Shown in pieces: positions 1 through 64,000 of a stretch of 64,000 nt of DNA. The translations under genes and the position numbers were made by a program. Source of the stretch: Larkinella rosea (lineage in GTDB: Bacteria > Bacteroidota > Bacteroidia > Cytophagales > Spirosomataceae); NCBI RefSeq assembly GCF_003858635.1, contig NZ_RQJO01000008.1:1240001-1304000 (forward strand), read 5' to 3'. The first letter of the stretch is position 1; the number at the start of each line of letters is the position of its first letter. The notes under the pieces are model-generated. The model worked only from the letters and a program-made list of their open reading frames with translations. It did not search any database and was not told the origin of the DNA.

Positions 1-1070
1 GCCGGATACCCAATCACGGGAATCGCTGGCGGAATGATTCTGGGCCCGACCGGCGGCCGCATCGGTTCCAGGTCCAGTTCCGGCAGGCTCGGCAGCGGTT
101 GTTTTTTGGGCGAACGGGCTTCGATATAAGTCAGATCGCTCAGCCAGGCCAACATCTCCGTTTCCGAAGGCAAAACCGGTGTTTCACGGGTTAGATCCAC
201 TGTCGGTCTGTCAGTGACAGCCTTGGAAACCGCTGGCGTTTCGGAACCGGGAGCCGGATTGGCCGGACGGTTTTTCGCCAGACTGCCCGAATTGGCATCT
301 CCGATGGTGCCGGCTGACGCAGATTCAGCCGATTGATTGGTTCCTTTTCGGGAAAACCGGAATGCGGTTTTCCCGGTTTTCGGAATTTCGGATGCCGTTT
401 CGGCAGCTTCTTTATTTTCCCCACTGACCGGTTTATCCAACCGGCCTTTAACTGCTGAACGGGCACTTATTCTCGTTGGTATGGTGGTTTTCGTACGACG
501 GTTAACTGTATGGTCTGTCGAACCGGTGTTCGTTATTGGACTCGTTGGCTTCAATCGGTTGCTGGTCGAGCGTGCTTCGGCTTCCGGCTTGGCAACAACG
601 GCGGTGCGTTCGCCAAGCGGTTTTTCAACGGACCGGTTTTCGTCACTGGTTGTTGTTCCGGCTTCCGAAGGAGCCGATGGCGTAGCGGTTTTTTTCGATG
701 ATGCACCGGAGCGGCTGGATTCCGACGAAACCGTACCTGCTGCAACCTTATCTCCCGGACCGGCGGTGTCTGACGCGCCGGTTTTAGGGACTTTGCCCGT
801 CGAGGTGGCTTCCTGCTGCCGGGCCGGTTTTGTGGCCGATGAACGCACTGCCACTGGTTCCATCACCAGCGAAACCGTCGTTAGCAAGAGCAGCAACAGC
901 GGCAGGCCCCAGTAGACAAAGCGATAGAGAAACCGTGACCGGTCATCGTCGTCGAGACGCTGGCGCAGGCTGTTCCAGTCTTCAGAATGGTAAGGCGGTT
1001 CAAACTCCTCGGCTGACGACCGGAAGAGCTTGTCCAGTTCGTCATCGGGAAGTTCTTGCAAACTCGCCAT
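1..1070 (-). CDS. Anti-sigma-like single-pass membrane protein (partial)
   Basis: The frame is open from the ATG at 1070 to the left edge, so the C-terminus is missing. Visible parts are an acidic cytoplasmic N-terminus of about 45 residues (starts MASLQELPDDELDKLF), one transmembrane helix near residues 50-66 (WGLPLLLLLLTTVSLV), then about 250 residues of low-complexity Ser/Thr/Pro/Lys/Ala-rich sequence expected in the periplasm. The start lies 29 bp inside the end of the upstream ECF sigma gene, so the two are translationally coupled. Inference: it binds and restrains that sigma factor. In related Bacteroidota such proteins often continue into an outer-membrane beta-barrel, but that part lies outside the window. 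The charged low-complexity linker is the odd feature. Confidence 0.7.
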   Translation of the reverse strand, partial: MASLQELPDDELDKLFRSSAEEFEPPYHSEDWNSLRQRLDDDDRSRFLYRFVYWGLPLLLLLLTTVSLVMEPVAVRSSATKPARQQEATSTGKVPKTGASDTAGPGDKVAAGTVSSESSRSGASSKKTATPSAPSEAGTTTSDENRSVEKPLGERTAVVAKPEAEARSTSNRLKPTSPITNTGSTDHTVNRRTKTTIPTRISARSAVKGRLDKPVSGENKEAAETASEIPKTGKTAFRFSRKGTNQSAESASAGTIGDANSGSLAKNRPANPAPGSETPAVSKAVTDRPTVDLTRETPVLPSETEMLAWLSDLTYIEARSPKKQPLPSLPELDLEPMRPPVGPRIIPPAIPVIGYP

Positions 1071-1611
1071 GGCATCTACGTTTTAATAATTGTTTCAATT
1101 GTTCACGGGCACGCGCCAGATTGGACTTCGAAGTGCCGACCGAAATAGCCAACTGGCTGGCGATCTCTTCGTGGGTGTATCCATCGATTGCGTACAAATT
1201 AAAAACCATTCGGTAGGCGGGGGTCAGCAATTGCACGACTTCCATCAATTCCTCATGGCTGAGTTGGTCGAGGGCACTGGCTTCGACGTCCGGTATCTGA
1301 ACGGCCTGGTCAATGTCCTCGTGGTAACGGTGCTTCAGGTTCTGGCGGTAATAATCAAGGGCGGTATTGATCATAATGCGACGCAACCACATCTTGAAAG
1401 GCACTTCGGGTCGGTATAAATTCGACCGTGTAAAAACTTTCATAAAGCCATCGTTCACGATCTCCACGGCTTCGTCCCGGTTGTACGAATAGCGTAGACC
1501 AATCCCCATCGCATAGCCGTAGAACTGCCGGTAAAGCTGCTCCTGGCTTCTGCGATTGCCATTTTGGCATTCCTGTAATAGTCCGGCGATATCTGGGGAG
1601 GGCACTGTCAT
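1042..1611 (-). CDS. RNA polymerase ECF sigma factor
   Basis: Sigma-70 family ECF protein of about 189 residues. Region 2 is seen as LYRQFYGYAMGIGLRYSYN with DEAVEIVNDGFMKVF, and region 4 ends in a helix-turn-helix (YTHEEIASQLAISVGTSKSN). I start at the in-frame ATG at 1611 (MTVPSPDIAG); the longer reading frame to 1647 begins with GTG and adds no recognisable domain. Its 3' end overlaps the start of the membrane protein at 1070, the usual sigma/anti-sigma arrangement. It should direct RNA polymerase to a small regulon in response to an envelope signal; the signal cannot be read from sequence. Confidence 0.93.
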   Translation of the reverse strand: MTVPSPDIAGLLQECQNGNRRSQEQLYRQFYGYAMGIGLRYSYNRDEAVEIVNDGFMKVFTRSNLYRPEVPFKMWLRRIMINTALDYYRQNLKHRYHEDIDQAVQIPDVEASALDQLSHEELMEVVQLLTPAYRMVFNLYAIDGYTHEEIASQLAISVGTSKSNLARAREQLKQLLKRRCHGEFARTSR

Positions 1612-1693
1612 ACGTCGGGTTTCAATCGTCAATACGGCATTCGGCACAAATGGGTTGCGTCAACCGGGCAAAAGTTTGTTCACTGTCTTCAGT

Positions 1694-1776
1694 GAGCCGT
1701 TCTGTTTTCAGGCATCATAGGTTGGCAGGACAGAACAAGATACAAAGAAACGTATTAGAACTGACTCACTGAAGCC
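1694..1776. repeat. Nested intergenic inverted repeats
   Basis: The gap between the lipoprotein stop and the sigma gene contains CTTCAGTGAG near 1700 answered by CTCACTGAAG near 1766-1775. Inside is GTTCTGT answered by ACAGAAC. The inner part of the right arm reads CTGACTCA, similar to the loop motif of the palindromic elements elsewhere in the window. Possible terminator or a degenerate member of that family. Confidence 0.45.
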
Positions 1777-1787
1777 AATTAACTCGG

Positions 1788-2642
1788 TCAGGGCGCAGGG
1801 GCAACCGGCGTGTCTTTGTTGACAATCGGCCACACACCGGGTTGCGGGAAACTGATGCCTTTGTTCAGGCCGCGCTTGCCGTTGTCCTGCTGAAAATAAT
1901 ACAAAGGCCAGCCTTTAAACGTCAACTGTTGATGTCCGGCTACTGTAATAGTACCAAACAGCGTTTTGTCGATCGTCGACGGTACCTCCTTCAGCGTTTC
2001 TTCGTACAAAGGCCAAACCGCGTTATTGCTGAAATCGGCTTTCGTATAGTTGTTTTTCATGTTTTTATCATTCTTAAAACCGTACAGGGTGCGGCCCATC
2101 CCGTCGGTAAAATAAATCGTCTTTCCGGTTCCTTCCTTGTAATCGGACGTATACGACTTGCCGTTATGTCCCACCAACTGCGCGCTGGCCATCATAATGG
2201 AATACGTTGGTTTAGCCACAAACCAGATACCGCCTACGTTTTCGCCTTTTACATCGCCCGATGCGGCATCATCTTTAAAATAATACAGCGGCCAGCTTTT
2301 ATACGTCGTCTGTTTCGCTCCGTCGGCGCGGGTAATTGTCCCAAAATCAGCCGCATTCAGGCCCGAAGCCAGTTTCGGCGTGGCCCGGTAAAAAACCGGC
2401 CAGTTGGTCAAACAGCCGCCGGTACAGGTCGATGCGCCGGTGCTGTCGTAATCATTGGAAAAGAAATACAGTGTCCGACCGGTTTCATCCGTCAATACAT
2501 TTCCCAATGAAGTACTGGTCAGGTTAATGGCAGGATCGGGAGGGGTTACGACTGGATCTCCCGAATCTTTGTCACAGGACGTTAAACAACCGGCAATAAT
2601 CAACAGGGCGACCATTGGGGCCGCAATCCATCTTGGTTTCAT
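1788..2642 (-). CDS. Lipoprotein with repeated Yx(FWY)xxD-type motifs (COG4315-like)
   Basis: Secreted lipoprotein of about 284 residues. The start is the ATG at 2642 (MKPRWIAAP), which gives a clean signal peptide and a Cys-containing lipobox (LIIAGC or, a few residues on, LTSC); the upstream extension lacks signal-peptide character. The mature part holds four related segments with GRTLYFFSND, SWPLYYFKDD, GRTLYGFKND and GWPLYYFQQD, each followed by a WP or GIW box. This matches the secreted repeat family of unknown function (Lipoprotein_15/COG4315). The first repeat carries a CTGGC cysteine pair. The biochemical role is unknown. It is followed by the sigma/anti-sigma genes on the same strand after a hairpin-rich 176-bp gap. 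Confidence 0.85.
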   Translation of the reverse strand: MKPRWIAAPMVALLIIAGCLTSCDKDSGDPVVTPPDPAINLTSTSLGNVLTDETGRTLYFFSNDYDSTGASTCTGGCLTNWPVFYRATPKLASGLNAADFGTITRADGAKQTTYKSWPLYYFKDDAASGDVKGENVGGIWFVAKPTYSIMMASAQLVGHNGKSYTSDYKEGTGKTIYFTDGMGRTLYGFKNDKNMKNNYTKADFSNNAVWPLYEETLKEVPSTIDKTLFGTITVAGHQQLTFKGWPLYYFQQDNGKRGLNKGISFPQPGVWPIVNKDTPVAPAP

Positions 2643-2747
2643 AAGTAAGTAGATAAAAAGATTAGAACTAAATGCGTACCTGTTGAATCGATTCGGAGCC
2701 AGTACGGAAAGGGGAGAAAAAAGGTTGCGTGTCCGGCAAAAAAGTAA

Positions 2748-2776
2748 CAAAAAAAGCCCGTCGGTCAGGACGGGCT
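2748..2776 (-). terminator. Rho-independent terminator of ribBA
   Basis: Perfect 8-bp stem AGCCCGTC/GACGGGCT with a 6-nt loop, followed on the minus strand by seven T residues (2748-2754 on the complement). It lies 20 bp beyond the ribBA stop codon. Confidence 0.9.
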
Positions 2777-2795
2777 ATCGAAAACGGGCCGATTG

Positions 2796-4046
2796 TTAAA
2801 CCGTGGGATCGCTTACGTGGCTGAGTTCATGACCCATTTTATCGCGTTTGGTACGCAAATAAACCTCGTTATGCGGATTCGGGCGAATATCGATCGGAAC
2901 CGTTTCGACAATTTCCAGACCGTAACCCATCAGACCCGCGCGTTTTTTCGGATTGTTGGTAATCAGCCGGAGTTTGGTGATTCCCAGATCCCGCAGGATC
3001 TGCGCGCCGACGCCGTAGTCGCGGGCGTCCATCGGCAACCCCAGTTCCAGGTTGGCTTCGACGGTGTCGCGGCCCATTTCCTGCAATTTATACGCCTTCA
3101 GCTTATTCATCAGCCCAATGCCCCGGCCTTCCTGAAACATATAGAGCACAACACCTTTGCCTTCGGCTTCCACCATTTTCATGGACGCATGGAGCTGTTC
3201 TCCGCAGTCGCAGCGGCACGAGCCAAAAATATCGCCGGTTACGCACGACGAGTGAACCCGTACCAGAACCGGTTCGTTTTTCTCCCAGGTTCCTTTGATC
3301 AGGGCCAGGTGCGTGTCGTCGGTATTGATTTGTTTGTAGGCAATCAGTTCAAAATTGCCGTAGCCGGTGGGCATGTTCACCCCAATTTCGCGTTTGATCA
3401 GGCTTTCCTGCTGCAACCGATAGCCGATCAGGTCCTGAATACTGACCAGTTTCATCCCGAATTTATCGGCCATTTCGCGCAGTTGCGGTAAGCGTGCCAT
3501 CGTGCCGTCTTCGTTCAGCACTTCGATCAGGACGCCCGCCGGTTGCAAACCCGCGAGTTTGGCAAAATCGATAGCGGCTTCCGTATGGCCGGACCGGCGA
3601 ATTACCCCGCCATCGACGGCGCGGAGCGGGAAAATATGCCCCGGACGGCCCAAATCTTCGGGTTTGGTTTCCGGATCGACCAGTGCCCGGATGGTTTTGG
3701 CGCGGTCGCTGGCCGAAATTCCGGTGGTGCAGCCGTTGCCCAGCAAATCGACCGACACCGTAAAAGGCGTGGTATGGACGGAGGTATTGTTGCCCACCAT
3801 CATTTCCAGACCCAGTTCGTGGCACCGCGCTTCGGTGAGCGGAGCGCACATCAGGCCCCGGCCTTCCTTAATCATAAAATTCACCATTTCGGGCGTAATT
3901 TTCTCCGCAGCGCAGATCATATCACCCTCATTTTCCCGGTCTTCGTCATCAACGACGATAATGATTTTTCCGTCGCGAATATCCTGAACCGCGTCTTCAA
4001 TTCGGTCCAGCAAACTACCGGGATTGGTACTATTATTGCTCATCAT
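2796..4046 (-). CDS. ribBA: Bifunctional DHBP synthase / GTP cyclohydrolase II
   Basis: Riboflavin pathway enzyme. The N-terminal half is 3,4-dihydroxy-2-butanone 4-phosphate synthase ([10 protein letters not shown] acidic motif, then [10 protein letters not shown] and [11 protein letters not shown]). The C-terminal half is GTP cyclohydrolase II, with [20 protein letters not shown] supplying zinc-binding cysteines and the [11 protein letters not shown] motif. Both active sites look complete, so both first steps (ribulose 5-phosphate and GTP branches) should run. Two adjacent ATGs exist at 4046 and 4043; the frame can be extended to a GTG at 4082 but that part runs into a palindromic repeat and is unlikely to be translated. 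It appears monocistronic, closed by the terminator at 2748. Confidence 0.97.
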
Positions 4047-4062
4047 AAAGTGAAATGACTTG

Positions 4063-4147
4063 AGATAAAAGAGGTGAGACAAGAGATGATAGACAAGGAG
4101 TACGAGCCCATTTAACGGTTTTGGTCTCTCGTCTCACTTCTTTATTC
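4063..4147. repeat. Intergenic imperfect palindrome (element A)
   Basis: Arms of about 23 nt at 4063-4085 and 4125-4147 pair with four mismatches. The arms are made of drifting words such as GAGAC, AAGAG and GATAGAC. The central loop of about 39 nt is different in composition. It lies between the divergent ribBA and surface-protein genes. Its word set recurs at 8694-8778 and, as a half copy, near 6358-6387. Confidence 0.75.
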
Positions 4148-4172
4148 TCACGTCTCTTGAAACATTGTTCCG

Positions 4173-4180
4173 CAAAGATA
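4173..4180 (-). promoter_or_regulatory. Putative -7 element for ribBA
   Basis: TATCTTTG on the minus strand is an exact match to the Bacteroidota -7 consensus TAnnTTTG. No TTG is found at the expected -33 spacing, so the assignment is tentative. A transcript from here would carry element A in its 5' leader. Confidence 0.45.
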
Positions 4181-4258
4181 CGTTCGATACGCTAAATTTG
4201 TGTTTCGAACGTTTTTATCCTAACGAGTGCTTGTAGCGACAAAAAATCTTTACCCTTT

Positions 4259-6256
4259 GTGAGAGTCATCAGGAAATGCTCAGCCGGTTTAGTGGGAATA
4301 GTCTGGCAGCCGATCTGGATTTTCCTGATCGGAGCGGTTTTTGGTTTAAATTCAAACACGTTTGCTCAAGCAACTGTTAATTGGTGTGTGACTCTTCCGG
4401 ATCCATCAACTACCAAGGGTAGTTTTAACGTATCGGTCGTAAAAGGATGTGCACCACTCGCCATTACAGTAAAAAATATGACCGCGAGCCCGGATAATTT
4501 ATTCCGGTACGTTTACGATTACAAAGGTGGAGACCCGATTGCCACGAATGCCAGCGTTTCGGCTGTTACATATACCTACACAAAACCGGGCAAATACACC
4601 ATTCTACAATTGGGCAGTATTCAGGGAACCGGTTCGGTGGCCTGTCAGGAAATTGAAGTGCTCGATGCCACCCCGCCGAATTTTCGGGCCTACAGTTGTG
4701 CCGATCTGAAAGTGGTGCTGGACATTGTCAACGACGCGGTGGCCAGTCAATACGACGAATTTCTGGTCGACTGGAATGACGGAAGTCCGATACAAACCAT
4801 TCCGAAAACCGCGCTGGCCGGAATCAGTCATCAATACAAAAACAATTCAAATTATACGATCAAGGTAAGTGGAAATTATGCGGGAATAAACTGCGGAGGG
4901 GGCTCTTTTCAGCAGGTGACGCCCATGCTGAGCAGCGAATTTGTAAAACCGGTCATTACCAAACTGACCACGGCGGGCTCGAACATTACGCTACAGGTCC
5001 AGGCCGGTGCCAAACAGACGGTGACGGTCCACCAGCAGAGTTCATCTGGTGTTTTTTCTCCCACCACCCTCTCCCGGATTGGCAATGGCACGCTGGTGAT
5101 TCCCACTATCACATCACACCCGACCTGCTTTAAACTGGTTTCGATGGATGCCTGCGGTCAAAAATTTGAATCGAATGAAGTCTGCAGCATCGGGCTGGAA
5201 GTAAAAGCGGAGGAAAAACAGAATGCGGTTACCTGGACAGTCGCCAGTAACCTGACCGGTTTTAAGCAGTATGCGGTTACCAAAAATGACGGCGCTTTTC
5301 GGACCATCACGAACGGCGCCACGAACTCCGTTGTCGATTCGGAAGGGATAACCTGCAACGAACCGTATTGCTATCAGGTGACGGCCCAGGCCGGTCCGGC
5401 CGAAATTGTATCGGACAAAGTCTGCGTAACGGCCCGTTCGTCGGCCACACCTCCTCCGTTTTCCACCGTACAAGTTTCGGTCAACGGCGACAACCGGGTC
5501 GATTTGCGCGGTTTGCCGCCGATTCCGACCACCATCAGTCCCACCTATAAAATGATTGTGTTCCGCCGGGATCAGCCGGGGGGAACCTTCACCCAAACCG
5601 CCGAAGAAATTGACCGGAATATTCATCAGGACGGGAGTGTGCAGCCCCAAAAACAGTCGTACTGTTACGAAATCGTTTACCAGAACGCCTGTGGGGTTTC
5701 GTCGGAACCTTCCAGAATGGTTTGCACGATTTACCTGAATTCCAATTCGGCTTCCACCATCGACTGGACGGGCGATTCGCCGTTTGCCAACGAGGAAATC
5801 GATCATTATATCGTCGAAAAAATCGATGATAGTGGCGTGGTGTGGGCCGAACTTTCCGTTGGCACTCAAACGTCTTATGTGCCGGGCAGTGAGCCCGATA
5901 CGCAGCGGTTCCGGTTTCGGGTCAAGGCGGTTTCGAAGTCCGGCGCCATCAGTTACTCCAATTTCTACACCTTCGTGCAGGCTGCGCGGATTTTCATGCC
6001 GGATGCGTTTACGCCCAATGATGACAAAGAAAATAATGTGCTCGAAGTAAAAGGCAGCACCTATTTTGAATCCATTCAGATGACGGTCTACAACCGCTGG
6101 GGCGAAGTGGTGTTCCATACCGAAAGCCGGGAAGGCTGGGATGGGAAGATCGACGGAAAACCAGCTCCGGCCGGAACCTACGCCTACCGCATTAACGCCA
6201 TCGATCCAAACGGTGCGAAAACAGAAAAGATCGGCAAGGTGTTACTGATTCGGTAG
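4259..6256 (+). CDS. Gliding-motility-type surface protein with PKD domain and T9SS type B tail
   Basis: Secreted protein of 665 residues. A signal peptide (hydrophobic core WIFLIGAVFGL, cleavage near FAQA) is followed by a PKD-like segment at about residues 60-135 (YTYTKPGKYTILQLGS). Several Fn3-like or Ig-like cysteine-containing modules come next, and then a C-terminal CHU_C/gliding-associated domain at about residues 575-665 (FMPDAFTPNDD, VYNRWGEVVFH, GWDGKIDGKPAPAGTYAY). That tail is the type B sorting signal of the type IX secretion system, so the protein should reach the cell surface. The start is a GTG; no earlier in-frame ATG exists. A sequence resembling a -7 element (TACCCTTTG) overlaps this GTG, which leaves the start somewhat uncertain. 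Adhesion or carbohydrate binding is plausible but unproven. Confidence 0.88.
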   Translation: MRVIRKCSAGLVGIVWQPIWIFLIGAVFGLNSNTFAQATVNWCVTLPDPSTTKGSFNVSVVKGCAPLAITVKNMTASPDNLFRYVYDYKGGDPIATNASVSAVTYTYTKPGKYTILQLGSIQGTGSVACQEIEVLDATPPNFRAYSCADLKVVLDIVNDAVASQYDEFLVDWNDGSPIQTIPKTALAGISHQYKNNSNYTIKVSGNYAGINCGGGSFQQVTPMLSSEFVKPVITKLTTAGSNITLQVQAGAKQTVTVHQQSSSGVFSPTTLSRIGNGTLVIPTITSHPTCFKLVSMDACGQKFESNEVCSIGLEVKAEEKQNAVTWTVASNLTGFKQYAVTKNDGAFRTITNGATNSVVDSEGITCNEPYCYQVTAQAGPAEIVSDKVCVTARSSATPPPFSTVQVSVNGDNRVDLRGLPPIPTTISPTYKMIVFRRDQPGGTFTQTAEEIDRNIHQDGSVQPQKQSYCYEIVYQNACGVSSEPSRMVCTIYLNSNSASTIDWTGDSPFANEEIDHYIVEKIDDSGVVWAELSVGTQTSYVPGSEPDTQRFRFRVKAVSKSGAISYSNFYTFVQAARIFMPDAFTPNDDKENNVLEVKGSTYFESIQMTVYNRWGEVVFHTESREGWDGKIDGKPAPAGTYAYRINAIDPNGAKTEKIGKVLLIR

Positions 6257-6319
6257 ACACTCCGGGAAAGAGAAGCGACAAAAGAAAGCAGAAAGCCGGG
6301 TAGGCTATTCATTCCTTGC

Positions 6320-6327
6320 TACCTTTG
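6320..6327 (+). promoter_or_regulatory. Putative -7 element for ybaB operon
   Basis: TACCTTTG, an exact TAnnTTTG match, 67 bp upstream of the ybaB ATG. No convincing TTG is present at -33. Confidence 0.4.
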
Positions 6328-6394
6328 CTTTAACAATCGGATTGTATTGTTAATTTTTCTCTTGTCTATTATCTCACTTCTTTTTTCGTAAGCT

Positions 6395-6730
6395 ATGTTC
6401 AATATGATGGATATGTTCGGTAAGGTGAAGGAATTTCAGGCGCGCATGAAAGAAGCACAGGCCAGCCTGAACACCCTAACTGAATCGGGAGAATCGGGTG
6501 CCGGAATGGTTCATGTAACCGTCAACGGCCTCAAACAGGTTATTCGGCTGACCATCGATCCGGATTTGATTCGGCCTGAAGACCGCGAAATGTTGCAGGA
6601 TCTGGTGGTTGCCGCCACGAACAAAGCTCTTGAAAACGTAGAACCGAAAATCAAAGCTCATCTTCAGAAAGCAACCGAGGGATTGTTGCCCAACATTCCC
6701 GGTTTCGACCTGGGAAATCTGATGTCGTAA
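6395..6730 (+). CDS. YbaB/EbfC family nucleoid-associated protein
   Basis: Small dimeric DNA-binding protein of 111 residues, the normal family length. An N-terminal helix rich in Met, Lys and Gln (MFGKVKEFQARMKEAQ) is followed by the beta-strand core (VHVTVNGLKQVIRLTIDPDL) and the family motif EDREMLQDLVVAATNKAL. It is thought to bind and bend DNA in the nucleoid; in other bacteria it sits beside dnaX/recR, which are not here. It is followed 3 bp later by the glycosyltransferase gene, suggesting co-transcription. Confidence 0.95.
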   Translation: MFNMMDMFGKVKEFQARMKEAQASLNTLTESGESGAGMVHVTVNGLKQVIRLTIDPDLIRPEDREMLQDLVVAATNKALENVEPKIKAHLQKATEGLLPNIPGFDLGNLMS

Positions 6731-6733
6731 GGC

Positions 6734-7774
6734 ATGGATGACGTTGCCATCGTTATTTTAAATTACAACGGGAAAACATTTCTGGAGCAGTTTTTACCTT
6801 CCGTACTCGCCAATGCCGAAGGTTTTCCGGTTTATGTAGCCGATAACAATTCCACCGACGATTCCCTGGCCTTCCTCCAGAAGCGGTTTTCGTCGGTGCG
6901 ACTCATTCATTTGCCCATCAATCTGGGGTATGCAGGCGGTTATAATGCGGCTTTGAAACAGATCGAAGCCCGGTTTTATCTGCTGCTGAATTCGGATGTT
7001 GAAGTGAGCCCGAACTGGCTGACGCCCTTGCTGGCGCTCATGAAATCCAATTCCCGGATCGCGGCCTGTCAGCCCAAACTCCGCGATTTTAAAAATCCCC
7101 GGCTGTTTGAATATGCCGGGGCCGCCGGGGGCTACATTGATTACCTGGGGTATCCATTTTGCCGGGGGCGGTTATTCGATACCGGTGAAGACGACCGCCA
7201 TCAGTATGACGACGCGCGGGAAATATTCTGGGCAACGGGTGCGTGTATGCTGGTTCGGTCGGATGTTTTTCATCGGTTAGACGGTTTCGACCCCCGGTTT
7301 TTTGCCCACATGGAAGAGATTGACTGGTGTTGGCGGGCCAAAAACGCCGGTTATCAAATTTGGTATTGCCCCGATTCGGTGGTTTTTCACGTCGGCGGTG
7401 GCACGCTCCATAAATCCAATCCCCACAAAACGTTTTTGAATTACCGCAACAGTCTGGCGATGCTTTACAAAAATCTGCCGGAAGGTCACGTGTTTCTCAA
7501 CCTGATGATCCGGCTGGTGCTGGATGGGTTATCGGGTTTGCGGTTTCTGGCGTCGGGCCACTGGCGGGATACGCTGGCGATTTTAAAAGCCCATTTTACC
7601 TTTTACAGCTGGTTGCCCTACCTGCGCAAACAACGGAACGCGCTGGCCGACCTGCGAAAAAACCGCATCACCCACCGGGAAATTTACCCGCACAGCATCA
7701 TCTGGCAATATTTTGTGAAAGGAAAAAAAACGTTCGGTGAATTGCCGAAGGTTGAAAACAACCCCAATCTATAA
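6734..7774 (+). CDS. GT2 family glycosyltransferase
   Basis: Cytoplasmic or membrane-associated transferase of 346 residues with a GT-A fold. The N-terminus VAIVILNYNGKTFLEQFLPS and NNSTDDS (nucleotide-sugar binding), the acidic metal motif LLNSDVE, and the acceptor-side HMEEIDWCWRAKNAGY with the ED-type catalytic region are all present. The type resembles rhamnosyl or polysaccharide side-chain transferases; the donor and acceptor cannot be told. It ends overlapping the 3' end of the convergent pspC gene by 6 bp. Confidence 0.93.
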   Translation: MDDVAIVILNYNGKTFLEQFLPSVLANAEGFPVYVADNNSTDDSLAFLQKRFSSVRLIHLPINLGYAGGYNAALKQIEARFYLLLNSDVEVSPNWLTPLLALMKSNSRIAACQPKLRDFKNPRLFEYAGAAGGYIDYLGYPFCRGRLFDTGEDDRHQYDDAREIFWATGACMLVRSDVFHRLDGFDPRFFAHMEEIDWCWRAKNAGYQIWYCPDSVVFHVGGGTLHKSNPHKTFLNYRNSLAMLYKNLPEGHVFLNLMIRLVLDGLSGLRFLASGHWRDTLAILKAHFTFYSWLPYLRKQRNALADLRKNRITHREIYPHSIIWQYFVKGKKTFGELPKVENNPNL

Positions 7775-7990
7775 CTCCCAGACGGTTGGATGGTGATGTC
7801 GCCGGAGGTGTTTGCGCATTTCCATCCAGAACGCCATTATGAGGTACAGAACGACAGGAGATCCCAGCGTAAGACACGATGTATAGATAAAATACAAACG
7901 AATGCTGCTGGCCGAAATGTTCATTTTCTCGCCCAATCGTGCGCAAACGCCAAATGCTTGACTTTCTACGAAATACCTGAGTTTATTCAT
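7769..7990 (-). CDS. PspC domain membrane protein
   Basis: Short PspC-family protein of 73 residues. The N-terminus NKLRYFVESQAFGVCARLGEKM matches the start of the PspC domain, and one hydrophobic segment follows (LTLGSPVVLYLIMAFWM). PspC proteins in Proteobacteria take part in the membrane-stress phage-shock response; in Bacteroidota stand-alone copies are common and their role is less clear. The tail is His/Arg-rich (RKHLRRHHHPT). It converges on the glycosyltransferase gene and has its own well-formed promoter at 8078-8108. Confidence 0.88.
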   Translation of the reverse strand: MNKLRYFVESQAFGVCARLGEKMNISASSIRLYFIYTSCLTLGSPVVLYLIMAFWMEMRKHLRRHHHPTVWEL

Positions 7991-8077
7991 AGCCGTAATG
8001 CTCCTGATAATCAGTGCTGGATGGTCAATCGTCTGATTTATGCCGGAAAACCCTCGTCAAGGGATTTGTTCGATTAC

Positions 8078-8108
8078 CAAAGATACACCGAACGAATTTG
8101 ATCAACAA
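8078..8108 (-). promoter_or_regulatory. Bacteroidota-type promoter of pspC
   Basis: On the minus strand: TTG (8106-8108), 20-bp spacer, then TATCTTTG (8078-8085). This matches the -33 TTG / -7 TAnnTTTG pattern with normal spacing. It predicts a leader of about 80 nt before the pspC ATG. Confidence 0.7.
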
Positions 8109-8414
8109 TTCCTAAAACGTTTTGTTTGCGTTAATATTTACCAATAAATTTAATTTGTATAATTAAGTCGTTAAATAAGCCAATAAAAATCGAATGGAAT
8201 TGTTTACATATTCGTGACAAATTTTGTTACTTTGTGTTTACTAAGCTGTTGTCTTAGTAAAAGTTAATTTATTTTTGCTATTCAACAAAGTCAATGCATA
8301 GACGGTTTGTTCCATCCGTATCGCCATTTTCGTGTGTTAACCTGGGACCTGTTTGAAGACTTTTGTTAAGAATACTCCAGTCAGTAATGTTTTATTTTTA
8401 ATTTTTTAAGTTCT
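8109..8414. other. AT-rich spacer and 5' leader before the cold-shock gene
   Basis: This gap holds no convincing ORF. It includes the strong hairpin at 8238-8260 just after a -7-like TTACTTTG (8227-8234, one mismatch to consensus). A transcript from there would have an untranslated leader of about 170 nt. Long structured leaders are typical of cspA-type genes and control their temperature response, so a similar role is inferred. Confidence 0.5.
8238..8260 (+). promoter_or_regulatory. Perfect hairpin at the start of the csp leader
   Basis: TTACTAAG (8238-8245) and CTTAGTAA (8253-8260) form a perfect 8-bp stem around a 7-nt loop. It sits immediately downstream of the presumed promoter. It could be a 5' stabilising RNA hairpin or an operator palindrome. 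Confidence 0.5.
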
Positions 8415-8621
8415 ATGCAAACAGGTGTTGTCAAATTTTTCAACGAGAGCAAAGGCTACGGGTTCATCGTCGAAGATGATACGAACCGTGACATTTTCGT
8501 GCACATTACTGGCCTGAATGGTACTACTATTCGGGAAACAGACCGGGTCTCTTTCGAAGTAATCGAAGGGAAAAAAGGCCTCAATGCCGTTAAGGTAAAA
8601 AAACTGGAAGGAGCCTATTGA
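8415..8621 (+). CDS. Cold-shock domain protein (CspA family)
   Basis: Single cold-shock domain of 68 residues, the usual length. RNP1-like KGYGFIVED and RNP2-like DIFVHIT are both present and the aromatic nucleic-acid-binding face is conserved. It should bind single-stranded RNA/DNA and melt secondary structure; whether it is cold-inducible or constitutive cannot be read from the protein. It is monocistronic, followed by a strong terminator at 8644. The long structured leader suggests post-transcriptional control. Confidence 0.97.
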   Translation: MQTGVVKFFNESKGYGFIVEDDTNRDIFVHITGLNGTTIRETDRVSFEVIEGKKGLNAVKVKKLEGAY

Positions 8622-8643
8622 GAAACAACTTCTTCAAAAACAT

Positions 8644-8673
8644 AAAAACCCCGATCGCATGACCGGGGTTTTT
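8644..8673 (+). terminator. Rho-independent terminator of the cold-shock gene
   Basis: AAAAACCCCG paired with CCGGGGTTTTT around a short loop, ending in a T-rich run (TTTTTGTTGTTTTT). It lies 22 bp past the stop codon. Confidence 0.92.
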
Positions 8674-8693
8674 GTTGTTTTTAAGAGCAGTGG

Positions 8694-8778
8694 GAGATGA
8701 GACAGGTGAGTAGAGACAAAAAACGCTCACAGATCAGCTGGTCTTTCCTCTCTTGTCTTACGTCTTTCATCTAATCTC
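8694..8778. repeat. Intergenic imperfect palindrome (element C)
   Basis: The left arm (8694-8717, GAGATGAGACAGG...) and the right arm (8742-8778) share the GAGAC/AAGAG/TTAGATG word set of element A and pair loosely. The right arm contains the stop codon (8767-8769) and the last three codons of the GreA-like gene. The loop includes AGCTGA on the minus strand, a partial match to the common loop motif. Confidence 0.65.
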
Positions 8779-9228
8779 AACAATCCGGATCGGTTTTCCA
8801 TTGAAAACCACTTCGTCATTCGGTTTGGCGTGGCTCAACCGGACAGCAATGGGCGACGCAGCCGAAACCGCGAAGTAGTCGGTTTGGTCGACCGTCAGTT
8901 TGCCGGCGCTGATAGCAATGAAATAATTCCCTTGACTCGTGATCACCAGACTTCCCGGCTGAACGATCGAATAGGTTTTCCCGACGTCGATCCGACTCAG
9001 TTCCTGCTGAAGCTTATGGGCTTCGGCCAATTGCTGGGCGTGGCGGTCGCGCTCGATCTGCGCCATGGCCCGACCGGTTTCGTATTTATCGCCCGCACTG
9101 CTTTTCGATTCTTCATTGGCCGCCGACTGGGCTGCTTCCATGGCGGTTTTGGCCGTTTCGATGCGTTGCTCAACGTACTGTTGACATCGGTCGAAAAGAG
9201 TCTGCTTAATCGGGACGTAATCGATCAT
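8767..9228 (-). CDS. GreA/GreB-like elongation factor domain protein
   Basis: Protein of 153 residues. An N-terminal helical hairpin of about 75 residues (ETAKTAMEAAQSAANEESKSSAGDKYETGRAMAQIE) leads to a C-terminal beta domain (VQPGSLVITSQGNYFIAIS ... SPIAVRLSHAKPNDEVVFNG) resembling the FKBP-like C-terminal domain of GreA. Members in Bacteroidota are often mis-named 3-oxoacyl-ACP synthase. The classical acidic tip (DxxE) of GreA is not clear, so cleavage-factor activity is uncertain; RNA-polymerase binding through the C-terminal domain is the best inference. Confidence 0.75.
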   Translation of the reverse strand: MIDYVPIKQTLFDRCQQYVEQRIETAKTAMEAAQSAANEESKSSAGDKYETGRAMAQIERDRHAQQLAEAHKLQQELSRIDVGKTYSIVQPGSLVITSQGNYFIAISAGKLTVDQTDYFAVSAASPIAVRLSHAKPNDEVVFNGKPIRIVEIR

Positions 9229-9276
9229 GGGCGGTTTGGTATCACGCGCCTAAATTACAGGAAAGTTGATGTTCTT

Positions 9277-10113
9277 TCACAGCCTGGGTAGCCATAAGCC
9301 CATCGTTGCCCCAAAAATCCCGATACCGGTGATGACGGTACACAGAAAAATGAGTGCCGATGTGAAAAGACTGAAGGCCTTATTCTGCTTTTGCCGGGCC
9401 TGAAAATACAGCTCCAGCACCAGCAGCGAAACCGGAATGGCATAGGTAACGATCGAAAGGGCGGTGAGAAACGGGCCGGTAAACGTTTTGGGATCAAAAC
9501 CGACCGGGCCACCGTTGACCAGTATCCAGCCCATCAGACCTACCCGGAAAAACCAGACGCCATTGACCACCAGGAACAGCCGCAATGCCCATTCCCGATG
9601 CCTGGTGAATTGCCGGGCTCTTGCGTATCGGATGGTGAGTAAGGCAAACACTATAATGTAAATCGCCTGAATGCTGATGCTGATGTGCTGGATACTACTG
9701 CCTTCACCACGGCGCGTCCAGACCATCAGCAGACCTGCAGTACTGACTACGATAGCCGTGGTAACGTAGGTTCTGCCGAGCCAGCGGTGAAAACGGGGCA
9801 AATGTTGACGCATCGCTGGGATCAGTTGCAGGGGACCGCCAACCACCAGGATGGCAGCCAGCAAAATGTGCATCCCTACGACAGTATTTCCTACCCAGTC
9901 GCCTTCAACGTACCCATGCGGCAAGACGTTATTCCACTTTTCAAAATCGCCCGTAAGAGTAGATTTTCCATAAAACAGGAGAATGTAGATTCCAAAGAGC
10001 CATTGACCTATCGTCGCCACCACGAACCAGGCGCTGGCGGAGAGGATCAGGAGCCGGGTTGTATAAGGCGGAGTTGCTTTGTCGGGCAGGCGCTCATCGG
10101 TAGTTGTTATCAT
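9277..10113 (-). CDS. DUF2306 multi-pass membrane protein
   Basis: Integral membrane protein of 278 residues with about seven hydrophobic segments. The DUF2306 signature is seen in VVGMHILLAAILVVGGPLQLIP, RFHRWLGRTYV and FTRHREWALR, and histidines recur on the helices (GMH, FHRWLGR, RHREWALR). These suggest a heme or metal site, but the function is unknown. It lies upstream of the GreA-like gene on the same strand (48 bp gap) and downstream of a Crp-family regulator, which may control it. Confidence 0.85.
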   Translation of the reverse strand: MITTTDERLPDKATPPYTTRLLILSASAWFVVATIGQWLFGIYILLFYGKSTLTGDFEKWNNVLPHGYVEGDWVGNTVVGMHILLAAILVVGGPLQLIPAMRQHLPRFHRWLGRTYVTTAIVVSTAGLLMVWTRRGEGSSIQHISISIQAIYIIVFALLTIRYARARQFTRHREWALRLFLVVNGVWFFRVGLMGWILVNGGPVGFDPKTFTGPFLTALSIVTYAIPVSLLVLELYFQARQKQNKAFSLFTSALIFLCTVITGIGIFGATMGLWLPRL

Positions 10114-10216
10114 GGCAGAAAGGACGTTAAGTTTTGCTCAAACTTAAGGCGGCACCTTTCTTTGGTGATTAGACAAATGTCCAATACGGATGAGCGGTTT
10201 TATTCCGGGGTAGGCG

Positions 10217-10801
10217 CTACGGGCCAAACTCTCTCCTGAGTCGGCTCAGATGCCGCTGCGTAATCCCCAGATACGAGGCCACATAACGCAACGGTACATG
10301 TCTGATGATGGTGGGTTTTTCGTCAAGAAAGTTGCGATACCGATCTTCTGCCGTCAGCGTGGCCAGGGCGTTGATGCGTCTTTTGTCCTCTTCGAGGTGT
10401 TTTTGCAGAATCTGAATCGTGTAATCTTTCTGCGTACTACTGCGCCCGGCTCCAACGTCTACGTCATCCCGGCTGATCCGAAGCAGTTCACAATCCGTAA
10501 TGCAGTGCAGGTTTTCGTTGGAAACCGTGCGGTTCATAAAATGGAAATACGACGTAAAAAACCGGGAACCATCGTTGAGATCGGTCGTGATTTCGCTATT
10601 GTCTTTATCCAGGTGGAAGTTCCTCATATACCCCGAAACGATAAAGTTATGGTATTTAGGCACTTCTCCTGCCGATTCGATGATCGTGTCTTTGGGGACG
10701 AAAACCGGTTTGAATAAGTGCCGGATCGACCACTTGTCGGCTTCGGGCAAAATTAAAATCTCGGCGACATAACTGAAAAACCGTTGGTAGTAATGTTCCA
10801 T
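10217..10801 (-). CDS. Crp/Fnr family transcriptional regulator
   Basis: About 194 residues from the ATG at 10801 (MEHYYQRFF). The longer frame to 10888 adds a Lys-rich stretch with no domain and probably is not used. The N-terminal cyclic-nucleotide-binding-like beta roll (VFVPKDTIIESAGEVPKYHNFIVSGYMRNFH) is followed by a dimer helix and a C-terminal helix-turn-helix (YVASYLGITQRHLSRLRREF). The phosphate-binding RxS signature of true cAMP sensors is not seen and there is no Fe-S cysteine set, so the ligand is unknown. The adjacent DUF2306 gene, 103 bp downstream on the same strand, is a candidate target. Confidence 0.88.
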   Translation of the reverse strand: MEHYYQRFFSYVAEILILPEADKWSIRHLFKPVFVPKDTIIESAGEVPKYHNFIVSGYMRNFHLDKDNSEITTDLNDGSRFFTSYFHFMNRTVSNENLHCITDCELLRISRDDVDVGAGRSSTQKDYTIQILQKHLEEDKRRINALATLTAEDRYRNFLDEKPTIIRHVPLRYVASYLGITQRHLSRLRREFGP

Positions 10802-10916
10802 GCTGAAAGATATAAACCGGTAGCCCAGTGAGTAAAAATAGCGAAACCGACCCGGTTTTGAGTCAGTTTCGCTCTTTTTACTTCCCATATTTCAGACGAT
10901 AGAAACTGGGTTTTTA

Positions 10917-12647
10917 TCACTGTCCCGTCCAGCTTTTTACCTGATCCAGCGTCGGCATCGTTACATCCAGTTTCAGTTTCTTCCGCATGCCGCCCAGATC
11001 GTTGAAAATCTTGTTGGCATTGGCCCCAGCCAATTGGTTGACGTGCTGGAAACCCATCTTCTGCAGGGCCGGAATCCAGCCCGCCGGAATGCCCAACTGT
11101 TCGTAGTCGGCATCGGTCGACAGTTCCAGTTTCTTTTCGGGCCGCATTTGCGGGAAAAACAGCACATCCTGAATCGATGGCTGGTTGGTCATGATCATCG
11201 CCAGCCGGTCGATGCCCAAACCGACGCCCGCTGTGGGTGGCATGCCGTATTCGAGGGCGCGCAGGAAGTCTTCGTCCATCGCCATCGCTTCCTCGTCGCC
11301 CCGTTTCGCCAGTTCGAGTTGTTCTTCAAACCGGGCGCGTTGGTCGAGCGGATCGTTCAGCTCCGAATAGGCGTTGGCAATTTCCTTGCCGTTGCAAATG
11401 GCCTCAAACCGCTCTACCAAGCCCGGTTTGCTCCGGTGTTTCTTGGTCAGGGGCGACATTTCGACCGGATAATCCGTAATGAACGTCGGCTGAATCAGAT
11501 TGGCTTCGACGGCTTCGCCAAACAGTTCGTCGATGAGTTTCGATTTACCCATTGAACTATCGGTTTTGATGCCCCGGTTTTCGGCCACCTGACGCAGTTC
11601 GTCTTCGCCCATTTCCGACACATCGACACCAGTATATTCCTGAATGGATTCAAACATCGTCAGTCGTTTCCAGGGGCGCTGGAAGTTGATGATTTTATCA
11701 CCCACCGGCAGTTCGGTCGTGCCGTGCAAATCCATCGCAATTTTCTCGACCATCTCTTCGATCAGGTCCATCATCCAGTTGTAGTCCTTGTAGGCAACGT
11801 ACAACTCGACCTGTGTGAACTCCGGATTGTGAAACCGGCTCATGCCTTCGTTGCGGAAATCCTTCGCAAATTCGAACACGCCATCGTAACCACCAACGAT
11901 CAACCGCTTCAGATACAGCTCGTTGGCAATCCGCAGGTAAAGCGTCATGTCGAGCGTATTGTGGTGCGTGCGGAATGGCCGGGCAGCCGCGCCCCCGTGA
12001 ATCGGTTGCAGAATCGGCGTTTCCACTTCCAGATACCCGTGGTTGGCCAGAAACGTCCGGATCGAATTGACCAGTTTGGTCCGTTGAACAAACGTGTGCC
12101 GCACTTCCGGATTGACAATCATGTCCACGTACCGCTGACGATACCGTTGTTCCGGATCGGAAAAGGCGTCGTAAACGTGCTTATTGCCCTGTTCGTCCAC
12201 CACTTCCTTGACAACCGGCAGCGGATGCAGCGATTTGGTCAGCAATTTGAACTCGGTAACGTGGATGGAGATTTCGCCGGTTTGGGTCGTGAAGACGTAT
12301 CCTTTGACGCCGATGATATCTCCGATGTCCAGCAATTTCTTGAAAACCGTGTTGTAGAGCGTTTTGTCTTCATCGGGACACAGGTCGTCGCGCCGGAAAT
12401 AGAGTTGAATCCGACCCGTAGCGTCCTGCAACTCCGCAAATGAAGCCGAGCCCATGATCCGAAAACCCATCAGCCGCCCGGCGATGGAAATGCTTTTATA
12501 GTCGGTTTTATTCCGTTCGTAATTTTTATGAATGTCGGCCGCGGTGACGTTGACCTCGAATAATTCGGCGGGATACGGGTCGATGCCCATCCGCATGAGT
12601 TCCTCGCGCTTGTTGCGCCGGTTGATCTCCTGTTCGCTCAGTATCAT
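10917..12647 (-). CDS. lysS: Lysyl-tRNA synthetase, class II
   Basis: Charges tRNA-Lys. About 576 residues from the ATG at 12647 ([21 protein letters not shown]). The N-terminal OB-fold anticodon-binding domain (residues about 50-160) is followed by the class II catalytic core: motif 2 [18 protein letters not shown] and motif 3 [13 protein letters not shown]. After the normal end ([10 protein letters not shown]) there is an extra tail of about 70 residues ([20 protein letters not shown], then [13 protein letters not shown]) that looks like a helix-hairpin-helix-type module; this tail is known in Bacteroidota-length LysRS but its role is not established. It is divergent from the SPFH gene. Confidence 0.97.
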
Positions 12648-12667
12648 CTTGATTTTAAAAAGAGTTG

Positions 12668-12675
12668 CAAATATA
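12668..12675 (-). promoter_or_regulatory. Putative -7 element of lysS
   Basis: TATATTTG on the minus strand matches TAnnTTTG and lies 20 bp upstream of the lysS ATG. No clear TTG at -33. The palindromic element D begins 7 bp further upstream. Confidence 0.45.
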
Positions 12676-12682
12676 GTGGATC

Positions 12683-12757
12683 GGAACACGGATTTAACGG
12701 ATTGAACCGATTCGAACGGATTACTTTATCCGTGATAATCCGTCTAATCCGCGTTCC
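12683..12757. repeat. Intergenic imperfect palindrome (element D)
   Basis: Arms at 12683-12709 and 12731-12757 (27 nt, several mismatches). Each is built from repeats of the word CGGATT (four variants in the left half). It lies between the divergent lysS and SPFH genes and would cover the upstream part of the lysS promoter. Confidence 0.75.
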
Positions 12758-12850
12758 TATCAAAATTTGTAACCGTTTATCAAAAAAATAGCGGCAGGAA
12801 ATTGAAATAATTGCTACTATTGTGCTATCAAAATAATATCATAAATCGCC

Positions 12851-13702
12851 ATGATTGAAAAGAACCTTACCTCCCTTTCCGGCTATGTCCTGTTGCTCAT
12901 AGCCCTGATTCTCCTCGGAGTTGCCGCCTACGGTATTGCCGTCGATGCCATTGCGCTCGGAATCATTTCGTTCCTGGCTTCTATTATCATCATGAGCGGC
13001 CTCGCCGTGATCAACCCCAAAGAAGCCGTGGTCACCACGTTTTTTGGCGATTATACGGGAACCATGAAACAGACCGGACTTCGCTGGGTGAATCCGCTGT
13101 ACCGTAAGAAGAAGATCAGTCTCCGCGCCCGCAATCTGAACGGTCAAACCCTCAAGGTGAACGACAAAACCGGTAACCCGATCGAAATTGCCGCTGTGGT
13201 CGTCTGGCAGGTGGCCGATAGTGCCAAAGCTCTGTTTGAAGTCGATGATTATCACCTGTTTGTCCAGATTCAGTCCGAAGCAGCCGTGCGGCATTTGGCC
13301 AGCACCTGCGCCTACGACACGATGGAAGATGAAGACGCCACCGTGACCCTCCGCGATAGCACCGGCAAGATCAACGTGTTGCTGGAGCAGGAATTGAACG
13401 AGCGGCTGGAACGCGCCGGTGTCGACATTCTCGAAGCCCGGATCAGTCACCTGGCCTACGCGCCCGAAATCGCCGGTGCCATGCTGCAACGTCAGCAGGC
13501 CAGCGCGGTGGTGTCGGCCCGGAAACTGATCGTGGAAGGCGCTGTCGGAATGGTGGAAATGGCGTTGGCCCGACTCGCCGAAAAAGATGTAGTTACGCTG
13601 GATGAAGAACGCAAAGCCGCCATGGTCAGCAACTTACTGGTGGTGTTGTGCGGAGAAAAATCCGTCAGCCCGGTCGTCAACGCGGGAACTCTTTATAATT
13701 AA
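12851..13702 (+). CDS. SPFH/band 7 domain membrane protein
   Basis: Protein of 283 residues. Two N-terminal hydrophobic segments ([20 protein letters not shown] and [19 protein letters not shown]) are followed by the SPFH domain ([20 protein letters not shown] through [21 protein letters not shown]) and a C-terminal alpha-helical segment ([29 protein letters not shown]). SPFH proteins form large ring or cage assemblies that organise membrane domains and partner with proteases. It is followed by a small Arc-like protein on the same strand, with palindromic element E filling the 73-bp gap. That pairing recurs in Bacteroidota (general knowledge). Confidence 0.93.
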
Positions 13703-13703
13703 G

Positions 13704-13766
13704 AATGAATAATTAATAATGAACAATGAATGGCTGACGCATGCTGTTCATTATTAATTGTCCATT
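13704..13766. repeat. Intergenic imperfect palindrome (element E) with loop motif
   Basis: 22-nt arms at 13704-13725 and 13745-13766 pair with two mismatches and consist of AATGAA/AATAAT words. The loop carries GGCTGACGCA at 13732-13741 (plus strand). The element starts 2 nt after the SPFH stop codon and ends 10 nt before the Arc-like ATG. Confidence 0.85.
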
Positions 13767-13775
13767 GTTTCGCTT

Positions 13776-13949
13776 ATGGCTGCGGAGAAAAAAGCATTTG
13801 TGTTACGGATCAACCCCGAAACGCTGAAGGAACTCGAACGCTGGGCGCAGGAAGAGTTTCGCAGCGTGAACGGTCAGATTGAATTTATCCTCAATGAAGC
13901 GTTGAAAAAGCGGAAGAAAGGAACCGGCTCCGGGGAAAAAGGCGAATAG
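13776..13949 (+). CDS. Small Arc-like ribbon-helix-helix protein
   Basis: 57 residues from the ATG at 13776 (MAAEKKAFVLRINPETLKEL); an upstream TTG in frame lies inside element E and is not needed. The pattern of an N-terminal beta strand (KAFVLRI), then two helices (PETLKELERWAQEEFR, NGQIEFILNEALKKR) is that of Arc/MetJ ribbon-helix-helix DNA-binding proteins. The tail is Lys/Gly-rich. It lies directly after the SPFH gene, which suggests a shared role or a regulator of the pair. DNA targets are unknown. Confidence 0.82.
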   Translation: MAAEKKAFVLRINPETLKELERWAQEEFRSVNGQIEFILNEALKKRKKGTGSGEKGE

Positions 13950-13957
13950 TGCGTAGG

Positions 13958-14770
13958 TTAGACGCGCAGGCCAATTTCCCGAATACCGTCGAGGGTAAGA
14001 TTGGGGATTATCTCCACAAAATCAGCACTCAGTGTCGGAATCGCCGTTGCCATACCTCCGGTCGCTATGGCAATGCAGTCTCCTTTCAGTTCGGCCCGGA
14101 TGCGGTCGATGAGCGATCGGACCAGACCTTCGTAGCCCAATACCACACCCGCCTGAATGGCGTGGGCGGTGCTCGTTCCCAACGCCGACTCGGGCATCAC
14201 CAGCGGTACTTCGGGCAGTTGGGCGGTGGTGGAAAACAACGAACGTACGGCGGTTTTTAGTCCCGGCGCGATGGCGACGCCAAGCATCTGGCCCTTGGCA
14301 GAAACCGTTGTGAAGGTTAGTGCCGTGCCAAAATCGATCACCACGCAATTTTTTTTGTAGCGTAAATGAGCCGCCATCGCGTTGGCAACCAGATCGGTAC
14401 CAATGGCATAAGGCCGCAGAATCTGCAACGGCAAGGCATGGTAAATGGCCGGGCCGACCACGACCGGCTCCTGACCAAAAAGCCGGGTGAGCGTCGTTCG
14501 CAACGTGGGTGTCAGTTCCGGCACGACGCTACTGATCACCATTTTCTGAATCGCACTGATCGGAATACCGGCTTCCAGAAACCACAGCCGCAGCAGTCGT
14601 TCGTACCGATCTTGTTCGGCCGGAACCGCATCGCCAACCGATCGGTCCGTAATGTGAAAAGCCATCGGTTCTTCGAGCAACGAGCGCGTCCGCCAGACGT
14701 GCCGCCATTGCTGCTGATCGTATAAACCAAAAACGGTATCGGAATTGCCTGCGTCGACGGCGAGGAACAT
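13958..14770 (-). CDS. coaX: Type III pantothenate kinase
   Basis: First step of coenzyme A synthesis, phosphorylating pantothenate. 270 residues, normal for the family. ASKHA-fold signatures: an N-terminal DAGNSDTVFGLY phosphate loop, GTDLVANAMAAH in the pantothenate-binding region, and VVIDFGTALTFTTV. Type III kinases are insensitive to CoA feedback and need a monovalent cation (family knowledge). It converges on the Arc-like gene with 8 bp between stop codons. The -7 element at 14799-14806 is a probable promoter. Confidence 0.96.
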   Translation of the reverse strand: MFLAVDAGNSDTVFGLYDQQQWRHVWRTRSLLEEPMAFHITDRSVGDAVPAEQDRYERLLRLWFLEAGIPISAIQKMVISSVVPELTPTLRTTLTRLFGQEPVVVGPAIYHALPLQILRPYAIGTDLVANAMAAHLRYKKNCVVIDFGTALTFTTVSAKGQMLGVAIAPGLKTAVRSLFSTTAQLPEVPLVMPESALGTSTAHAIQAGVVLGYEGLVRSLIDRIRAELKGDCIAIATGGMATAIPTLSADFVEIIPNLTLDGIREIGLRV

Positions 14771-14798
14771 AAGGGGTATGATCGTTCAGTAAAAGTTG

Positions 14799-14806
14799 CA
14801 AAGATA
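14799..14806 (-). promoter_or_regulatory. Putative -7 element of coaX
   Basis: TATCTTTG on the minus strand, 28 bp upstream of the coaX ATG. A TTG at 14823-14825 (minus) is present but with a 16-bp spacer, shorter than usual. Confidence 0.5.
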
Positions 14807-14856
14807 GTACGAAACGACGGTTCAAAACTACTGTAAATTTTCGTCAGCAGCCTAAA

Positions 14857-14889
14857 TCAAAAAGCACCGGTGTGATCGGTGCTTTTTGA
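14857..14889. terminator. Bidirectional terminator without an obvious gene
   Basis: Perfect 13-bp stem TCAAAAAGCACCG/CGGTGCTTTTTGA with a 7-nt loop and U-tracts in both directions. It lies upstream of coaX, so it does not end that gene, and no plus-strand gene runs into it. It suggests a short minus-strand transcript from 14890-15150. Confidence 0.8.
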
Positions 14890-15151
14890 GTCACTTTCGT
14901 GTCCTTTAATGGAGCCTAATCCGGGTGAGTTTGGTCCTGAGACCAACCGATTCGCATCCGAAACAGGGTTTTGAGCCAGGAGGGTTTATTTTCCGGGAAG
15001 TCAAAGGAAAACGGCAGGTGCTGCAGGCGCTATCAAATTTCTCCCAAAGGCTATAACGGTTTTAACAGCGGCCGTTTTTCTTGTGTTTTTGATCGCTTTA
15101 CAACCGGATTTTACCCGCTTTTCGTGGAGAAAAGCGGTAACGCTTCTTTTA
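14890..15151. other. Gap with possible short minus-strand transcript or gene remnant
   Basis: No gene with a normal start is seen. On the minus strand a 37-codon open frame ends at the TAG 14916-14918, 27 bp before the terminator at 14857. It encodes FDFPENKPSWLKTLFRMRIG followed by WSQDQTHPD, but lacks an ATG at its head. A hairpin CCGCTTTTC/GAAAAGCGG lies at about 15115-15137. It could be a small RNA, a decayed gene or nothing. Confidence 0.3.
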
Positions 15152-15181
15152 TTGGCTAATTCGGCAGATCTGTTACCTTTG
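15152..15181 (+). promoter_or_regulatory. Bacteroidota-type promoter of the serine hydrolase gene
   Basis: TTG (15152-15154), 19-bp spacer, TACCTTTG (15174-15181): a full -33/-7 match. The ATG follows 22 bp later. Confidence 0.78.
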
Positions 15182-15203
15182 AACTACTGATTTCTGAGGA
15201 TCA

Positions 15204-16442
15204 ATGGCTGAGGTAAACAAACTAATCTATCAGTTGGCGGGCATCGGTTTGCTGATGTTTGTCGTGAACGGTTGCCAGAAGAGTGACGACGCGGTTACGC
15301 CCGCCAAACCGCAAACCTGGTTTGATTATTTTGGGAAAGCACTTAACGACTCACTGAAAGCCAAAAAAGTCGGATACGGTTTTGTGATTCTGGAAAACGG
15401 TGCCGTGCGATCGTCGGGCAGTGGCGGTTTGAAGTCCAGAGCCAGTGAACCCGAAGGCGAGAAAGCGTTTACACTCGACACCAAAATGCACATCGCCAGC
15501 ATGAGCAAAACCATTGCGACGATGGCATTTCTGCATCTGGCTGCGGAGAAGGGCATTCAAACCACCGATCGGATTTTGCCGTATTTGCCACCCGCCTGGG
15601 TAAAAGGCGAAAACATCAGCCGGATCACGTTCCGGGATTTGATGACTCACCGCAGCGGCATCATCGGTTTGGGTAACAACTGCGTCAATGGCGCTTTTTC
15701 CGAGAATAACTGGCTGGGTTTCAAGCAACTGATTCAGCAGGGCGTCAAAACCGCAAACCGGGGGAATTACTGTTACCAGAACGCCAATTTCGGACTGTTC
15801 AGAGTGTTGATTCCGGGCATTTTAGGCTACCAATTTTCCGGCAACGACGTCACCGACGATCAGCAAACCCAGCAGCGGTTTATGGAATATGTCCAGAAAA
15901 ACGTTTTTGAAAAAGTGGGTATCAACAACGTCATTGCCAACCAGCCGACGGGCGATCCGACGTATTCCTATTCGTATCCGTATACCGGCGTCGCGGGCTG
16001 GAATCCCGGTAATTTTACCAATGTAGTCGGAGCGTATGGCTGGCACCTGACACCCTCGGAAGCCGGAAAATTATTTGCCACGGTCCTGTCGACCACCGAC
16101 CAGCGCGTGTTGACAACGGCCTGGAAAGATACCTTATTCAATAACCGGCTGGGTACGTTTGCGGGCACGGTTCCCGACGGTGCCATCCAGTACCACGACG
16201 GTTGGTGGTTTTTAAAACTGACTCAATATCAGGGCGTACGAACAGTCTGGATGCGGTTTCCCAACGAGGTCATAGCGGTTTTATTCGTCAATGCGCTGCA
16301 CCATTCGCGGGGCAATTTTCCGAGTGACGACGGTACGGATATTGTTACTTATCTGGCGCGGGCGTATACGCTAACCCGGCAGATGAAAACCGGTCGGAAG
16401 AACGCCGGTGAATTGACGCTGGAACACACCGAACCGCACTGA
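15204..16442 (+). CDS. Serine hydrolase lipoprotein (beta-lactamase/PBP4-like fold)
   Basis: Lipoprotein of 412 residues. The signal peptide ends in a lipobox with Cys24 (FVVNGC). The penicillin-recognising-enzyme fold follows, with SxxK as Ser99-Met-Ser-Lys102, a Tyr-x-Asn-type motif in NYCYQNANFG (about residues 190-200), and a late HxG-like DGWW region. DLMTHRSGI is the typical helix after the active site in class C-like serine hydrolases. The substrate is unknown: it could be a D-Ala peptide or an ester. It is monocistronic with its own strong promoter. Confidence 0.88.
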   Translation: MAEVNKLIYQLAGIGLLMFVVNGCQKSDDAVTPAKPQTWFDYFGKALNDSLKAKKVGYGFVILENGAVRSSGSGGLKSRASEPEGEKAFTLDTKMHIASMSKTIATMAFLHLAAEKGIQTTDRILPYLPPAWVKGENISRITFRDLMTHRSGIIGLGNNCVNGAFSENNWLGFKQLIQQGVKTANRGNYCYQNANFGLFRVLIPGILGYQFSGNDVTDDQQTQQRFMEYVQKNVFEKVGINNVIANQPTGDPTYSYSYPYTGVAGWNPGNFTNVVGAYGWHLTPSEAGKLFATVLSTTDQRVLTTAWKDTLFNNRLGTFAGTVPDGAIQYHDGWWFLKLTQYQGVRTVWMRFPNEVIAVLFVNALHHSRGNFPSDDGTDIVTYLARAYTLTRQMKTGRKNAGELTLEHTEPH

Positions 16443-16587
16443 TTCGGCCCGAAAAAAGGGTGGAAATTCGATCGGTTCGTTGTATCTTTACTTATTGATT
16501 TTCAGCAGTTGAGGATTGTTTCGCAGACGAAATTGACGTTATGAAGAGCAAAACAACCTGGTTAAAGTAAACAATAGATACGAACTT

Positions 16588-17064
16588 ATGTACCCGGCAT
16601 TGCTAGTTGCCAGACAGTTTATCAACAAGGGCATCGCCGAAGGGCGACCGTTGACGCCGATGAAGCTGCAAAAGCTCATCTACATGGCGCACGGGTTGCA
16701 TCTGGCCCGTCACGAAAAACCGCTGATCGCCGAAAAGGTACAGGCGTGGTCGTACGGGCCGGTAATTCCCGATGTCTATACCCGCTTCAAACGATTTGGG
16801 AATAACCCCATTACGACGCCCGTTCCGCAGAGCGACTGGGACGATGAACTCGACCCGCAGGCGCAGGATTCCATCAATTTTGCCTGGGATATTGCCAAAG
16901 ATTACAACGCCATTCAGCTATCCAACTGGACCCACGTCGAAGGCTCGCCCTGGTTTCAGTCGGTCAGCCGGAATCACGATGGCACCATCGACCAGGAACC
17001 CATCGACAATGAGCTAATCAAAGACTATTTCACCGAAATTATCAGACGTGATGCCGGAGAATGA
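16588..17064 (+). CDS. Panacea (SocA/DUF4065-like) domain protein, candidate antitoxin
   Basis: 158 residues. The Panacea/SocA signature is clear: a short N-terminal helix, LTPMKLQKLIYMAHG, then WSYGPVIPDVYTRFKRFG, and a C-terminal helical tail (IKDYFTEIIRR). SocA was first known as a proteolytic adaptor antitoxin in Caulobacter. Panacea domains are now known as promiscuous antitoxins paired with many toxin folds, some of them small membrane proteins. Its end overlaps the start of the next gene by 14 bp, the layout of a toxin-antitoxin pair. The function as antitoxin is inferred. Confidence 0.88.
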   Translation: MYPALLVARQFINKGIAEGRPLTPMKLQKLIYMAHGLHLARHEKPLIAEKVQAWSYGPVIPDVYTRFKRFGNNPITTPVPQSDWDDELDPQAQDSINFAWDIAKDYNAIQLSNWTHVEGSPWFQSVSRNHDGTIDQEPIDNELIKDYFTEIIRRDAGE

Positions 17065-17413
17065 AGAGAGCGAAAAGGCGAAAGATGTCTTTCGCAAACT
17101 GATCGAATCTTCGGCAACGAATCCGCTCAACAGTGGCCTTTCCCAAAACGAATTCGAGCAGTACGACAAGGAAGAACGCCGGACCCGGTTGCTGGGGCTA
17201 ACGCAGGACATTCAGGAGCGGAAGAAATTTGCCCAGCGGATTTTCTGGATGGTGGTCATGTGGCTGTTCGTGATTCTGGGCATCATTGTTCTCGAAGGAC
17301 TCCATTTGCTCGATATTCCTCAGGCCGTTACGATTGCCCTGATCGGTTCTACCACAATCAATGTGACGGCTTTTTTTGTCATTGTGACGAAGTATTTATT
17401 TCCGGGTAAATAA
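17051..17413 (+). CDS. Small two-helix membrane protein, candidate toxin partner
   Basis: About 120 residues from the ATG at 17051 (MPENEESEKAKDVF); a GTG one codon upstream is also possible. A charged cytoplasmic half (residues 1-68, with DKEERRTRLLGLTQDIQERKK) is followed by two transmembrane helices (IFWMVVMWLFVILGIIVLEG, and AVTIALIGSTTINVTAFFVIV) and a short basic tail. No family is recognised. The translational overlap with the Panacea protein suggests a membrane-acting toxin kept in check by it; this is inference. Confidence 0.72.
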   Translation: MPENEESEKAKDVFRKLIESSATNPLNSGLSQNEFEQYDKEERRTRLLGLTQDIQERKKFAQRIFWMVVMWLFVILGIIVLEGLHLLDIPQAVTIALIGSTTINVTAFFVIVTKYLFPGK

Positions 17414-17427
17414 CACTCGTTTGGACT

Positions 17428-17468
17428 AAACCGGGTGATCAGGTCTGAATCTGATCGCCCGGTTTTTT
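17428..17468 (+). terminator. Rho-independent terminator of the Panacea pair
   Basis: AAACCGGGTGATCAG pairs with CTGATCGCCCGGTTT (one mismatch) around an 8-nt loop, followed by T6. It lies 15 bp after the stop codon. Confidence 0.92.
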
Positions 17469-17664
17469 GTTTACCCGTCCCATTTCTGCCTCCGAAAACG
17501 CAGCATCCTTTATTTCAGGAAAACCGCCGGGATTTGATCGGCTGTTTCAACTTCCTTCTTCGATTGCCTCAACGCACCAGACGAAAAAAATAACATCCGG
17601 GAGACAATTGCATCCTTTGTAAAAACCGCATTTGAAACCAGGTAAAACCCCTTCCGACGGTAAA

Positions 17665-17707
17665 AATCACGGAATTCAGTGACAGCAAATCACGGATTTC
17701 GGTGATT
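17665..17707. promoter_or_regulatory. Tandem TCAC-N8-GTGA palindromes (candidate operator)
   Basis: Two near-identical inverted repeats 23 bp apart: AATCACGGAATTCAGTGA (17665-17682) and AATCACGGATTTCGGTGATT (17688-17707). Both have the form TCAC-N8-GTGA, the second extended to AATCAC/GTGATT. They lie 84-126 bp upstream of the head-repeat surface protein. The rest of the 17469-17790 gap shows no gene. Confidence 0.6.
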
Positions 17708-17790
17708 TCTTTGGCCGGCAGAAACGGGATATTTGCACCGTCATCAGTCTGACCAGTGTAACAAATAACTGTATTAATGATCAAACTTTT

Positions 17791-19425
17791 ATGCTTAAAC
17801 CACACCACCTCTGCTTTCTGATGCTACTCCCCACCGGCCTGCTGGCTCAGGGCAATTACGTAGCGAACAAATCCAATTCCAACACGCCCGGTACCTATAA
17901 TACGCTGGTGGGCCCCGGCGCGGGCGCTGCAGGCCCCATCACTGGCGACCGAAACACCATCACCGGTTACAACGCGGGTCTGGTTCTGACCTCCGGCACC
18001 TGGAACACCTTCAACGGCGTCGATGCCGGGCGGTTTACCACAACCGGTTTTGCCAATACCTTCATCGGCAAAGAAGCAGGGCTCTACAACACCAATGGGA
18101 GTTCCAATACCTTCATCGGTGCTTTAGCCGGTTACAGTAACTCAAACGGAGTTGTCAATACATTTGTGGGCTACCAATCGGGCTATTCAAACACTTCCGG
18201 GGCTTACAATAACTTTTTCGGTTACGGCGCCGGGCATGGCACCACCACCGGGAATGCCAATATTTACATTGGTCATATGGCGGGGTATCTGAGCACGATC
18301 GGTCGCTACAATGTATTCATGGGCTATCAATCGGGGTATAACAACAACACGGGGTACGAAAACACCTTCATCGGTTTTGAAACCGGGAAAGGCAACACCA
18401 TTGGCAATGATAACGTCTTTCTGGGCCATCAGGCGGGGTATAACAACACGATAGGAGATGCCAACGTCTTTTCGGGCGTGGCCGCCGGATATGGCAACAC
18501 CTCGGGTAAGTATAACGTATACAACGGCCATTATGCCGGGTTCGTCAACAAAATCGGGTCGCAGAATACGGCGGTGGGGTATCAGGCCGGTTACAGCAAC
18601 CAGTCATCGTCGAATACGTTTGTGGGCTATCAGGCCGGTTCCAATAGCCTGACCGGTTCCAATAACACGTTTGTGGGGCAAAATGCCAACGTACCTTCCG
18701 AATCCAACCTGTCCAATGTCACAGTGCTGGGGTACAATGCGAAGGCAACCGTCTCGAACTCGGTTATTCTGGGAAATGACGCTAATGTCGGTATTGGCAA
18801 CTCGGCTCCCGGCAACCGCCTGGAAATCACCCAGATTGGTGTAAATCAATCCGGCTTGCGGTTTACCAACCTGACCAGTAGCTCTCCTGCCAGCTTGCTG
18901 AAACAGACCAAATTCCTGACCGTCAACGAAAAAGGCGATGTCGTATTGGGAAGTCCGGGCAGTTCGGCGCGTGAAAGTGCCGAATCGACTTTGTGGCAAA
19001 CCAGTGGCAACAATCTCCAGAATACGAACGAAGGCGGGGTGATTATCGGCAGTGGCGTCAGCAAAACTCCGGCGGGGTACCGGCTCTACGTGGCGGATGG
19101 TGTATTGACCGAAAAAGTAAAAGTAGCCGTGAAAACTACGGACGACTGGAGCGACAAAGTGTTTGAGAAAGGCTATAAGCTGAGAAGTTTGAGCGAAGTC
19201 GAACAGCACATCAACCAAACCGGTCATCTGCCGGGTGTGCCTTCAGCGGCTGAAGTAGTCGAAAAGGGCGTCGATCTGGGCAAAATGGACGCCAAACTCC
19301 TCGAAAAAATCGAAGAACTGACGCTGTACCTGATCGAGCAGCGGAAAGAACTGGAGGCAATTCGCCAGCAGAATAAACAGATGAAGGACCAAGTGACGGA
19401 ATTACAAGCAAAAATCAACCATTAA
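17791..19425 (+). CDS. Exported head-repeat (adhesin-like) protein with coiled-coil tail
   Basis: 544 residues. The signal peptide (CFLMLLPTGLLAQ) is followed by about 12 degenerate copies of a 22-23-residue repeat running from about residue 40 to 310 (variants of NTFVGYQAGYSN and NTFIGxxAG). These Gly/Asn/Thr-rich repeats resemble the left-handed beta-roll of trimeric autotransporter heads and phage fibres. A globular linker follows, then a C-terminal region with GYKLRSLSEVEQHINQTGHL, LPGVPSAAEVVEKGVDLGKM and a coiled coil (LTLYLIEQRKELEAIRQQNK). The last region is common at the end of Bacteroidota surface proteins, near an S74-like chaperone tail. It probably trimerises. No T9SS tail is visible. 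The small T9SS-tailed gene follows 10 bp later. Confidence 0.85.
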   Translation: MLKPHHLCFLMLLPTGLLAQGNYVANKSNSNTPGTYNTLVGPGAGAAGPITGDRNTITGYNAGLVLTSGTWNTFNGVDAGRFTTTGFANTFIGKEAGLYNTNGSSNTFIGALAGYSNSNGVVNTFVGYQSGYSNTSGAYNNFFGYGAGHGTTTGNANIYIGHMAGYLSTIGRYNVFMGYQSGYNNNTGYENTFIGFETGKGNTIGNDNVFLGHQAGYNNTIGDANVFSGVAAGYGNTSGKYNVYNGHYAGFVNKIGSQNTAVGYQAGYSNQSSSNTFVGYQAGSNSLTGSNNTFVGQNANVPSESNLSNVTVLGYNAKATVSNSVILGNDANVGIGNSAPGNRLEITQIGVNQSGLRFTNLTSSSPASLLKQTKFLTVNEKGDVVLGSPGSSARESAESTLWQTSGNNLQNTNEGGVIIGSGVSKTPAGYRLYVADGVLTEKVKVAVKTTDDWSDKVFEKGYKLRSLSEVEQHINQTGHLPGVPSAAEVVEKGVDLGKMDAKLLEKIEELTLYLIEQRKELEAIRQQNKQMKDQVTELQAKINH

Positions 19426-19435
19426 GAGCCATTTC

Positions 19436-19975
19436 ATGAAACGATATCTAGTACTCCTGATGCTAATCAGCGGCCCGCTTCTCGCTCAGGACTATTCCCG
19501 ACAACTTACCCTGCATAACGAGGTGACGTCGGGTGTTATCAGCGATCAAAAAGCCACCGAGTCCATTGTAGCCATCCATACCGTACAGCCGGGAGGAACC
19601 GCCCTTTACACGGCGGGGAAATCCGTCACCTTTCAACCCGGTTTTCTGGCGCAGGCGGGTTCCGTCGTCACGGCCACTATCGAAGTCGTCCCGTCAGCCC
19701 TGGCAGTTGATCGTCCGGGTTTGTCGGCCCGGGCGTATCCGAATCCCTTTGTGGATCAGACGACTGTCGAATACACTCTCCCGATGGGCGGGCGAATCAG
19801 CCACAAACTGATGGATGTGAAAGGAAAAGTGCTGCGCCAGTCGGAAGATGCGGAAGACCAGAGTCCCGGTCGGCACCAGACCCGGATCGAGGGAGCGAAT
19901 CTGTTGCCGGGCGTCTATCTGTATCAGTTGCGGACGGGCTCGCTGACCCGTACGTTGAAACTGATTAAGAAATAG
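19436..19975 (+). CDS. Small secreted protein with T9SS type A sorting domain
   Basis: 179 residues. A signal peptide (MKRYLVLLMLISGPLLAQ), a central beta segment of about 65 residues with GKSVTFQPGFLAQAGSVVTA (the PGF.A..GS pattern often seen before sorting tails), and a C-terminal Por_Secre_tail-type domain (ARAYPNPFVDQTTVEYTLP, then LLPGVYLYQLRTGS and TLKLIKK). It should be exported by type IX secretion and anchored at the surface. Its position 10 bp after the head-repeat protein implies an operon; it may help anchor or present that protein. Confidence 0.88.
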   Translation: MKRYLVLLMLISGPLLAQDYSRQLTLHNEVTSGVISDQKATESIVAIHTVQPGGTALYTAGKSVTFQPGFLAQAGSVVTATIEVVPSALAVDRPGLSARAYPNPFVDQTTVEYTLPMGGRISHKLMDVKGKVLRQSEDAEDQSPGRHQTRIEGANLLPGVYLYQLRTGSLTRTLKLIKK

Positions 19976-20122
19976 ATACGAAGGACAGCATCCTATTGGC
20001 CGTTGTATTCTCCATTGGGTGATGGGAGTCGGCAGGGAGTGTAGATGTGCGCTCTCTGCCGCGGCTATTTCAGGAGTAACCCGAACCGGGTAGAACCGTT
20101 GATTTCGGGTAAACATAAAAAC

Positions 20123-20159
20123 AAAAAACCGCTAATTCGTGAAGAATTAGCGGTTTTTT
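20123..20159. terminator. Bidirectional terminator between the T9SS gene and tRNA-Gln
   Basis: Perfect 16-bp stem AAAAAACCGCTAATTC/GAATTAGCGGTTTTTT with a 5-nt loop. It can end the plus-strand surface-protein operon and the minus-strand tRNA transcript, whose mature 3' end is 13 bp away. Confidence 0.93.
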
Positions 20160-20171
20160 GTTTTTGTCAGT

Positions 20172-20241
20172 TGCCGGGGAAGGATTCGAACCCTCACAAA
20201 CAGAACCAAAATCTGTCGTCCTACCCTTAGACGACCCGGCA
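20172..20241 (-). tRNA. tRNA-Gln (anticodon UUG)
   Basis: The minus strand folds into a full cloverleaf: acceptor TGCCGGG/CCCGGCA, D arm with GGGTAGGAC, anticodon stem ACAGA/TCTGT with loop TTTTGGT (anticodon TTG), and T arm with GGTTCGAATCC. CCA is not encoded. A perfect promoter lies directly upstream. Confidence 0.96.
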
Positions 20242-20251
20242 ATTGCGAGTG

Positions 20252-20283
20252 CAAAGATAGCGTTCCCGCGCTAAAAAAAGCAA
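20252..20283 (-). promoter_or_regulatory. Bacteroidota-type promoter of tRNA-Gln
   Basis: On the minus strand: TTG (20281-20283), 21-bp spacer, TATCTTTG (20252-20259). The expected start is a few bases before the mature tRNA 5' end. Confidence 0.8.
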
Positions 20284-20327
20284 GAAGATGCAGAAAAAAG
20301 TTAAGACGGGGATGCTCATGCGATCAG

Positions 20328-20377
20328 GAGTAACGAGTTAAGAAGTGCCGAATGCATTAATTCTTAACTCGTTACTC
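20328..20377. repeat. Intergenic palindrome (element F)
   Basis: Perfect 17-nt arms GAGTAACGAGTTAAGAA (20328-20344) and its complement (20361-20377). A third copy of the right-arm word (AATTCTTAACTCGCTACG) follows at about 20380 and overlaps the last codons and TAA of fabD. Confidence 0.8.
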
Positions 20378-20384
20378 TCAATTC

Positions 20385-21299
20385 TTAACTCGCTACGCCC
20401 TGCGTTTCAGCGGTTGAAATTATTTTTTTTACCAACCCCTGGAGGACTTTTCCCGGTCCGCATTCCACAAAAACCGTAGCGCCATCAGCGCCCATCGCTT
20501 CAACGGATTGTGTCCAGCGAACCGGAGCGGTGAGTTGGGCAATCAGATTCGTTTTGATGACTTCGACATCCGTAGCCGGTTTGGCGTTCACATTCTGGTA
20601 AATCGGGCAGCGCGGCTGACTAAACGGCGTCGTTTGAATGGCGTGCGCCAGTTCTTCGCGGGCCGGTTCCATCAATGGCGAATGAAAAGCGCCACCTACC
20701 TGCAACGGCAGAACCCGTTTGGCACCGGCAGCTTTCAGTTTTTCGCCCGCCTGGCGAACCCCCTCGAGCGTTCCCGAAATGACAACCTGACCCGGACAGT
20801 TGTAGTTAGCCGGAATTACGACTTCCGTAAATTTTGACTCCTTCGCCACTTCCAGACAGATTTGCTCAATCGCTTCGTCCGGTAGCCCAAGAACGGCCGC
20901 CATCGTCGAGGGATTTAACTCACAGGCTTTCTGCATGGCACGGGCTCGCTGCGCCACCAGCCGCAAACCGTCTTCAAACGACAGCGCTCCGGCCGCGACC
21001 AGGGCCGAAAACTCACCCAGCGAATGCCCGGCCACCATCGAAACGTCGAACCGATCCGGTGCAAAGTCCGCAACGGTTTGGGCCAGAATAACGGAATGTA
21101 GAAAAATGGCGGGTTGCGTCACATTCGTCTGTTTCAACTCGTCCTCGGTACCTTCAAACATCACCCTTGTGATCTCAAAGCCGAGGATGTGATTGGCCTG
21201 CTCGAAGAGGTATTTTGCTTTTTCGGATTGCTGGTACAATCCCAGCCCCATGCCGGTGAACTGCGCCCCCTGGCCGGGGAAAATATAGGCTTTTTTCAT
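20385..21299 (-). CDS. fabD: Malonyl-CoA:ACP transacylase
   Basis: Loads malonyl groups onto acyl carrier protein for fatty-acid synthesis. 304 residues, normal size. N-terminal FPGQGAQFTGMG, the nucleophile motif GHSLGEFSAL with Ser93, the oxyanion and substrate Arg/Gln region, and AFHSPLM with the catalytic His are all present. It stands apart from other fab genes; a KASIII-like gene lies at 49435-50382. It is downstream of the DCC-family gene on the same strand, separated by palindromic element G. Confidence 0.97.
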   Translation of the reverse strand: MKKAYIFPGQGAQFTGMGLGLYQQSEKAKYLFEQANHILGFEITRVMFEGTEDELKQTNVTQPAIFLHSVILAQTVADFAPDRFDVSMVAGHSLGEFSALVAAGALSFEDGLRLVAQRARAMQKACELNPSTMAAVLGLPDEAIEQICLEVAKESKFTEVVIPANYNCPGQVVISGTLEGVRQAGEKLKAAGAKRVLPLQVGGAFHSPLMEPAREELAHAIQTTPFSQPRCPIYQNVNAKPATDVEVIKTNLIAQLTAPVRWTQSVEAMGADGATVFVECGPGKVLQGLVKKIISTAETQGVAS

Positions 21300-21325
21300 G
21301 ATCGTAATTGTCTCTTGGACCGTCT

Positions 21326-21410
21326 TGAACTGGGATTACGCGGATTAAAGGATTAAGAGGATATAAAAGATAATCATAGTTAATCCTTTAATCCGCGTAA
21401 TCCCAGTTCA
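21326..21410. repeat. Intergenic perfect palindrome (element G)
   Basis: 31-nt arms (21326-21356 and 21380-21410) are perfectly complementary, starting TGAACTGGGATTACGCGGAT. The 23-nt loop begins GAGGATATAAAAGAT. The left half and loop start are almost the same as those of element J at 33679-33782, so the two are copies of one repeat. Confidence 0.9.
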
Positions 21411-21457
21411 GGAATCTTTAAGAATGTTGGGCGACAAAGCTAACAGTTTCAGCGGTT

Positions 21458-21850
21458 TTATTCCAGAAAACGCGCTCTTAACTCGGGAGTAGGAAGGCGA
21501 CAGGCATCCTGTTTACCGAAAAACCGGTAGCGGTTTCGGGCAATCAGGTCGTATACCGCATCGCGCAGAAACCGGGGGATAATTCTGAAAATGGTCAAAA
21601 CCGGCCAGACTCCGCTCAGGCACCGGGCAATCGCCAGAGCGGCATCAGACTTGACAAACGACTGCCCGTTTCGGATCAATACAATACTGTCGACCGGGCC
21701 GTTGGCGGACGGGTAGCGGTTCAGGAGTTCCTGACCGGTTTCGGATTGAAGCGCCACAAACCGGAAGCGGTTTTTCGGGTCATGGTCGATGATGAAATTG
21801 ACCGCTCCATTGCATAAATTACAGACGCCATCAAAGACGATAATTTCCAT
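21458..21850 (-). CDS. DCC family thiol-disulfide oxidoreductase-like protein
   Basis: About 130 residues from the ATG at 21850 (MEIIVFDGVCNLCNGAV). The extended frame to 21958 lacks domain sequence. The name-giving motif DGVCNLC and the downstream R.RFVALQS and DAALAIARCLSGVW features identify the DCC family (DUF393). The Cys-x-x-Cys pair in a thioredoxin-like fold suggests redox chemistry, but no partner or substrate is known. Confidence 0.9.
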   Translation of the reverse strand: MEIIVFDGVCNLCNGAVNFIIDHDPKNRFRFVALQSETGQELLNRYPSANGPVDSIVLIRNGQSFVKSDAALAIARCLSGVWPVLTIFRIIPRFLRDAVYDLIARNRYRFFGKQDACRLPTPELRARFLE

Positions 21851-21983
21851 CCGGACATTGCTTAAAATAATCCTATTCTTTCCAGTCACTACCAGAACAG
21901 AATAAGCGATTGATATGTTACCAGGTAGAGGAAGACCGCAACCTTTTATTGATTCCAAATAAGCGTAAAAAAGCGGGGTTTTT

Positions 21984-22014
21984 TTGGTTCGAATTGCTTT
22001 GTGCTGTAGTTTTG
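21984..22014 (+). promoter_or_regulatory. Bacteroidota-type promoter of the sdh operon
   Basis: TTG (21984-21986), 20-bp spacer, TAGTTTTG (22007-22014), giving a 5' leader of roughly 55 nt to the sdhC ATG. Confidence 0.72.
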
Positions 22015-22076
22015 ACCTCTACGAATTGGTTAATTTTCAAGCCGGTTTACTACACATTTTTTTTTGATTACGCTAT

Positions 22077-22811
22077 ATGTCTTGGGTAACAACAACACTT
22101 TCCAGCTCCCTCGGTCGCAAAGTTGTCATGTCGCTGACGGGGCTGTTTTTGTGCTCGTTCCTGATTGTTCACCTGGTTGGGAACCTGCAATTGTTCAAAG
22201 GCGATGAAGGCCAGTCCTTCAATGAGTACAGCTATTTTATGACCCACAATCCGGTCATCAAAACGATTTCCTACCTGCTGTACTCCTCCATTATCGTTCA
22301 TGCCCTGATGGCGCTGGCGCTGACGCGGCACAACCAGGCTTCACGTCCCATTAAATACGCGTACGAGAAACCGGAAGCCAACAGCCACTGGACCTCGCGG
22401 AATATGGGGATTTTAGGGACTATCATCCTTATTTTCATCATCATTCACATGCGGACATTCTGGTATACGATGCACTTCGGGCCGGTCGTTCTGAATGGCG
22501 AAACCATTACGGCGGGATCGATTCCGGAAGTGACGTACGACGGTGAACCGATCAAGAACCTGTATGCAGTAACGACCTTTGCGTTCTCGTACCTCTGGTA
22601 TGTAGCCTTGTATGTTCTGTCGATGGTGGCTTTGTCGTTTCACCTGGTACACGGTTTTCAAAGCGGTTTCCAGACGTTGGGACTGCGCCATAAAAAATAC
22701 TCCCCGCTTATCGAATTTGTGGGTACCTACGGATTTGGCGTCGTCATTCCGGCCTTGTTTGCCGCCATGCCGGTTTTCATTTACCTGAAAGTGCACCACA
22801 TTCTTTTTTAA
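22077..22811 (+). CDS. sdhC: Succinate dehydrogenase cytochrome b subunit
   Basis: Single large membrane anchor (244 residues) of the Bacteroidota/Campylobacter-type (class B, diheme) succinate:quinone oxidoreductase. About five transmembrane helices are visible, with histidines positioned as heme ligands ([45 protein letters not shown]). It binds quinone and passes electrons from SdhB. It is the first gene of sdhCAB, with its own promoter at 21984. Confidence 0.95.
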
Positions 22812-22855
22812 TCAGAACAGGGTTTTATCGAAGTAGAATTGAACCGTATCTGTCT

Positions 22856-24826
22856 ATGATCGACGTACTAGAAGAGCAAGAAACCGGAATCAAGCTGGAC
22901 TCAAAAGCTCCGGAAGGCCCCCTGGCTGAAAAGTGGGCGAAACATAAATTCAACCTGAAGCTGGTAAACCCGGCTAATAAACGGAAATACGAAGTTATCG
23001 TTGTCGGAACCGGTCTGGCCGGAGCGTCGGCAGCGGCTGCCCTGGGTGAACTGGGCTACAACGTCAAGGCGTTCTGCTTTCAGGATAGCCCCCGCCGGGC
23101 GCACAGCATTGCGGCTCAGGGCGGTATTAACGCGGCTAAAAATTACCAGAATGACGGCGACAGCGTTTTCCGGTTGTTCTACGACACCATCAAAGGCGGT
23201 GACTACCGGGCTCGCGAAAGCAACGTTCACCGACTGGCCGAAGTAAGCGTCAATATCATCGACCAGTGTGTCGCTCAGGGAGTTCCCTTCGCCCGTGAAT
23301 ACGGCGGAGCATTGGCAAACCGGTCGTTTGGGGGGTCGCAGGTATCACGGACGTTCTACGCGCGGGGCCAAACCGGCCAGCAGTTGCTGCTGGGGGCTTA
23401 CAGTGCGCTGAGTCGTCAGGTTGCCAACGGGAAAGTGAAACTCTTCCCGCGCACCGAAATGCTGGATCTCGTCATCGAAGGCGGTAAAGCCCGTGGTATC
23501 ATCACCCGCAACCTGGTTACCGGTAAAATCGAATCCCACTCGGCACATGCGGTTTTGCTGTGTACGGGCGGTTACGGCAACGTTTTTTACCTGTCGACCA
23601 ACGCGATGGGATCTAATGTGACAGCCGCCTGGCGGGCCCACAAAAAAGGGGCGTTGATGGCCAATCCGTGCTTCACCCAGATTCACCCCACCTGTATTCC
23701 GGTCAAAGGAAAATACCAGTCGAAACTCACACTGATGTCGGAGTCGCTGCGGAACGATGGCCGGGTTTGGGTACCGAAAACGGAAGAAATTGCCGAGCGG
23801 GTTCGCAAAGGTGAAATCAAGGCGAAAGATATTAAGGAAGAAGACCGCGATTATTTCCTGGAACGCCGGTATCCGTCGTTCGGAAACCTGGTGCCGCGCG
23901 ACGTGGCTTCGCGGAATGCGAAAAACGTCTGCGACGAAGGCCGGGGCGTTGCGGCCTCGGGTCTGGCGGTTTATCTCGACTTTGCCGATGCCATCAAACG
24001 CGACAGCAAAAAGGTGATTGAAGCCAAGTATGGCAACCTTTTCGAGATGTACGAGAAAATCGTGGACGAAGACCCGTACGAAACACCGATGAAAATTTAC
24101 CCCGCCGTTCACTACACGATGGGCGGTTTGTGGGTCGATTATAACCTGATGACGAACGTTCCGGGCCTGTATGCCCTGGGCGAGGCTAACTTCTCCGATC
24201 ACGGAGCCAACCGGCTGGGTGCTTCGGCACTGATGCAGGGGCTGGCCGACGGTTATTTCGTTATTCCCTATACGCTGGGTGATTACCTCGCAACGATTGG
24301 TCCGGCCGATAAAATCCCGACGACGCATCCCGCTTTTAAGGATGCCGAGCAAACCGTGAATGACACGATTTCGCGCATGTTGTCGATTAAAGGCGATAAA
24401 ACCGCTGAAGAATTCCACCGGCAACTGGGCCACATCATGTGGGAGTACTGCGGAATGGCGCGGAATGCGGAAGGGTTGACAAAAGCCAAAAAACTCATTC
24501 AGGAACTGCGGAAGGAGTTCTGGACTAATCTGCGGTTGACGGGCAGTGACATGGAGCTAAATCCCGCGCTGGAACAGGCTTCCCGCGTGGCCGACTTCAT
24601 CGAACTGGGCGAACTAATGGTCGACGATGCGCTGAACCGGAATGAATCCTGCGGAGGCCATTTCCGGGAAGAGTTCTCGACCGAAGATGGTGAAGCCAAA
24701 CGCGACGACGAGCATTATACGTATGTAGCCGCCTGGGAATACAAAGGCCCGAATCAACCGGAAAAGCTACACAAGGAGATGCTGAAGTTTGAAACTGTGA
24801 AGCTGACACAACGGAGTTATAAATAA
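22856..24826 (+). CDS. sdhA: Succinate dehydrogenase/fumarate reductase flavoprotein subunit
   Basis: 656 residues. FAD-binding [10 protein letters not shown] at about residues 51-60; the [12 protein letters not shown] motif carries the His that binds FAD covalently. HPTCIPVKG and RDVASR belong to the active site, and [11 protein letters not shown] with [12 protein letters not shown] completes the C-terminal FAD region. It oxidises succinate to fumarate (or the reverse) on the cytoplasmic face. It is 44 bp after sdhC; 62 bp separate it from sdhB, and this gap carries a word-repeat palindrome that includes the sdhA stop codon. Confidence 0.97.
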
Positions 24827-24869
24827 GGGTTAACCGTTTAAGGTTCAACGTTTAACGTTTTAAACCTTA
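24824..24869. repeat. Word-repeat spacer inside the sdh operon (element H)
   Basis: TAAGGGTTAACCGTTTAAGG and following variants of GTTTAACG/GTTCAACG end in TTTTAAACCTTA. The outer TAAGGgTTAA and TTAAACCTTA pair with one mismatch. The sdhA TAA stop is the first three bases of the left arm. Confidence 0.55.
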
Positions 24870-24888
24870 GGCTCAGACGTCATACGAA

Positions 24889-25641
24889 ATGAATATTGCC
24901 TTAAAAGTCTGGAGACAAAAAAATAGCCAAACACCAGGCAAAATGGTGGATTACAAACTGTCGGATGTTTCGCCGGATATGTCTTTTCTGGAAATGTTCG
25001 ACGTTTTGAACGAAGAATTATCCCACAAAGGGGAAGAACCGGTTGCGTTCGATCACGACTGTCGCGAGGGAATCTGCGGCATGTGCTCGATGTACATCAA
25101 TGGACGGCCCCACGGTCCGGAAACCGGTACAACCACCTGCCAGTTACACATGCGGAGTTTCAACGACGGCGATACCATCGTGGTGGAACCCTGGCGGGCG
25201 CGGGCTTTTCCCGTAATCAAGGATTTGGTGGTCGATCGTGAAGCTTTCGATCGGATTATCCAGGCCGGTGGATATGTGTCGGTGAACACAGGTTCCGCAC
25301 CGGATGCCAACGATATCCTGATTCCGCGCGAAATTGCGGATGAAGCGATGGATGCGGCCCAGTGTATTGGCTGTGGAGCCTGCGTTGCCGCCTGTAAAAA
25401 CGCATCGGCGATGTTGTTTACGGCGGCCAAGGTTTCTCAACTGGCGGTTTTGCCGCAAGGTCATGCCGAGCACCAGTTGCGGGCCGAGCGCATGGTAGCC
25501 CAAATGGACGCCGAAGGTTTCGGAGCCTGTTCATTCACGGGCGCCTGTTCCGTGGAATGCCCGAAATCCATTTCACTGGATCACATCGCCCGTTTGAACC
25601 GAGAATATCTGGGTGCAAAATTGGCATCAAATAACGTATAA
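24889..25641 (+). CDS. sdhB: Succinate dehydrogenase iron-sulfur subunit
   Basis: 250 residues. The N-terminal ferredoxin domain carries the 2Fe-2S cysteines at 58, 63, 66 and 84 ([10 protein letters not shown], then TTTC). The C-terminal domain has [13 protein letters not shown] and [12 protein letters not shown] for the 4Fe-4S and 3Fe-4S clusters. All cluster ligands are present. It transfers electrons from SdhA to the cytochrome b subunit. It is the last gene of sdhCAB, closed by a terminator at 25669. Confidence 0.97.
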
Positions 25642-25668
25642 GGTAGACTACAACTTACTCGTTGGAAC

Positions 25669-25697
25669 GCCCGGCCCACATGGCCGGGCTTTTTTTG
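25669..25697 (+). terminator. Rho-independent terminator of sdhCAB
   Basis: GCCCGGCC/GGCCGGGC stem, 5-nt loop, followed by a run of seven to eight T. It is 28 bp past the sdhB stop. Confidence 0.94.
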
Positions 25698-25811
25698 TTA
25701 CCGATTTAAGAAAATTATAAAATTAAATGTGACTTCAGCGCCATTCCTGCGTCTGGATAACAGTCCTCCTGTAAAAACAACTCATCTTATCATTACACAC
25801 TCGCTGAAGTC

Positions 25812-26072
25812 ATGGGAATTCTGGTTACAATTTTAGTCGGTGCCGTTGCCGGGTGGCTGGCCGACCTGGTTTTCAAGCGGTTTTCGTTTTCAATCTGGAT
25901 TCAGATTCTGTTGGGGATCGCCGGCAGCTTTGTCGGTAGCTGGTTGTTAGGCAACGACTTACAGGTTATGCTGGGGCTGCCCGAACTACCGGCCCGGATC
26001 ACGACGGCCTTCCTGGGTGCATTGGTTATTTTAGGAATTGTAGCCCTCGTCAAAAGCAGACAAAGCAGCTAA
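25812..26072 (+). CDS. GlsB/YeaQ/YmgE family small membrane protein
   Basis: 86 residues with three hydrophobic segments and the Gly-rich pattern of transglycosylase-associated/GlsB proteins (VGAVAGWLADLVFKR, LGIAGSFVGSWLLG). These proteins are linked to stress or stationary phase in other bacteria, but the mechanism is unknown. It appears monocistronic, between sdhB and the TetR gene. Confidence 0.9.
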   Translation: MGILVTILVGAVAGWLADLVFKRFSFSIWIQILLGIAGSFVGSWLLGNDLQVMLGLPELPARITTAFLGALVILGIVALVKSRQSS

Positions 26073-26174
26073 TCAACTTATTTTAAGTCGTTTTCGCAGA
26101 TTTTTGTAACGTTTATGTGACTTTTTGCAACGACTTGCGTCTGATTAGTGACTGAAAGCTAACAATCTTTACCC

Positions 26175-26843
26175 ATGGAAAAAATCAAACGTAATCGCGC
26201 ACAGACTTCGCAGCGAATTATCAATGCACTGGAAGAGGTTATTGCAGAAAAAGGCATTGACGGGATTGGTATTAACCGGATTTCTGAGAAAGCGGGTGTC
26301 AGTAAAGTGCTGATATACCGCTACTTCGGTGGTCTGGATGGGTTGCTGACCCATTACATTAAAATGGGACGGTTATTTCCGCTACTCAGTCCGGCGACTC
26401 TCGAGCAACTTCGCCCGGTTCACGAGAATGATCTGTCCAAACTTTGGTATAAACAACTGGTTCACACTTACCGGTTTTTCCGGCAATTTCCGGCGGCTTT
26501 TCAGGTTCTGAAAGCAACGGTGGCCGAAGAAAGCCAGATGGCCACGGAAGCAAGTGCCGCTTATGACGAAGAACTGACGCGAATGGTCGATCAGCTGGCT
26601 TATATTAAAGGGGCTGATTTTCAGGCGGTTTCGGCCATTATGACCGGCGCTATGTCGTATCTGACCCTGCTATCGAAAAGCAACCGGACCATGATCGGAA
26701 TCAATTTAACAACCGAAGCGGGCTGGCATCGGATCGAGGAAGCCGTTCGGGTTATTTATACTGCATTAAACCGCATGGCTGTTCAATCAAACGAAGTATC
26801 CCTGGAAGTCCATAAGACGGGCGTTCCGTCTACGTATTGGTGA
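26175..26843 (+). CDS. TetR/AcrR family transcriptional regulator
   Basis: 222 residues. The N-terminal helix-turn-helix (IINALEEVIAEKGIDGIGIN, RISEKAGVSKVLIYRYFGGL) is typical of the family. The C-terminal ligand domain is all-helical with no recognisable ligand signature. The nearest candidate target is the ABC transporter/haloperoxidase run on the opposite strand (27056 onward), but no operator shared between them was found. It is followed by a terminator at 26870. Confidence 0.9.
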   Translation: MEKIKRNRAQTSQRIINALEEVIAEKGIDGIGINRISEKAGVSKVLIYRYFGGLDGLLTHYIKMGRLFPLLSPATLEQLRPVHENDLSKLWYKQLVHTYRFFRQFPAAFQVLKATVAEESQMATEASAAYDEELTRMVDQLAYIKGADFQAVSAIMTGAMSYLTLLSKSNRTMIGINLTTEAGWHRIEEAVRVIYTALNRMAVQSNEVSLEVHKTGVPSTYW

Positions 26844-26869
26844 TCATTGCTCCATTTTCTCTGTTTACG

Positions 26870-26913
26870 CCGGTCATCAGGTATCACTTAATCCACCTGA
26901 TGATCGGATTTTT
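26870..26913 (+). terminator. Rho-independent terminator after the TetR gene
   Basis: CCGGTCATCAGGT pairs with ACCTGATGATCGG (one wobble) around a 12-nt loop, followed by ATTTTT. Confidence 0.82.
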
Positions 26914-27055
26914 AGTTTCGTTGAAATAATTGAATACAACCTGATTATATAAATTGACCAGGCTGCGTGTGAAAATCGGTGCTTCCGGTTTTGCAACTGT
27001 CCGGCTCGGTCTGATGAATGCAAACGTCGTTACTGGAAAAAGCCCAAACCATGCG

Positions 27056-28156
27056 TTATTTTTCCGTTTCCCAGAACGAGCGGTAATAGGTACGGAAAAA
27101 TAGAATGGCAGCTACCGCAAGACCGGCAATCGACAGGCCCCAAGCTGGTAAATGATACATAATCAGAAGGAAGTAGCCGATGATCGGCCAGAACAACCGA
27201 CCCATAAACCGGTCGCGGTCGTGATGGCGGGAGAGGAGCGTAACGTATTGAAGCAGTAATAAACTGAGCCCGAATGCCCAAACACCTGTAACGTCCGGAA
27301 TGGAAACGTCGCCCGGATGATTGTAAAGCAACAAAACCGCTTCGGGGCTGATGATCAACGCAACGATTCCGATATAATTCAGCAGTCGCCTTGTGAGTGA
27401 TAGGGGCAGGTTCCGCAGCAGCAGTAATTGAGTCGCTTCAAACTGATAGAATTCAAAAACGATTCCGGCGTGAAAAACCGCCGATAGCAGCATTCCCAGG
27501 GAAAGCAACCGAATGTCGTAGTCGTCGGTAGGGTAGAGCGCCAGTACGCCAATCATGACCAGACACGAACCGGTTTTGGATAGAAACAAGGTGGCGGGTT
27601 GGTCGCGGAAGAGATAACGAATGAAAAATAAACCGTAGGGGGTGCTCAGCCGCTGCCGGAGCCAGGCACCCAGATTTCCGGTAAACTGCTCCGGATTGGG
27701 GTTCCGCAACGCTCGTTCGACGAAAGGCAAGGGCAAAAGCGAAAGCAATCCAACAACCAGAATTACGAGCCCGTTGGCCAGCGTGGTCTGTTGTTTACTC
27801 CCGACCCAAAGCATAAAACCGGCATAAAAAATGACGGGGGTTAGCAATTGCAGGTGGAGCAGGTATAACATCAAAATGCGTTTCATCGGCGGAACGAGCC
27901 GGAAAAACTGCAGCAGGTCATTGGTTTGGAAAAGCTGTAAACTAAACCGAAGGGCATAAACCGCATAAATCGCCCAAATCAAGACGTAAATAGCCAGAAA
28001 AGCCGGATCGTGGAGGGCGTAAGTCGCCAGTGCGATGTGCTCGACCGAACTTAAAAAGCCGAACGACAGCATCAGAACAACCAGAAATAAACCGGTATTT
28101 TGTAGAAAGAACTGGCGCACCAGCAGCTTTTCCGGAACGGCCCATCGTGCTGTCAT
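27056..28156 (-). CDS. Multi-pass membrane protein, probable ABC permease
   Basis: 366 residues from the ATG at 28156 (MTARWAVPEK), 2 bp after the ATPase stop codon; a TTG at 28162 could also be used. About ten hydrophobic segments are seen (for example VLMLSFGFLSSVEHIALATY, ILMLYLLHLQLLTPVIFYAG). No family motif is recognised, but its tight coupling to the ABC ATPase gene makes it the membrane part of that exporter-like system. The substrate is unknown. Confidence 0.75.
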   Translation of the reverse strand: MTARWAVPEKLLVRQFFLQNTGLFLVVLMLSFGFLSSVEHIALATYALHDPAFLAIYVLIWAIYAVYALRFSLQLFQTNDLLQFFRLVPPMKRILMLYLLHLQLLTPVIFYAGFMLWVGSKQQTTLANGLVILVVGLLSLLPLPFVERALRNPNPEQFTGNLGAWLRQRLSTPYGLFFIRYLFRDQPATLFLSKTGSCLVMIGVLALYPTDDYDIRLLSLGMLLSAVFHAGIVFEFYQFEATQLLLLRNLPLSLTRRLLNYIGIVALIISPEAVLLLYNHPGDVSIPDVTGVWAFGLSLLLLQYVTLLSRHHDRDRFMGRLFWPIIGYFLLIMYHLPAWGLSIAGLAVAAILFFRTYYRSFWETEK

Positions 28157-28158
28157 GC

Positions 28159-28800
28159 TCAAGCCGGTTGGGGGAGAAGTTCGAGGGTTTGATTTTGAAT
28201 GATCCAGGTCGAATCGACGGGAAGTTCCGTCGGATCGACATCCTGGTGCGTCGATAGCAGAAAACTTACGCCTTGCTGGCGTTGTTGCCGGATGCGTTCA
28301 ATCACTACTCGGGTAGTCGCGTGGTCGAGCGTAATGAGCGGTTCGTCGAGCAGAATGAGGTGCGGTTTTCCCAGAAAAGCCAGGACCAGCGACGTTTTTT
28401 TGAGCATTCCGCTCGAATAGGTGCCAACCGGCGTTTTCATAAAATCCCGGATTCCAAACAGATCAATCAATTCATCCACCTGCTGGTTAGGGCTCTGTTT
28501 GGTCGCAGCCACCCAGCGAATCAACTCCCAGGCTGACAGAAATTGCGGATACAGTGGTTCGGCTTCGCCGTAATTGACCCGCAACCGATATTCGACCGGC
28601 TGTTGGCGAATGTCGTATTTATTATCCAGCACCAGCGTCCCTTCAAAGGGTAACAACCCGGCGACCGACCGAAAAAAAGTCGTTTTACCCGAGCCATTGC
28701 GACCTTTTAGCCAGTGAATTCCCGGCGAAAAATCCGCCTGCGGAATCGCCAGCACCAGTCGGTTGTGGTACGATTTTTGAAAATTCCGGATACTGAGCAT
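28159..28800 (-). CDS. ABC transporter ATP-binding protein
   Basis: 213 residues. Walker A GRNGSGKTT (about residues 34-42), Q-loop region with YGEAEPLYPQF, signature YSSGMLKKTSLVLAF (a variant of LSGGQ), Walker B LILLDEP and H-loop STHQD are all present, so it should be active. Its ATG shares one base with the haloperoxidase stop codon (ATGA overlap) and the permease follows at once. This implies co-transcription with the haloperoxidase lipoprotein, which is unusual for a transporter. Confidence 0.92.
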   Translation of the reverse strand: MLSIRNFQKSYHNRLVLAIPQADFSPGIHWLKGRNGSGKTTFFRSVAGLLPFEGTLVLDNKYDIRQQPVEYRLRVNYGEAEPLYPQFLSAWELIRWVAATKQSPNQQVDELIDLFGIRDFMKTPVGTYSSGMLKKTSLVLAFLGKPHLILLDEPLITLDHATTRVVIERIRQQRQQGVSFLLSTHQDVDPTELPVDSTWIIQNQTLELLPQPA

Positions 28801-30155
28801 CAGTGAGAAACGGTGGCGACTTCTTTCTTTTTCGCCAGTTTTTCCACCACGTATTCCCCTACTTTCCGGCCCTGTACGTTGCCGATTTCCAGGGCATCCC
28901 GGAAGTGAATACCACCGTACAACCGGCTGTAAGAAGCCTCGATAGCGGCATCCCGGAACGATTTGAACGAGCGCACGCCGTGCCCGTACGGGTTTTCGGT
29001 CGAATCCGTAAAAGCGACATTATCGCCGTAAAGCAAGGTTAAAACTTCCGCAGCTGCGGCCGAAATCACGCTGTGGCCGCTGGTGTATTCCGGGAACGGC
29101 GGTGTCTGCAGATACGGAGTCCATTTCGGATCCATGAATTTGTTGATGACGGTTTCGGGGCGGATGCGGTTGCTGCGGTATTTTTCATCCCAGCAACTGA
29201 TAAACCCATCGGCTAAGGCAAAAGCTGTCAGGGTGTAAGCCTGCACACTCTTGGCAAAATCTGCTTTTTGTAACCGGGCAACCGTCGCGGCAATGGCCAG
29301 CCAGTGCCCACCCGGGGTCATTTTCTTGGATGCGTACGAAACGTGCCCGGCCACGTTCATCACAAAGGCATTATCGTCCCAGAAAAACGCAATTTTACGT
29401 TGTTCCTCCGTCTGGTGAATGCCCAACTGGTAGACCTCATCGACCAGTTTGTAGAACGGACTTCCCTTCGTCATGTTGTACGGAGCGGCTTTCGGGGGCA
29501 TAAACTGCGAGCAGGTATCCATTACCCAACACCGGATTTGCATCCATTTGGGTTCGGCAGCTTCCATGTAGGCCGGGGGCGTGGGCACCCAGGTTCCTTC
29601 GGCGTTGGTAACCGTATGCTTAAAACCGCGTGTTTGCTTGTAATGGTCTTTACCGGCAAACTCCATGATGTGCTTGGCCACCGCTTCACCGTAGGCCGTC
29701 GAACGCTCAATTACATCGTCGGGAACGCCAATGGTTTTGTATTGGGCATAAAACTCTTTTTCAAAACCGTCAAACATGTCGCCGGAAAACGTCAGATTGC
29801 GACTGACAGTCAGAAAAGCCCGCGTACTGGCGAGCGGAAAACAATATTCCTGACCGGGTTCCGGTTTTGGAGGGGCCGTAAAACCCCGTAGTTTTCCCGC
29901 CAACGATTCATAACTCGGCTGACCCGGCAGCATCGCTTCGTAACCGGCGAGATTGGCATAACCGTAAATCCGGCTGGCTACTGGAGGGGAAAAAATGTCG
30001 TGGATGATAACGTCGGTCAACTGCTTGACACACTGGTGGTAACGCTCCGGCTCGGCGGCTTTGGCGTTGTATTCTTGGGGAGTGGCTTTGGGTTGGCAGC
30101 TGGTAAAAAACCAAAAACCGCCCAGCAGCATCACCCATGCGAATGGATTCTTCAT
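28800..30155 (-). CDS. Vanadium-dependent haloperoxidase-like lipoprotein
   Basis: 451 residues from the ATG at 30155 (MKNPFAWVMLLGG). The signal peptide ends in a lipobox (FFTSC). All vanadate-pocket residues of the PAP2/haloperoxidase superfamily are visible with canonical spacing: Lys325 and Arg332 in KYRSNRIRP (7 apart), Ser359-Gly360-His361 in PEYTSGH, and Arg411 with His417 in SRLYGGIH (6 apart). The usual Pro before SGH is Thr here. It could oxidise halides or act as an acid phosphatase; sequence alone cannot decide. It ends the long minus-strand run from SusC and overlaps the ABC ATPase start. Confidence 0.88.
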   Translation of the reverse strand: MKNPFAWVMLLGGFWFFTSCQPKATPQEYNAKAAEPERYHQCVKQLTDVIIHDIFSPPVASRIYGYANLAGYEAMLPGQPSYESLAGKLRGFTAPPKPEPGQEYCFPLASTRAFLTVSRNLTFSGDMFDGFEKEFYAQYKTIGVPDDVIERSTAYGEAVAKHIMEFAGKDHYKQTRGFKHTVTNAEGTWVPTPPAYMEAAEPKWMQIRCWVMDTCSQFMPPKAAPYNMTKGSPFYKLVDEVYQLGIHQTEEQRKIAFFWDDNAFVMNVAGHVSYASKKMTPGGHWLAIAATVARLQKADFAKSVQAYTLTAFALADGFISCWDEKYRSNRIRPETVINKFMDPKWTPYLQTPPFPEYTSGHSVISAAAAEVLTLLYGDNVAFTDSTENPYGHGVRSFKSFRDAAIEASYSRLYGGIHFRDALEIGNVQGRKVGEYVVEKLAKKKEVATVSH

Positions 30156-30229
30156 AGTAATCCGGGTCAAATAGTACAAGAGGACTACAAATTTACCTTA
30201 AAAAAAGCATACCTGATAACTTCAAAGGT

Positions 30230-30305
30230 GATGGATTATGAATGATAAACGATGAAGTAGCTGACGCAACGGAAATAATGCATCATTCATCATTCATAAT
30301 CCATC
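30230..30305. repeat. Intergenic imperfect palindrome (element I) with loop motif
   Basis: 25-nt arms (30230-30254, 30281-30305) pair with two wobble-type mismatches and consist of GATG/GAATGAT words. The loop carries AGCTGACGCA at 30259-30268. The right arm contains the stop codon (30294-30296) of the preceding minus-strand gene. Confidence 0.87.
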
Positions 30306-33300
30306 ATTCCTTTTAAAAACCTGCATCGTCGTGTCGTTGCGGGCCACCAGCCAGAGCGGGGTGTTGGCGACCCGAATGGGTTTGATGTCGCGGATTTCGC
30401 CTTCGAGCAGAAAACCGCTGCTGAACGGTGAAAGAGCCGAAAACCGGCTCGAATTCGTCGCCGATTTTCCCTTGTTTTTAAGAATCAGGCCGTAATTGGC
30501 ATCGTAACGACCCTGGTATGTGCTGACGCCGTAGAAGTTACCGCCCGCCAGCACGTCCGGAAAACCGTCGTTATCGATGTCATCAGCCCGGAGCGCAAAC
30601 AATTTGGAAACCTGGGCCAGCATCGGCAACGGATGAACGGCAAAATGCCCGTTTCCCTGATTTTCCAGATAGACCGACGCAAACTGGTTCACCTCGTATT
30701 CTTCCGCGTCCTTCAGTTCATCGCCTTCAAATAACTTTTCGATCGGTTTCCCGGCAAAAGACTGATAATCCGTAAACCGTTTGTTAATAATGCTCGGCAT
30801 CTGTTTCCCCAACTCATCTTTGAAATTGACCGGATACCAATCCCTGTCGTTGCGCTGATACGCCAAAACCTGGTCGACGCTGCCGTTTTTGTCGAAATCC
30901 TTTACCCACATTTTCAACCGTGGATTCGCCTGTTTGATAAACTTGGTGTTCAGACCCAGATTACCGGCCACCAGATCCAGATCGCCGTCCCGGTCGAAGT
31001 CGGCCGCAGTCAGACATTGCCAGAAACCGCTCAGAGTTGTATTTTCATCCGTCAGGCTTTTTGCAACTTCCAGTTTGCCGTTCTGTTTGGCAAACACCCG
31101 GATCGGCATCCAGTCGCCAGCCACCACCAGATCAAGGTCTTTGTCCTGATCGTAATCTATCCAGATTGCGTCCGTTACCATCCCGGCTTTCCGCAGTTCC
31201 GGCGCCAACTGATCGGTTTTGTCCGTAAACCGCCCCTTGCCGTCGTTGATCAACAAATACGAATGAGGGATTTTCCCGTACGCAAACGCCACCACGCGAC
31301 CGCCCACGAACAAATCCAGGTCGCCGTCGCCGTCGAAATCGACCGGACGAACGCAGCTTTTGTTATCGTACATCGGCGGCAAACCGTTCGAGCGACTAAA
31401 AGTGCCTTTGCCGTCGTTCAGATAGAGTCGATCAAACTGCTCGGGCATTTTTTCGAAAAACTCGTTACCGCCCGACACCACGTACAGGTCCAAATCTTTA
31501 TCACCATCGGCATCGAAGAAAACCGCGTCAACATCTTCATAGGTCGAATCCGTCTGAAAAACCGGTTGGTAACTGGCCCGAAACCGCCCGTCGGGCTGCT
31601 GAATCTGTAAACTGCCGGGTTGCCATTTGGCACCAGCCGCATAAAAATCGTCCCGCCCATCGCCGTTGACGTCGCCGATTGCCAACTTCGGACCTTCCAT
31701 CGACACCTTGAAGGGCATCAGCGATTCGCGGACAAAGTCAAAATAGATGTTTTCCTGATGCTGATAGGCAATCGGAAACTGCCCGGTTACATCCTTCAGC
31801 AAGGGAGACGGTTCGGGGGCCGTAAACTGAAACGAGCCAACATCCTGTTGCGCGGCATTTTGCTTCAGAGTCAGCGTTTGATTGGCTTTGATGGCCGTTT
31901 GCACTTCCATTTTCTGATTCGGCCAGATCACGATCAGTGAATCGACGGCCTTGAGATCGCCCAGGCCAAACGTCAAAACCGGCTCGACAGACGATTCAAA
32001 ACCGCGTGTGGGCATCAGTTGCTGGAGCTGCAAACCGGTTTTCGTTTTCAGAATCACTTTCGCACCGACCCCAAACGAATTTCCGGAATTCCCCTGCAAT
32101 TTGATTTTCAGCCAGTGATGGTTCGGAAATAACTCATTCGCCTGATTCTGGTACAACCCCGCCGGATCGTTGATGTCGTTGGTGACCAGATCCAGATCGC
32201 CGTCATTGTCCAGGTCTGCGTATACCGCCCCGCTCGAAAACGTTGGTTTTTCAAAACCCCAGGCCAGCGACTTGTCCGCAAATTTCAGTTCGGAAGAGCC
32301 TCGGTACAGATAATTATGCACCTTGCCTTCGGGCATCGTCGCAATCGCTTTTTCGTCCAGCAATTTGGACGTTTCGATGGCATACCGCAGTGAATCATCG
32401 GACGCATATTTGACGTAATCGAGATCGTTGGGCCGCCGGACAATGCCGTTGGAAATGAACAGGTCCTTGATGCCGTCGTTGTCGTAATCGGCCAGCAGCG
32501 GAGCCCAGCTCCAGTCCGTCGCGGCCACGCCCGCCAGGGCACCCACTTCCATGAATTTTTTGCCGGATTGGTTGATTTGCAGGCAGTTACGGCTGTACTG
32601 GTTCATGTAACCAAAACTCAATTTATAGAGGTAAATGTCCAGCGGATCTTCGCCCAGCGACATTTTTTCCACGGTTTCGTCTTCCGGATACATATCGAGT
32701 GTCACTACGTCCGGATACCCATCGTTATTGACGTCGGCCACATCGTTCCCCATCGAAAACCGGCTGACGTGCGCAAAGGCCTTTTTGACACGTTCCGTAA
32801 AACCGCCTTTTCCGTTGTTGATGTAGTAATAATCGTCCTCGTGAAAATCGTTGGACACGTAAATATCCTCCCAGCCGTCGTTGTTCAGATCCGCCACCGA
32901 AATACCCAGTCCATAGCCCATAGCCGCCCCAAAAATCCCAGCCTGTTCGCTAACGTTGGTAAAGTTAGCTGGCCCCTTGCCGAACACCAGGTCATTCCGA
33001 TACAAATAATCCCCTGATTCGTTCTGGCGGAGGTTGCGGGCGGTTACGCGGTCGTAACTGCGGGAGGTGTGGACGGCGTGATTGAGCAGGTAGCAGTCCA
33101 GGTCGCCGTCGTGGTCGTAGTCGAAGAAAGCGGCTTGAGTCGAAAAACCAGTAAAGTCCAACCCGTAGTCGGCGGCTTTTTCGGAGAAAGTGCCGTCCTG
33201 GTTGTTGATATACAGCTCATTAGAACCTTCTAAACCTTTGAAATTGCCCACGGCACACACGTAAATGTCGAGCCAGCCGTCGCCGTTGACATCGGCCATC

Positions 33301-33656
33301 GTGACGCCTGTCTGCCAATCCGAGAACCCTTCGACCCCGGCTTTCTGCGTGATGTCTTCAAATTTCATCCCGCCTTTGTTGAGGTACAGCTTGTTTTTGC
33401 CCTGATTCGAGACAAAATACAGATCACTCAGGCCGTCGTTGTTGATGTCGCCAGCGGCCACACCCGCGCCATTGTAGAAATACAGGTAATCGATGATGTT
33501 GAAATGATCGGTATTCTGCACGTGGTTGACAAAACCGATGCCCGTCCGGGCCGAATCCAGCGATTGAAAAAGCGGTTTTTCGGACGAAGAACCCAACTGT
33601 TTGCAACCAGACACAAACAAGATGAAAGGTATAGAAAAAAGACTTATGCGTTTCAT
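30294..33656 (-). CDS. FG-GAP/VCBS repeat lipoprotein with ASPIC/UnbV domain (paralogue 1)
   Basis: 1120 residues from the ATG at 33656 (MKRISLFSIPFILFVSGC, lipobox Cys18). Many FG-GAP/VCBS calcium-binding loops (DVNGDGWLDIYV, DLDNDGDLDLV, DFDGDGDLDLFV and others) form two blocks separated by an ASPIC/UnbV domain at about residues 505-585 (SFGVGAKVILKTKTG, QQLMPTRGFESSVEP). Beta-propeller folds of this kind bind ligands or proteins on the cell surface. It is a close relative of the next gene upstream (33789-37151), so the two arose by duplication. It lies between the haloperoxidase and the SusCD pair, suggesting work on the same substrate. Confidence 0.92.
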   Translation of the reverse strand: MKRISLFSIPFILFVSGCKQLGSSSEKPLFQSLDSARTGIGFVNHVQNTDHFNIIDYLYFYNGAGVAAGDINNDGLSDLYFVSNQGKNKLYLNKGGMKFEDITQKAGVEGFSDWQTGVTMADVNGDGWLDIYVCAVGNFKGLEGSNELYINNQDGTFSEKAADYGLDFTGFSTQAAFFDYDHDGDLDCYLLNHAVHTSRSYDRVTARNLRQNESGDYLYRNDLVFGKGPANFTNVSEQAGIFGAAMGYGLGISVADLNNDGWEDIYVSNDFHEDDYYYINNGKGGFTERVKKAFAHVSRFSMGNDVADVNNDGYPDVVTLDMYPEDETVEKMSLGEDPLDIYLYKLSFGYMNQYSRNCLQINQSGKKFMEVGALAGVAATDWSWAPLLADYDNDGIKDLFISNGIVRRPNDLDYVKYASDDSLRYAIETSKLLDEKAIATMPEGKVHNYLYRGSSELKFADKSLAWGFEKPTFSSGAVYADLDNDGDLDLVTNDINDPAGLYQNQANELFPNHHWLKIKLQGNSGNSFGVGAKVILKTKTGLQLQQLMPTRGFESSVEPVLTFGLGDLKAVDSLIVIWPNQKMEVQTAIKANQTLTLKQNAAQQDVGSFQFTAPEPSPLLKDVTGQFPIAYQHQENIYFDFVRESLMPFKVSMEGPKLAIGDVNGDGRDDFYAAGAKWQPGSLQIQQPDGRFRASYQPVFQTDSTYEDVDAVFFDADGDKDLDLYVVSGGNEFFEKMPEQFDRLYLNDGKGTFSRSNGLPPMYDNKSCVRPVDFDGDGDLDLFVGGRVVAFAYGKIPHSYLLINDGKGRFTDKTDQLAPELRKAGMVTDAIWIDYDQDKDLDLVVAGDWMPIRVFAKQNGKLEVAKSLTDENTTLSGFWQCLTAADFDRDGDLDLVAGNLGLNTKFIKQANPRLKMWVKDFDKNGSVDQVLAYQRNDRDWYPVNFKDELGKQMPSIINKRFTDYQSFAGKPIEKLFEGDELKDAEEYEVNQFASVYLENQGNGHFAVHPLPMLAQVSKLFALRADDIDNDGFPDVLAGGNFYGVSTYQGRYDANYGLILKNKGKSATNSSRFSALSPFSSGFLLEGEIRDIKPIRVANTPLWLVARNDTTMQVFKRNDGL

Positions 33657-33678
33657 TATAATCAATTCCTAAATTGTC

Positions 33679-33782
33679 TGAACCGGGATTACGCGGATTC
33701 AGGGATTAAGAGGATATAAACGATTTAAAAAGATTGCGGTAGCCAATCCCCTTAATCCTTCAATCTGCGTAATCCCGGTTCA
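33679..33782. repeat. Intergenic imperfect palindrome (element J), copy of element G, with loop motif
   Basis: Outer arms starting TGAACCGGGATTACGCGGAT (from 33679) pair with a right arm ending in CCCGGTTCA at 33782. The left half matches element G almost base for base (GGATTAAGAGGATATAAA follows). The loop contains GGCTACCGCA on the minus strand (33735-33744). It lies between the two paralogous FG-GAP genes, ending 6 bp before the next stop codon. Confidence 0.9.
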
Positions 33783-33788
33783 AGACGG

Positions 33789-36700
33789 TTAATCCTTTAA
33801 TTCCAGTTCTAGAACCTGTACTTTATCATTGTTCTTTACAGCAACAAACTGTCCCTGCTTCAAACGCGCCAGGTGCCGGACCTGGCCGTGGACGATGAAA
33901 CCGGATGCGGTTGGGCTGAGTGGTTCCCACCCATTTTTACCTTTTCCCAGTAAAACCAGGCCATAACTGGCGTCGTACCGGCCAATTTCGGGCAATACAT
34001 CGTAAAAGTTGCCGGTCAGGACCAGGTCCGGTTTCTGGTCGCCGTTGAGGTCGGAGATTTCAATGCCGCAGATGGGCGAAAACTGGGCTTCCTTTGGCAG
34101 CGGCTGAAGCGTTAATTCACCTTTGCCATTGTTGAGTAACATCGCCGATTCGCCCGTATAGGCCCGCTGCACAACGGCGCTTTGCAACTGCTTTTCGTCC
34201 AGAATTTCGTTCAGTTTTTTGCCCGCGTAATCCGTAAACTTGATGTATTTTTTCTTGATGCCTGGCATTTCTTTTTGCAAATCCTGCTTCAAAACCATTG
34301 GATACAAGGTGCCGGTTTCGTCGGCGCAGTTGATGATTTGCTCCAGACTGCCGTTCTGGTCGAAATCCGCCGTGTAAAGTTCCGCCGGTATTTTTTCCGT
34401 CGCTTTGATCCGGGAGTTCAGGCCCAGATTGCCAACGACCAGATCAAGGTCGCCGTCGCCGTCCACATCGCCCGGTTTGATGCAATTCCACCAGCCGGAA
34501 GCGGGCGTGGTCGAGTTCGGCAGCTTAACGGTTTGCGGATTCACCAACCGCCCGCGCTGATTCTGAAAAACCGTGACCGGCATCCAGTCGCCAACGACAA
34601 CCAATTCTGGAAAACCGTCGCCATTCAGATCGGCCCAACTGGCATCGGTTACCATGCCCAACTGCCCGACGTCGGGCATATATCGTTTCGTGTAATTCTT
34701 GAAATTCCCGCTGCCGTCGTTCGTCAGTAAATAACTGGCTGGATTTAAGCCATATTGTCCGGGAGTCAGTCGGGTACCAATGAATAAATCAGTATCCCCG
34801 TCGTGGTCGAAGTCGGCAGCCGCCACGCAGGAACCGCTGGCTTTCAGATTCGGCAACCGTTCGTCGCGGACAAAACCGCCTTTCCCATCGTTAATGTATA
34901 GCCGGTCGAGCAATTCTTCCGCTTCGGGTTCAAATTCATTGCTTCCCGAAACGACGTATAAATCCAGGTCATTGTCGCCATCGGCATCGAAGAAAACCGC
35001 ATCGACGGCTTCGTACGTCACATCCTGCCGCAAAACCGCCGGGGTTTTATCCACAAAGTGGCCGTTGGCTTGTTGCACAAAAAGTCCGTGCGGTTTTCCG
35101 AAAGAACTGCCAAAAAACACATCATCCAACCCGTCGCCGTTGATATCGCCGGTTGCCATTGCCGGTCCGCCGGTCGAGAGCATTTGTTTTAGTAATGGAT
35201 CGCGGTTGTAATCGACAAACTGACTTTCTTCGTGCGTATAATTCAGGCCGGATGACACTGTAATATCCTGAAAAAGAGCCGTAGGCGGTTTTTGTGATTT
35301 CCAAAAACCGGTTGCCGATTGCTGGTTCAACGTCAGTAACTGGTTGGCTTTGGGTTGGCGCAGGGTTTGCATCCGGTCGTTCGGCCAGACAACCGTTACG
35401 GAATCGATACCGGAATCTGTTCCTAAACCAAACAGCAGATTCAGGTCGACGGACGATTGAAACCCGCGATTGGGCATTTGCTGCAATACCTGCATGTTGT
35501 CCTTTTGGTACACAAAAACCCGTGCGCCGATGGCATTGCGGTTTTTGGCCTCCCCGACCAGTTTGACGCGTAAATAGTTCGTTTTGTTTCGCTCAACCGA
35601 GGTGTTCTTGAAAACCGAAACCGGCGAATTGACATTGTTCACCACCAGATCCAGATCGCCGTCATTGTCGAGATCGCCGTAAGCCGCGCCGTTCGAAAAA
35701 TTCGGTTCGCCCAGCCCCCAGCTGGCGGCTTTATTCGTGAACTTCAACTGGCCTTCATTTTTAAATGCGTAGTTCGGAATCGGTTCGGAGGGGGCTTTGT
35801 CCAGAAATTCCTTGAAGTTAAATGCCCGCTGACGGGCAATCTGGGCCATGTTTTCGCGGTCGGCCAGGAAGTGGATAAAGTCCTGATCTGTCACGTCTTT
35901 GGCGATCCCGTTGGCCACAAAAATATCCTTCCGCCCGTCGTTGTCCATGTCGAAAATCAACGCCCCCCAACTCCAGTCCGTCGCGTGAACTCCCGAAAAC
36001 CGGGCCACGTCGCTGAACAGCGGAATCGTCGTTTTGCCGGAATTGGTTTCGTTGCCCTGGTTCAAATGCAGCATATTCTGCATGTACTGGTAATGAAAAT
36101 CCCGCGACAGCTTGATTTCCTGCAGGTCGTAATTCTCGTACGCACCGGTTTTTTTCAGGCGCCTATCATTGCCGGGCAGCATGTCGGTGACGAAAATATC
36201 CAGCCGACCATCGTTGTTCACATCGGCCACATCGGCGCCCATCGACGACAGGCTGAGGTGCGGCATGGCGTCCTTGACCGACTCCCGAAACGTGCCGTCG
36301 TGGTTGTTCAGATACAGGTAATCGCGTTCGTAAAAGTCGTTGGAGATGTAAATATCCAGCCAGTTGTCGTTGTTGACATCGCCAATCGTGATGCCCAGGC
36401 CAAAACCGATCAGACTCCCATAGATCCCGGCTTTTTCGCTGACGTCGGTAAAATGGGCGCCGTCATTCCGAAACAACTTGTGACCACCCAGCGGATCGCG
36501 TTCAGAGCGGATGTTGGCGTAGCCTAGTTTGCCGACGGGCATGAAGCTGTTGTTAAGCAGATACATGTCGAGATCGCCGTCGCGGTCGTAGTCGAAAAAT
36601 GCCGCGTGGGTCGAATAACCGTGATCGTCCAGACCGTATTCGGCGGCTTTTTCGGTGAAGGTCACCGTACCATCTTTGCCAATTCCGTTGTTGATAAAGA

Positions 36701-37151
36701 GCTCATTACCACGGTCGTCGCCGGGGCGTATACCGGCGTTGCAGACGTACAAATCCAGAAAACCGTCACCATTGACGTCGGCAAATGTGGCTCCGGTGCT
36801 CCAGGCCCGTTTGCCGGCGACGCCCGCTTTCGCGGTGATGTCTTCAAATTCCAGCAGCGCCGAGCCTGCCTTCCCTTTATTGAGATACAGGCGGTTTTCG
36901 CCCATGTTGGAAATCAGGAAAACGTCTGAAAAACCGTCGTTGTTCACATCACCGATGGCAACGCCCCCGCCGTTGTAGAAATTCCGGTAATTAAAAATGT
37001 TGAAATCGGCGTCGTCGACGACGGAATTGGTAAACTGGATGTGGGTATTTTCGGGGAGTAATTTCTCAAAAAGCGGTTCTTCCGATGGCGTGTTCGAAGA
37101 GTGGCAACCCATCAGAATGGTAACAAGTAGACAAAAAACCAGATGGCGCAT
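33789..37151 (-). CDS. FG-GAP/VCBS repeat lipoprotein with ASPIC/UnbV domain (paralogue 2)
   Basis: 1120 residues from the ATG at 37151 (MRHLVFCLLVTILMGC, lipobox Cys16); a TTG two codons earlier is less likely. Same architecture as the downstream paralogue: two blocks of FG-GAP loops (DVNNDGFSDVFL, DYDRDGDLDMYL, DVDGDGDLDLVV) around an ASPIC/UnbV domain (AIGARVFVYQKDN, QQMPNRGFQSSVD). Near-equal length (1120 residues each) and aligned features point to tandem duplication. The last codons (GAATTAAAGGATTAA) resemble the words of element J, as if the repeat reaches into the coding end. Confidence 0.92.
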   Translation of the reverse strand: MRHLVFCLLVTILMGCHSSNTPSEEPLFEKLLPENTHIQFTNSVVDDADFNIFNYRNFYNGGGVAIGDVNNDGFSDVFLISNMGENRLYLNKGKAGSALLEFEDITAKAGVAGKRAWSTGATFADVNGDGFLDLYVCNAGIRPGDDRGNELFINNGIGKDGTVTFTEKAAEYGLDDHGYSTHAAFFDYDRDGDLDMYLLNNSFMPVGKLGYANIRSERDPLGGHKLFRNDGAHFTDVSEKAGIYGSLIGFGLGITIGDVNNDNWLDIYISNDFYERDYLYLNNHDGTFRESVKDAMPHLSLSSMGADVADVNNDGRLDIFVTDMLPGNDRRLKKTGAYENYDLQEIKLSRDFHYQYMQNMLHLNQGNETNSGKTTIPLFSDVARFSGVHATDWSWGALIFDMDNDGRKDIFVANGIAKDVTDQDFIHFLADRENMAQIARQRAFNFKEFLDKAPSEPIPNYAFKNEGQLKFTNKAASWGLGEPNFSNGAAYGDLDNDGDLDLVVNNVNSPVSVFKNTSVERNKTNYLRVKLVGEAKNRNAIGARVFVYQKDNMQVLQQMPNRGFQSSVDLNLLFGLGTDSGIDSVTVVWPNDRMQTLRQPKANQLLTLNQQSATGFWKSQKPPTALFQDITVSSGLNYTHEESQFVDYNRDPLLKQMLSTGGPAMATGDINGDGLDDVFFGSSFGKPHGLFVQQANGHFVDKTPAVLRQDVTYEAVDAVFFDADGDNDLDLYVVSGSNEFEPEAEELLDRLYINDGKGGFVRDERLPNLKASGSCVAAADFDHDGDTDLFIGTRLTPGQYGLNPASYLLTNDGSGNFKNYTKRYMPDVGQLGMVTDASWADLNGDGFPELVVVGDWMPVTVFQNQRGRLVNPQTVKLPNSTTPASGWWNCIKPGDVDGDGDLDLVVGNLGLNSRIKATEKIPAELYTADFDQNGSLEQIINCADETGTLYPMVLKQDLQKEMPGIKKKYIKFTDYAGKKLNEILDEKQLQSAVVQRAYTGESAMLLNNGKGELTLQPLPKEAQFSPICGIEISDLNGDQKPDLVLTGNFYDVLPEIGRYDASYGLVLLGKGKNGWEPLSPTASGFIVHGQVRHLARLKQGQFVAVKNNDKVQVLELELKD

Positions 37152-37263
37152 GTACAATAACCTACGGTCAGATCAAGCCTTAAAGATACTTAATAAATTG
37201 CTTTTAAGTAGCGGTTTTATCCCATCGAAAAACCATTCTGTGCCGGATTTGAGGCCGGTAAAA

Positions 37264-37295
37264 CTGAAAAAGCCCGGAGACCCGGGCTTTTTCAG
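37264..37295 (-). terminator. Rho-independent terminator after susD
   Basis: Perfect 14-bp stem CTGAAAAAGCCCGG/CCGGGCTTTTTCAG with a 4-nt loop and T-rich sequence after it on the minus strand. It lies 16 bp past the susD stop, so it separates susCD from the FG-GAP genes, at least partly. Confidence 0.9.
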
Positions 37296-37310
37296 GAAAA
37301 GTCATTTTTA

Positions 37311-38792
37311 TTAGTTGTAGCCCGGATTTTGCTTCAAGTTCGGGTTCAACGAAATCTGATCTTTCGGAATCGGGAATAACGTCCGGTAAGCTTCCGAAGC
37401 GGGTTTGAAACGCCAGGCTTTGGTAAACTGCCCGAATCGGATCAAATCCTGACGGCGGTGGTATTCCCACGCCAGCTCGCGGCCCCGCTCGGCCAGAATC
37501 TCGTCCAGCGTCAATTGAGCCGCCGTGTAATCCGGTACGCCCGCCCGTTTCCGGATAATATTGAAATCCGCTAACGCATCGGCCACTTTGCCCAGTCGGA
37601 AATTGGCTTCCCCGCGCATCAGGTAAACATCGCCCAGGCGGTAAACCACGAAATCGTTGCTTTGGTCGTTGGTGGTGTTGTTCTTCTGAATCTCGTATTT
37701 CTGACTCCGGGCTCCGGCCAAACGGCCAGCCGGCCCGGCCGCCATTTCGAAAGCCGGAACTTCCGGCGTGATGACCATCGGAACACCGTCGTCGTCCATT
37801 GCCTTGCCCGTAGCGTCATATTGCTGACCCACAATCCACATTTTCTTCCGCAAATCCTGCGCTGTGAACGAGTTGTAAAACTCGGTTACGGTGGCAAAAC
37901 CGTTCCAGGGTGCGGCTGGCAGGTTGTAGGTCAACTGGTGCTTGTAGTGGAGAGTTGCCATCTGAATATTGAATCCTCCTTTTTTCGAGTTATCGAAAGG
38001 GGTCGCCAGAATGATTTCAGGCGAGTTCTGGTTCTGCACCTTGAAGTTGTCCAGCAAATCGGCCGTTAGCGAAAACTTGCCCGACTTGATAATACTGTCG
38101 CAACGGGTAACCGCATCTGCCCAGCGGGCCGTGCCGGTATAAACCTGCGCATTCAGGTACATCTTGGCCAGAATCATGTTGACAACCTGTCGGTTAAACC
38201 GGCCATAATAAGCTCCGCCCACGGTTGAACTCAGCTTGGGATATACTTCCAGCAATTCTTTCTCGATCCAGGTAAAGACCTCCGTGCGGTTCTTTTGGGC
38301 AGGAGCCGTTGTACCGACCTGATCGGCAATGATCACATTGCCAAACATATCCATTGCCTTGTAATGGAAGAACGCGCGCAGGGCCCGTAGCTCGGCTTTC
38401 ACCCCTTCGTCGGTAATGGAGCCCAACTGCTGGTTGATGGAGGTGATGTTGTTGTAACACCAGGTCCAGGGACCGTTGAACTGCCCATTGTCGGTTGTTG
38501 GGTCCCAGGTGTGCGTATAAAGCCGTTTCCAGTTATCGCCATCCTTCCAGTCACCACCGCGGGTCGGAACAATCTGTTCGTCCGTCACGGCGTTTAGGTT
38601 CGTACTATTGCCGTAATAATCGGCCAGACCGCTGTAGAGCGGGCCGATCAAAGCCGCCTGCTGAGCCGCCGTGCTTCCGAACTGATCGGTCGGAATAACG
38701 TCGTAGGTTTTTTCGTCAAGGTTCGTACAGGCTTGTCCTGCCAGCAGCAGAACCAGACAGACACCCCAAACTCGTATGGTTGAATTAAACAT
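37311..38792 (-). CDS. SusD/RagB family outer-membrane lipoprotein
   Basis: 493 residues. The signal peptide ends in a lipobox (LLLAGQAC). The SusD fold is seen in EKTYDVIPTDQFG near the N-terminus, tetratrico-type helices (ELRALRAFFHYKAMDMFGNV), and the C-terminal RagB/SusD part (VYRLGDVYLMRGEANFRLGK, LDEILAERGRELAWEYHRRQ). It caps the SusC channel and captures the nutrient. It lies 31 bp after susC. The substrate class cannot be told; no glycoside hydrolase is nearby. Confidence 0.95.
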   Translation of the reverse strand: MFNSTIRVWGVCLVLLLAGQACTNLDEKTYDVIPTDQFGSTAAQQAALIGPLYSGLADYYGNSTNLNAVTDEQIVPTRGGDWKDGDNWKRLYTHTWDPTTDNGQFNGPWTWCYNNITSINQQLGSITDEGVKAELRALRAFFHYKAMDMFGNVIIADQVGTTAPAQKNRTEVFTWIEKELLEVYPKLSSTVGGAYYGRFNRQVVNMILAKMYLNAQVYTGTARWADAVTRCDSIIKSGKFSLTADLLDNFKVQNQNSPEIILATPFDNSKKGGFNIQMATLHYKHQLTYNLPAAPWNGFATVTEFYNSFTAQDLRKKMWIVGQQYDATGKAMDDDGVPMVITPEVPAFEMAAGPAGRLAGARSQKYEIQKNNTTNDQSNDFVVYRLGDVYLMRGEANFRLGKVADALADFNIIRKRAGVPDYTAAQLTLDEILAERGRELAWEYHRRQDLIRFGQFTKAWRFKPASEAYRTLFPIPKDQISLNPNLKQNPGYN

Positions 38793-38823
38793 CTTGTAGT
38801 TGATAGTTAGTTGATTACAACGA

Positions 38824-41800
38824 TCAGAACGTTAGGTTGACACCCAGTTGGAACGACCGTGTCTTCGGATAAATATTGCTAAAGTCCATCCCGATGTTGT
38901 TGGGAGCCTGACTTTCGTTTTGCAAATCCGCTTTTACCTGAAGCTCTGGATCGACGCCTTTGTACTTCGTAATGGTGAACAGGTTGTTACCACCAATGTA
39001 GATTCGGGCCGCCTGCAGGTACTTACTGGCGGTCTTGAAGTTGTAGCCGATTTGCCAGTTGTCCAGACGGGCATAGGAGCCGTTTTCCAGCCAGTACGTC
39101 GACAGCACGTTGGTTCCGTAATCTTTCGGTAGATCCGCTACGCCATTTAGCATGTTCGTTTCCAGGATAGAGCCCGGAATCATCAGGTTCGAACGCAGGT
39201 TGTTCAGGATTTTATTGCCGAACGAACCCCGGATCTGAAAACTCAGGTCAAATCCTTTGTACGAAAAGTTGTTGATGAACGACGCGGTCAGGAAGGGTTG
39301 TGGATTGCCCTGCGAAACCGGATTTTGACCGGCAATTCCGGCGGCAGCATCGGCCTTGCTTACGTCGGTGGTTGGCTGATCGCCCGAACCCGGTTTCAGC
39401 AGCACTTTGCCATCGGCCGTGTAGCTCACAAACGTTGGTACGTTGTTGAACTCACCCAGCGGACGACCCGGCCACAAATACGAGGCAAACACATCCGATA
39501 AACCACGGCCACCAAAGGAATTGAATCGAATCAGACCCGAGTCGAATTCAGCGCTTTTCAAGTTAACAATGGTGTTTTTGTTATAAGCACCAACGATGCG
39601 GGATGTCCAGTTGAAGTCGCCTTTCTGAATGATATCACCCCCGAACGAAAGTTCGATTCCCCGGTTTCGCATGGTTCCGACGTTGGCCCAGATAAAGTTC
39701 GTGAAGTATTTAACCCCATCGGCCGGTACCGAATACCGGTACAGCATGTCTTTGGTCGTCTTGTTATAGACTTCCAGCGTTCCCGAGAATCGTCCGTTCA
39801 GCAACTGGAAGTCCAGCCCCAGATTGGCGGTGGTCAACACTTCCCATTTCAGGTTTGGATTGGCATTTTGCGTAATCCCGTAACCCGGCAGGAAGTCGGC
39901 CACGCTGCCATCGTAGTAGGTTCCTTTCTGACCATACAATTGGAGCGACTGATACGGTTTCAGGCCTTCGGAGTTCCCGGTTTGTCCCCAGCCTGCCCGC
40001 AGTTTCAGGTAGTTCAGCGTGGTTGATTTCGGGAAGAAGTCTTCGTTCGTCAGGGTCCAGCCCGCACCGACCGATGGGAAAAGCCCCCATTTGTTGTTGG
40101 CCCCAAACTTCGAACTACCATCGCGCCGTAAAGTGGCCGTGACGTTATATTTGTCGTTCATGTTCAGCGTAGCCCGGCCAAAGAACGAAGCCAGCGTGGT
40201 GGCGTTGCGGTACGAAGTCGCGTAGTTGGACGCCGGACTCAGCAGCGTACCCGCGCCCAGACCCAGGTTGTTGTACGACAGTGAACTGGTCAGGAATTGG
40301 GTGTTCCGGGCCTGGAAACCGTCATAAACGATGTTCTGATACGAATAACCGCCCAGCACTGAGAAGTTGCTGTTGTTTTGACCAAACGATTTATTGTAGG
40401 TCGCGGTCAGTTCGAGCAGTTTGTTGTTGGTTTGATCCATCTTCCGGTAGGATTCGCCGTTTGCTGACTGGAAAGCTTTGATCGCCCGGTCGCGGGAGCG
40501 GCTCTCGTCGGTATTTTCGTTCTGGAAAGCACCATTAACCCCTAATGTCAGTCCGTCGATCACCTCGTAGCGCAGGTTGACGCCCCCGATCAGTAACCGC
40601 TTTTGCTGGTCAAATTTCTGGTTGTTGATCATACCAACCGGGTTGGCAAGGTCAAAACTACCCCCCACTTCATAATACCCGCCCACGTTGTTGGCACCGG
40701 TTGGATCGACGACGGGTAGTGTCGGCAGAAAGGTAACCGCCCGGGCGATGATGCCATCGTCGTTCAGTTTGGAGTTGGTGTTGGTCACCGACAGGTTATA
40801 CTGGATGTTCAGCCGGTTATCCAATGCCTTCTGATCGAGGTTGATACGGGCCGTAACCCGGTCAAACCCCGTGTTTTTGATGATCCCGTTACGACCAATG
40901 TAATTCAGTGATCCGCGGTAACTGAAAGCCGGAGAGCCGCCCGAAATAGCCAGATCATGGTTGGTTGTTACGCCGGTCCGGGTAATTTCTTTCACCCAGT
41001 CCGTATCGTAGTTGCCTGCCGGAAACCGGATTCGGTCACCGGTTACCGCAGATGCACCCTTAATTTTGGTTACCGCATCGCGATAGCCCTGAGCATCCAG
41101 CAGATCAAGCCGTTTAGAGATAGTTTCAACACCCACATAATTGTTGAACGTAATCGTGGTTTTGCCCGATTTACCACGCTTGGTGGTCACGATAATTACC
41201 CCGTTGGCAGCCCGGGAACCATAAATGGCGGCTGCCGACGCATCTTTCAACACGTCCATCGATTCGATATCCGTTGGTGACACCGTCTGGATCGGAACGC
41301 CGATGACGCCATCGACCACATACAACGGATCGCTGCCGCCCGCCAGTGACGTATAACCCCGCAAACGCACGGTTGGCGCCTGGTTCGGATCGCCCGAAGG
41401 CATCGTAATGACCAGACCGGCTACTTTACCCTGAATGGCTTGCAATGGATTTGGAACGATACCGGGGTTGAATTCCTTGGCGGTAACCTGCTGCACCGAA
41501 CCGGTCAGGTCTTTGCGTTTCGCCGTGCCATACCCCACAACAACGACTTCTTCCAGCGATTTGGTATCGGAAGTCAAAGCCGCATCGACTACCGAACGGT
41601 TTCCTACGGCAATTTCCTGGTTCTGCAACCCGATGAAACTAAAAACCAGGGTAGCGTTGTCGGGAACATTGGTGAGGGAATACTTGCCCTCGGCATCGGT
41701 GTTGGTACCACGGGTCGTTCCTTTCAACTGGACCGTTACCCCCGGTAGCGGCGCTTTGTCTTCTGATGAAGTGACGGTACCGGTTACGGTCCGATCCTGT

Positions 41801-41955
41801 GCAAAAGCCTGGCTTAAGCTCAGGCATAAAATGAACGTAAAAGAGAACAGAAAGGCCGGAAAATAAGCGCTCCGGTTGGCCTGAGTTGCCCGCAGCGATA
41901 CAGACCGACTTACCTCTTTACGTCCATGATTGAATCCGATAAAGCGGTTCATCAT
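38824..41955 (-). CDS. SusC/RagA TonB-linked outer-membrane protein (no STN domain)
   Basis: 1043 residues. A long signal peptide (hydrophobic core AFLFSFTFILCLSLSQAFA) is followed by a CarboxypepD-regulatory-like domain (GTVTSSEDKAPLPGVTVQLK), the TonB box region (EEVVVVGYGTAKRKDLTGSV), the plug (AIYGSRAANGVIIVTTKRGK) and a long beta-barrel ending YPKTRSFQLGVNLTF with a terminal aromatic. There is no STN domain, and no sigma/FecR pair is adjacent, so it is not expected to signal. Two ATGs (41955, 41952) are possible starts. It forms the import channel with SusD. Confidence 0.96.
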   Translation of the reverse strand: MMNRFIGFNHGRKEVSRSVSLRATQANRSAYFPAFLFSFTFILCLSLSQAFAQDRTVTGTVTSSEDKAPLPGVTVQLKGTTRGTNTDAEGKYSLTNVPDNATLVFSFIGLQNQEIAVGNRSVVDAALTSDTKSLEEVVVVGYGTAKRKDLTGSVQQVTAKEFNPGIVPNPLQAIQGKVAGLVITMPSGDPNQAPTVRLRGYTSLAGGSDPLYVVDGVIGVPIQTVSPTDIESMDVLKDASAAAIYGSRAANGVIIVTTKRGKSGKTTITFNNYVGVETISKRLDLLDAQGYRDAVTKIKGASAVTGDRIRFPAGNYDTDWVKEITRTGVTTNHDLAISGGSPAFSYRGSLNYIGRNGIIKNTGFDRVTARINLDQKALDNRLNIQYNLSVTNTNSKLNDDGIIARAVTFLPTLPVVDPTGANNVGGYYEVGGSFDLANPVGMINNQKFDQQKRLLIGGVNLRYEVIDGLTLGVNGAFQNENTDESRSRDRAIKAFQSANGESYRKMDQTNNKLLELTATYNKSFGQNNSNFSVLGGYSYQNIVYDGFQARNTQFLTSSLSYNNLGLGAGTLLSPASNYATSYRNATTLASFFGRATLNMNDKYNVTATLRRDGSSKFGANNKWGLFPSVGAGWTLTNEDFFPKSTTLNYLKLRAGWGQTGNSEGLKPYQSLQLYGQKGTYYDGSVADFLPGYGITQNANPNLKWEVLTTANLGLDFQLLNGRFSGTLEVYNKTTKDMLYRYSVPADGVKYFTNFIWANVGTMRNRGIELSFGGDIIQKGDFNWTSRIVGAYNKNTIVNLKSAEFDSGLIRFNSFGGRGLSDVFASYLWPGRPLGEFNNVPTFVSYTADGKVLLKPGSGDQPTTDVSKADAAAGIAGQNPVSQGNPQPFLTASFINNFSYKGFDLSFQIRGSFGNKILNNLRSNLMIPGSILETNMLNGVADLPKDYGTNVLSTYWLENGSYARLDNWQIGYNFKTASKYLQAARIYIGGNNLFTITKYKGVDPELQVKADLQNESQAPNNIGMDFSNIYPKTRSFQLGVNLTF

Positions 41956-42498
41956 AGGTTAACTGTTAGAATAGGTGAAATGAAAGACGCAGGCAGAGTC
42001 AGTAATCAGGTGAATAAAAATAACGGTACATATAACCCCCCAAACGGTAGCCAATCGGTGAATTTGCGGTTCGTTTAGTGGAATGTTCCTACGGTTGGGT
42101 ACTTACGTATATAGAATCGTGCCGGTATTTTATAGAACATAATTATGATCTGCTGAAGCAAATTACAATAATTAAACTGTATAATACAATGATGAAAACC
42201 CTAAAATTATTCAAGTGTTTATTTTTGTAATTAAATAGAGGAAAGGATACCAAAAAAAAGAGAGTGAAAAAGGGAAGTTAACGGTCAGGGAATGGAGCTC
42301 GTTTAAAGGCTAAAGCCTTAATTATTAACCTATTTTGCTGGTATCCTTTTTAATGAAAAATTGTACTTTTTAAACACAGGCGGATGTCTGGTATTTGACG
42401 GTTTCGGCTGCGATACTGGAAAAATGTGTACCTTTAAGGTCGGGTACTGTTAAAATTTTTGCGAACCCAATTTGATTCGGTCTTGGACGAAGACTCTT
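41956..42498. other. Divergent intergenic region with long-range inverted repeat
   Basis: 543 bp between susC (minus) and the dehydrogenase gene (plus), AT-rich and without a gene. AAAGGATACCA (42242-42252) and TGGTATCCTTT (42339-42349) form a perfect 11-bp long-range stem that encloses smaller repeats (AGGCTAAAGCCT near 42307). A -7-like TACCTTTA lies at 42430-42437, about 60 bp upstream of the dehydrogenase ATG. No matching element was found for susC. Confidence 0.5.
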
Positions 42499-45438
42499 AT
42501 GGTCAATCAGGATAAATTACAACAGCTTTCAACGCAGTTAGACGGTGAGCTTTACACCGATTTCACCCAACGTACACTTTATGCCACCGATGCTTCCGCT
42601 TACCGTGAAATGCCGCTGGCGGTCGCCATTCCGAAGTCGATCGACGATCTGAAGCGACTCATTGGTTTTGCCCGTGAAAACCGTACTTCGCTCATTCCGA
42701 GGACGGCCGGAACCTCGCTGGCCGGGCAGGTTGTGGGCAATGGAATTGTCGTCGATGTGTCCAAGAATTTTACCAAAATACTGGAACTGAACGAGCAGGA
42801 ACGCTGGGTGCGCGTTCAGCCCGGTGTGGTGCGCGACGAGCTGAATCTTTTCCTGAAACCATACGGTTTGTTTTTTGGGCCGGAAACTTCGACGGCCAAT
42901 CGGGCCATGATTGGTGGGATGGTTGGGAATAACTCCTGTGGCTCCAACTCGGTGGTGTATCGGTCGACGCGGGAGCATACCCTGTCGGTGAAAGCGCTGC
43001 TGGCCGACGGTAGCGAAGCCGAATTTGGCCGTTTGGCGAACACCGATTTTGGCCAGCTGATCAACGATGGGATGCAGAAAAACGGCAGTGCGACGCTGCT
43101 GGACAAGATTTACCTGAAAACCAACGAAATCCTGGCCAATCCGGAAAATCAAACCGAGATCCGGCGGCAGTTTCCCAAACGGAGCATCGAACGACGGAAT
43201 ACCGGTTATGCGCTGGACGAACTGCTGGAAACGGAGCCATTTACGGAAGGTGCTGACTCGTTTAATTTCTGTAAACTGATTGCCGGTTCGGAAGGGACGC
43301 TCTGTTTTCTGACCGAAATCAAGCTCAATGTCGTGCCGTTGCCTCCCAAAGAACTGGGGCTGGTGTGTGTGCATTTCAACAACGTCGATGAGTCACTACG
43401 GGCCAACCTGATTGCGCTGAACTACCAGCCCCGCGCTGTCGAGTTAATCGATCATTATATTCTGGAGTGTACGAAGGACAACATCGAACAACGCAAAAAC
43501 CGCTTTTTTGTGCAGGGTGATCCGGGTGCGATTCTGGTCGTGGAGTTCGGCGCGGATAACCGGGAAGAAATCGGGCAACGGGCGACGGAAATGGAAGCCG
43601 AAATGCGCGCGGCTGGTCTGGGATATCACTTCCCGGTCTTGTTCGGCGAGGATACCAAGAAAATCTGGACGCTGCGGAAAGCCGGTCTGGGCTTACTGGC
43701 CAACCTTCCGGGCGACGCCAAAGCCGTGGCGGTTATTGAAGATACGGCCATCGATGTGCACGATTTGCCGGATTACATCCGGGATTTCAATGCGGTTTTG
43801 ACCAAACATAGCATGTCGGCGGTGCATTACGCTCACGCCGGTTCGGGCGAAATTCACCTGCGCCCGATCATCAATCTGAAAACGAAGGAAGGCCACCGGC
43901 AATACCGGCTCATTGCCGAAGAAATTGCGCACCTGGTGAAAAAATACGACGGTTCGCTCTCGGGCGAACACGGTGACGGACGGCTGCGGGGTGAGTTTAT
44001 TCCGCTGATGGTCGGCCCGAAAAACTACGAATTGATGCGGGAAATCAAGCAAACCTGGGACCCGTACAACATTTTCAATCCCGGCAAAATCGTCGAAACA
44101 CCGCCGATGGACACGTTTCTGCGGTATGAAGCCGGACAGCAGACGCCCGAGTTCAAGACGTTTTTCCGGTTTCACGACCAGAACGTGTTGCAACATGCCG
44201 AACAGTGCAACGGCTCCGGCGACTGCCGCAAAACCGAGTTGTCGGGTGGTACGATGTGTCCCAGCTACATGGCGACCCGCAACGAAAAAGAAACGACGCG
44301 GGCGCGGGCCAATATCCTCCGCGAAATGCTGACGCTGTCGCCGAAGGAAAACCGGTTCGACCACAAGGAAATTAAGGAGGTGTACGACCTCTGTCTGGCC
44401 TGCAAAGGCTGCAAAGGCGAATGTCCCTCGAACGTCGATGTGGCCAAGTTGAAAATGGAGTTTTTGCAGCATTATCAGGATGCCAACGGCGTACCGGTTC
44501 GCAGCCGGCTGATTGCCAATTTTGCGAGTTTGTCGGGTTTGGCATCGTGGGTGCCCTGGGCATACAATGCGGTTTTGGGGACCGAATCGCTCCGCCGGAT
44601 TGCCAACCGCGTGATCGGTTTTCACCCCGACCGTACCATGCCGCTGCTGCATTCGACGACCTTTCGGAAGTGGGCGAAGGGTGAACAAACTTCTACGCTC
44701 TCGGCCAGAAAAGTCTACCTTTTCTGCGATGAATTTACGAACTACAACGATGTAGAGGTCGGCAAAAAGGCGGTTTTGTTGTTGAAAAAGCTCGGTTATG
44801 ATGTCATTATTCCGGACCATGGTGAGAGTGGGCGGGCGGCTTTGTCGAAAGGGCTATTGCGGCAGGCTAAAAAGCTGGCCGAGAAAAACGTCCGGCTGCT
44901 GAAAGACCTGATTACCATCGAAACGCCCCTGGTGGGCATCGAGCCGTCGGCTATTCTGACGTTCCGGGATGAATACCCGGATCTGGTCGATGAGTCGCTG
45001 GTGGCCGACGCCCGTCGGATTTCCGAAAGCACGCTGACATTTGAAGAATTCATCGCCCGCGAAATCGACAAGGGAGCCATTCCAAAAACCGCCTTCACGA
45101 CCGAAAAACGGCTGATCAAACTGCACGGCCACTGCCAGCAGAAAGCAGTTTCGTCGCTGGTGCCGTCGAAAAAAATGCTGTCGTTGCCCGAAAATTATGA
45201 AGTGCAGCTGATTCCGTCGGGATGCTGCGGGATGGCCGGATCGTTTGGCTACGAAGCGGAACATTACGACGTTTCGATGAAAATTGGCGAACTGGTGCTG
45301 TTTCCGACCGTGCGCAAGCAGGCCGAGGACGTGATTATTGCAGCCGCCGGAACCAGTTGCCGCCACCAGATCAAGGACGGAACCGGTCGGAAGGCCAAAC
45401 ATCCGGCGGAAATCCTTTACGAAGCTTTAGCTATTTGA
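42499..45438 (+). CDS. FAD-linked oxidase / Fe-S fusion dehydrogenase (D-lactate/glycolate type)
   Basis: About 979 residues from the ATG at 42499 (MVNQDKLQQL); an upstream TTG is less likely. The N-terminal FAD-binding type 4 domain has IPRTAGTSLAGQVVGNGIVV and GPETSTANRAMIGGMVGNNS. The FAD-linked oxidase C-terminal part ends with SGEHGDGRLRGEF and YNIFNPGKIV. Then a GlpC/GlcF-like half follows: a first cysteine set in CNGSGDCRK and GGTMCPSY, a second CLACKGCKGECPS, and a CCG-type domain (HGHCQQKA, SGCCGMAGSFGYE). It probably oxidises D-lactate or a related 2-hydroxy acid and feeds quinone. The membrane glycosyltransferase-like gene follows 2 bp later. Confidence 0.92.
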   Translation: MVNQDKLQQLSTQLDGELYTDFTQRTLYATDASAYREMPLAVAIPKSIDDLKRLIGFARENRTSLIPRTAGTSLAGQVVGNGIVVDVSKNFTKILELNEQERWVRVQPGVVRDELNLFLKPYGLFFGPETSTANRAMIGGMVGNNSCGSNSVVYRSTREHTLSVKALLADGSEAEFGRLANTDFGQLINDGMQKNGSATLLDKIYLKTNEILANPENQTEIRRQFPKRSIERRNTGYALDELLETEPFTEGADSFNFCKLIAGSEGTLCFLTEIKLNVVPLPPKELGLVCVHFNNVDESLRANLIALNYQPRAVELIDHYILECTKDNIEQRKNRFFVQGDPGAILVVEFGADNREEIGQRATEMEAEMRAAGLGYHFPVLFGEDTKKIWTLRKAGLGLLANLPGDAKAVAVIEDTAIDVHDLPDYIRDFNAVLTKHSMSAVHYAHAGSGEIHLRPIINLKTKEGHRQYRLIAEEIAHLVKKYDGSLSGEHGDGRLRGEFIPLMVGPKNYELMREIKQTWDPYNIFNPGKIVETPPMDTFLRYEAGQQTPEFKTFFRFHDQNVLQHAEQCNGSGDCRKTELSGGTMCPSYMATRNEKETTRARANILREMLTLSPKENRFDHKEIKEVYDLCLACKGCKGECPSNVDVAKLKMEFLQHYQDANGVPVRSRLIANFASLSGLASWVPWAYNAVLGTESLRRIANRVIGFHPDRTMPLLHSTTFRKWAKGEQTSTLSARKVYLFCDEFTNYNDVEVGKKAVLLLKKLGYDVIIPDHGESGRAALSKGLLRQAKKLAEKNVRLLKDLITIETPLVGIEPSAILTFRDEYPDLVDESLVADARRISESTLTFEEFIAREIDKGAIPKTAFTTEKRLIKLHGHCQQKAVSSLVPSKKMLSLPENYEVQLIPSGCCGMAGSFGYEAEHYDVSMKIGELVLFPTVRKQAEDVIIAAAGTSCRHQIKDGTGRKAKHPAEILYEALAI

Positions 45439-45440
45439 GC

Positions 45441-47111
45441 ATGAAAAATCGATTGGCCTGGGCGCTGGCGGGTATTTTGCTGCTGATTGGTTCCGGTTTG
45501 GCGCTGACCCATAACCTGCCGTGGCGGTATGATGTGACCTTCGGCGACGAAATGACGTACCTCGCTTCGGGCCTGACCTATACGTTTCCGCCCGATCCGT
45601 ATCTGGCGCAGTGGGGTTCGTTGTATGCAGCCTGGTTGCGGTTTTTGCAGGTTTTTGCGCCCGATACGCTCGATTTGTTTTATCTCAACTGGCGGTTGCT
45701 GATCATCCTGACCGGCACTTTGCTGTTTTTATACCTCTACCTGCGAAAATTGGGTTTTGCCGTCAGCCTTTTTTGCGCGCTTTGTTTCCAGTTTTCGGCG
45801 CTGAACGTGTTGCTGGATCCCCGGATTTCGGCGTTTACGCTTTGCCTGATGCTCGCAGGATTGTGCGTTATTCAGGCCCGAAACTGGTCGGCGCGGACAG
45901 TGCTGTTGCTCACGGCGGTCACGGCACTGGTTTGCGCGTATGTCCGGCCCGAATTCTACGTGTCGATGTTCATTGCGATTGGTCTGGCCGTTGGTACATT
46001 CCTGATTCCAAAATTGCGTCGAAACGGGAAAGGTCCGCAGGTGCTGGCGGAGTTTGCGGGCGTTGTGGTGTTGGTGGTGTTGATGCGGTTTTTGTTTGGC
46101 AATCCGCTGGCGCAGGACGAGCAGGGCAGCAACCGCAGTTTTCAGGCGTTTGTGCAACACTTCAGCATCAATTACAACACCTGGCATAACCGCCCGATCG
46201 ACATTCCGATTATTGAACAGTTTCAATTGATTGAGGATGTTTTCGGGCCGGACGTCAAGTCGTTGCGCGATGCGGCCCGGGTTCATCCTGATCTGGTTAT
46301 CAAGCATTTCTGGACGAATATTGTTAATACGACAAAAGCGGAATTTCGGGTTTTAGGCAGTTTGTTTTTCGAAACTCCGCTGAAAAACCTGAACTCGCCC
46401 TACCGGAAGTGGATGCTGGCGGTCTTATTCGCAGTGGTCGTTTTCGGATTTATTGACATTCCGGGAACAATTCGTCAGTTACGTTCGAAACGAATTCGGC
46501 TGACCAGCAAGGAATTGGCTTTTCTGATTTTGCTTTTACCTTCATTGGGTTCGGTGGTGCTGGTGTTTCCTCGGACACACTATCTTTATTTTCACGCCGT
46601 TGCACTGGTGACGATCGTGGCGTTTCTGTTGGGAACCATTAAACTGCGCGCGGTGCAGTCGCCGGTTTTGCTGGGCGGTTTGGTGAGTCTGATGATGATC
46701 TGGGTGGTTTTCCAGACGGTGCAGCAACAGAAGGAATTTCAGCCGACGCCCGTAGCCGACAACATTCGGTTTATTCGCTCGCTGTCGCTTGAGGAGACGG
46801 TTTCGACGCTGGAGCGGGAATGGTACCGGGTTTTTCTCTACGGCCCCGGGCAACAACCGCGCTGGATTCAGGTTGAATCGTACCAACAAAATACCGACTT
46901 TGGCCGTTTTCTGAACGATCAGAAGGTCAATTTCATTCTGATGACCCGCGACATGCAGCGTTATTTTGCCGCCGACCGCGGTTTTGCGGCATTTCGGCCG
47001 GAAGCGGGCGGTTTTCGGCGACTGAAAGCGCCCGAGCCGGGGAGTTATTTGCTGATCCGTCCGGAGTTGTTGTCGAAGGATTCCAGCGTTTCGTGGCTAC
47101 AGAAGCCTTAG
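45441..47111 (+). CDS. Multi-pass membrane protein, GT-C glycosyltransferase-like
   Basis: 556 residues from the ATG at 45441. About ten transmembrane helices are seen (WALAGILLLIGSGLALT, LLIILTGTLLFLYLYL, VLFAVVVFGFIDI and more). An acidic first loop (FGDEMTYLASG) resembles the catalytic DE/DD loop of GT-C enzymes such as the GT39/GT83 group. A soluble C-terminal part of about 120 residues follows. It may add sugars to lipids or proteins using a polyprenyl donor; this is inference. It is 2 bp after the dehydrogenase and 1 bp before the small membrane protein, so the three are co-transcribed. Confidence 0.7.
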   Translation: MKNRLAWALAGILLLIGSGLALTHNLPWRYDVTFGDEMTYLASGLTYTFPPDPYLAQWGSLYAAWLRFLQVFAPDTLDLFYLNWRLLIILTGTLLFLYLYLRKLGFAVSLFCALCFQFSALNVLLDPRISAFTLCLMLAGLCVIQARNWSARTVLLLTAVTALVCAYVRPEFYVSMFIAIGLAVGTFLIPKLRRNGKGPQVLAEFAGVVVLVVLMRFLFGNPLAQDEQGSNRSFQAFVQHFSINYNTWHNRPIDIPIIEQFQLIEDVFGPDVKSLRDAARVHPDLVIKHFWTNIVNTTKAEFRVLGSLFFETPLKNLNSPYRKWMLAVLFAVVVFGFIDIPGTIRQLRSKRIRLTSKELAFLILLLPSLGSVVLVFPRTHYLYFHAVALVTIVAFLLGTIKLRAVQSPVLLGGLVSLMMIWVVFQTVQQQKEFQPTPVADNIRFIRSLSLEETVSTLEREWYRVFLYGPGQQPRWIQVESYQQNTDFGRFLNDQKVNFILMTRDMQRYFAADRGFAAFRPEAGGFRRLKAPEPGSYLLIRPELLSKDSSVSWLQKP

Positions 47112-47112
47112 C

Positions 47113-47319
47113 ATGACCACTATTCTGAAAGCCGTTGTCGTTGTTTTGATGGTAGTTACCTGGCTCGTCACCGGTTTATTGCTGGCTTTTTTTACCCCAA
47201 GTTTCTGGGGGAAAATTGCCACCGGAGGCATTGGAATAATCATCAATATCATGCTGGCTTTTGCCTACAGTTGCATTGGCCAGCGCCCCGCCAGCTTTCG
47301 CGATTGGTTTAAAATGTAA
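47113..47319 (+). CDS. Small two-helix membrane protein
   Basis: 68 residues, not recognised. Two hydrophobic segments (LKAVVVVLMVVTWLVTGLLL and IATGGIGIIINIMLAFAYSC) are joined by FFTPSFWGK, with a short polar tail (RPASFRDWFKM). It follows the glycosyltransferase-like gene by 1 bp and probably shares its transcript. It could be an accessory subunit of that enzyme; this is inference from position only. Confidence 0.72.
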   Translation: MTTILKAVVVVLMVVTWLVTGLLLAFFTPSFWGKIATGGIGIIINIMLAFAYSCIGQRPASFRDWFKM

Positions 47320-47381
47320 CCGCTGACAGGTAGAATACCGGTTTTCGTACGTTCTTATAGCGAGTATCAAGATTCAACTTC

Positions 47382-49352
47382 ATGAATAAACTGCTTTGTT
47401 TAATTGGAATTCTTTGTATCATGGCTGAGGTCCGGGCCCAATCCGGTACTTCTTCCAAATACGACGCCCACGAGCTTTTCCATCCGCTTTTCAATATGCA
47501 GCCGGGGAACGATTACCGCACGGGCGGAGGCTCACCCGGTCCGCGTTACTGGCAAAACCGGGCTGATTACAAAATCAACGCTCGCCTGGACGATGAGAAA
47601 AATGTATTGACCGGCGAGGTCGAAATCACGTATAAGAACAACAGCCCCGAAGCCCTGCCGTTTGTCTGGCTGCAACTCGATCAGAATGCGTTTTCCGATA
47701 CGTCACGCGCTACGAAAACGACACCGGTACGGGGTGGTCGCTATGGCAACTCCGGTTTTTCCGGCGGTTTTGCGATTCAGTCCGTCACGATCGATGGGAA
47801 ATCAAAACCTGTGGATTACCTGATTACGGATACGCGGATGCAGGTGCGGCTGGCCGAACCGCTCAAACCCGGTGGTGATGTGATAAAATTAAAAATCGAG
47901 TACACATTTAAAATTCCGGCGTATGGTTCTGATCGGATGGGGACTTCGCAATCGCGCAACGGGCTGATTTACGAAATGGCGCAGTGGTATCCGCGGATGT
48001 GCGTCTTCGACGACGTTGAAGGCTGGAACGTGTTGCCGTATTTGGGCGCCGGTGAGTTTTACCTGGAATACGGTGATTTTGAATACGCGATCGACGTGCC
48101 CTGGAATCACATTGTGGTTGGTTCCGGCGAACTGCTGAACCCGCAGGAGGTGTTGACCGCTGAACAGCAAAAACGGCTGGCGCAGGCCCGTAACAGCGAC
48201 AAAACCGTATTGCTCCGTTCCCGGGACGAGGTAAACGAACCGCAAAGCCGCCCGAAGCAAACCGGCCGCCTGACGTGGCGGTTTCGTTGCCAGAGCGCCC
48301 GCGATGTAGCCTGGGCAACGTCCAAAGCGTTTGTGTGGGATGCCGCCCGGATTAATTTGCCAAGCGGGAAAAAAGCGCTGGCCATGTCGGCGTATCCATC
48401 CGAAAGCGCCAGCGACGATTCCTGGAACCGCTCGACGGAATACGTCAAAGGTTGTATTGAATTTTACTCGAATTACCTGTTCGAATACTCGTACCCGGTG
48501 GCGACCAATGTGGCCGGGATTGTGGGCGGAATGGAATACCCCGGCATTGTTTTCTGCGACCGGCGCGATCGGAAAGAATCGCTTTGGAACGTTACGGACC
48601 ACGAATTTGGCCACAACTGGTTTCCGATGCTTGTGGGCAATAACGAACGGAAATATGCCTGGATGGATGAAGGCTTCAATACGTTCATCAACCAGCTTTC
48701 GACGGCAAATTTCAACAAGGGCGAGTACAACCGGCCGAAAGGAACGATGCACGATGTGGCGCCGGCTTTATTTAACATCGACGAACCTATTATGACCATC
48801 CCTGACGTACTGCAACCGCTGCATCTGGGCGTGATGGGGTATTATAAACCGGGTATGGGCCTGAAACTGCTGCGCGATGTGGTACTCGGTCCGAAGCGGT
48901 TTGATTTTGCGTTTAAAACTTACGTTCATCGCTGGGCGTTCAAACACCCGACGCCTTACGACTTTTTTCGAACCATCGAAGATGCTGCCGGAGAGGATTT
49001 AGGCTGGTTCTGGCGCGGGTATTTCTTCGAAACCTGGAAACTGGATCAGTCGGTGAAAGACGTGCGGTATGTCGAACAGGACCCGCAGAAAGGATCGGTG
49101 ATTACCATCGAAAATCTGGAAAAATGGGCGATGCCGGTCACCATTGAAGTGGAAGAAGTAGGCGGCAAAAAAACGCGGGTCAATCTGCCGGTCGAAATCT
49201 GGCAGCGGGGCGGCACCTGGAGTTTCAAACAACCGACTACCGCCCCCATTCGGTCGGTGACCATCGATCCGGACGAGCAGATGCCGGACATCAATCCGAA
49301 AAACAACGTCTGGAAAAATAGTTCGGCGCCGTCGTCTTCAACGGCGAATTAG
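47382..49352 (+). CDS. Secreted M1 family metallopeptidase
   Basis: 656 residues. The signal peptide ([17 protein letters not shown]) places it in the periplasm or outside. The gluzincin site is complete: His407-Glu408-Phe-Gly-His411 and, 18 residues later, Glu430 (WMDEG). The upstream exopeptidase-type motif reads GGMEYP (about 382-387), a variant of GxMEN. The N-terminal beta saddle (residues 60-290) is as in aminopeptidase N, but the C-terminal helical bowl is shortened. It probably cleaves N-terminal residues from peptides. It is convergent with the KASIII-like gene; palindromic element K fills the gap. Confidence 0.93.
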
Positions 49353-49361
49353 GAATGAAGA

Positions 49362-49428
49362 ATTAGGGGTTATGAACGATGAATTAATGCGCTGCAATAG
49401 CCAAAATTCAACGTTCATAACCCCTAAT
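49362..49428. repeat. Intergenic palindrome (element K) with loop motif
   Basis: 24-nt arms at 49362-49385 and 49405-49428 pair with one mismatch (left arm ATTAGGGGTTATGAACGATG...). The loop holds GGCTATTGCA on the minus strand (49393-49402). It fills the 82-bp gap between convergent genes, ending 6 bp from one stop and starting 9 bp from the other, so it may act as a bidirectional terminator, though no T-run is present. Confidence 0.88.
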
Positions 49429-49434
49429 CTGACT

Positions 49435-50382
49435 TTACACTTCCACCAGCATCGCACCAAACGAATAGCCTCCGCCGAAAACCGTCAGGACGATGTTCTG
49501 ACCCTTTTTGAAAACCGCCCGGTTTTCGGATAACGCAATCGCGCAACCCGCACAACCGGTATTCCCCAATTTCTGAATATTCGAAAGCAATTTCGATTCG
49601 GGAAGTTTCAAGGTATTAATCACGTTCAGGCTGATGCGCAGATTGGCCTGGTGCGGAATCAGGTAATCCACGTCGTCGATGGTCAGGTTGTGCTTTTCCA
49701 ACACCTGCACGCTCACCTTCGGCATGTAGAGGCAGGCATTGATAAACACGTCGCGGCCGTGGGGCATAATAACGCCTTTTTCCAGCGGTTTTAGCATCAC
49801 ACCGGTGGTGGCTTTTCCGCTCGTAGCGGCTCCGCCCGTAATGATGGTGTGGATCGTCATGTCATCGTCACTGATTCGCTCTTTCGAGATGAGCATAGCA
49901 GCCGCTCCGTCGCCCCACAAATGCCCCGAAACCGTATCCAGCTCGTTGTTGTAGGCGGTGTTGTGTTCCGAAACCACCACGACGGCCAGCGACGCTTTGT
50001 TCATCGCAAAATAGCCTTCTACCACTTCCACGGCGTTGATCAGCGACGAACAGGCCGTCGAAACCGAGACAACCGGGATATCCGCAACGCCCAGATTATG
50101 CTGAACGACGTGCGCCAGCGTAACAATGGTATCGTAAGGCGTGTACGTGGCGCCTACAATGAGATCTATTTGAGAGGGTGCAATCGTCGTTTGGTCGAAC
50201 AGAAGCCGGACGGCTTCCAGCGCCATGGTGTTCGTATTTTCGTCAGGAGCTGCTTTGCGACGCTCCCGAATACCGGTACGTTCGATAATCCAATCGCTCG
50301 ATAATCCGTTGAGCTTAGTAAAGTGTTCGTTTCCAACTACTTCGCTTGGAAAGTAATGACTAACGGCATGAATATACATCAT
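49435..50382 (-). CDS. 3-oxoacyl-ACP synthase III family protein (FabH-like)
   Basis: 315 residues, a thiolase-fold enzyme. The catalytic triad is complete: Cys111 (STACSS), His243 (IPHQAN) and Asn273 (GNTGCAG). DWIIERTGIRERR near residue 30-42 is the usual CoA-binding N-terminal motif. It condenses an acyl-CoA primer with malonyl-ACP; whether it serves general fatty-acid initiation or a special lipid cannot be decided. Two adjacent ATGs (50382, 50379) are present. It has no fab neighbours. Confidence 0.93.
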   Translation of the reverse strand: MMYIHAVSHYFPSEVVGNEHFTKLNGLSSDWIIERTGIRERRKAAPDENTNTMALEAVRLLFDQTTIAPSQIDLIVGATYTPYDTIVTLAHVVQHNLGVADIPVVSVSTACSSLINAVEVVEGYFAMNKASLAVVVVSEHNTAYNNELDTVSGHLWGDGAAAMLISKERISDDDMTIHTIITGGAATSGKATTGVMLKPLEKGVIMPHGRDVFINACLYMPKVSVQVLEKHNLTIDDVDYLIPHQANLRISLNVINTLKLPESKLLSNIQKLGNTGCAGCAIALSENRAVFKKGQNIVLTVFGGGYSFGAMLVEV

Positions 50383-50466
50383 ACAAAATAAAAGAAAGGA
50401 AACCGCCTTAGGGATTCCACACCGAAAATTAAGTATTTCCGGGAAAGCGTAGTATTGAAAATTGGA

Positions 50467-50527
50467 ACAATACTACAAAATCTTTCTTTCTTTATTGGTT
50501 TTGTGAAAGATTTAGCAACAATATTGT
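50467..50527. repeat. Intergenic inverted repeat between the Uma2 and FabH-like genes
   Basis: AAATCTTTC (50478-50486) pairs perfectly with GAAAGATTT (50505-50513), with an outer ACAATA (50467-50472) answered by TATTGT (50522-50527). It is AT-rich and resembles a hairpin of the same general type as elements A-L, without the loop motif. The remaining 192-bp gap shows no gene. Confidence 0.55.
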
Positions 50528-50574
50528 AGATACACGAATTAGTAAACAGAATAATCCGATATCCGGGGTTCGTT

Positions 50575-51156
50575 TTAATTCAGCAAGTCGACGGTTTGGT
50601 CGTAAACTTCCCGTAGCGGAAGGGTAAAATCAAGCGTCTGAATGGTCAGGGAATCGTCAGCTTGCGTGGTTTCCGTTCGTAACGTCCAGAACCCGTTGTC
50701 CGGTTTAAACCAGGCCTCCGCCCGAACCTGTTCGGAGTCGATTAGAATGTATTCCTGAAAAGTAGGAATGTTGCGGTATAGCATAAACTTACTTCCACGA
50801 TCGTAGTCTTTCGTACTGCCGGACAACACTTCAACAATAACCGTCGGATTCAGCAGCGTATCAAAGTTGGAATCAAGCAGTTCCGGTTCTCCACGAACAA
50901 TGACCAGATCGGGATATGTATACAGGGAGTTTGAGGGAATGTGAAGCCGCATATCGGATGAAAAGGACTGACAGCGTTTCCCTCTTAAATAAGAACCAAT
51001 TCCAATAGAGAGATTTTCTTTAATCCGATTGTGGTTGCGGGATGCGCCAGCCATCGCGAATATTTCACCTTTGAAATATTCACTCTTGTGGTCCGCTTTG
51101 CGTTCCAGTTCCAGATAGAGTTCCGGTGTGTAGTGTGGTTTCGGCTGAGCAGACAT
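50575..51156 (-). CDS. Uma2 family (PD-(D/E)XK-fold) protein
   Basis: 193 residues. The DUF820/Uma2 pattern is clear: LERKADHKSEYFKGEIFAMAG at the N-terminus, the putative nuclease core YPDLVIVRGEPE and NPTVIVEVLSGSTKDYDRGS, then KFMLYRNIPTFQEYILID. The Asp/Glu set fits a PD-(D/E)XK active site. Cellular roles are unproven; the family is greatly expanded in cyanobacteria and some Bacteroidota. It lies after secA, separated by palindromic element L. Confidence 0.92.
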   Translation of the reverse strand: MSAQPKPHYTPELYLELERKADHKSEYFKGEIFAMAGASRNHNRIKENLSIGIGSYLRGKRCQSFSSDMRLHIPSNSLYTYPDLVIVRGEPELLDSNFDTLLNPTVIVEVLSGSTKDYDRGSKFMLYRNIPTFQEYILIDSEQVRAEAWFKPDNGFWTLRTETTQADDSLTIQTLDFTLPLREVYDQTVDLLN

Positions 51157-51165
51157 GGTGGTTGG

Positions 51166-51239
51166 TTTATAGTTTAAGGTTTATAGTGGTTGGCACAGGC
51201 TTTGGAATGAGTCAGCCACTATAAACCCTAAACTATAAA
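51166..51239. repeat. Intergenic palindrome (element L) with loop motif
   Basis: 24-nt arms at 51166-51189 and 51216-51239 pair with one mismatch and are made of TTTATAGTTTAAGG words. On the minus strand GGCTGACTCA (51208-51217) begins the loop. It fills the gap between the secA stop (51250) and the Uma2 start (51156). Confidence 0.88.
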
Positions 51240-51249
51240 TTATAAACTG

Positions 51250-54200
51250 TTAATCAATCAACACCGCCTTGCCGCTTTGGACGTCGTTTTCGACAACTTT
51301 GTATTTGACATCCCGCTTGATCGTGCCGTCCATGTACTGCACACTGACTTTTTCATTGCGGTTGGCCACTTTGATCACCCGAACGGGAGCCTGTTTTTCC
51401 ACGGCTGGCTGGTTGGCCATCCGGCGGGCGTATTCCTGCGGACCACCGGCTTCCAGCTCGTCGATATCTTCTTTGTTGGTATGCAGTTCAGGTTGTGGTT
51501 CTGGCCGGCGCTGGGCCGGTGCTTGCCGAACTTCCTGCTGAACCTCCTCGGCTTCCTGACCCGGAATGTCGGTTTTCGTCAGGAAACTGATCGTATCGAA
51601 ATTGACTTTGCTCAAAAACCGCTTGAACAGTTCGACCGACTCGAATTTGTAGACCAGCAAGGGATCTTTCTGTTCAAAAACCGCATTCTGTACCGACTGC
51701 TTCAGATCGTCCATTTCGCGCAGGTGTTCTTTCCATTCCTGATCGATGATCGATAGGGAAACGGCTTTTTCCATTTCCGTAATCAACTCGCGGCCTTCGG
51801 TTTCGACGGTCCGGCGGAGGTTGTTGACCACCGTCAGTTCGCGCAGACCGTCGGAGAACGGAACGACAATGTCCTGAATGGTTGCACCCCGCTCGGCCAG
51901 AATGGATTTTAAAACCGGTCCTGATTTCTCACGAATCGCGTTGTTCTTGTCGTGGTAATGCCGATCGGCTTCTTCGTATAACTTCTGCGCCAGATCTTTC
52001 GCTTTCAGTCGGCTGAATTCTTCGCGGCTCATCGAAATCTCAAAACCGAGTGCCGTCAGCGTTTGCAGCGCCAGTTCGTCGTAATTGCCTTCGGCGTTGT
52101 TAACCAGATCTTCGCAAACGTCGTACATCGTGTTGGCGATGTCGAGCGCCAGCCGATCGCCGAACAGCGCGTTCCGACGGCGTTTGTAGATGGCTTCCCG
52201 CTGGTAGTTCATCACGTCGTCGTATTCCAGCAACCGCTTCCGAATGCCGAAGTTGTTCTCTTCAACTTTCTTCTGCGCCCGTTCGATCGACTTCGTAATC
52301 ATCGAGTGCTGAATCACTTCGCCTTCTTCCAGACCCATGCGGTCCATCACTTTGGCAATCCGGTCGGAACCGAACAACCGCATCAGGCTGTCTTCCAGCG
52401 AAACAAAAAACTGCGTCGTACCCGGATCTCCCTGCCGACCCGACCGACCGCGCAACTGGCGGTCGACGCGCCGGGATTCGTGGCGTTCCGTGCCGACAAT
52501 GGCCAGACCACCCGCAGCCTTCGACTCGGGCGTCAGCTTGATGTCCGTTCCCCGACCGGCCATGTTCGTCGCAATCGTAACCGTACCCGGTTTTCCGGCT
52601 TCGGCCACAATTTCGGCCTCGCGCTGGTGCTGCTTGGCGTTCAGAACCTGGTGCGCAATTTTGCGCAGCGACAACATCCGGCTCAATAACTCCGAGTTTT
52701 CAACCGAGGTCGTACCGACCAGCACCGGGCGGCCTTTCTCGACCAGACTGACGATCTCGTCGACCACGGCGTTGTATTTTTCCCGAACCGACCGGTACAC
52801 TTTATCTTCCTCATCTTTCCGGACAATGCTGCGGTTCGTCGGAATAACAACGACGTCCAGCTTGTAAATCGTCCAGAATTCCGAGGCTTCGGTTTCGGCC
52901 GTACCGGTCATCCCGGCCAGCTTGTGATACATCCGGAAGTAGTTTTGCAGCGTCACCGTTGCGTAGGTTTGCGTCGCGTCTTCCACTTTCACGCCTTCCT
53001 TGGCTTCCACGGCCTGGTGCAAACCGTCCGACCACCGGCGACCTTCCATGATCCGGCCCGTCTGCTCATCGACAATCTTGATTTTGCCATCCATGATGAC
53101 GTAATCGACGTTGATTTCGAAGAGACTGTAAGCTTTCAGCAACTGGTTGACGGTATTGATCCGCTGGGTTTTCACCGAATAGTCCCGAATCAGGGCTTCC
53201 TTGTGCAGAATCTTCTCCTTCTCGTCCAGTTCCGTGCTTTTTTCAATCCGATTGATGTCGATCGACAAGTCGGGCAGGATAAAGAAGTTTGGATCTTCGC
53301 CCGAACCGGTGATGTAGTCGATGCCTTTTTCCGTCAGGTCGATGCTGTTGTGCCGCTCGTCGATCGTGAAATACAACGGTTTGTCGGCTTCGGGCATCAG
53401 TTTCTGGTTTTCGGCCAGGTAGATCGACTCGGTTTTTTGCATGATCGCTTTAATACCGGTTTCGCTGAGGTATTTGATCAGCGGTTTGTATTTTGGCAGA
53501 CCCCGGTGGGCGCGGAACAGCGATAAACCGCCTTCTTTTTCGTCACCGGCGGCAATTTTCTTTTTGGCATCGTTCAAAAGATCCTGCACCAGTTTGCGCT
53601 GTACTTCGGCCACCCGCGAAACGCGCGGTTTCAGTTCGGCAAACTCCTGCTCGTCACCACGTGGCACGGGACCGGAAATGATCAGGGGGGTCCGGGCGTC
53701 GTCGATCAACACGGAGTCAACCTCATCAACCATTGCGTAATGGTGTTTGCGCTGGACCAGTTCGTCGATCCCCCGCGCCATGTTGTCGCGCAGGTAATCG
53801 AAGCCAAATTCGTTGTTGGTTCCGTACGTAATATCGGCCAGATAAGCCTGTTTACGCTGGAAGGAGTTGGGCTGGTGCTTATCGATGCAATCGACGCGCA
53901 GACCGTGGAACTCGAATAAAGGCGCCATCCATTCGGAGTCACGTTTAGCGAGGTAATCGTTGACGGTTACGATGTGGACACCGCGTCCGGCCAGGGCGTT
54001 TAGATACGCCGGGAACGTAGCTACCAGCGTTTTTCCTTCCCCGGTTGCCATTTCCGAAATCTTGCCCTGGTGAAGCACCGTTCCCCCGATGATCTGCACA
54101 TCGTAGTGCACCATGTCCCATTTGATCTGGGTTCCGGCGGCATCCCAGCTATTGGCCCAAAATGCCTTGTCGCCGTCGATGGTAATGTGTTTTTTGCGGG

Positions 54201-54633
54201 AAGCAAACTCCCGGTCGAAGTCAGTGGCGGTTACTTCCAGTTGTTCGTTTTCCTTCAACCGCTTGGCGGTTTCTTTCACAACGGCAAACGCCTGGGGCAG
54301 AATATCGAGCAAAACCACTTCCAGTTCCTTATTCCGGTCGGCTTCGAGTTTATCGATCTGGTTGAAGATGCGCTGTTTGGCATCGACGTCCAGGTCGGGT
54401 TGATCCGTAACCTGTTGATGAAGATCCGTCAGTTGGGTATCGATGGGTTGCAACCGTTGAGCGATGACCTGCTTCAGTTGCGTCGTCACATTCCGGAGTT
54501 CATCGTTCGATAGAGACTGTAATTTCTGAAACTCGGCGTTTACCTTGTCAACGTACGGGAGCAGGTCGCGCATGTCCCGATCTGACTTGGTACCGAAGAG
54601 TTTCGTAATGCTCTTGGTTATGAGGTTAATCAT
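51250..54633 (-). CDS. secA: Preprotein translocase ATPase SecA
   Basis: Motor of Sec export, 1127 residues, longer than the roughly 900 of E. coli, as is usual for Bacteroidota. DEAD-type motor: Walker A region ATGEGKTLVATFPA, DEVDSVLIDDARTPLIISG, and the second half with GTTSVENSELLS, NMAGRGTDI and GRSGRQGDPG. Preprotein cross-linking, helical scaffold and wing domains follow. An extra charged tail of about 110 residues (QRRPEPQPELHTNKEDIDEL) replaces the C-terminal zinc-binding CxCxS motif, which is absent. A minus-strand TAATTTTG at 54674-54681 may be its -7 element. Confidence 0.97.
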   Translation of the reverse strand: MINLITKSITKLFGTKSDRDMRDLLPYVDKVNAEFQKLQSLSNDELRNVTTQLKQVIAQRLQPIDTQLTDLHQQVTDQPDLDVDAKQRIFNQIDKLEADRNKELEVVLLDILPQAFAVVKETAKRLKENEQLEVTATDFDREFASRKKHITIDGDKAFWANSWDAAGTQIKWDMVHYDVQIIGGTVLHQGKISEMATGEGKTLVATFPAYLNALAGRGVHIVTVNDYLAKRDSEWMAPLFEFHGLRVDCIDKHQPNSFQRKQAYLADITYGTNNEFGFDYLRDNMARGIDELVQRKHHYAMVDEVDSVLIDDARTPLIISGPVPRGDEQEFAELKPRVSRVAEVQRKLVQDLLNDAKKKIAAGDEKEGGLSLFRAHRGLPKYKPLIKYLSETGIKAIMQKTESIYLAENQKLMPEADKPLYFTIDERHNSIDLTEKGIDYITGSGEDPNFFILPDLSIDINRIEKSTELDEKEKILHKEALIRDYSVKTQRINTVNQLLKAYSLFEINVDYVIMDGKIKIVDEQTGRIMEGRRWSDGLHQAVEAKEGVKVEDATQTYATVTLQNYFRMYHKLAGMTGTAETEASEFWTIYKLDVVVIPTNRSIVRKDEEDKVYRSVREKYNAVVDEIVSLVEKGRPVLVGTTSVENSELLSRMLSLRKIAHQVLNAKQHQREAEIVAEAGKPGTVTIATNMAGRGTDIKLTPESKAAGGLAIVGTERHESRRVDRQLRGRSGRQGDPGTTQFFVSLEDSLMRLFGSDRIAKVMDRMGLEEGEVIQHSMITKSIERAQKKVEENNFGIRKRLLEYDDVMNYQREAIYKRRRNALFGDRLALDIANTMYDVCEDLVNNAEGNYDELALQTLTALGFEISMSREEFSRLKAKDLAQKLYEEADRHYHDKNNAIREKSGPVLKSILAERGATIQDIVVPFSDGLRELTVVNNLRRTVETEGRELITEMEKAVSLSIIDQEWKEHLREMDDLKQSVQNAVFEQKDPLLVYKFESVELFKRFLSKVNFDTISFLTKTDIPGQEAEEVQQEVRQAPAQRRPEPQPELHTNKEDIDELEAGGPQEYARRMANQPAVEKQAPVRVIKVANRNEKVSVQYMDGTIKRDVKYKVVENDVQSGKAVLID

Positions 54634-54891
54634 TCTGGAAGTCTATTTAATCGAATGTTTCAATAAAGTTCTGCAAAATTAGGGGTTTGCACCATAGAAT
54701 AGTAACAATTTCTGAATCAGTTTCATTGCGGTGGCTCCGGAGATTTTGGAAAAGCGAGCCGATTTCAGTATAAAGTAGCTTAATCCGTAGATAGACGGCT
54801 TTTTGGAGAGGGCCCCTCCTTTATTCCGATTTTGAAAAACCGGGCTCTTTTCTTGTGCAGACCTGGGTATTTTTCAGCAGTCAGGAACCGG

Positions 54892-56052
54892 TTATAAATA
54901 AGAAACCCACCAGGCCCTGCTGGTTGATTTGTAGCGTGCGTACCAGCGGCAGGGAAAATAAAGCACACCAACGAGCAGCAGCCAGACCCCATACGCCCGT
55001 CCTAAATTCGGGTTATAGTCGGTGGGCCACTCGTTGGGATTCGTAAAGGAAAGATTGATGCCCCTGCCGAATGCTACGTACGTCCAGACGTAGGACGCCA
55101 GACTGATCACGGCCAGGTGCACGATAAAATAGAAGAAGGGAACCCGCCCATAAGTGCTGAAAAACCGCTGAACGCCCGCTGACAGGTTGTTGACAAACAC
55201 CAGTAACAGGCTGGCGGTACCGAGCGTGAGACTCAGAAATAAAAGCGATGGGGGAGATTTGGTGACGTTAAGAAAGGAAAGAAACGTGTAGAGGCTGCCC
55301 CGTTCCTGAACGCTCCAGGGAGCCGGGTCACCGTAGAAATTTAAAAACCGTACTACGATAAAAAGGGCCAGGGCTGAAAAACCGCTCTTCAGCAACAGCT
55401 GATTTCTCGTTTGGGGGGTACCACTAAACCAGGGACCGATCGCATACCCCAAAAGCATGACGCCCACCCAGGGAACAATCGTATAGGCGACCAGAATGGG
55501 CGGGTTACGGATGAAAAAAGGTGGATGATGCAGCAGGGCCAGCAGCGTATCGGTCGAAGTATCCTTCACCAGCGGAAGCGCATTGTGCCCGACAATCAGG
55601 AGGAGTGAAAAGGCCAGTTGAAGCCCGCGGGGAAGCCAGATCAGGGCTGCGAGCAGCATCATGGAGCAGCCAATGGCCCAGATGACTTCCAACAGGGTGA
55701 GTTGGTAGCCCTGCGTCAGGATAAAACTGATGAGCAACACTTCTACGGCAATCAGCCAGAGCCCGCGCGTCAGGAGAAACACACTGGTTTTTTTGAGATC
55801 GCCCATTTTTCGGTAATAAAGAAAAATGCTGATTCCGGAGAGAAAAACGAAGGTTGGCGCACACATATGCGTCACCCAGCGCGTGAAAAACAGAAACACC
55901 GACGCCTGGGTGACGTCGGTGGCGCGATAGGAGGTGTAACTAAAAAAATCACGAACGTGATCCAGGGCCATAATAATCATGATCAGCCCCCTCACGCTGT
56001 CGATGGACTGTAGACGGTGACTGCCTTCGGAGGTTGCCGTTAAGTTGGACAT
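54892..56052 (-). CDS. DUF1624 / heparan-alpha-glucosaminide N-acetyltransferase-like membrane protein
   Basis: 386 residues with about ten transmembrane helices. The N-terminus SIDSVRGLIMIIMALDHVRDFF is the signature, with the His thought to be catalytic in the lysosomal acetyltransferase relatives. Later segments (FVFLSGISIFLYY, LLLVGVLYFPCRWY) fit the family. It may move an acyl group across the membrane onto a sugar; substrates in bacteria are unknown. The 258-bp gap to secA shows no gene. Confidence 0.87.
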   Translation of the reverse strand: MSNLTATSEGSHRLQSIDSVRGLIMIIMALDHVRDFFSYTSYRATDVTQASVFLFFTRWVTHMCAPTFVFLSGISIFLYYRKMGDLKKTSVFLLTRGLWLIAVEVLLISFILTQGYQLTLLEVIWAIGCSMMLLAALIWLPRGLQLAFSLLLIVGHNALPLVKDTSTDTLLALLHHPPFFIRNPPILVAYTIVPWVGVMLLGYAIGPWFSGTPQTRNQLLLKSGFSALALFIVVRFLNFYGDPAPWSVQERGSLYTFLSFLNVTKSPPSLLFLSLTLGTASLLLVFVNNLSAGVQRFFSTYGRVPFFYFIVHLAVISLASYVWTYVAFGRGINLSFTNPNEWPTDYNPNLGRAYGVWLLLVGVLYFPCRWYARYKSTSRAWWVSYL

Positions 56053-56110
56053 GGATCAGCCGGGAGAATCAATGAGGTTGTACCGGAACGTTCCTGCTTC
56101 GTGACGGTTT

Positions 56111-56539
56111 TTACCGCCGGACCAGAAATTGATAAATCGTTTCTACGCCTTTCCGGTTGATTTGTCCGGGCGTCCAGCGGGGCATCAATGCGCCAATTCG
56201 GGCCAGCTCTTTTTTCAGGGCTGGATCGTTATGGGAAGCGGGAACCAGGCTGATTACCTTGCCTTCGCCGTCGATGGTGGCGGTTAACCAGGTCTTTCTG
56301 CCAAGCTTAACGGGCGTTTCAGCCTCTCCGATGCTTTCCAGAATAAAATCCACCAGTTTATCCTCCCCGCCGGGAAACGCGGGGGGCGACTGCGTTTCAA
56401 TCGAAACGGGCCCGGTAGTATTATAGGTAATAATTGGTTTGCCGCCATTCAGGCCGGACTGAGCCATTACATCAGCGGATGCGATCACCGCAAAAATGCC
56501 TCCGATCAGCGCGAGGCAGCGAAAAAAAGGATGGTTCAT
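56111..56539 (-). CDS. Exported TonB C-terminal-like protein
   Basis: About 142 residues from the ATG at 56539 (MNHPFFRCLALIGGIFAVIA); the longer frame lacks signal-peptide character. A signal peptide (cleaved near VMAQ) is followed by PPAFPGGEDKLVDFI and the TonB C-terminal fold (KTWLTATIDGEGKVISL, ALMPRWTPGQINRKGVETIY). Unlike a true energy transducer it has no lasting membrane anchor or proline-rich spacer, so it is a stand-alone periplasmic domain. Such proteins are common in Bacteroidota and their role is unclear. Confidence 0.82.
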   Translation of the reverse strand: MNHPFFRCLALIGGIFAVIASADVMAQSGLNGGKPIITYNTTGPVSIETQSPPAFPGGEDKLVDFILESIGEAETPVKLGRKTWLTATIDGEGKVISLVPASHNDPALKKELARIGALMPRWTPGQINRKGVETIYQFLVRR

Positions 56540-56852
56540 CGTCGTTTTTTTCTTCGAAGATGTAAAAAAGGCTGGCAAAGTTGCACCCTGCTCATAAATA
56601 TAAGGATTATCTTTACGGAACCTCTGATCCGCTGAACTCGGGCTCAAAAAACGATTCCTGAAACGAACCGGGTGAACTTTATTCTCCGGCGATAATCAGT
56701 TATCCGTCTGGAATTTAAGTTAAATTAGTGTTATCATGCAGGGAAAAAGTGCGCAATTCCTTAATAATTAAAAGCGTGTTTAAACTAATAAATAGACCGA
56801 ATTTTGTAAAGCGCATTTCAAATTACGTAAACGGATTTAGGAAATTCAGGGT
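56540..56852. other. Divergent spacer before the ECF sigma gene
   Basis: 313 bp, AT-rich, between the TonB-C-like gene (minus) and the sigma gene (plus). No ORF, clear promoter or repeat of the palindromic family was found. Confidence 0.5.
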
Positions 56853-57437
56853 ATGAACTCATCTTACAGCACCTATTCCGACGAAAACATCCTGACGTTA
56901 ATCAGCGAAAACAACGACGAATCGGCGTTTGCGGAGCTTTATAATCGCTATTTCCGGCTTTTATTTAACTATTCATTCAGTAAGTTAAATGATCGGTTTG
57001 CCGCTCAGGAAATTGTTCAGGAATTGTTTGTCACGATCTGGCAGCAACGCCATCGGAGTGCGGTGCACTGCTGCCGTTCCTTTTTGTTTTCCAGTACCAA
57101 AAATCTGATCATTTCGCATTACCGCAAAGAATATACCCGCCGGTTTCATTACACGCAATGGGAAGTACAAACCGGGGATTCCACGGAATTGACGGATCAG
57201 CAAATCCTGACTTCCGATCTGCAGGATCGCTACGAAAAAGGGCTTTTTCAATTGCCCCCCAAATGCAAAGAGGTATTTATGCTGAGCCGGAAAGGCCACT
57301 CCAACCGGGAGATTGCGCTGCAATTGGGCATTTCTGAAAAAACCGTTGAACAGCACATTACCAAAGCCCTCCGGGTATTGAAGGAATACCTGAAAGAACA
57401 TTTCGCCTACGCCTTCCTGCTGATTTCCTTTTTCTGA
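56853..57437 (+). CDS. ECF sigma factor of the SusC-associated type
   Basis: 194 residues. Region 2 (FAELYNRYFRLLFNYSFSKL, then IVQELFVTIWQQR) and region 4 (LPPKCKEVFMLSRKGHSNREI, LGISEKTVEQHITKALRVLK) match the Bacteroidota ECF group that pairs with FecR-type anti-sigma factors and STN-bearing SusC transporters. The C-terminus ends in a short hydrophobic stretch (AYAFLLISFF), common in this group. The FecR gene lies about 1.1 kb downstream on the same strand, with a reverse lipoprotein gene in between. Confidence 0.94.
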   Translation: MNSSYSTYSDENILTLISENNDESAFAELYNRYFRLLFNYSFSKLNDRFAAQEIVQELFVTIWQQRHRSAVHCCRSFLFSSTKNLIISHYRKEYTRRFHYTQWEVQTGDSTELTDQQILTSDLQDRYEKGLFQLPPKCKEVFMLSRKGHSNREIALQLGISEKTVEQHITKALRVLKEYLKEHFAYAFLLISFF

Positions 57438-57462
57438 CCCCAAACCGCATCTTACTAAACAG

Positions 57463-57493
57463 AAAGGCCCCGATTCGAAAACCGGGGCCTTTT
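57463..57493. terminator. Bidirectional terminator between convergent sigma and lipoprotein genes
   Basis: AAAGGCCCCG pairs with CGGGGCCTTT around a short loop with T-runs on both strands. It lies 25 bp past the sigma stop and 20 bp past the lipoprotein stop. Confidence 0.9.
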
Positions 57494-57513
57494 GAACGAC
57501 GAAGCTATTGTGC

Positions 57514-58356
57514 TTAAGGAGTCACTACGTATTCATAGCTGACTTTGCCGGGCAGCATGACATTGGCTTCTACGTCGAATTGCGTGTAATTCACGACATA
57601 GCCGTTCGAGTTGAGCGTATAATGCAGGATTTTCTCATCAATAACCTGGTTCGTATACATGCTTTTAAACGAATACCGGCGCAAAAGGTGCTTATTCATC
57701 TTTCCAAAAATGTTCAGTAAGTTACCCTGCGTACTCAGTCCGTAATATTCGTGGATGGGATCCTGGTCTACCTGACGCGCAACACCGGGTAATTCGTAGC
57801 TGTACGTATTTTCGGCTGTTTTGACGTTGCTGGCGTTGTACACTTCCACCCGAATCAAGTCGCCGTTGGTATCGTAAAAGAATAGTTTACGGTCATTGGG
57901 CGTATTTTTCAGGTTGATCCGAGTCAGTTTATTGGTGGCATCGTACGTGTATGCGTGGATGGCGGTTAAGGTCGTGTTAACGCCCTGATCGTCATAGGAA
58001 TACAGGTACGATTCAACCGCATTTCCTTTGTCATTCAGCAAAAAGACCTGTTTTTGCGTCCGCTTCTGATCCTTGCGCAAGGTAGCACTCACCCAGTTGG
58101 GGCCGTATTCGAACTCCGAATGCTGATCCGACGGTTTGATCAGTTTCCAGAGTTTACCGCCCCGGTAATACGTCAGCGTTTGGGCGTCGAGCCTGGTCAG
58201 AAAATACGGTTTAGCGGCATCGGTCGGCACCCAATCCGGATTGGGTGCCGAATGCTCGGTTGCCGGGGCGTCCGGAGTAATCTCCTGATTTTCGCAGGCA
58301 AATAGTCCGGGGAGAAGACACAAGGTTACCGCAGTTAGTTTGGCCAGAGAGTTCAT
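57514..58356 (-). CDS. Lipoprotein with YD-repeat-like segments
   Basis: 280 residues. The signal peptide ends in a lipobox (LLPGLFAC). The mature part contains Tyr/Asp-rich beta segments such as YLYSYDDQGVNTTLTAIHAY, TYDATNKLTRINLK and FFYDTNGDLIRVEVY that resemble RHS/YD repeats or DUF4595-like lipoproteins. No catalytic motif is seen. It is inserted in reverse orientation between the sigma and FecR genes, splitting what is usually an adjacent pair. A -7 element (TACCTTTG, minus, 58386-58393) lies 30 bp upstream of its ATG. Confidence 0.78.
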   Translation of the reverse strand: MNSLAKLTAVTLCLLPGLFACENQEITPDAPATEHSAPNPDWVPTDAAKPYFLTRLDAQTLTYYRGGKLWKLIKPSDQHSEFEYGPNWVSATLRKDQKRTQKQVFLLNDKGNAVESYLYSYDDQGVNTTLTAIHAYTYDATNKLTRINLKNTPNDRKLFFYDTNGDLIRVEVYNASNVKTAENTYSYELPGVARQVDQDPIHEYYGLSTQGNLLNIFGKMNKHLLRRYSFKSMYTNQVIDEKILHYTLNSNGYVVNYTQFDVEANVMLPGKVSYEYVVTP

Positions 58357-58385
58357 TATTCGTTGTTGTTTTCAATTGAGCAGGA

Positions 58386-58393
58386 CAAAGGTA
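58386..58393 (-). promoter_or_regulatory. Putative -7 element of the reverse lipoprotein gene
   Basis: TACCTTTG on the minus strand, an exact consensus match 30 bp upstream of the lipoprotein ATG. No TTG at -33. Confidence 0.45.
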
Positions 58394-58562
58394 AAGGCTA
58401 CTTGGTGGCGAAATGGCCGGAGTCGATAACTGGCGGTTTTGAGTTTATAAGTGACGAAAAAACCGGTCAACAAGGAGAAAAGCGGATCCCGGTAATTTTT
58501 TTTCAAACCGACTAAGGGTTTCCCCTTCGGCGCGCGACTTCGGAGTTGTAACCTTCCTGAAC

Positions 58563-59588
58563 ATGCCGCCAACGCCCATTTCACCGCATTTATTAGATAA
58601 ATACCTCCGGGATCAATGCACCGATCAGGAAAAGGAACTGGTGGAAGCCTGGTATGCCTCCCTGAACGGCAAGTCGGATTTTCTGGGTTCGTTGCCCGAA
58701 TCGGAACAGCAGCAATTGCAACAGGAAACGTTCGAAACAATTCGGAGCCAGCTTCATCCTGACGAAAAACCGCTGGTGAAAGCCCTGCCCTTGGGTCGGA
58801 TTGTCTGGCTGGCTGCGGCTTCTCTGCTGCTGGTAATTGGCGTCTATGGCTTCTTCCGCTACACCGCCCGGCAGCCAGCCTCCATTGTTGCGCAGATGGA
58901 GGAAAAAGGACCTGACGCCATTATGCATTTTGTGAACCACAAAGCACGTCCGGTGATGCACAAACTGCCGGATGGCAGTTCGGTCTGGATGCATTCGGAA
59001 GCGTCGATTTCGTATCCGAAAGAATTTGATCCGGACAAACGGCTGGTGGTTTTTTCAGGGGAAGGTTTTTTTACCGTTACGAAGGATAAATCCCGGCCGT
59101 TTTCGATTCAGAGCGGGGAAATGAAGATTAAAGTGTTGGGCACCAGCTTCAACGTAAAAGCGCCGGCCACGCAGAACGTATTCCAGATTTCGGTCGTAAC
59201 GGGTCGGGTGGAGGTAAGCGCCCCGGACCGGGAGCAGAAGGAACAACTGGTGATCCTGAAACCGCAGCAGCAGGCTTTCTTCGAAATCGACTCCAAACGC
59301 CTGGTGTCGTCGGCGGTTCCGAGTCAGCTTAAAAAAGAGATTTACGAGCCGGTGACGATTGTGTTCGAGAATGCCCCGCTCGATCAGGTTGCGAAGAAAC
59401 TGGAGAAACGGTTCAACATCCAGATCCGGTTTTCGAATCCGAACATTGCCAATTGCCTTGTCAATGCGGATTTTGAACAGCAGCCGTTGCCTTTCATCAT
59501 GGAAATGCTCTGTACCGCACTGGATGCGACCTACACCCTGTCCGGGAAGGTCATGACGCTGAACGGATTGCCTTGTGAACCCGAATAA
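58563..59588 (+). CDS. FecR family anti-sigma factor
   Basis: 341 residues. A cytoplasmic N-terminal sigma-binding region (LLDKYLRDQCTDQEKELVEA) is followed by one transmembrane helix (about residues 80-98, IVWLAAASLLLVIGVYGFF), a periplasmic FecR domain (LPDGSSVWMHSEASISYPKE, FFTVTKDKSRPF, VLGTSFNVKA) and a C-terminal DUF4974/STN-contacting domain (NAPLDQVAKKLEKRFNIQIR). It should relay the STN signal of the SusC at 59777 to the sigma factor at 56853. Confidence 0.95.
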   Translation: MPPTPISPHLLDKYLRDQCTDQEKELVEAWYASLNGKSDFLGSLPESEQQQLQQETFETIRSQLHPDEKPLVKALPLGRIVWLAAASLLLVIGVYGFFRYTARQPASIVAQMEEKGPDAIMHFVNHKARPVMHKLPDGSSVWMHSEASISYPKEFDPDKRLVVFSGEGFFTVTKDKSRPFSIQSGEMKIKVLGTSFNVKAPATQNVFQISVVTGRVEVSAPDREQKEQLVILKPQQQAFFEIDSKRLVSSAVPSQLKKEIYEPVTIVFENAPLDQVAKKLEKRFNIQIRFSNPNIANCLVNADFEQQPLPFIMEMLCTALDATYTLSGKVMTLNGLPCEPE

Positions 59589-59661
59589 CGCGCTCGTAAT
59601 GAATGATTTCCAACGATAAATCTTTTCTATGAACGATTTCTACTCGCTTCCACCCTAAGCC

Positions 59662-59693
59662 AAAAAACCGGGCATGTGCCACCACGCCCGGTT
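59662..59693 (-). terminator. Minus-strand terminator in the fecR-susC gap
   Basis: AACCGGGCATG (59666-59676) pairs with CACGCCCGGTT (59683-59693), one mismatch, 6-nt loop. Six A's (59662-59667) on the plus strand give a T-run only on the minus strand. No minus-strand gene lies upstream, so it may end an antisense RNA starting near the susC start codon. A minus-strand TAATTTTG occurs at 59770-59777. Confidence 0.55.
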
Positions 59694-59776
59694 CGAACTA
59701 AGGCTCCCTTCGCATCGTGCCACCGAACGAAAGGAACATTCATCCAACAGCGCTTAACTATCAGACAATCAAAATT

Positions 59777-62700
59777 ATGCAAAATTCTATCCTAAACCAG
59801 TCGGTTGACTGGCGAAAAATCATGCGTATCGGATTACTTCAATGGATACTTGCCTTGCTTCTGACCGGCATCAGCTACGGTCGGGAGATTGCGGCACAGT
59901 CGATCCTGAGTAAGGATATGACGCTTCATCTCACCAATGTTACGCTCAAGGAGGCACTGGACCAGATTCAGGAAAAAGCCAATACAAAGTTCGTTTACAG
60001 CAGCCGGGTTTCGCTCCGGGAGTCGGTTTCCATTGATGTAAAACACCAGAAACTGTCCAGCGTACTGGATCAGTTGCTCATGCCCCGGGGCATTACGTAC
60101 AAGGTAATCAACGAACAGATTGTACTGGCACGCGAAAAACCCAATAAACTGGAGTCGCAGCTTCCGGTTCTGGAAGAGAAAGTACAGGAATACATTGCCC
60201 GCCAGGAACTCCGGCTCAAAGGAACCGTTCGGGCTTCCGATGGGCAGCAGGAAGCACTCGCCGGGGTAACGGTGGTGCTGAAAGGGACTACGAAGGGAAC
60301 GACCACCGATGGGAAAGGGAATTACGAACTCTCGGTCCCGAATTCGTCGGCGGTGTTGATTTTTAGTTTTGTGGGGTATGTCCCGCAGGAAATTCCGGTA
60401 GGCAATCGTTCCGTGGTGAATGTGACGCTGGTTTCGGACAATAAAACGCTGGAAGAACTGGTCGTGGTGGGTTACGGAACGCAGAAGAAAGTGAATCTGA
60501 CCGGTGCGGTTTCGCAGGTACAGGCCAAAGACCTTGAAAACCGCCCCCTCAATAACATGACCCAGATTTTGCAGGGCATGATTCCCAACCTGAACATTAC
60601 GTTCAGCACCGGCCAGCCGGGGCAGGGCGGGAACCTGAACGTACGCGGGGAAACCTCGATCAACGGCGGTGGTCCGCTGGTGCTGATCGACGGGATTCCG
60701 GGCGACATCAACCGCATCAACCCAGCCGACGTCGAATCGGTGTCGGTCTTGAAAGATGCGGCTGCTTCGGCCATTTACGGTGCGCGGGGTGCGTTCGGGG
60801 TGATTCTGGTAACGACCAAAACCGCCAAGAATGGCAAAACCAGTATCGCCTACAGTAACAACTTCGGCTGGTCGACGCCAACTGTCAGCACCAAGTTCCT
60901 GACGAACGGTTACGACTACGTCAAGATGAACGACGAAGCGTTTATTCGGGCGACCGGCAACAGTTATACGCGGTATTCGGAGGAAGATTACAAGGAACTG
61001 GAAGCGCGTCGCTACGACAAAACCGAAAATCCGGCCCGGCCCTGGACGGTCGTTAAAAACGTCAACGGCAAGGATATTTACAACTATTACGGCAACTACG
61101 ACTGGTGGAAGACACTGTTCAACACGACCGAACCGTCGCGGCAGCATAACCTGAACCTGTCCGGCGGAACCGATAAAGTCAATTATTTCCTATCGGGTTC
61201 GATTTTCGAGAAAAACGGAATCATGCGGCTCAACACGGACAAGTTTACGTCGTACACACTCCGCAGCAAGATCAACGCCCAATTGACGCCCTGGCTGAAG
61301 GTGAGCAACAACACGCAGTATTTTGATTCGAAATATACGTATCCCGGTCTGGAAGGCGGAGCCAACGCCAATTTCGTCGCCATTACGGTGCACGCGTTAC
61401 CGGCTTACGCCCCGCTCAATCCGGACGGAACGGCTACCTACAACACGCTGAAAAACAACTACTCCATCGGCGACGGTTTGTTTGCCAACCTGCTGAAAGG
61501 CGTTGCGGGCGGCAAGAAAGGCGTGCACGAACTGACCACGATCAACTCGGTCACGATCGACTTTACCAAAACCTGGAATCTGGTGGCTAACCACTCGTAT
61601 TCATTTTACATCGCCGACGACTGGTACCGCTCAGCCGTTGCGCAGTATTCGATTCAGCCGGGCATTCTAACCACGGTTCCGAACTACAACGTCGATCAAT
61701 TGCGGAAAACCATGTGGTTCGATCCGGTGAACGTGACCAACCTGTATTCTTCCTACAATCATACATTCGGCAAACATTATATGTCGGCCACGGCGGGGAT
61801 GAACTACGAATCGAAGAAGCACCAGCGGTTATTCGGAGCTCGGAAAAACCTGCTGTCGGAAAGCCTGAACGACCTGAACCTTGGAACCGGTGAGCAACTT
61901 TCGGGGGGCGATTCGTACCAGTATTCGCTGTTCGGGGCGTTTTTTCGGGTAAATTACGATTACGTCGGCAAATACCTGCTGGAAGTCAACGGGCGGTATG
62001 ACGGCACCTCCCGGTTTGGCGAAGGTCGGCGGTACGGTTTTTTTCCGTCTGTGTCGGCAGGCTGGCGGATCAGCGAAGAGTCCTTCTTCGAACCGTTGCG
62101 CAATGCGGTGAATAACCTGAAAATCCGGGCGTCGTACGGAACGCTGGGCAACCAGCTGCCGTCGAACACCGCTTCGGCCAGTTTTTATCCGTACATTTCG
62201 ATCATGCCGACGGCGCAGTCGAGCTGGATTAATAACGGGCAAAAACTGTATTACGTCAATAACCCGAACCCGATTTCGCCGGATTTGACCTGGGAAAAAG
62301 CCACGACCTCGAACCTCGGGATCGATGCGGATTTCCTGAAAAACCGCCTGAATCTGTCGTTCGACGCCTACATCCGGAATACCACCGACATGCTGGTGCC
62401 GGGTCAGGTGCTGCCGGCGGTTTACGGAGCCGGGGTTCCAACCAAAAACGCCGGGGACCTGCAAACCAAAGGGTTTGAACTGGCGCTGGCCTGGCGCGAT
62501 CAATTTAAGGTAGCTGGAAAACCGTTTGCCTACAATGCCTCGTTCGTGTTGTCCGACTCGAAGTCGGTGATTACCAAATACGACAATCCGAACAAGATTC
62601 TGACGAGTTTCTACGAAGGCCAGACCATCGGCGACATCTGGGGCTATTCGATCGAGGGGGTTTTTAAAACCAACGAAGAAGCGCAGGCGTATAAAGTTGA

Positions 62701-63379
62701 CCAGACGATTGTTAATAAACAGCGGCTGAGCGCCCCCGGCGACTGGAGCAAACTGCAGGCCGGTGACCTGAAGTTCATCGACCTGGACGGCAACGGCAAA
62801 ATCGATCAGGGTGCCAACACTCTGGCCGACCACGGCGATCAGAAAATCATTGGGAACAACCGGGCGCGGTACCGGTATGGCATCAACCTCGGTGCTTCCT
62901 GGAACGGTTTTGACGTGTCGGTATTGGGGCAGGGCATTATGCGGAAAAACTGGTATCCGGGTAACAACGCCGATAAATTCTGGGGACCTTACTCGCGTCC
63001 GTATTATTCGTTCATTCCCGAAAACTTTGCCGACGACATCTGGACGCCCGAAAATCCGGATGCGTACTTCCCGGTTTTGCGCGGGTATACGGCCCTCAAC
63101 GGCGGTGGTGACCTGAACGCGCCCAATGATCGGTACATTCAGAACGTCGGTTATTTCCGGGTGAAAAACGTGGTCATCGGTTACACATTCCCGGAAACAC
63201 TGACCAAAAAGATTCGGATTCCGCGGGCGCGGATTTACGTCAGTGGCGAAAATGTCCTGACGTTCACCCCCTTACGGTCCGACTACATCGATCCAGAGCA
63301 ATTTGATGGTGACGCCACCAATGGACGCACGTATCCGCTGTCCAAAACCATTTCGGCGGGCCTAAACGTCACGTTCTAA
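59777..63379 (+). CDS. SusC/RagA TonB-linked outer-membrane protein with STN domain
   Basis: 1200 residues from the ATG at 59777 (MQNSILNQSVDWRKIMRIG); a GTG at 59717 would add 20 residues without signal character. The signal peptide (WILALLLTGISYGREIAAQ) is followed by an STN secretin/TonB short domain at about residues 45-115 (VTLKEALDQIQEKANTKFVY, then LDQLLMPRGITYKVI). Next come a CarboxypepD-like domain (LAGVTVVLKGTTKGTTTDGK), the TonB box region (LEELVVVGYGTQKKVN), the plug, and the beta-barrel ending in TISAGLNVTF. It takes up a nutrient and signals through FecR to the sigma factor. Confidence 0.96.
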   Translation: MQNSILNQSVDWRKIMRIGLLQWILALLLTGISYGREIAAQSILSKDMTLHLTNVTLKEALDQIQEKANTKFVYSSRVSLRESVSIDVKHQKLSSVLDQLLMPRGITYKVINEQIVLAREKPNKLESQLPVLEEKVQEYIARQELRLKGTVRASDGQQEALAGVTVVLKGTTKGTTTDGKGNYELSVPNSSAVLIFSFVGYVPQEIPVGNRSVVNVTLVSDNKTLEELVVVGYGTQKKVNLTGAVSQVQAKDLENRPLNNMTQILQGMIPNLNITFSTGQPGQGGNLNVRGETSINGGGPLVLIDGIPGDINRINPADVESVSVLKDAAASAIYGARGAFGVILVTTKTAKNGKTSIAYSNNFGWSTPTVSTKFLTNGYDYVKMNDEAFIRATGNSYTRYSEEDYKELEARRYDKTENPARPWTVVKNVNGKDIYNYYGNYDWWKTLFNTTEPSRQHNLNLSGGTDKVNYFLSGSIFEKNGIMRLNTDKFTSYTLRSKINAQLTPWLKVSNNTQYFDSKYTYPGLEGGANANFVAITVHALPAYAPLNPDGTATYNTLKNNYSIGDGLFANLLKGVAGGKKGVHELTTINSVTIDFTKTWNLVANHSYSFYIADDWYRSAVAQYSIQPGILTTVPNYNVDQLRKTMWFDPVNVTNLYSSYNHTFGKHYMSATAGMNYESKKHQRLFGARKNLLSESLNDLNLGTGEQLSGGDSYQYSLFGAFFRVNYDYVGKYLLEVNGRYDGTSRFGEGRRYGFFPSVSAGWRISEESFFEPLRNAVNNLKIRASYGTLGNQLPSNTASASFYPYISIMPTAQSSWINNGQKLYYVNNPNPISPDLTWEKATTSNLGIDADFLKNRLNLSFDAYIRNTTDMLVPGQVLPAVYGAGVPTKNAGDLQTKGFELALAWRDQFKVAGKPFAYNASFVLSDSKSVITKYDNPNKILTSFYEGQTIGDIWGYSIEGVFKTNEEAQAYKVDQTIVNKQRLSAPGDWSKLQAGDLKFIDLDGNGKIDQGANTLADHGDQKIIGNNRARYRYGINLGASWNGFDVSVLGQGIMRKNWYPGNNADKFWGPYSRPYYSFIPENFADDIWTPENPDAYFPVLRGYTALNGGGDLNAPNDRYIQNVGYFRVKNVVIGYTFPETLTKKIRIPRARIYVSGENVLTFTPLRSDYIDPEQFDGDATNGRTYPLSKTISAGLNVTF

Positions 63380-63401
63380 ACCGATTCTCATTCGTATTCC
63401 C

Positions 63402-64000
63402 ATGAAAAAAATCATAAGTCTTATTGCCATCACATTCGGTCTGGTCTCGTGTGACCTCGACCTGGTGCCGCAGGACGCCATTTCGCCGGAAACCTTTTTC
63501 AATACCGAAAACGACCTGTTGCTGTATACGAACTCGTTCTACAATGCCCTGCCTTCGGCCGAGGATGTGTATAACGAAGACGTGGATAACGTCGTCAAAA
63601 ACAGCCTGCGCGACGAGCTGCAGGGAACGCGCGTGGTTCCGACCAGCGGGGGCGGCTGGAGTTGGAACAATCTTCGGAATATCAACTACTTTCTGGCCAA
63701 TTCGGGGAAATGCCCCGACAAAAAAGCGGTGGCCAAGTACAACGGACTCGCCCGGTTTTTCCGCGCTTACTTCTACTTCGGGATGGTGAAGCGGTTCGGC
63801 GATGTGCCCTGGTATTCCAAAACCATCGAAGTGCTGGATCAGGAATTGCTGACAAAACCGCGCGACTCGCGGGCGATGGTGATGGATTCGGTCATGGCCG
63901 ACATCGACTACGCCATCGCCAACCTCGACAATTCGCGCCAGCTCAATTCGGTGACCAAATGGACGGCGCTCGCGCTGAAATCCCGCATGGCCTTGTACGA
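63402..64000 (+). CDS. SusD/RagB family lipoprotein (partial)
   Basis: The frame is open from the ATG at 63402 to the right edge (about 199 residues seen). The signal peptide MKKIISLIAITFGLVSC gives the lipid-anchor Cys17. DLDLVPQDAISPETFFNTEN and a helical segment with FFRAYFYFGMVKRFGDVPWY are typical of the SusD N-terminal half. It lies 22 bp after the STN-bearing susC and completes the uptake pair. Confidence 0.95.
   Translation, partial: MKKIISLIAITFGLVSCDLDLVPQDAISPETFFNTENDLLLYTNSFYNALPSAEDVYNEDVDNVVKNSLRDELQGTRVVPTSGGGWSWNNLRNINYFLANSGKCPDKKAVAKYNGLARFFRAYFYFGMVKRFGDVPWYSKTIEVLDQELLTKPRDSRAMVMDSVMADIDYAIANLDNSRQLNSVTKWTALALKSRMALY

Follow-up and report, generated by a model that had tools for sequence, protein, structure and literature searches.

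Dispersed long-loop quasi-palindromes behind stop codons of a Bacteroidota genome, probably rewritten by replication template switching

Stem-loops composed of degenerate heptamers have been described in the P6b region of the Nostoc trnL intron. Two word classes occur there (class I, TDNGATT; class II, NNTGAGT), one class repeatedly replaces the other, and copy number shifts while the structure stays (PMC4476775). Arm homogenisation together with spacer inversion, the published signature of template switching, was reported for inverted repeats in yeast coding sequences (PMC8604942) and also in RNA genes (PMC8794818). The former paper cites earlier work of its own, in which repeated switching was suggested to be common in non-coding short inverted repeats of proteobacteria. 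One RAYT subclass, found mostly in Bacteroidetes, has atypical structures on its flanks, and copies of these occur elsewhere in the genome (PMC6006769). Heptamer repeats are known as TAACTGA in Beggiatoaceae, cyanobacteria and five Bacteroidetes, and as GGGAATC in Xanthomonas (PMC4679880, PMC4692102). Bacterial perfect inverted repeats are most frequent 50-80 bp past stop codons (PMC13155455).

We analyzed a 64-kb stretch of DNA (the window), for which an earlier note had named palindromes in eleven spacers. These were partly confirmed. In single-stranded DNA folding, nine spacers (4063, 12683, 13704, 20328, 21326, 30230, 33679, 49362 and 51166) beat 200/200 dinucleotide shuffles, with z from -2.7 to -13.9. 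The spacer at 24824 was weak (15/200 shuffles folded equally well), and at 8694 the palindrome was not supported (150/200). Six elements found by the scan (13704, 20328, 30229, 33679, 49362 and 51166) lay 0-11 nt from a stop codon, in agreement with the proximity to stops that had been proposed. Searched against Rfam at gathering scores, the window gave a match to the tRNA only and to no other known RNA family.

Elements of the 64-kb window and two ordinary hairpins given for contrast
Coordinates	Feature	Remarks
4057..4154	Palindrome, arms of 30 nt, GAGACAAGAG words	Divergent spacer; scan and folding, z -2.7
8694..8784	Putative palindrome with GAGAC words	Fold not significant, z +0.7; absent from scan
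12679..12761	Palindrome GATCGGAACACGGATTTAACGGATT, resembles GATAGGAACGCGGATT cluster	Divergent spacer; z -4.6
13704..13766	Palindrome, AATGAAC heptamers, loop core GGCTGACGCA	2 nt past stop of Band_7 gene
20117..20165	Ordinary short-loop hairpin with A- and T-runs	Adjoins tRNA-Gln; contrast, non-member
20328..20377	Palindrome, GAGTTAA heptamers	8 nt past fabD stop
21323..21413	F6 family element (GGATTACGCGGATTAAAGGATTAA)	Core stem 31/31 paired; z -13.9
24824..24868	Weak hairpin, GGTTTAA heptamers	sdhA-sdhB spacer; z -1.66 (about -1.7)
30229..30306	Palindrome, ATGAATG heptamers, loop core GCTGACGCA	Overlaps stop codon; scan and folding
33679..33782	F6 family element; core GCGGTAGCCA inverted in the loop	7 nt past stop
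37264..37295	Ordinary short-loop terminator-like hairpin	Stem identical in G004; contrast, non-member
49362..49428	Palindrome	Convergent spacer; two stops at 7 and 10 nt
51166..51239	Palindrome, GTTTATA heptamers, apical core	11 nt past secA stop

The excess was not limited to the window. A sample of 1.024 Mb out of the 8.17-Mb genome (12.5%) contained 113 intergenic palindromes, as compared with 0 in three shuffles. Chance self-complementarity of spacers, to which the 8694 fold would correspond, is therefore ruled out for the sample as a whole, and we regard it as hardly credible as a general explanation. There were 87 long-loop elements (loop of at least 9 nt, median 22 nt) and 26 short-loop ones. 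By extrapolation, the genome holds roughly 700 long-loop quasi-palindromes.

The position of the long-loop elements was distinctive. In tandem spacers of the genome sample they lay at a median of 4 nt past the stop codon, and their density was 1.50 per kb in convergent versus 0.26 per kb in divergent spacers. Divergent spacers held only 6/87 of them; the window elements at 4063 and 12683 occupy this rare location. As the earlier note had seen, stop codons may lie inside an element: 23 of the 81 long-loop elements adjoining a gene 3' end overlapped one. Stop codons were overrepresented in the 5' arm (200 vs 171, z = 4.7), with a weaker excess in the 3' arm (93 vs 79, z = 2.8), a pattern not expected from mutation bias alone. 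We also noted that the 5' arm closes all three reading frames in 20/87 elements (23% vs 10% in shuffled ones). Rather than reflecting a function as a triple-frame stop, this may follow from which copies gene ends tolerate.

This position would suit 3'-end RNA hairpins under selection, that is terminators or mRNA stabilisers, the arms of which shift by compensatory substitution. Hairpins of differing sequence persist in several species downstream of fabD as well as in the sdhA-sdhB spacer, where the 24824 element directly follows the sdhA stop and three relatives (G002, G003, G007) have a clear hairpin. In 6/8 relatives the fabD hairpin is followed by a T-run, which is not present at the window copy (20328). 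Given the position and the fabD T-runs, some loci may still have a 3'-end function. However, a T-run was found in just 6/87 long-loop elements, as compared with 11/26 short-loop elements, which bears out the earlier remark that T-runs were few. Mismatches on the sense strand of 125 tandem elements showed no preference for G-U (108 G-U vs 106 A-C; 23 vs 34 for elements of the own genome alone), in contrast to 52 short-loop hairpins picked for their T-run (22 vs 10). The presence of an element varies between close species, and loops inverted between orthologs, described below, also speak against RNA hairpins. We consider selection on RNA hairpins unlikely as the explanation. The rare T-runs and the lack of G-U preference rule out ordinary terminators as an account of the long-loop class in general; this class shares with intrinsic terminators the location behind stop codons, and has neither their short loop nor the directly following T-run.

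The earlier note had described arms as unrelated and words as unique to each element. Both claims failed: 70/87 sampled arms grouped into 10 clusters, and the elements at 21326 and 33679 both belong to the same family, F6. Long-loop arms of the genome sample repeat 7-nt words (lag 7, z = 8.8; lag 14, z = 6.6) and less often words of 8 or 10 nt; some families have a period of 8, 9 or 10, and in genome G033 the period was 8 and not 7. No 7-nt period was seen in the 26 short-loop hairpins. We isolated 21 distinct F6 copies with both arms anchored, and one F6 copy used as a query gave 67 partial or full matches. The families are dispersed, with unrelated flanks between copies. The F6 loop was oriented one way in 8 copies, the other way in 4 and was unclear in 9. 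An apical core, TGGCTN(1-3)CGC, was shared by 28/217 elements despite differing arms, most elements being without the exact core.

Such dispersal is in line with another idea of the earlier note, mobile miniature elements. The palindromes would be non-autonomous (MITE- or REP-like), with a transposase that moves them and fresh copies that displace older ones at tolerant sites, possibly alongside template switching. Relatives carry another class of element at the same site, and comparison of G003 with G002 revealed one insertion of 150 bp bordered at either end by CTAAAG, a possible target-site duplication. Nevertheless, flanking direct repeats were not in excess (k = 3, 10 vs 11.6 expected; k = 4, 5 vs 3.3; k = 5, 0 vs 0.9), so the target-site duplications of a MITE were not found for the class. 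The GTAG/CGTC foot of REP sequences occurred at 8/174 feet vs 10.4 in shuffled ones. We examined two REP-type transposase genes of the own genome: L002 is flanked by unrelated CCGGAGC hairpins, and no word palindrome was found near L001 (within about 1.5 kb). The missing foot and the lack of a matching palindrome at these two genes speak against a REP/RAYT system. Counts of Y1 transposases did not track element density, and insertion alone does not make arms change together. Mobility is a possible but doubtful reading. As for attC sites, their base motifs are R' GTTRRRY and R'' RYYYAAC; these were present in 0/87 long-loop elements, which speaks against this candidate. RNA selection, terminators, REP/RAYT and attC are thus all poor matches to the data.

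The two arms of an element resembled each other more than they resembled arms of other copies. For 32 elements of one genome, the own partner differed at 2.0 positions vs 3.1 for other copies, and for 21 copies of F6 type in one genome the values were 2.7 and 5.3 (0/20,000 permutations in each test). In orthologous spacers, both sides of a pair changed together more often than in within-element permutations in 4/4 species pairs tested, three of which share G000. The counts were 6 vs 3.0 (p = 0.025), 5 vs 2.1 (p = 0.023), 17 vs 7.8 and 16 vs 5.1 (0/5000 permutations for each of the last two), and a standard pair was kept in 4, 5, 15 and 10 of these 6, 5, 17 and 16 co-changes, respectively. At the 33679 locus, for example, the G002 element is 28/28 paired, and its arms differ from those of G000 at 8/28 and 7/28 aligned positions. 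Over all species pairs we counted 127 cells changed on one side; where both sides had changed, 42 were still paired and 15 unpaired. Because one-sided changes are still common, homogenisation of the arms is slow or partial.

Loops were found inverted between orthologs. At a score of at least 20, 6/43 loop comparisons were inverted and 8/43 conserved in the forward orientation (null about 1% each); at a score of at least 18 there were 6 and 9. Thus 6/14 readable comparisons were inverted, the six cases representing 5 loci and loops of 13-50 nt. The loop at 49362..49428 is inverted relative to G004. In the comparison of G000 and G004, 6 of the 12 spacers with an element had one in both genomes, which means that elements come and go, and 3/6 of the shared loops were inverted.

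Homologous recombination that swaps spacers between related species, differing arms being old alleles, could also produce spacers of different types. Judged by eye, the 28799 spacer is of one type in G002 and G006 and of another in G000, G004, G003 and G007; the alternative spacer common to G002 and G006 suggests exchange between species. Locus 209484 was left out of the presence table; it looks like a paralogous gene pair, since the spacer found there in the relatives repeats that of 28799. At the secA site (51166) four relatives carry other words around a retained core, and replacement of the whole class there might just as well be due to a new insertion or to recombination with a different allele. 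Spacer exchange, however, explains neither the inversion of loops between conserved arms nor the closer match of arms within an element than between copies of one genome, and we think it quite improbable as the main process.

We also compared gene content with element density, bearing in mind that densities outside the genus are rough (20-100 kb per genome). Loss of the hairpin nuclease SbcCD was rejected as a cause, as sbcD scored over the cut-off in 9/9 same-genus genomes, dense and sparse; elsewhere, dense G045 had a match below the cut-off only and sparse G028 and G041 had none. Loss of ExoVII was rejected too, since the presence of xseA does not follow density: it was not found in the nine same-genus genomes, in G033 or in sparse G009, G028 and G041, and was present in dense G045 and in G012. 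The idea that a reverse transcriptase generates the elements was dismissed, because RVT_1 had no match in dense G002, G003, G004, G006 and G045.

The best explanation, which we hold to be probable, is that replication template switching rewrites long-loop quasi-palindromes belonging to dispersed families. It is supported by agreement with the published signature of arm homogenisation and spacer inversion (PMC8604942): arms co-change in 4/4 pairs, in two of them at p of about 0.02, and spacers invert. About ten dispersed families would supply the copies, and these may settle right behind stop codons since DNA there is expendable and promoter-free. The polymerase would take one arm as template for the other; such copying would homogenise the arms, invert the loop and carry inserts from arm to arm. 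Words might change through slippage by one word unit (7, 8 or 10 nt) and through occasional exchange with other copies, perhaps begun at the G+C-rich apical core that some elements share. A bolder version, self-rewriting repeats with TGGCTN(1-3)CGC as a recombinogenic switch point, where nascent strands jump between arms and between distant copies and arm 'dialects' spread through the genome by copying, with no transposase, seems unlikely to us. The interpretation of the earlier note was partly supported: among its three ideas, a word-copying process is now favored by co-changing arms, inverted loops and word turnover in orthologous spacers; mobile elements gain from the dispersed families and lose by the missing hallmarks of insertion, and RNA hairpins gain from position and the fabD T-runs and lose by pairing and T-run statistics.

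If this explanation is true, each genome keeps traces of template switching at hundreds of sites, produced fast enough to be seen between species whose sdhA DNA is about 92% alike, and this type of mutation becomes measurable in natural genomes. Co-varying hairpin arms, commonly read as proof of RNA function, could then stem from mutation alone. It would also bear on why 7-nt words recur in bacterial repeats.

Template switching and dispersed repeat families are both known; their combination is unreported in the literature searched, open-access papers with subscription papers mostly outside scope, in which we recognised no description of these elements. Many-copy intergenic palindromes are shared with REP/RAYT systems, but the present elements have no GTAG/CGTC foot, do not match the hairpins of local REP-type transposases and form several word families per genome; the atypical RAYT-flanking structures (PMC6006769) can be set beside them by description only. 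With heptamer direct repeats they share intergenic 7-nt units, and one Xanthomonas pair is an inverted repeat (PMC4679880, PMC4692102); TAACTGA and GGGAATC, as described there, are mostly direct repeats of one word, and TAACTGA stands mostly before start codons. Hairpins behind stop codons are common to intrinsic terminators and post-stop inverted repeats (PMC13155455), from which our elements differ in their long loops, the lack of G-U preference, the rarity of T-runs and a median distance to the stop of 4 nt. The yeast spacers cited are 3-5 nt long (PMC8604942), unlike the 13-50 nt of the inverted loops and the dispersed word families seen here. By description, the stem of degenerate 7-nt words is like that of Nostoc P6b (PMC4476775), which weakens the earlier claim that the design is distinct from cyanobacterial repeats. 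P6b is a single intron locus, whereas here an estimated several hundred sites lie behind Bacteroidota protein genes, some elements share an apical core and loops invert.

We wanted to examine the palindromes that the earlier note had described in 11 spacers of the window (G000, contig C11, 1240001-1304000). An ungapped inverted-repeat scan (score at least 13) detected palindromes in nine of them, and all nine folded better than 200 of 200 shuffles. The description did not apply to spacer 8694, where neither a palindrome nor a folding advantage was observed, and spacer 24824 was marginal in folding. Ordinary short-loop hairpins, which contrast with the long-loop class (loops of at least 9 nt), were also present.

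Coordinates of the features in the window and in sampled loci (L) of the source genome (G000) and a same-genus relative (G003)
Location	Feature	Observation
4063	spacer	palindrome
8694	spacer	negative
12683	spacer	palindrome
13704	spacer	palindrome
13776-13949	small ORF, start ATGGCTGCGGAGAAAAAAGC	directly after element 13704; kept in all six relatives whose stretches span the site
20117	short-loop hairpin	
20328	spacer	palindrome
21326	spacer	palindrome, family F6 (21323..21413)
24824	spacer	marginal
30230	spacer	palindrome
33679	spacer	palindrome, family F6 (33679..33782)
37264	short-loop hairpin	
49362	spacer	palindrome
51166	spacer	palindrome
L146:7366	mixed element	two word types
L207:13314	G+C-rich module	resembles CCGCCGGGCGGCCCCG
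L002 (G000:C13:33813)	Y1 transposase match	slightly below Pfam cut-off; flanked by three conventional CCGGAGC...GCTCCGG hairpins, differing from word palindromes
G003 spacer 14849-15071	150-bp insertion	in a joined stretch starting with the L122 reverse complement

Further, we sampled 1.024 Mb of the genome (18 contigs, 8.17 Mb), made up of forty 20-kb stretches with preset coordinates and of 224 kb around the window. An excess was found in this sample: at a score of at least 15 there were 113 intergenic palindromes versus 0 in three dinucleotide shuffles combined, and 20 in predicted coding sequence versus 1, gene context being approximate since gene calling simply took the longest ORF. Loops were at least 9 nt long in 87 of the intergenic palindromes and shorter in 26. 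The 87 long-loop elements lay in tandem (57; 1.03 per kb), convergent (23; 1.50 per kb) and divergent spacers (6; 0.26 per kb), with one unassigned. Stop codon and element in the tandem spacers were separated by a median of 4 nt (at most 15 nt in 45 of 57). Proximity to stop codons, also claimed earlier, held against random placement in the same tandem spacers (49 with free space), as 37 elements lay within 15 nt of a stop versus 26.3 expected. By extrapolation, the whole genome would contain approximately 700 elements. The 5' arms of the 87 elements held 200 stop codons versus 171 in shuffles, and the 3' arms 93; either strand is therefore read first into a stop-rich arm.

Arms of the long-loop elements repeated at lags of 7 (z = 8.8), 14 (z = 6.6), 8 (z = 5.1), 10 (z = 5.6) and 20 (z = 5.0), while the 26 short-loop hairpins did not exceed z = 2 at any of them. 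With motifs picked by the analyst and some groups of only 2-5 arms, the period peaked at 7 for the AATGAAC, TTGACC, GAGTTAA and GACAAGAG types, at 8 for GAGTGAATG, at 10 for GCGGAGTTAA and, more weakly, at 9 for two GATT types. G exceeded C in 59 of the 5' arms and C exceeded G in 17. Clustering with a cut-off above all shuffled comparisons made placed 70 arms in 10 clusters and left 17 singletons; the largest cluster joined two word types via mixed elements. The apical core TGGCTN(1-3)CGC occurred at 1.6-6.3 per kb within elements versus 0.03-0.19 per kb elsewhere between genes, in the inner half of the element in 37 of 42 occurrences. It was carried by 28 of 217 elements from all genomes sampled (9 of 96 in L. 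rosea), so this exact form is absent from most. GGCTGACGCA outnumbered its reversed control in L. rosea (97 versus 24) and was also enriched in G002, G003, G004, G006, G007 and representatives of three further genera. G001 and G005 showed no enrichment, and G008 no clear one.

Within the L. rosea genome, arms were on average closer to their partner than to arms of other elements. With up to 3 mismatches GGTTTACGGTGGCTGACGC occurred 108 times (reversed control, 1), and 96 sites entered gave 32 pairs facing each other 31-90 bp apart and none facing away. Partner GGTTTACGGTGGCTGACGC arms differed by 2.0 bases and non-partners by 3.1; in 21 F6 copies the values were 2.7 and 5.3. A G+C-rich module resembling CCGCCGGGCGGCCCCG was seen in or beside palindrome arms. 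Both arms of L244 contained it as an insert, whereas it was one-sided in some F6 copies, with L231 and L256 carrying it on one side only; the G007 ortholog of 33679 had it too.

For eight same-genus genomes, sdhA DNA identity to L. rosea was 81-92%. Orthologs in one or more relatives were available for 78 L. rosea spacers. In 24 of these, one species or more had an element, and one of the 24 was excluded as paralogous. A hairpin of other words frequently occupied the same site, and the secA 3' spacer retained the core with several word types across five species. At 33679 the G002 ortholog formed a perfect 28-bp stem with 8 and 7 differences per 28 aligned positions from the L. rosea arms. Orthologous arms changed together more than expected: both-sided changes were more numerous than under permutation in all four species pairs (two with p of only ~0.02). 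One-sided changes were nevertheless common, as all pairs gave 127 one-sided changes, 42 both-sided with pairing kept and 15 with pairing lost. In readable homologous loops inversion was almost as frequent as conservation (6 versus 8; score at least 20; 43 comparisons, several sharing a locus). A palindrome-bearing 150-bp stretch of G003, with CTAAAG at either end where G002 has a single copy, is a possible insertion event.

In published work, arm homogenisation with spacer inversion is the mark of polymerase template switching, the copying of one arm from the other, between inverted repeats (PMC8604942, PMC8794818). RNA pairing as the cause would predict a preference for G-U over A-C on the transcribed strand. 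We did not observe this across 125 tandem elements, taken from five genomes (108 G-U, 106 A-C), whereas 52 short-loop hairpins selected for a T-run gave 22 and 10. Therefore, in our view, it is mainly mutation that keeps the hairpins near-perfect. Positions behind stop codons would be where hairpins are tolerated. Some loci may have been recruited as terminators, e.g. fabD, whose hairpin has a T-run in six relatives.

Genes flanking the elements were of Bacteroidota type (CHU_C secretion domain, SecA, FabD); the nearest named relatives of FabD were Lacihabitans, Dyadobacter and Runella, near kin possibly having been left out of the comparison. Long-loop densities per Mb were 125 (G004), 120 (G003), 100 (G045, G033), 90 (G002, G006), 85 (L. 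rosea), 62 (G005), 50 (G012), 25 (G001, G028), 17 (G009) and 0 in the sampled DNA of G008, G041 and G052, single elements weighing heavily because samples were small (20-100 kb per genome beyond the genus; for G001 and G008, 40 kb apiece). The arm period in G033 was 8, not 7. Across Bacteroidota, 80 loci (1.48 Mb, slightly looser intergenic rule) held 24 long-loop elements, with lag 8 slightly above lag 7 (no shuffle control). None of SbcD, ExoVII, Y1 transposase and reverse transcriptase tracked element density across genomes; the ExoVII large subunit (xseA) model had no match in the nine same-genus genomes.

Searches of open-access literature gave no account of a genome-wide set that combines the known ingredients and has word families, an apical core common to some elements and frequent loop inversion. 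The ingredients are each known: beside template switching, these are inverted repeats clustering after stop codons across bacteria (PMC13155455) and, in Nostoc, heptamer stem-loops with replaceable words (PMC4476775).
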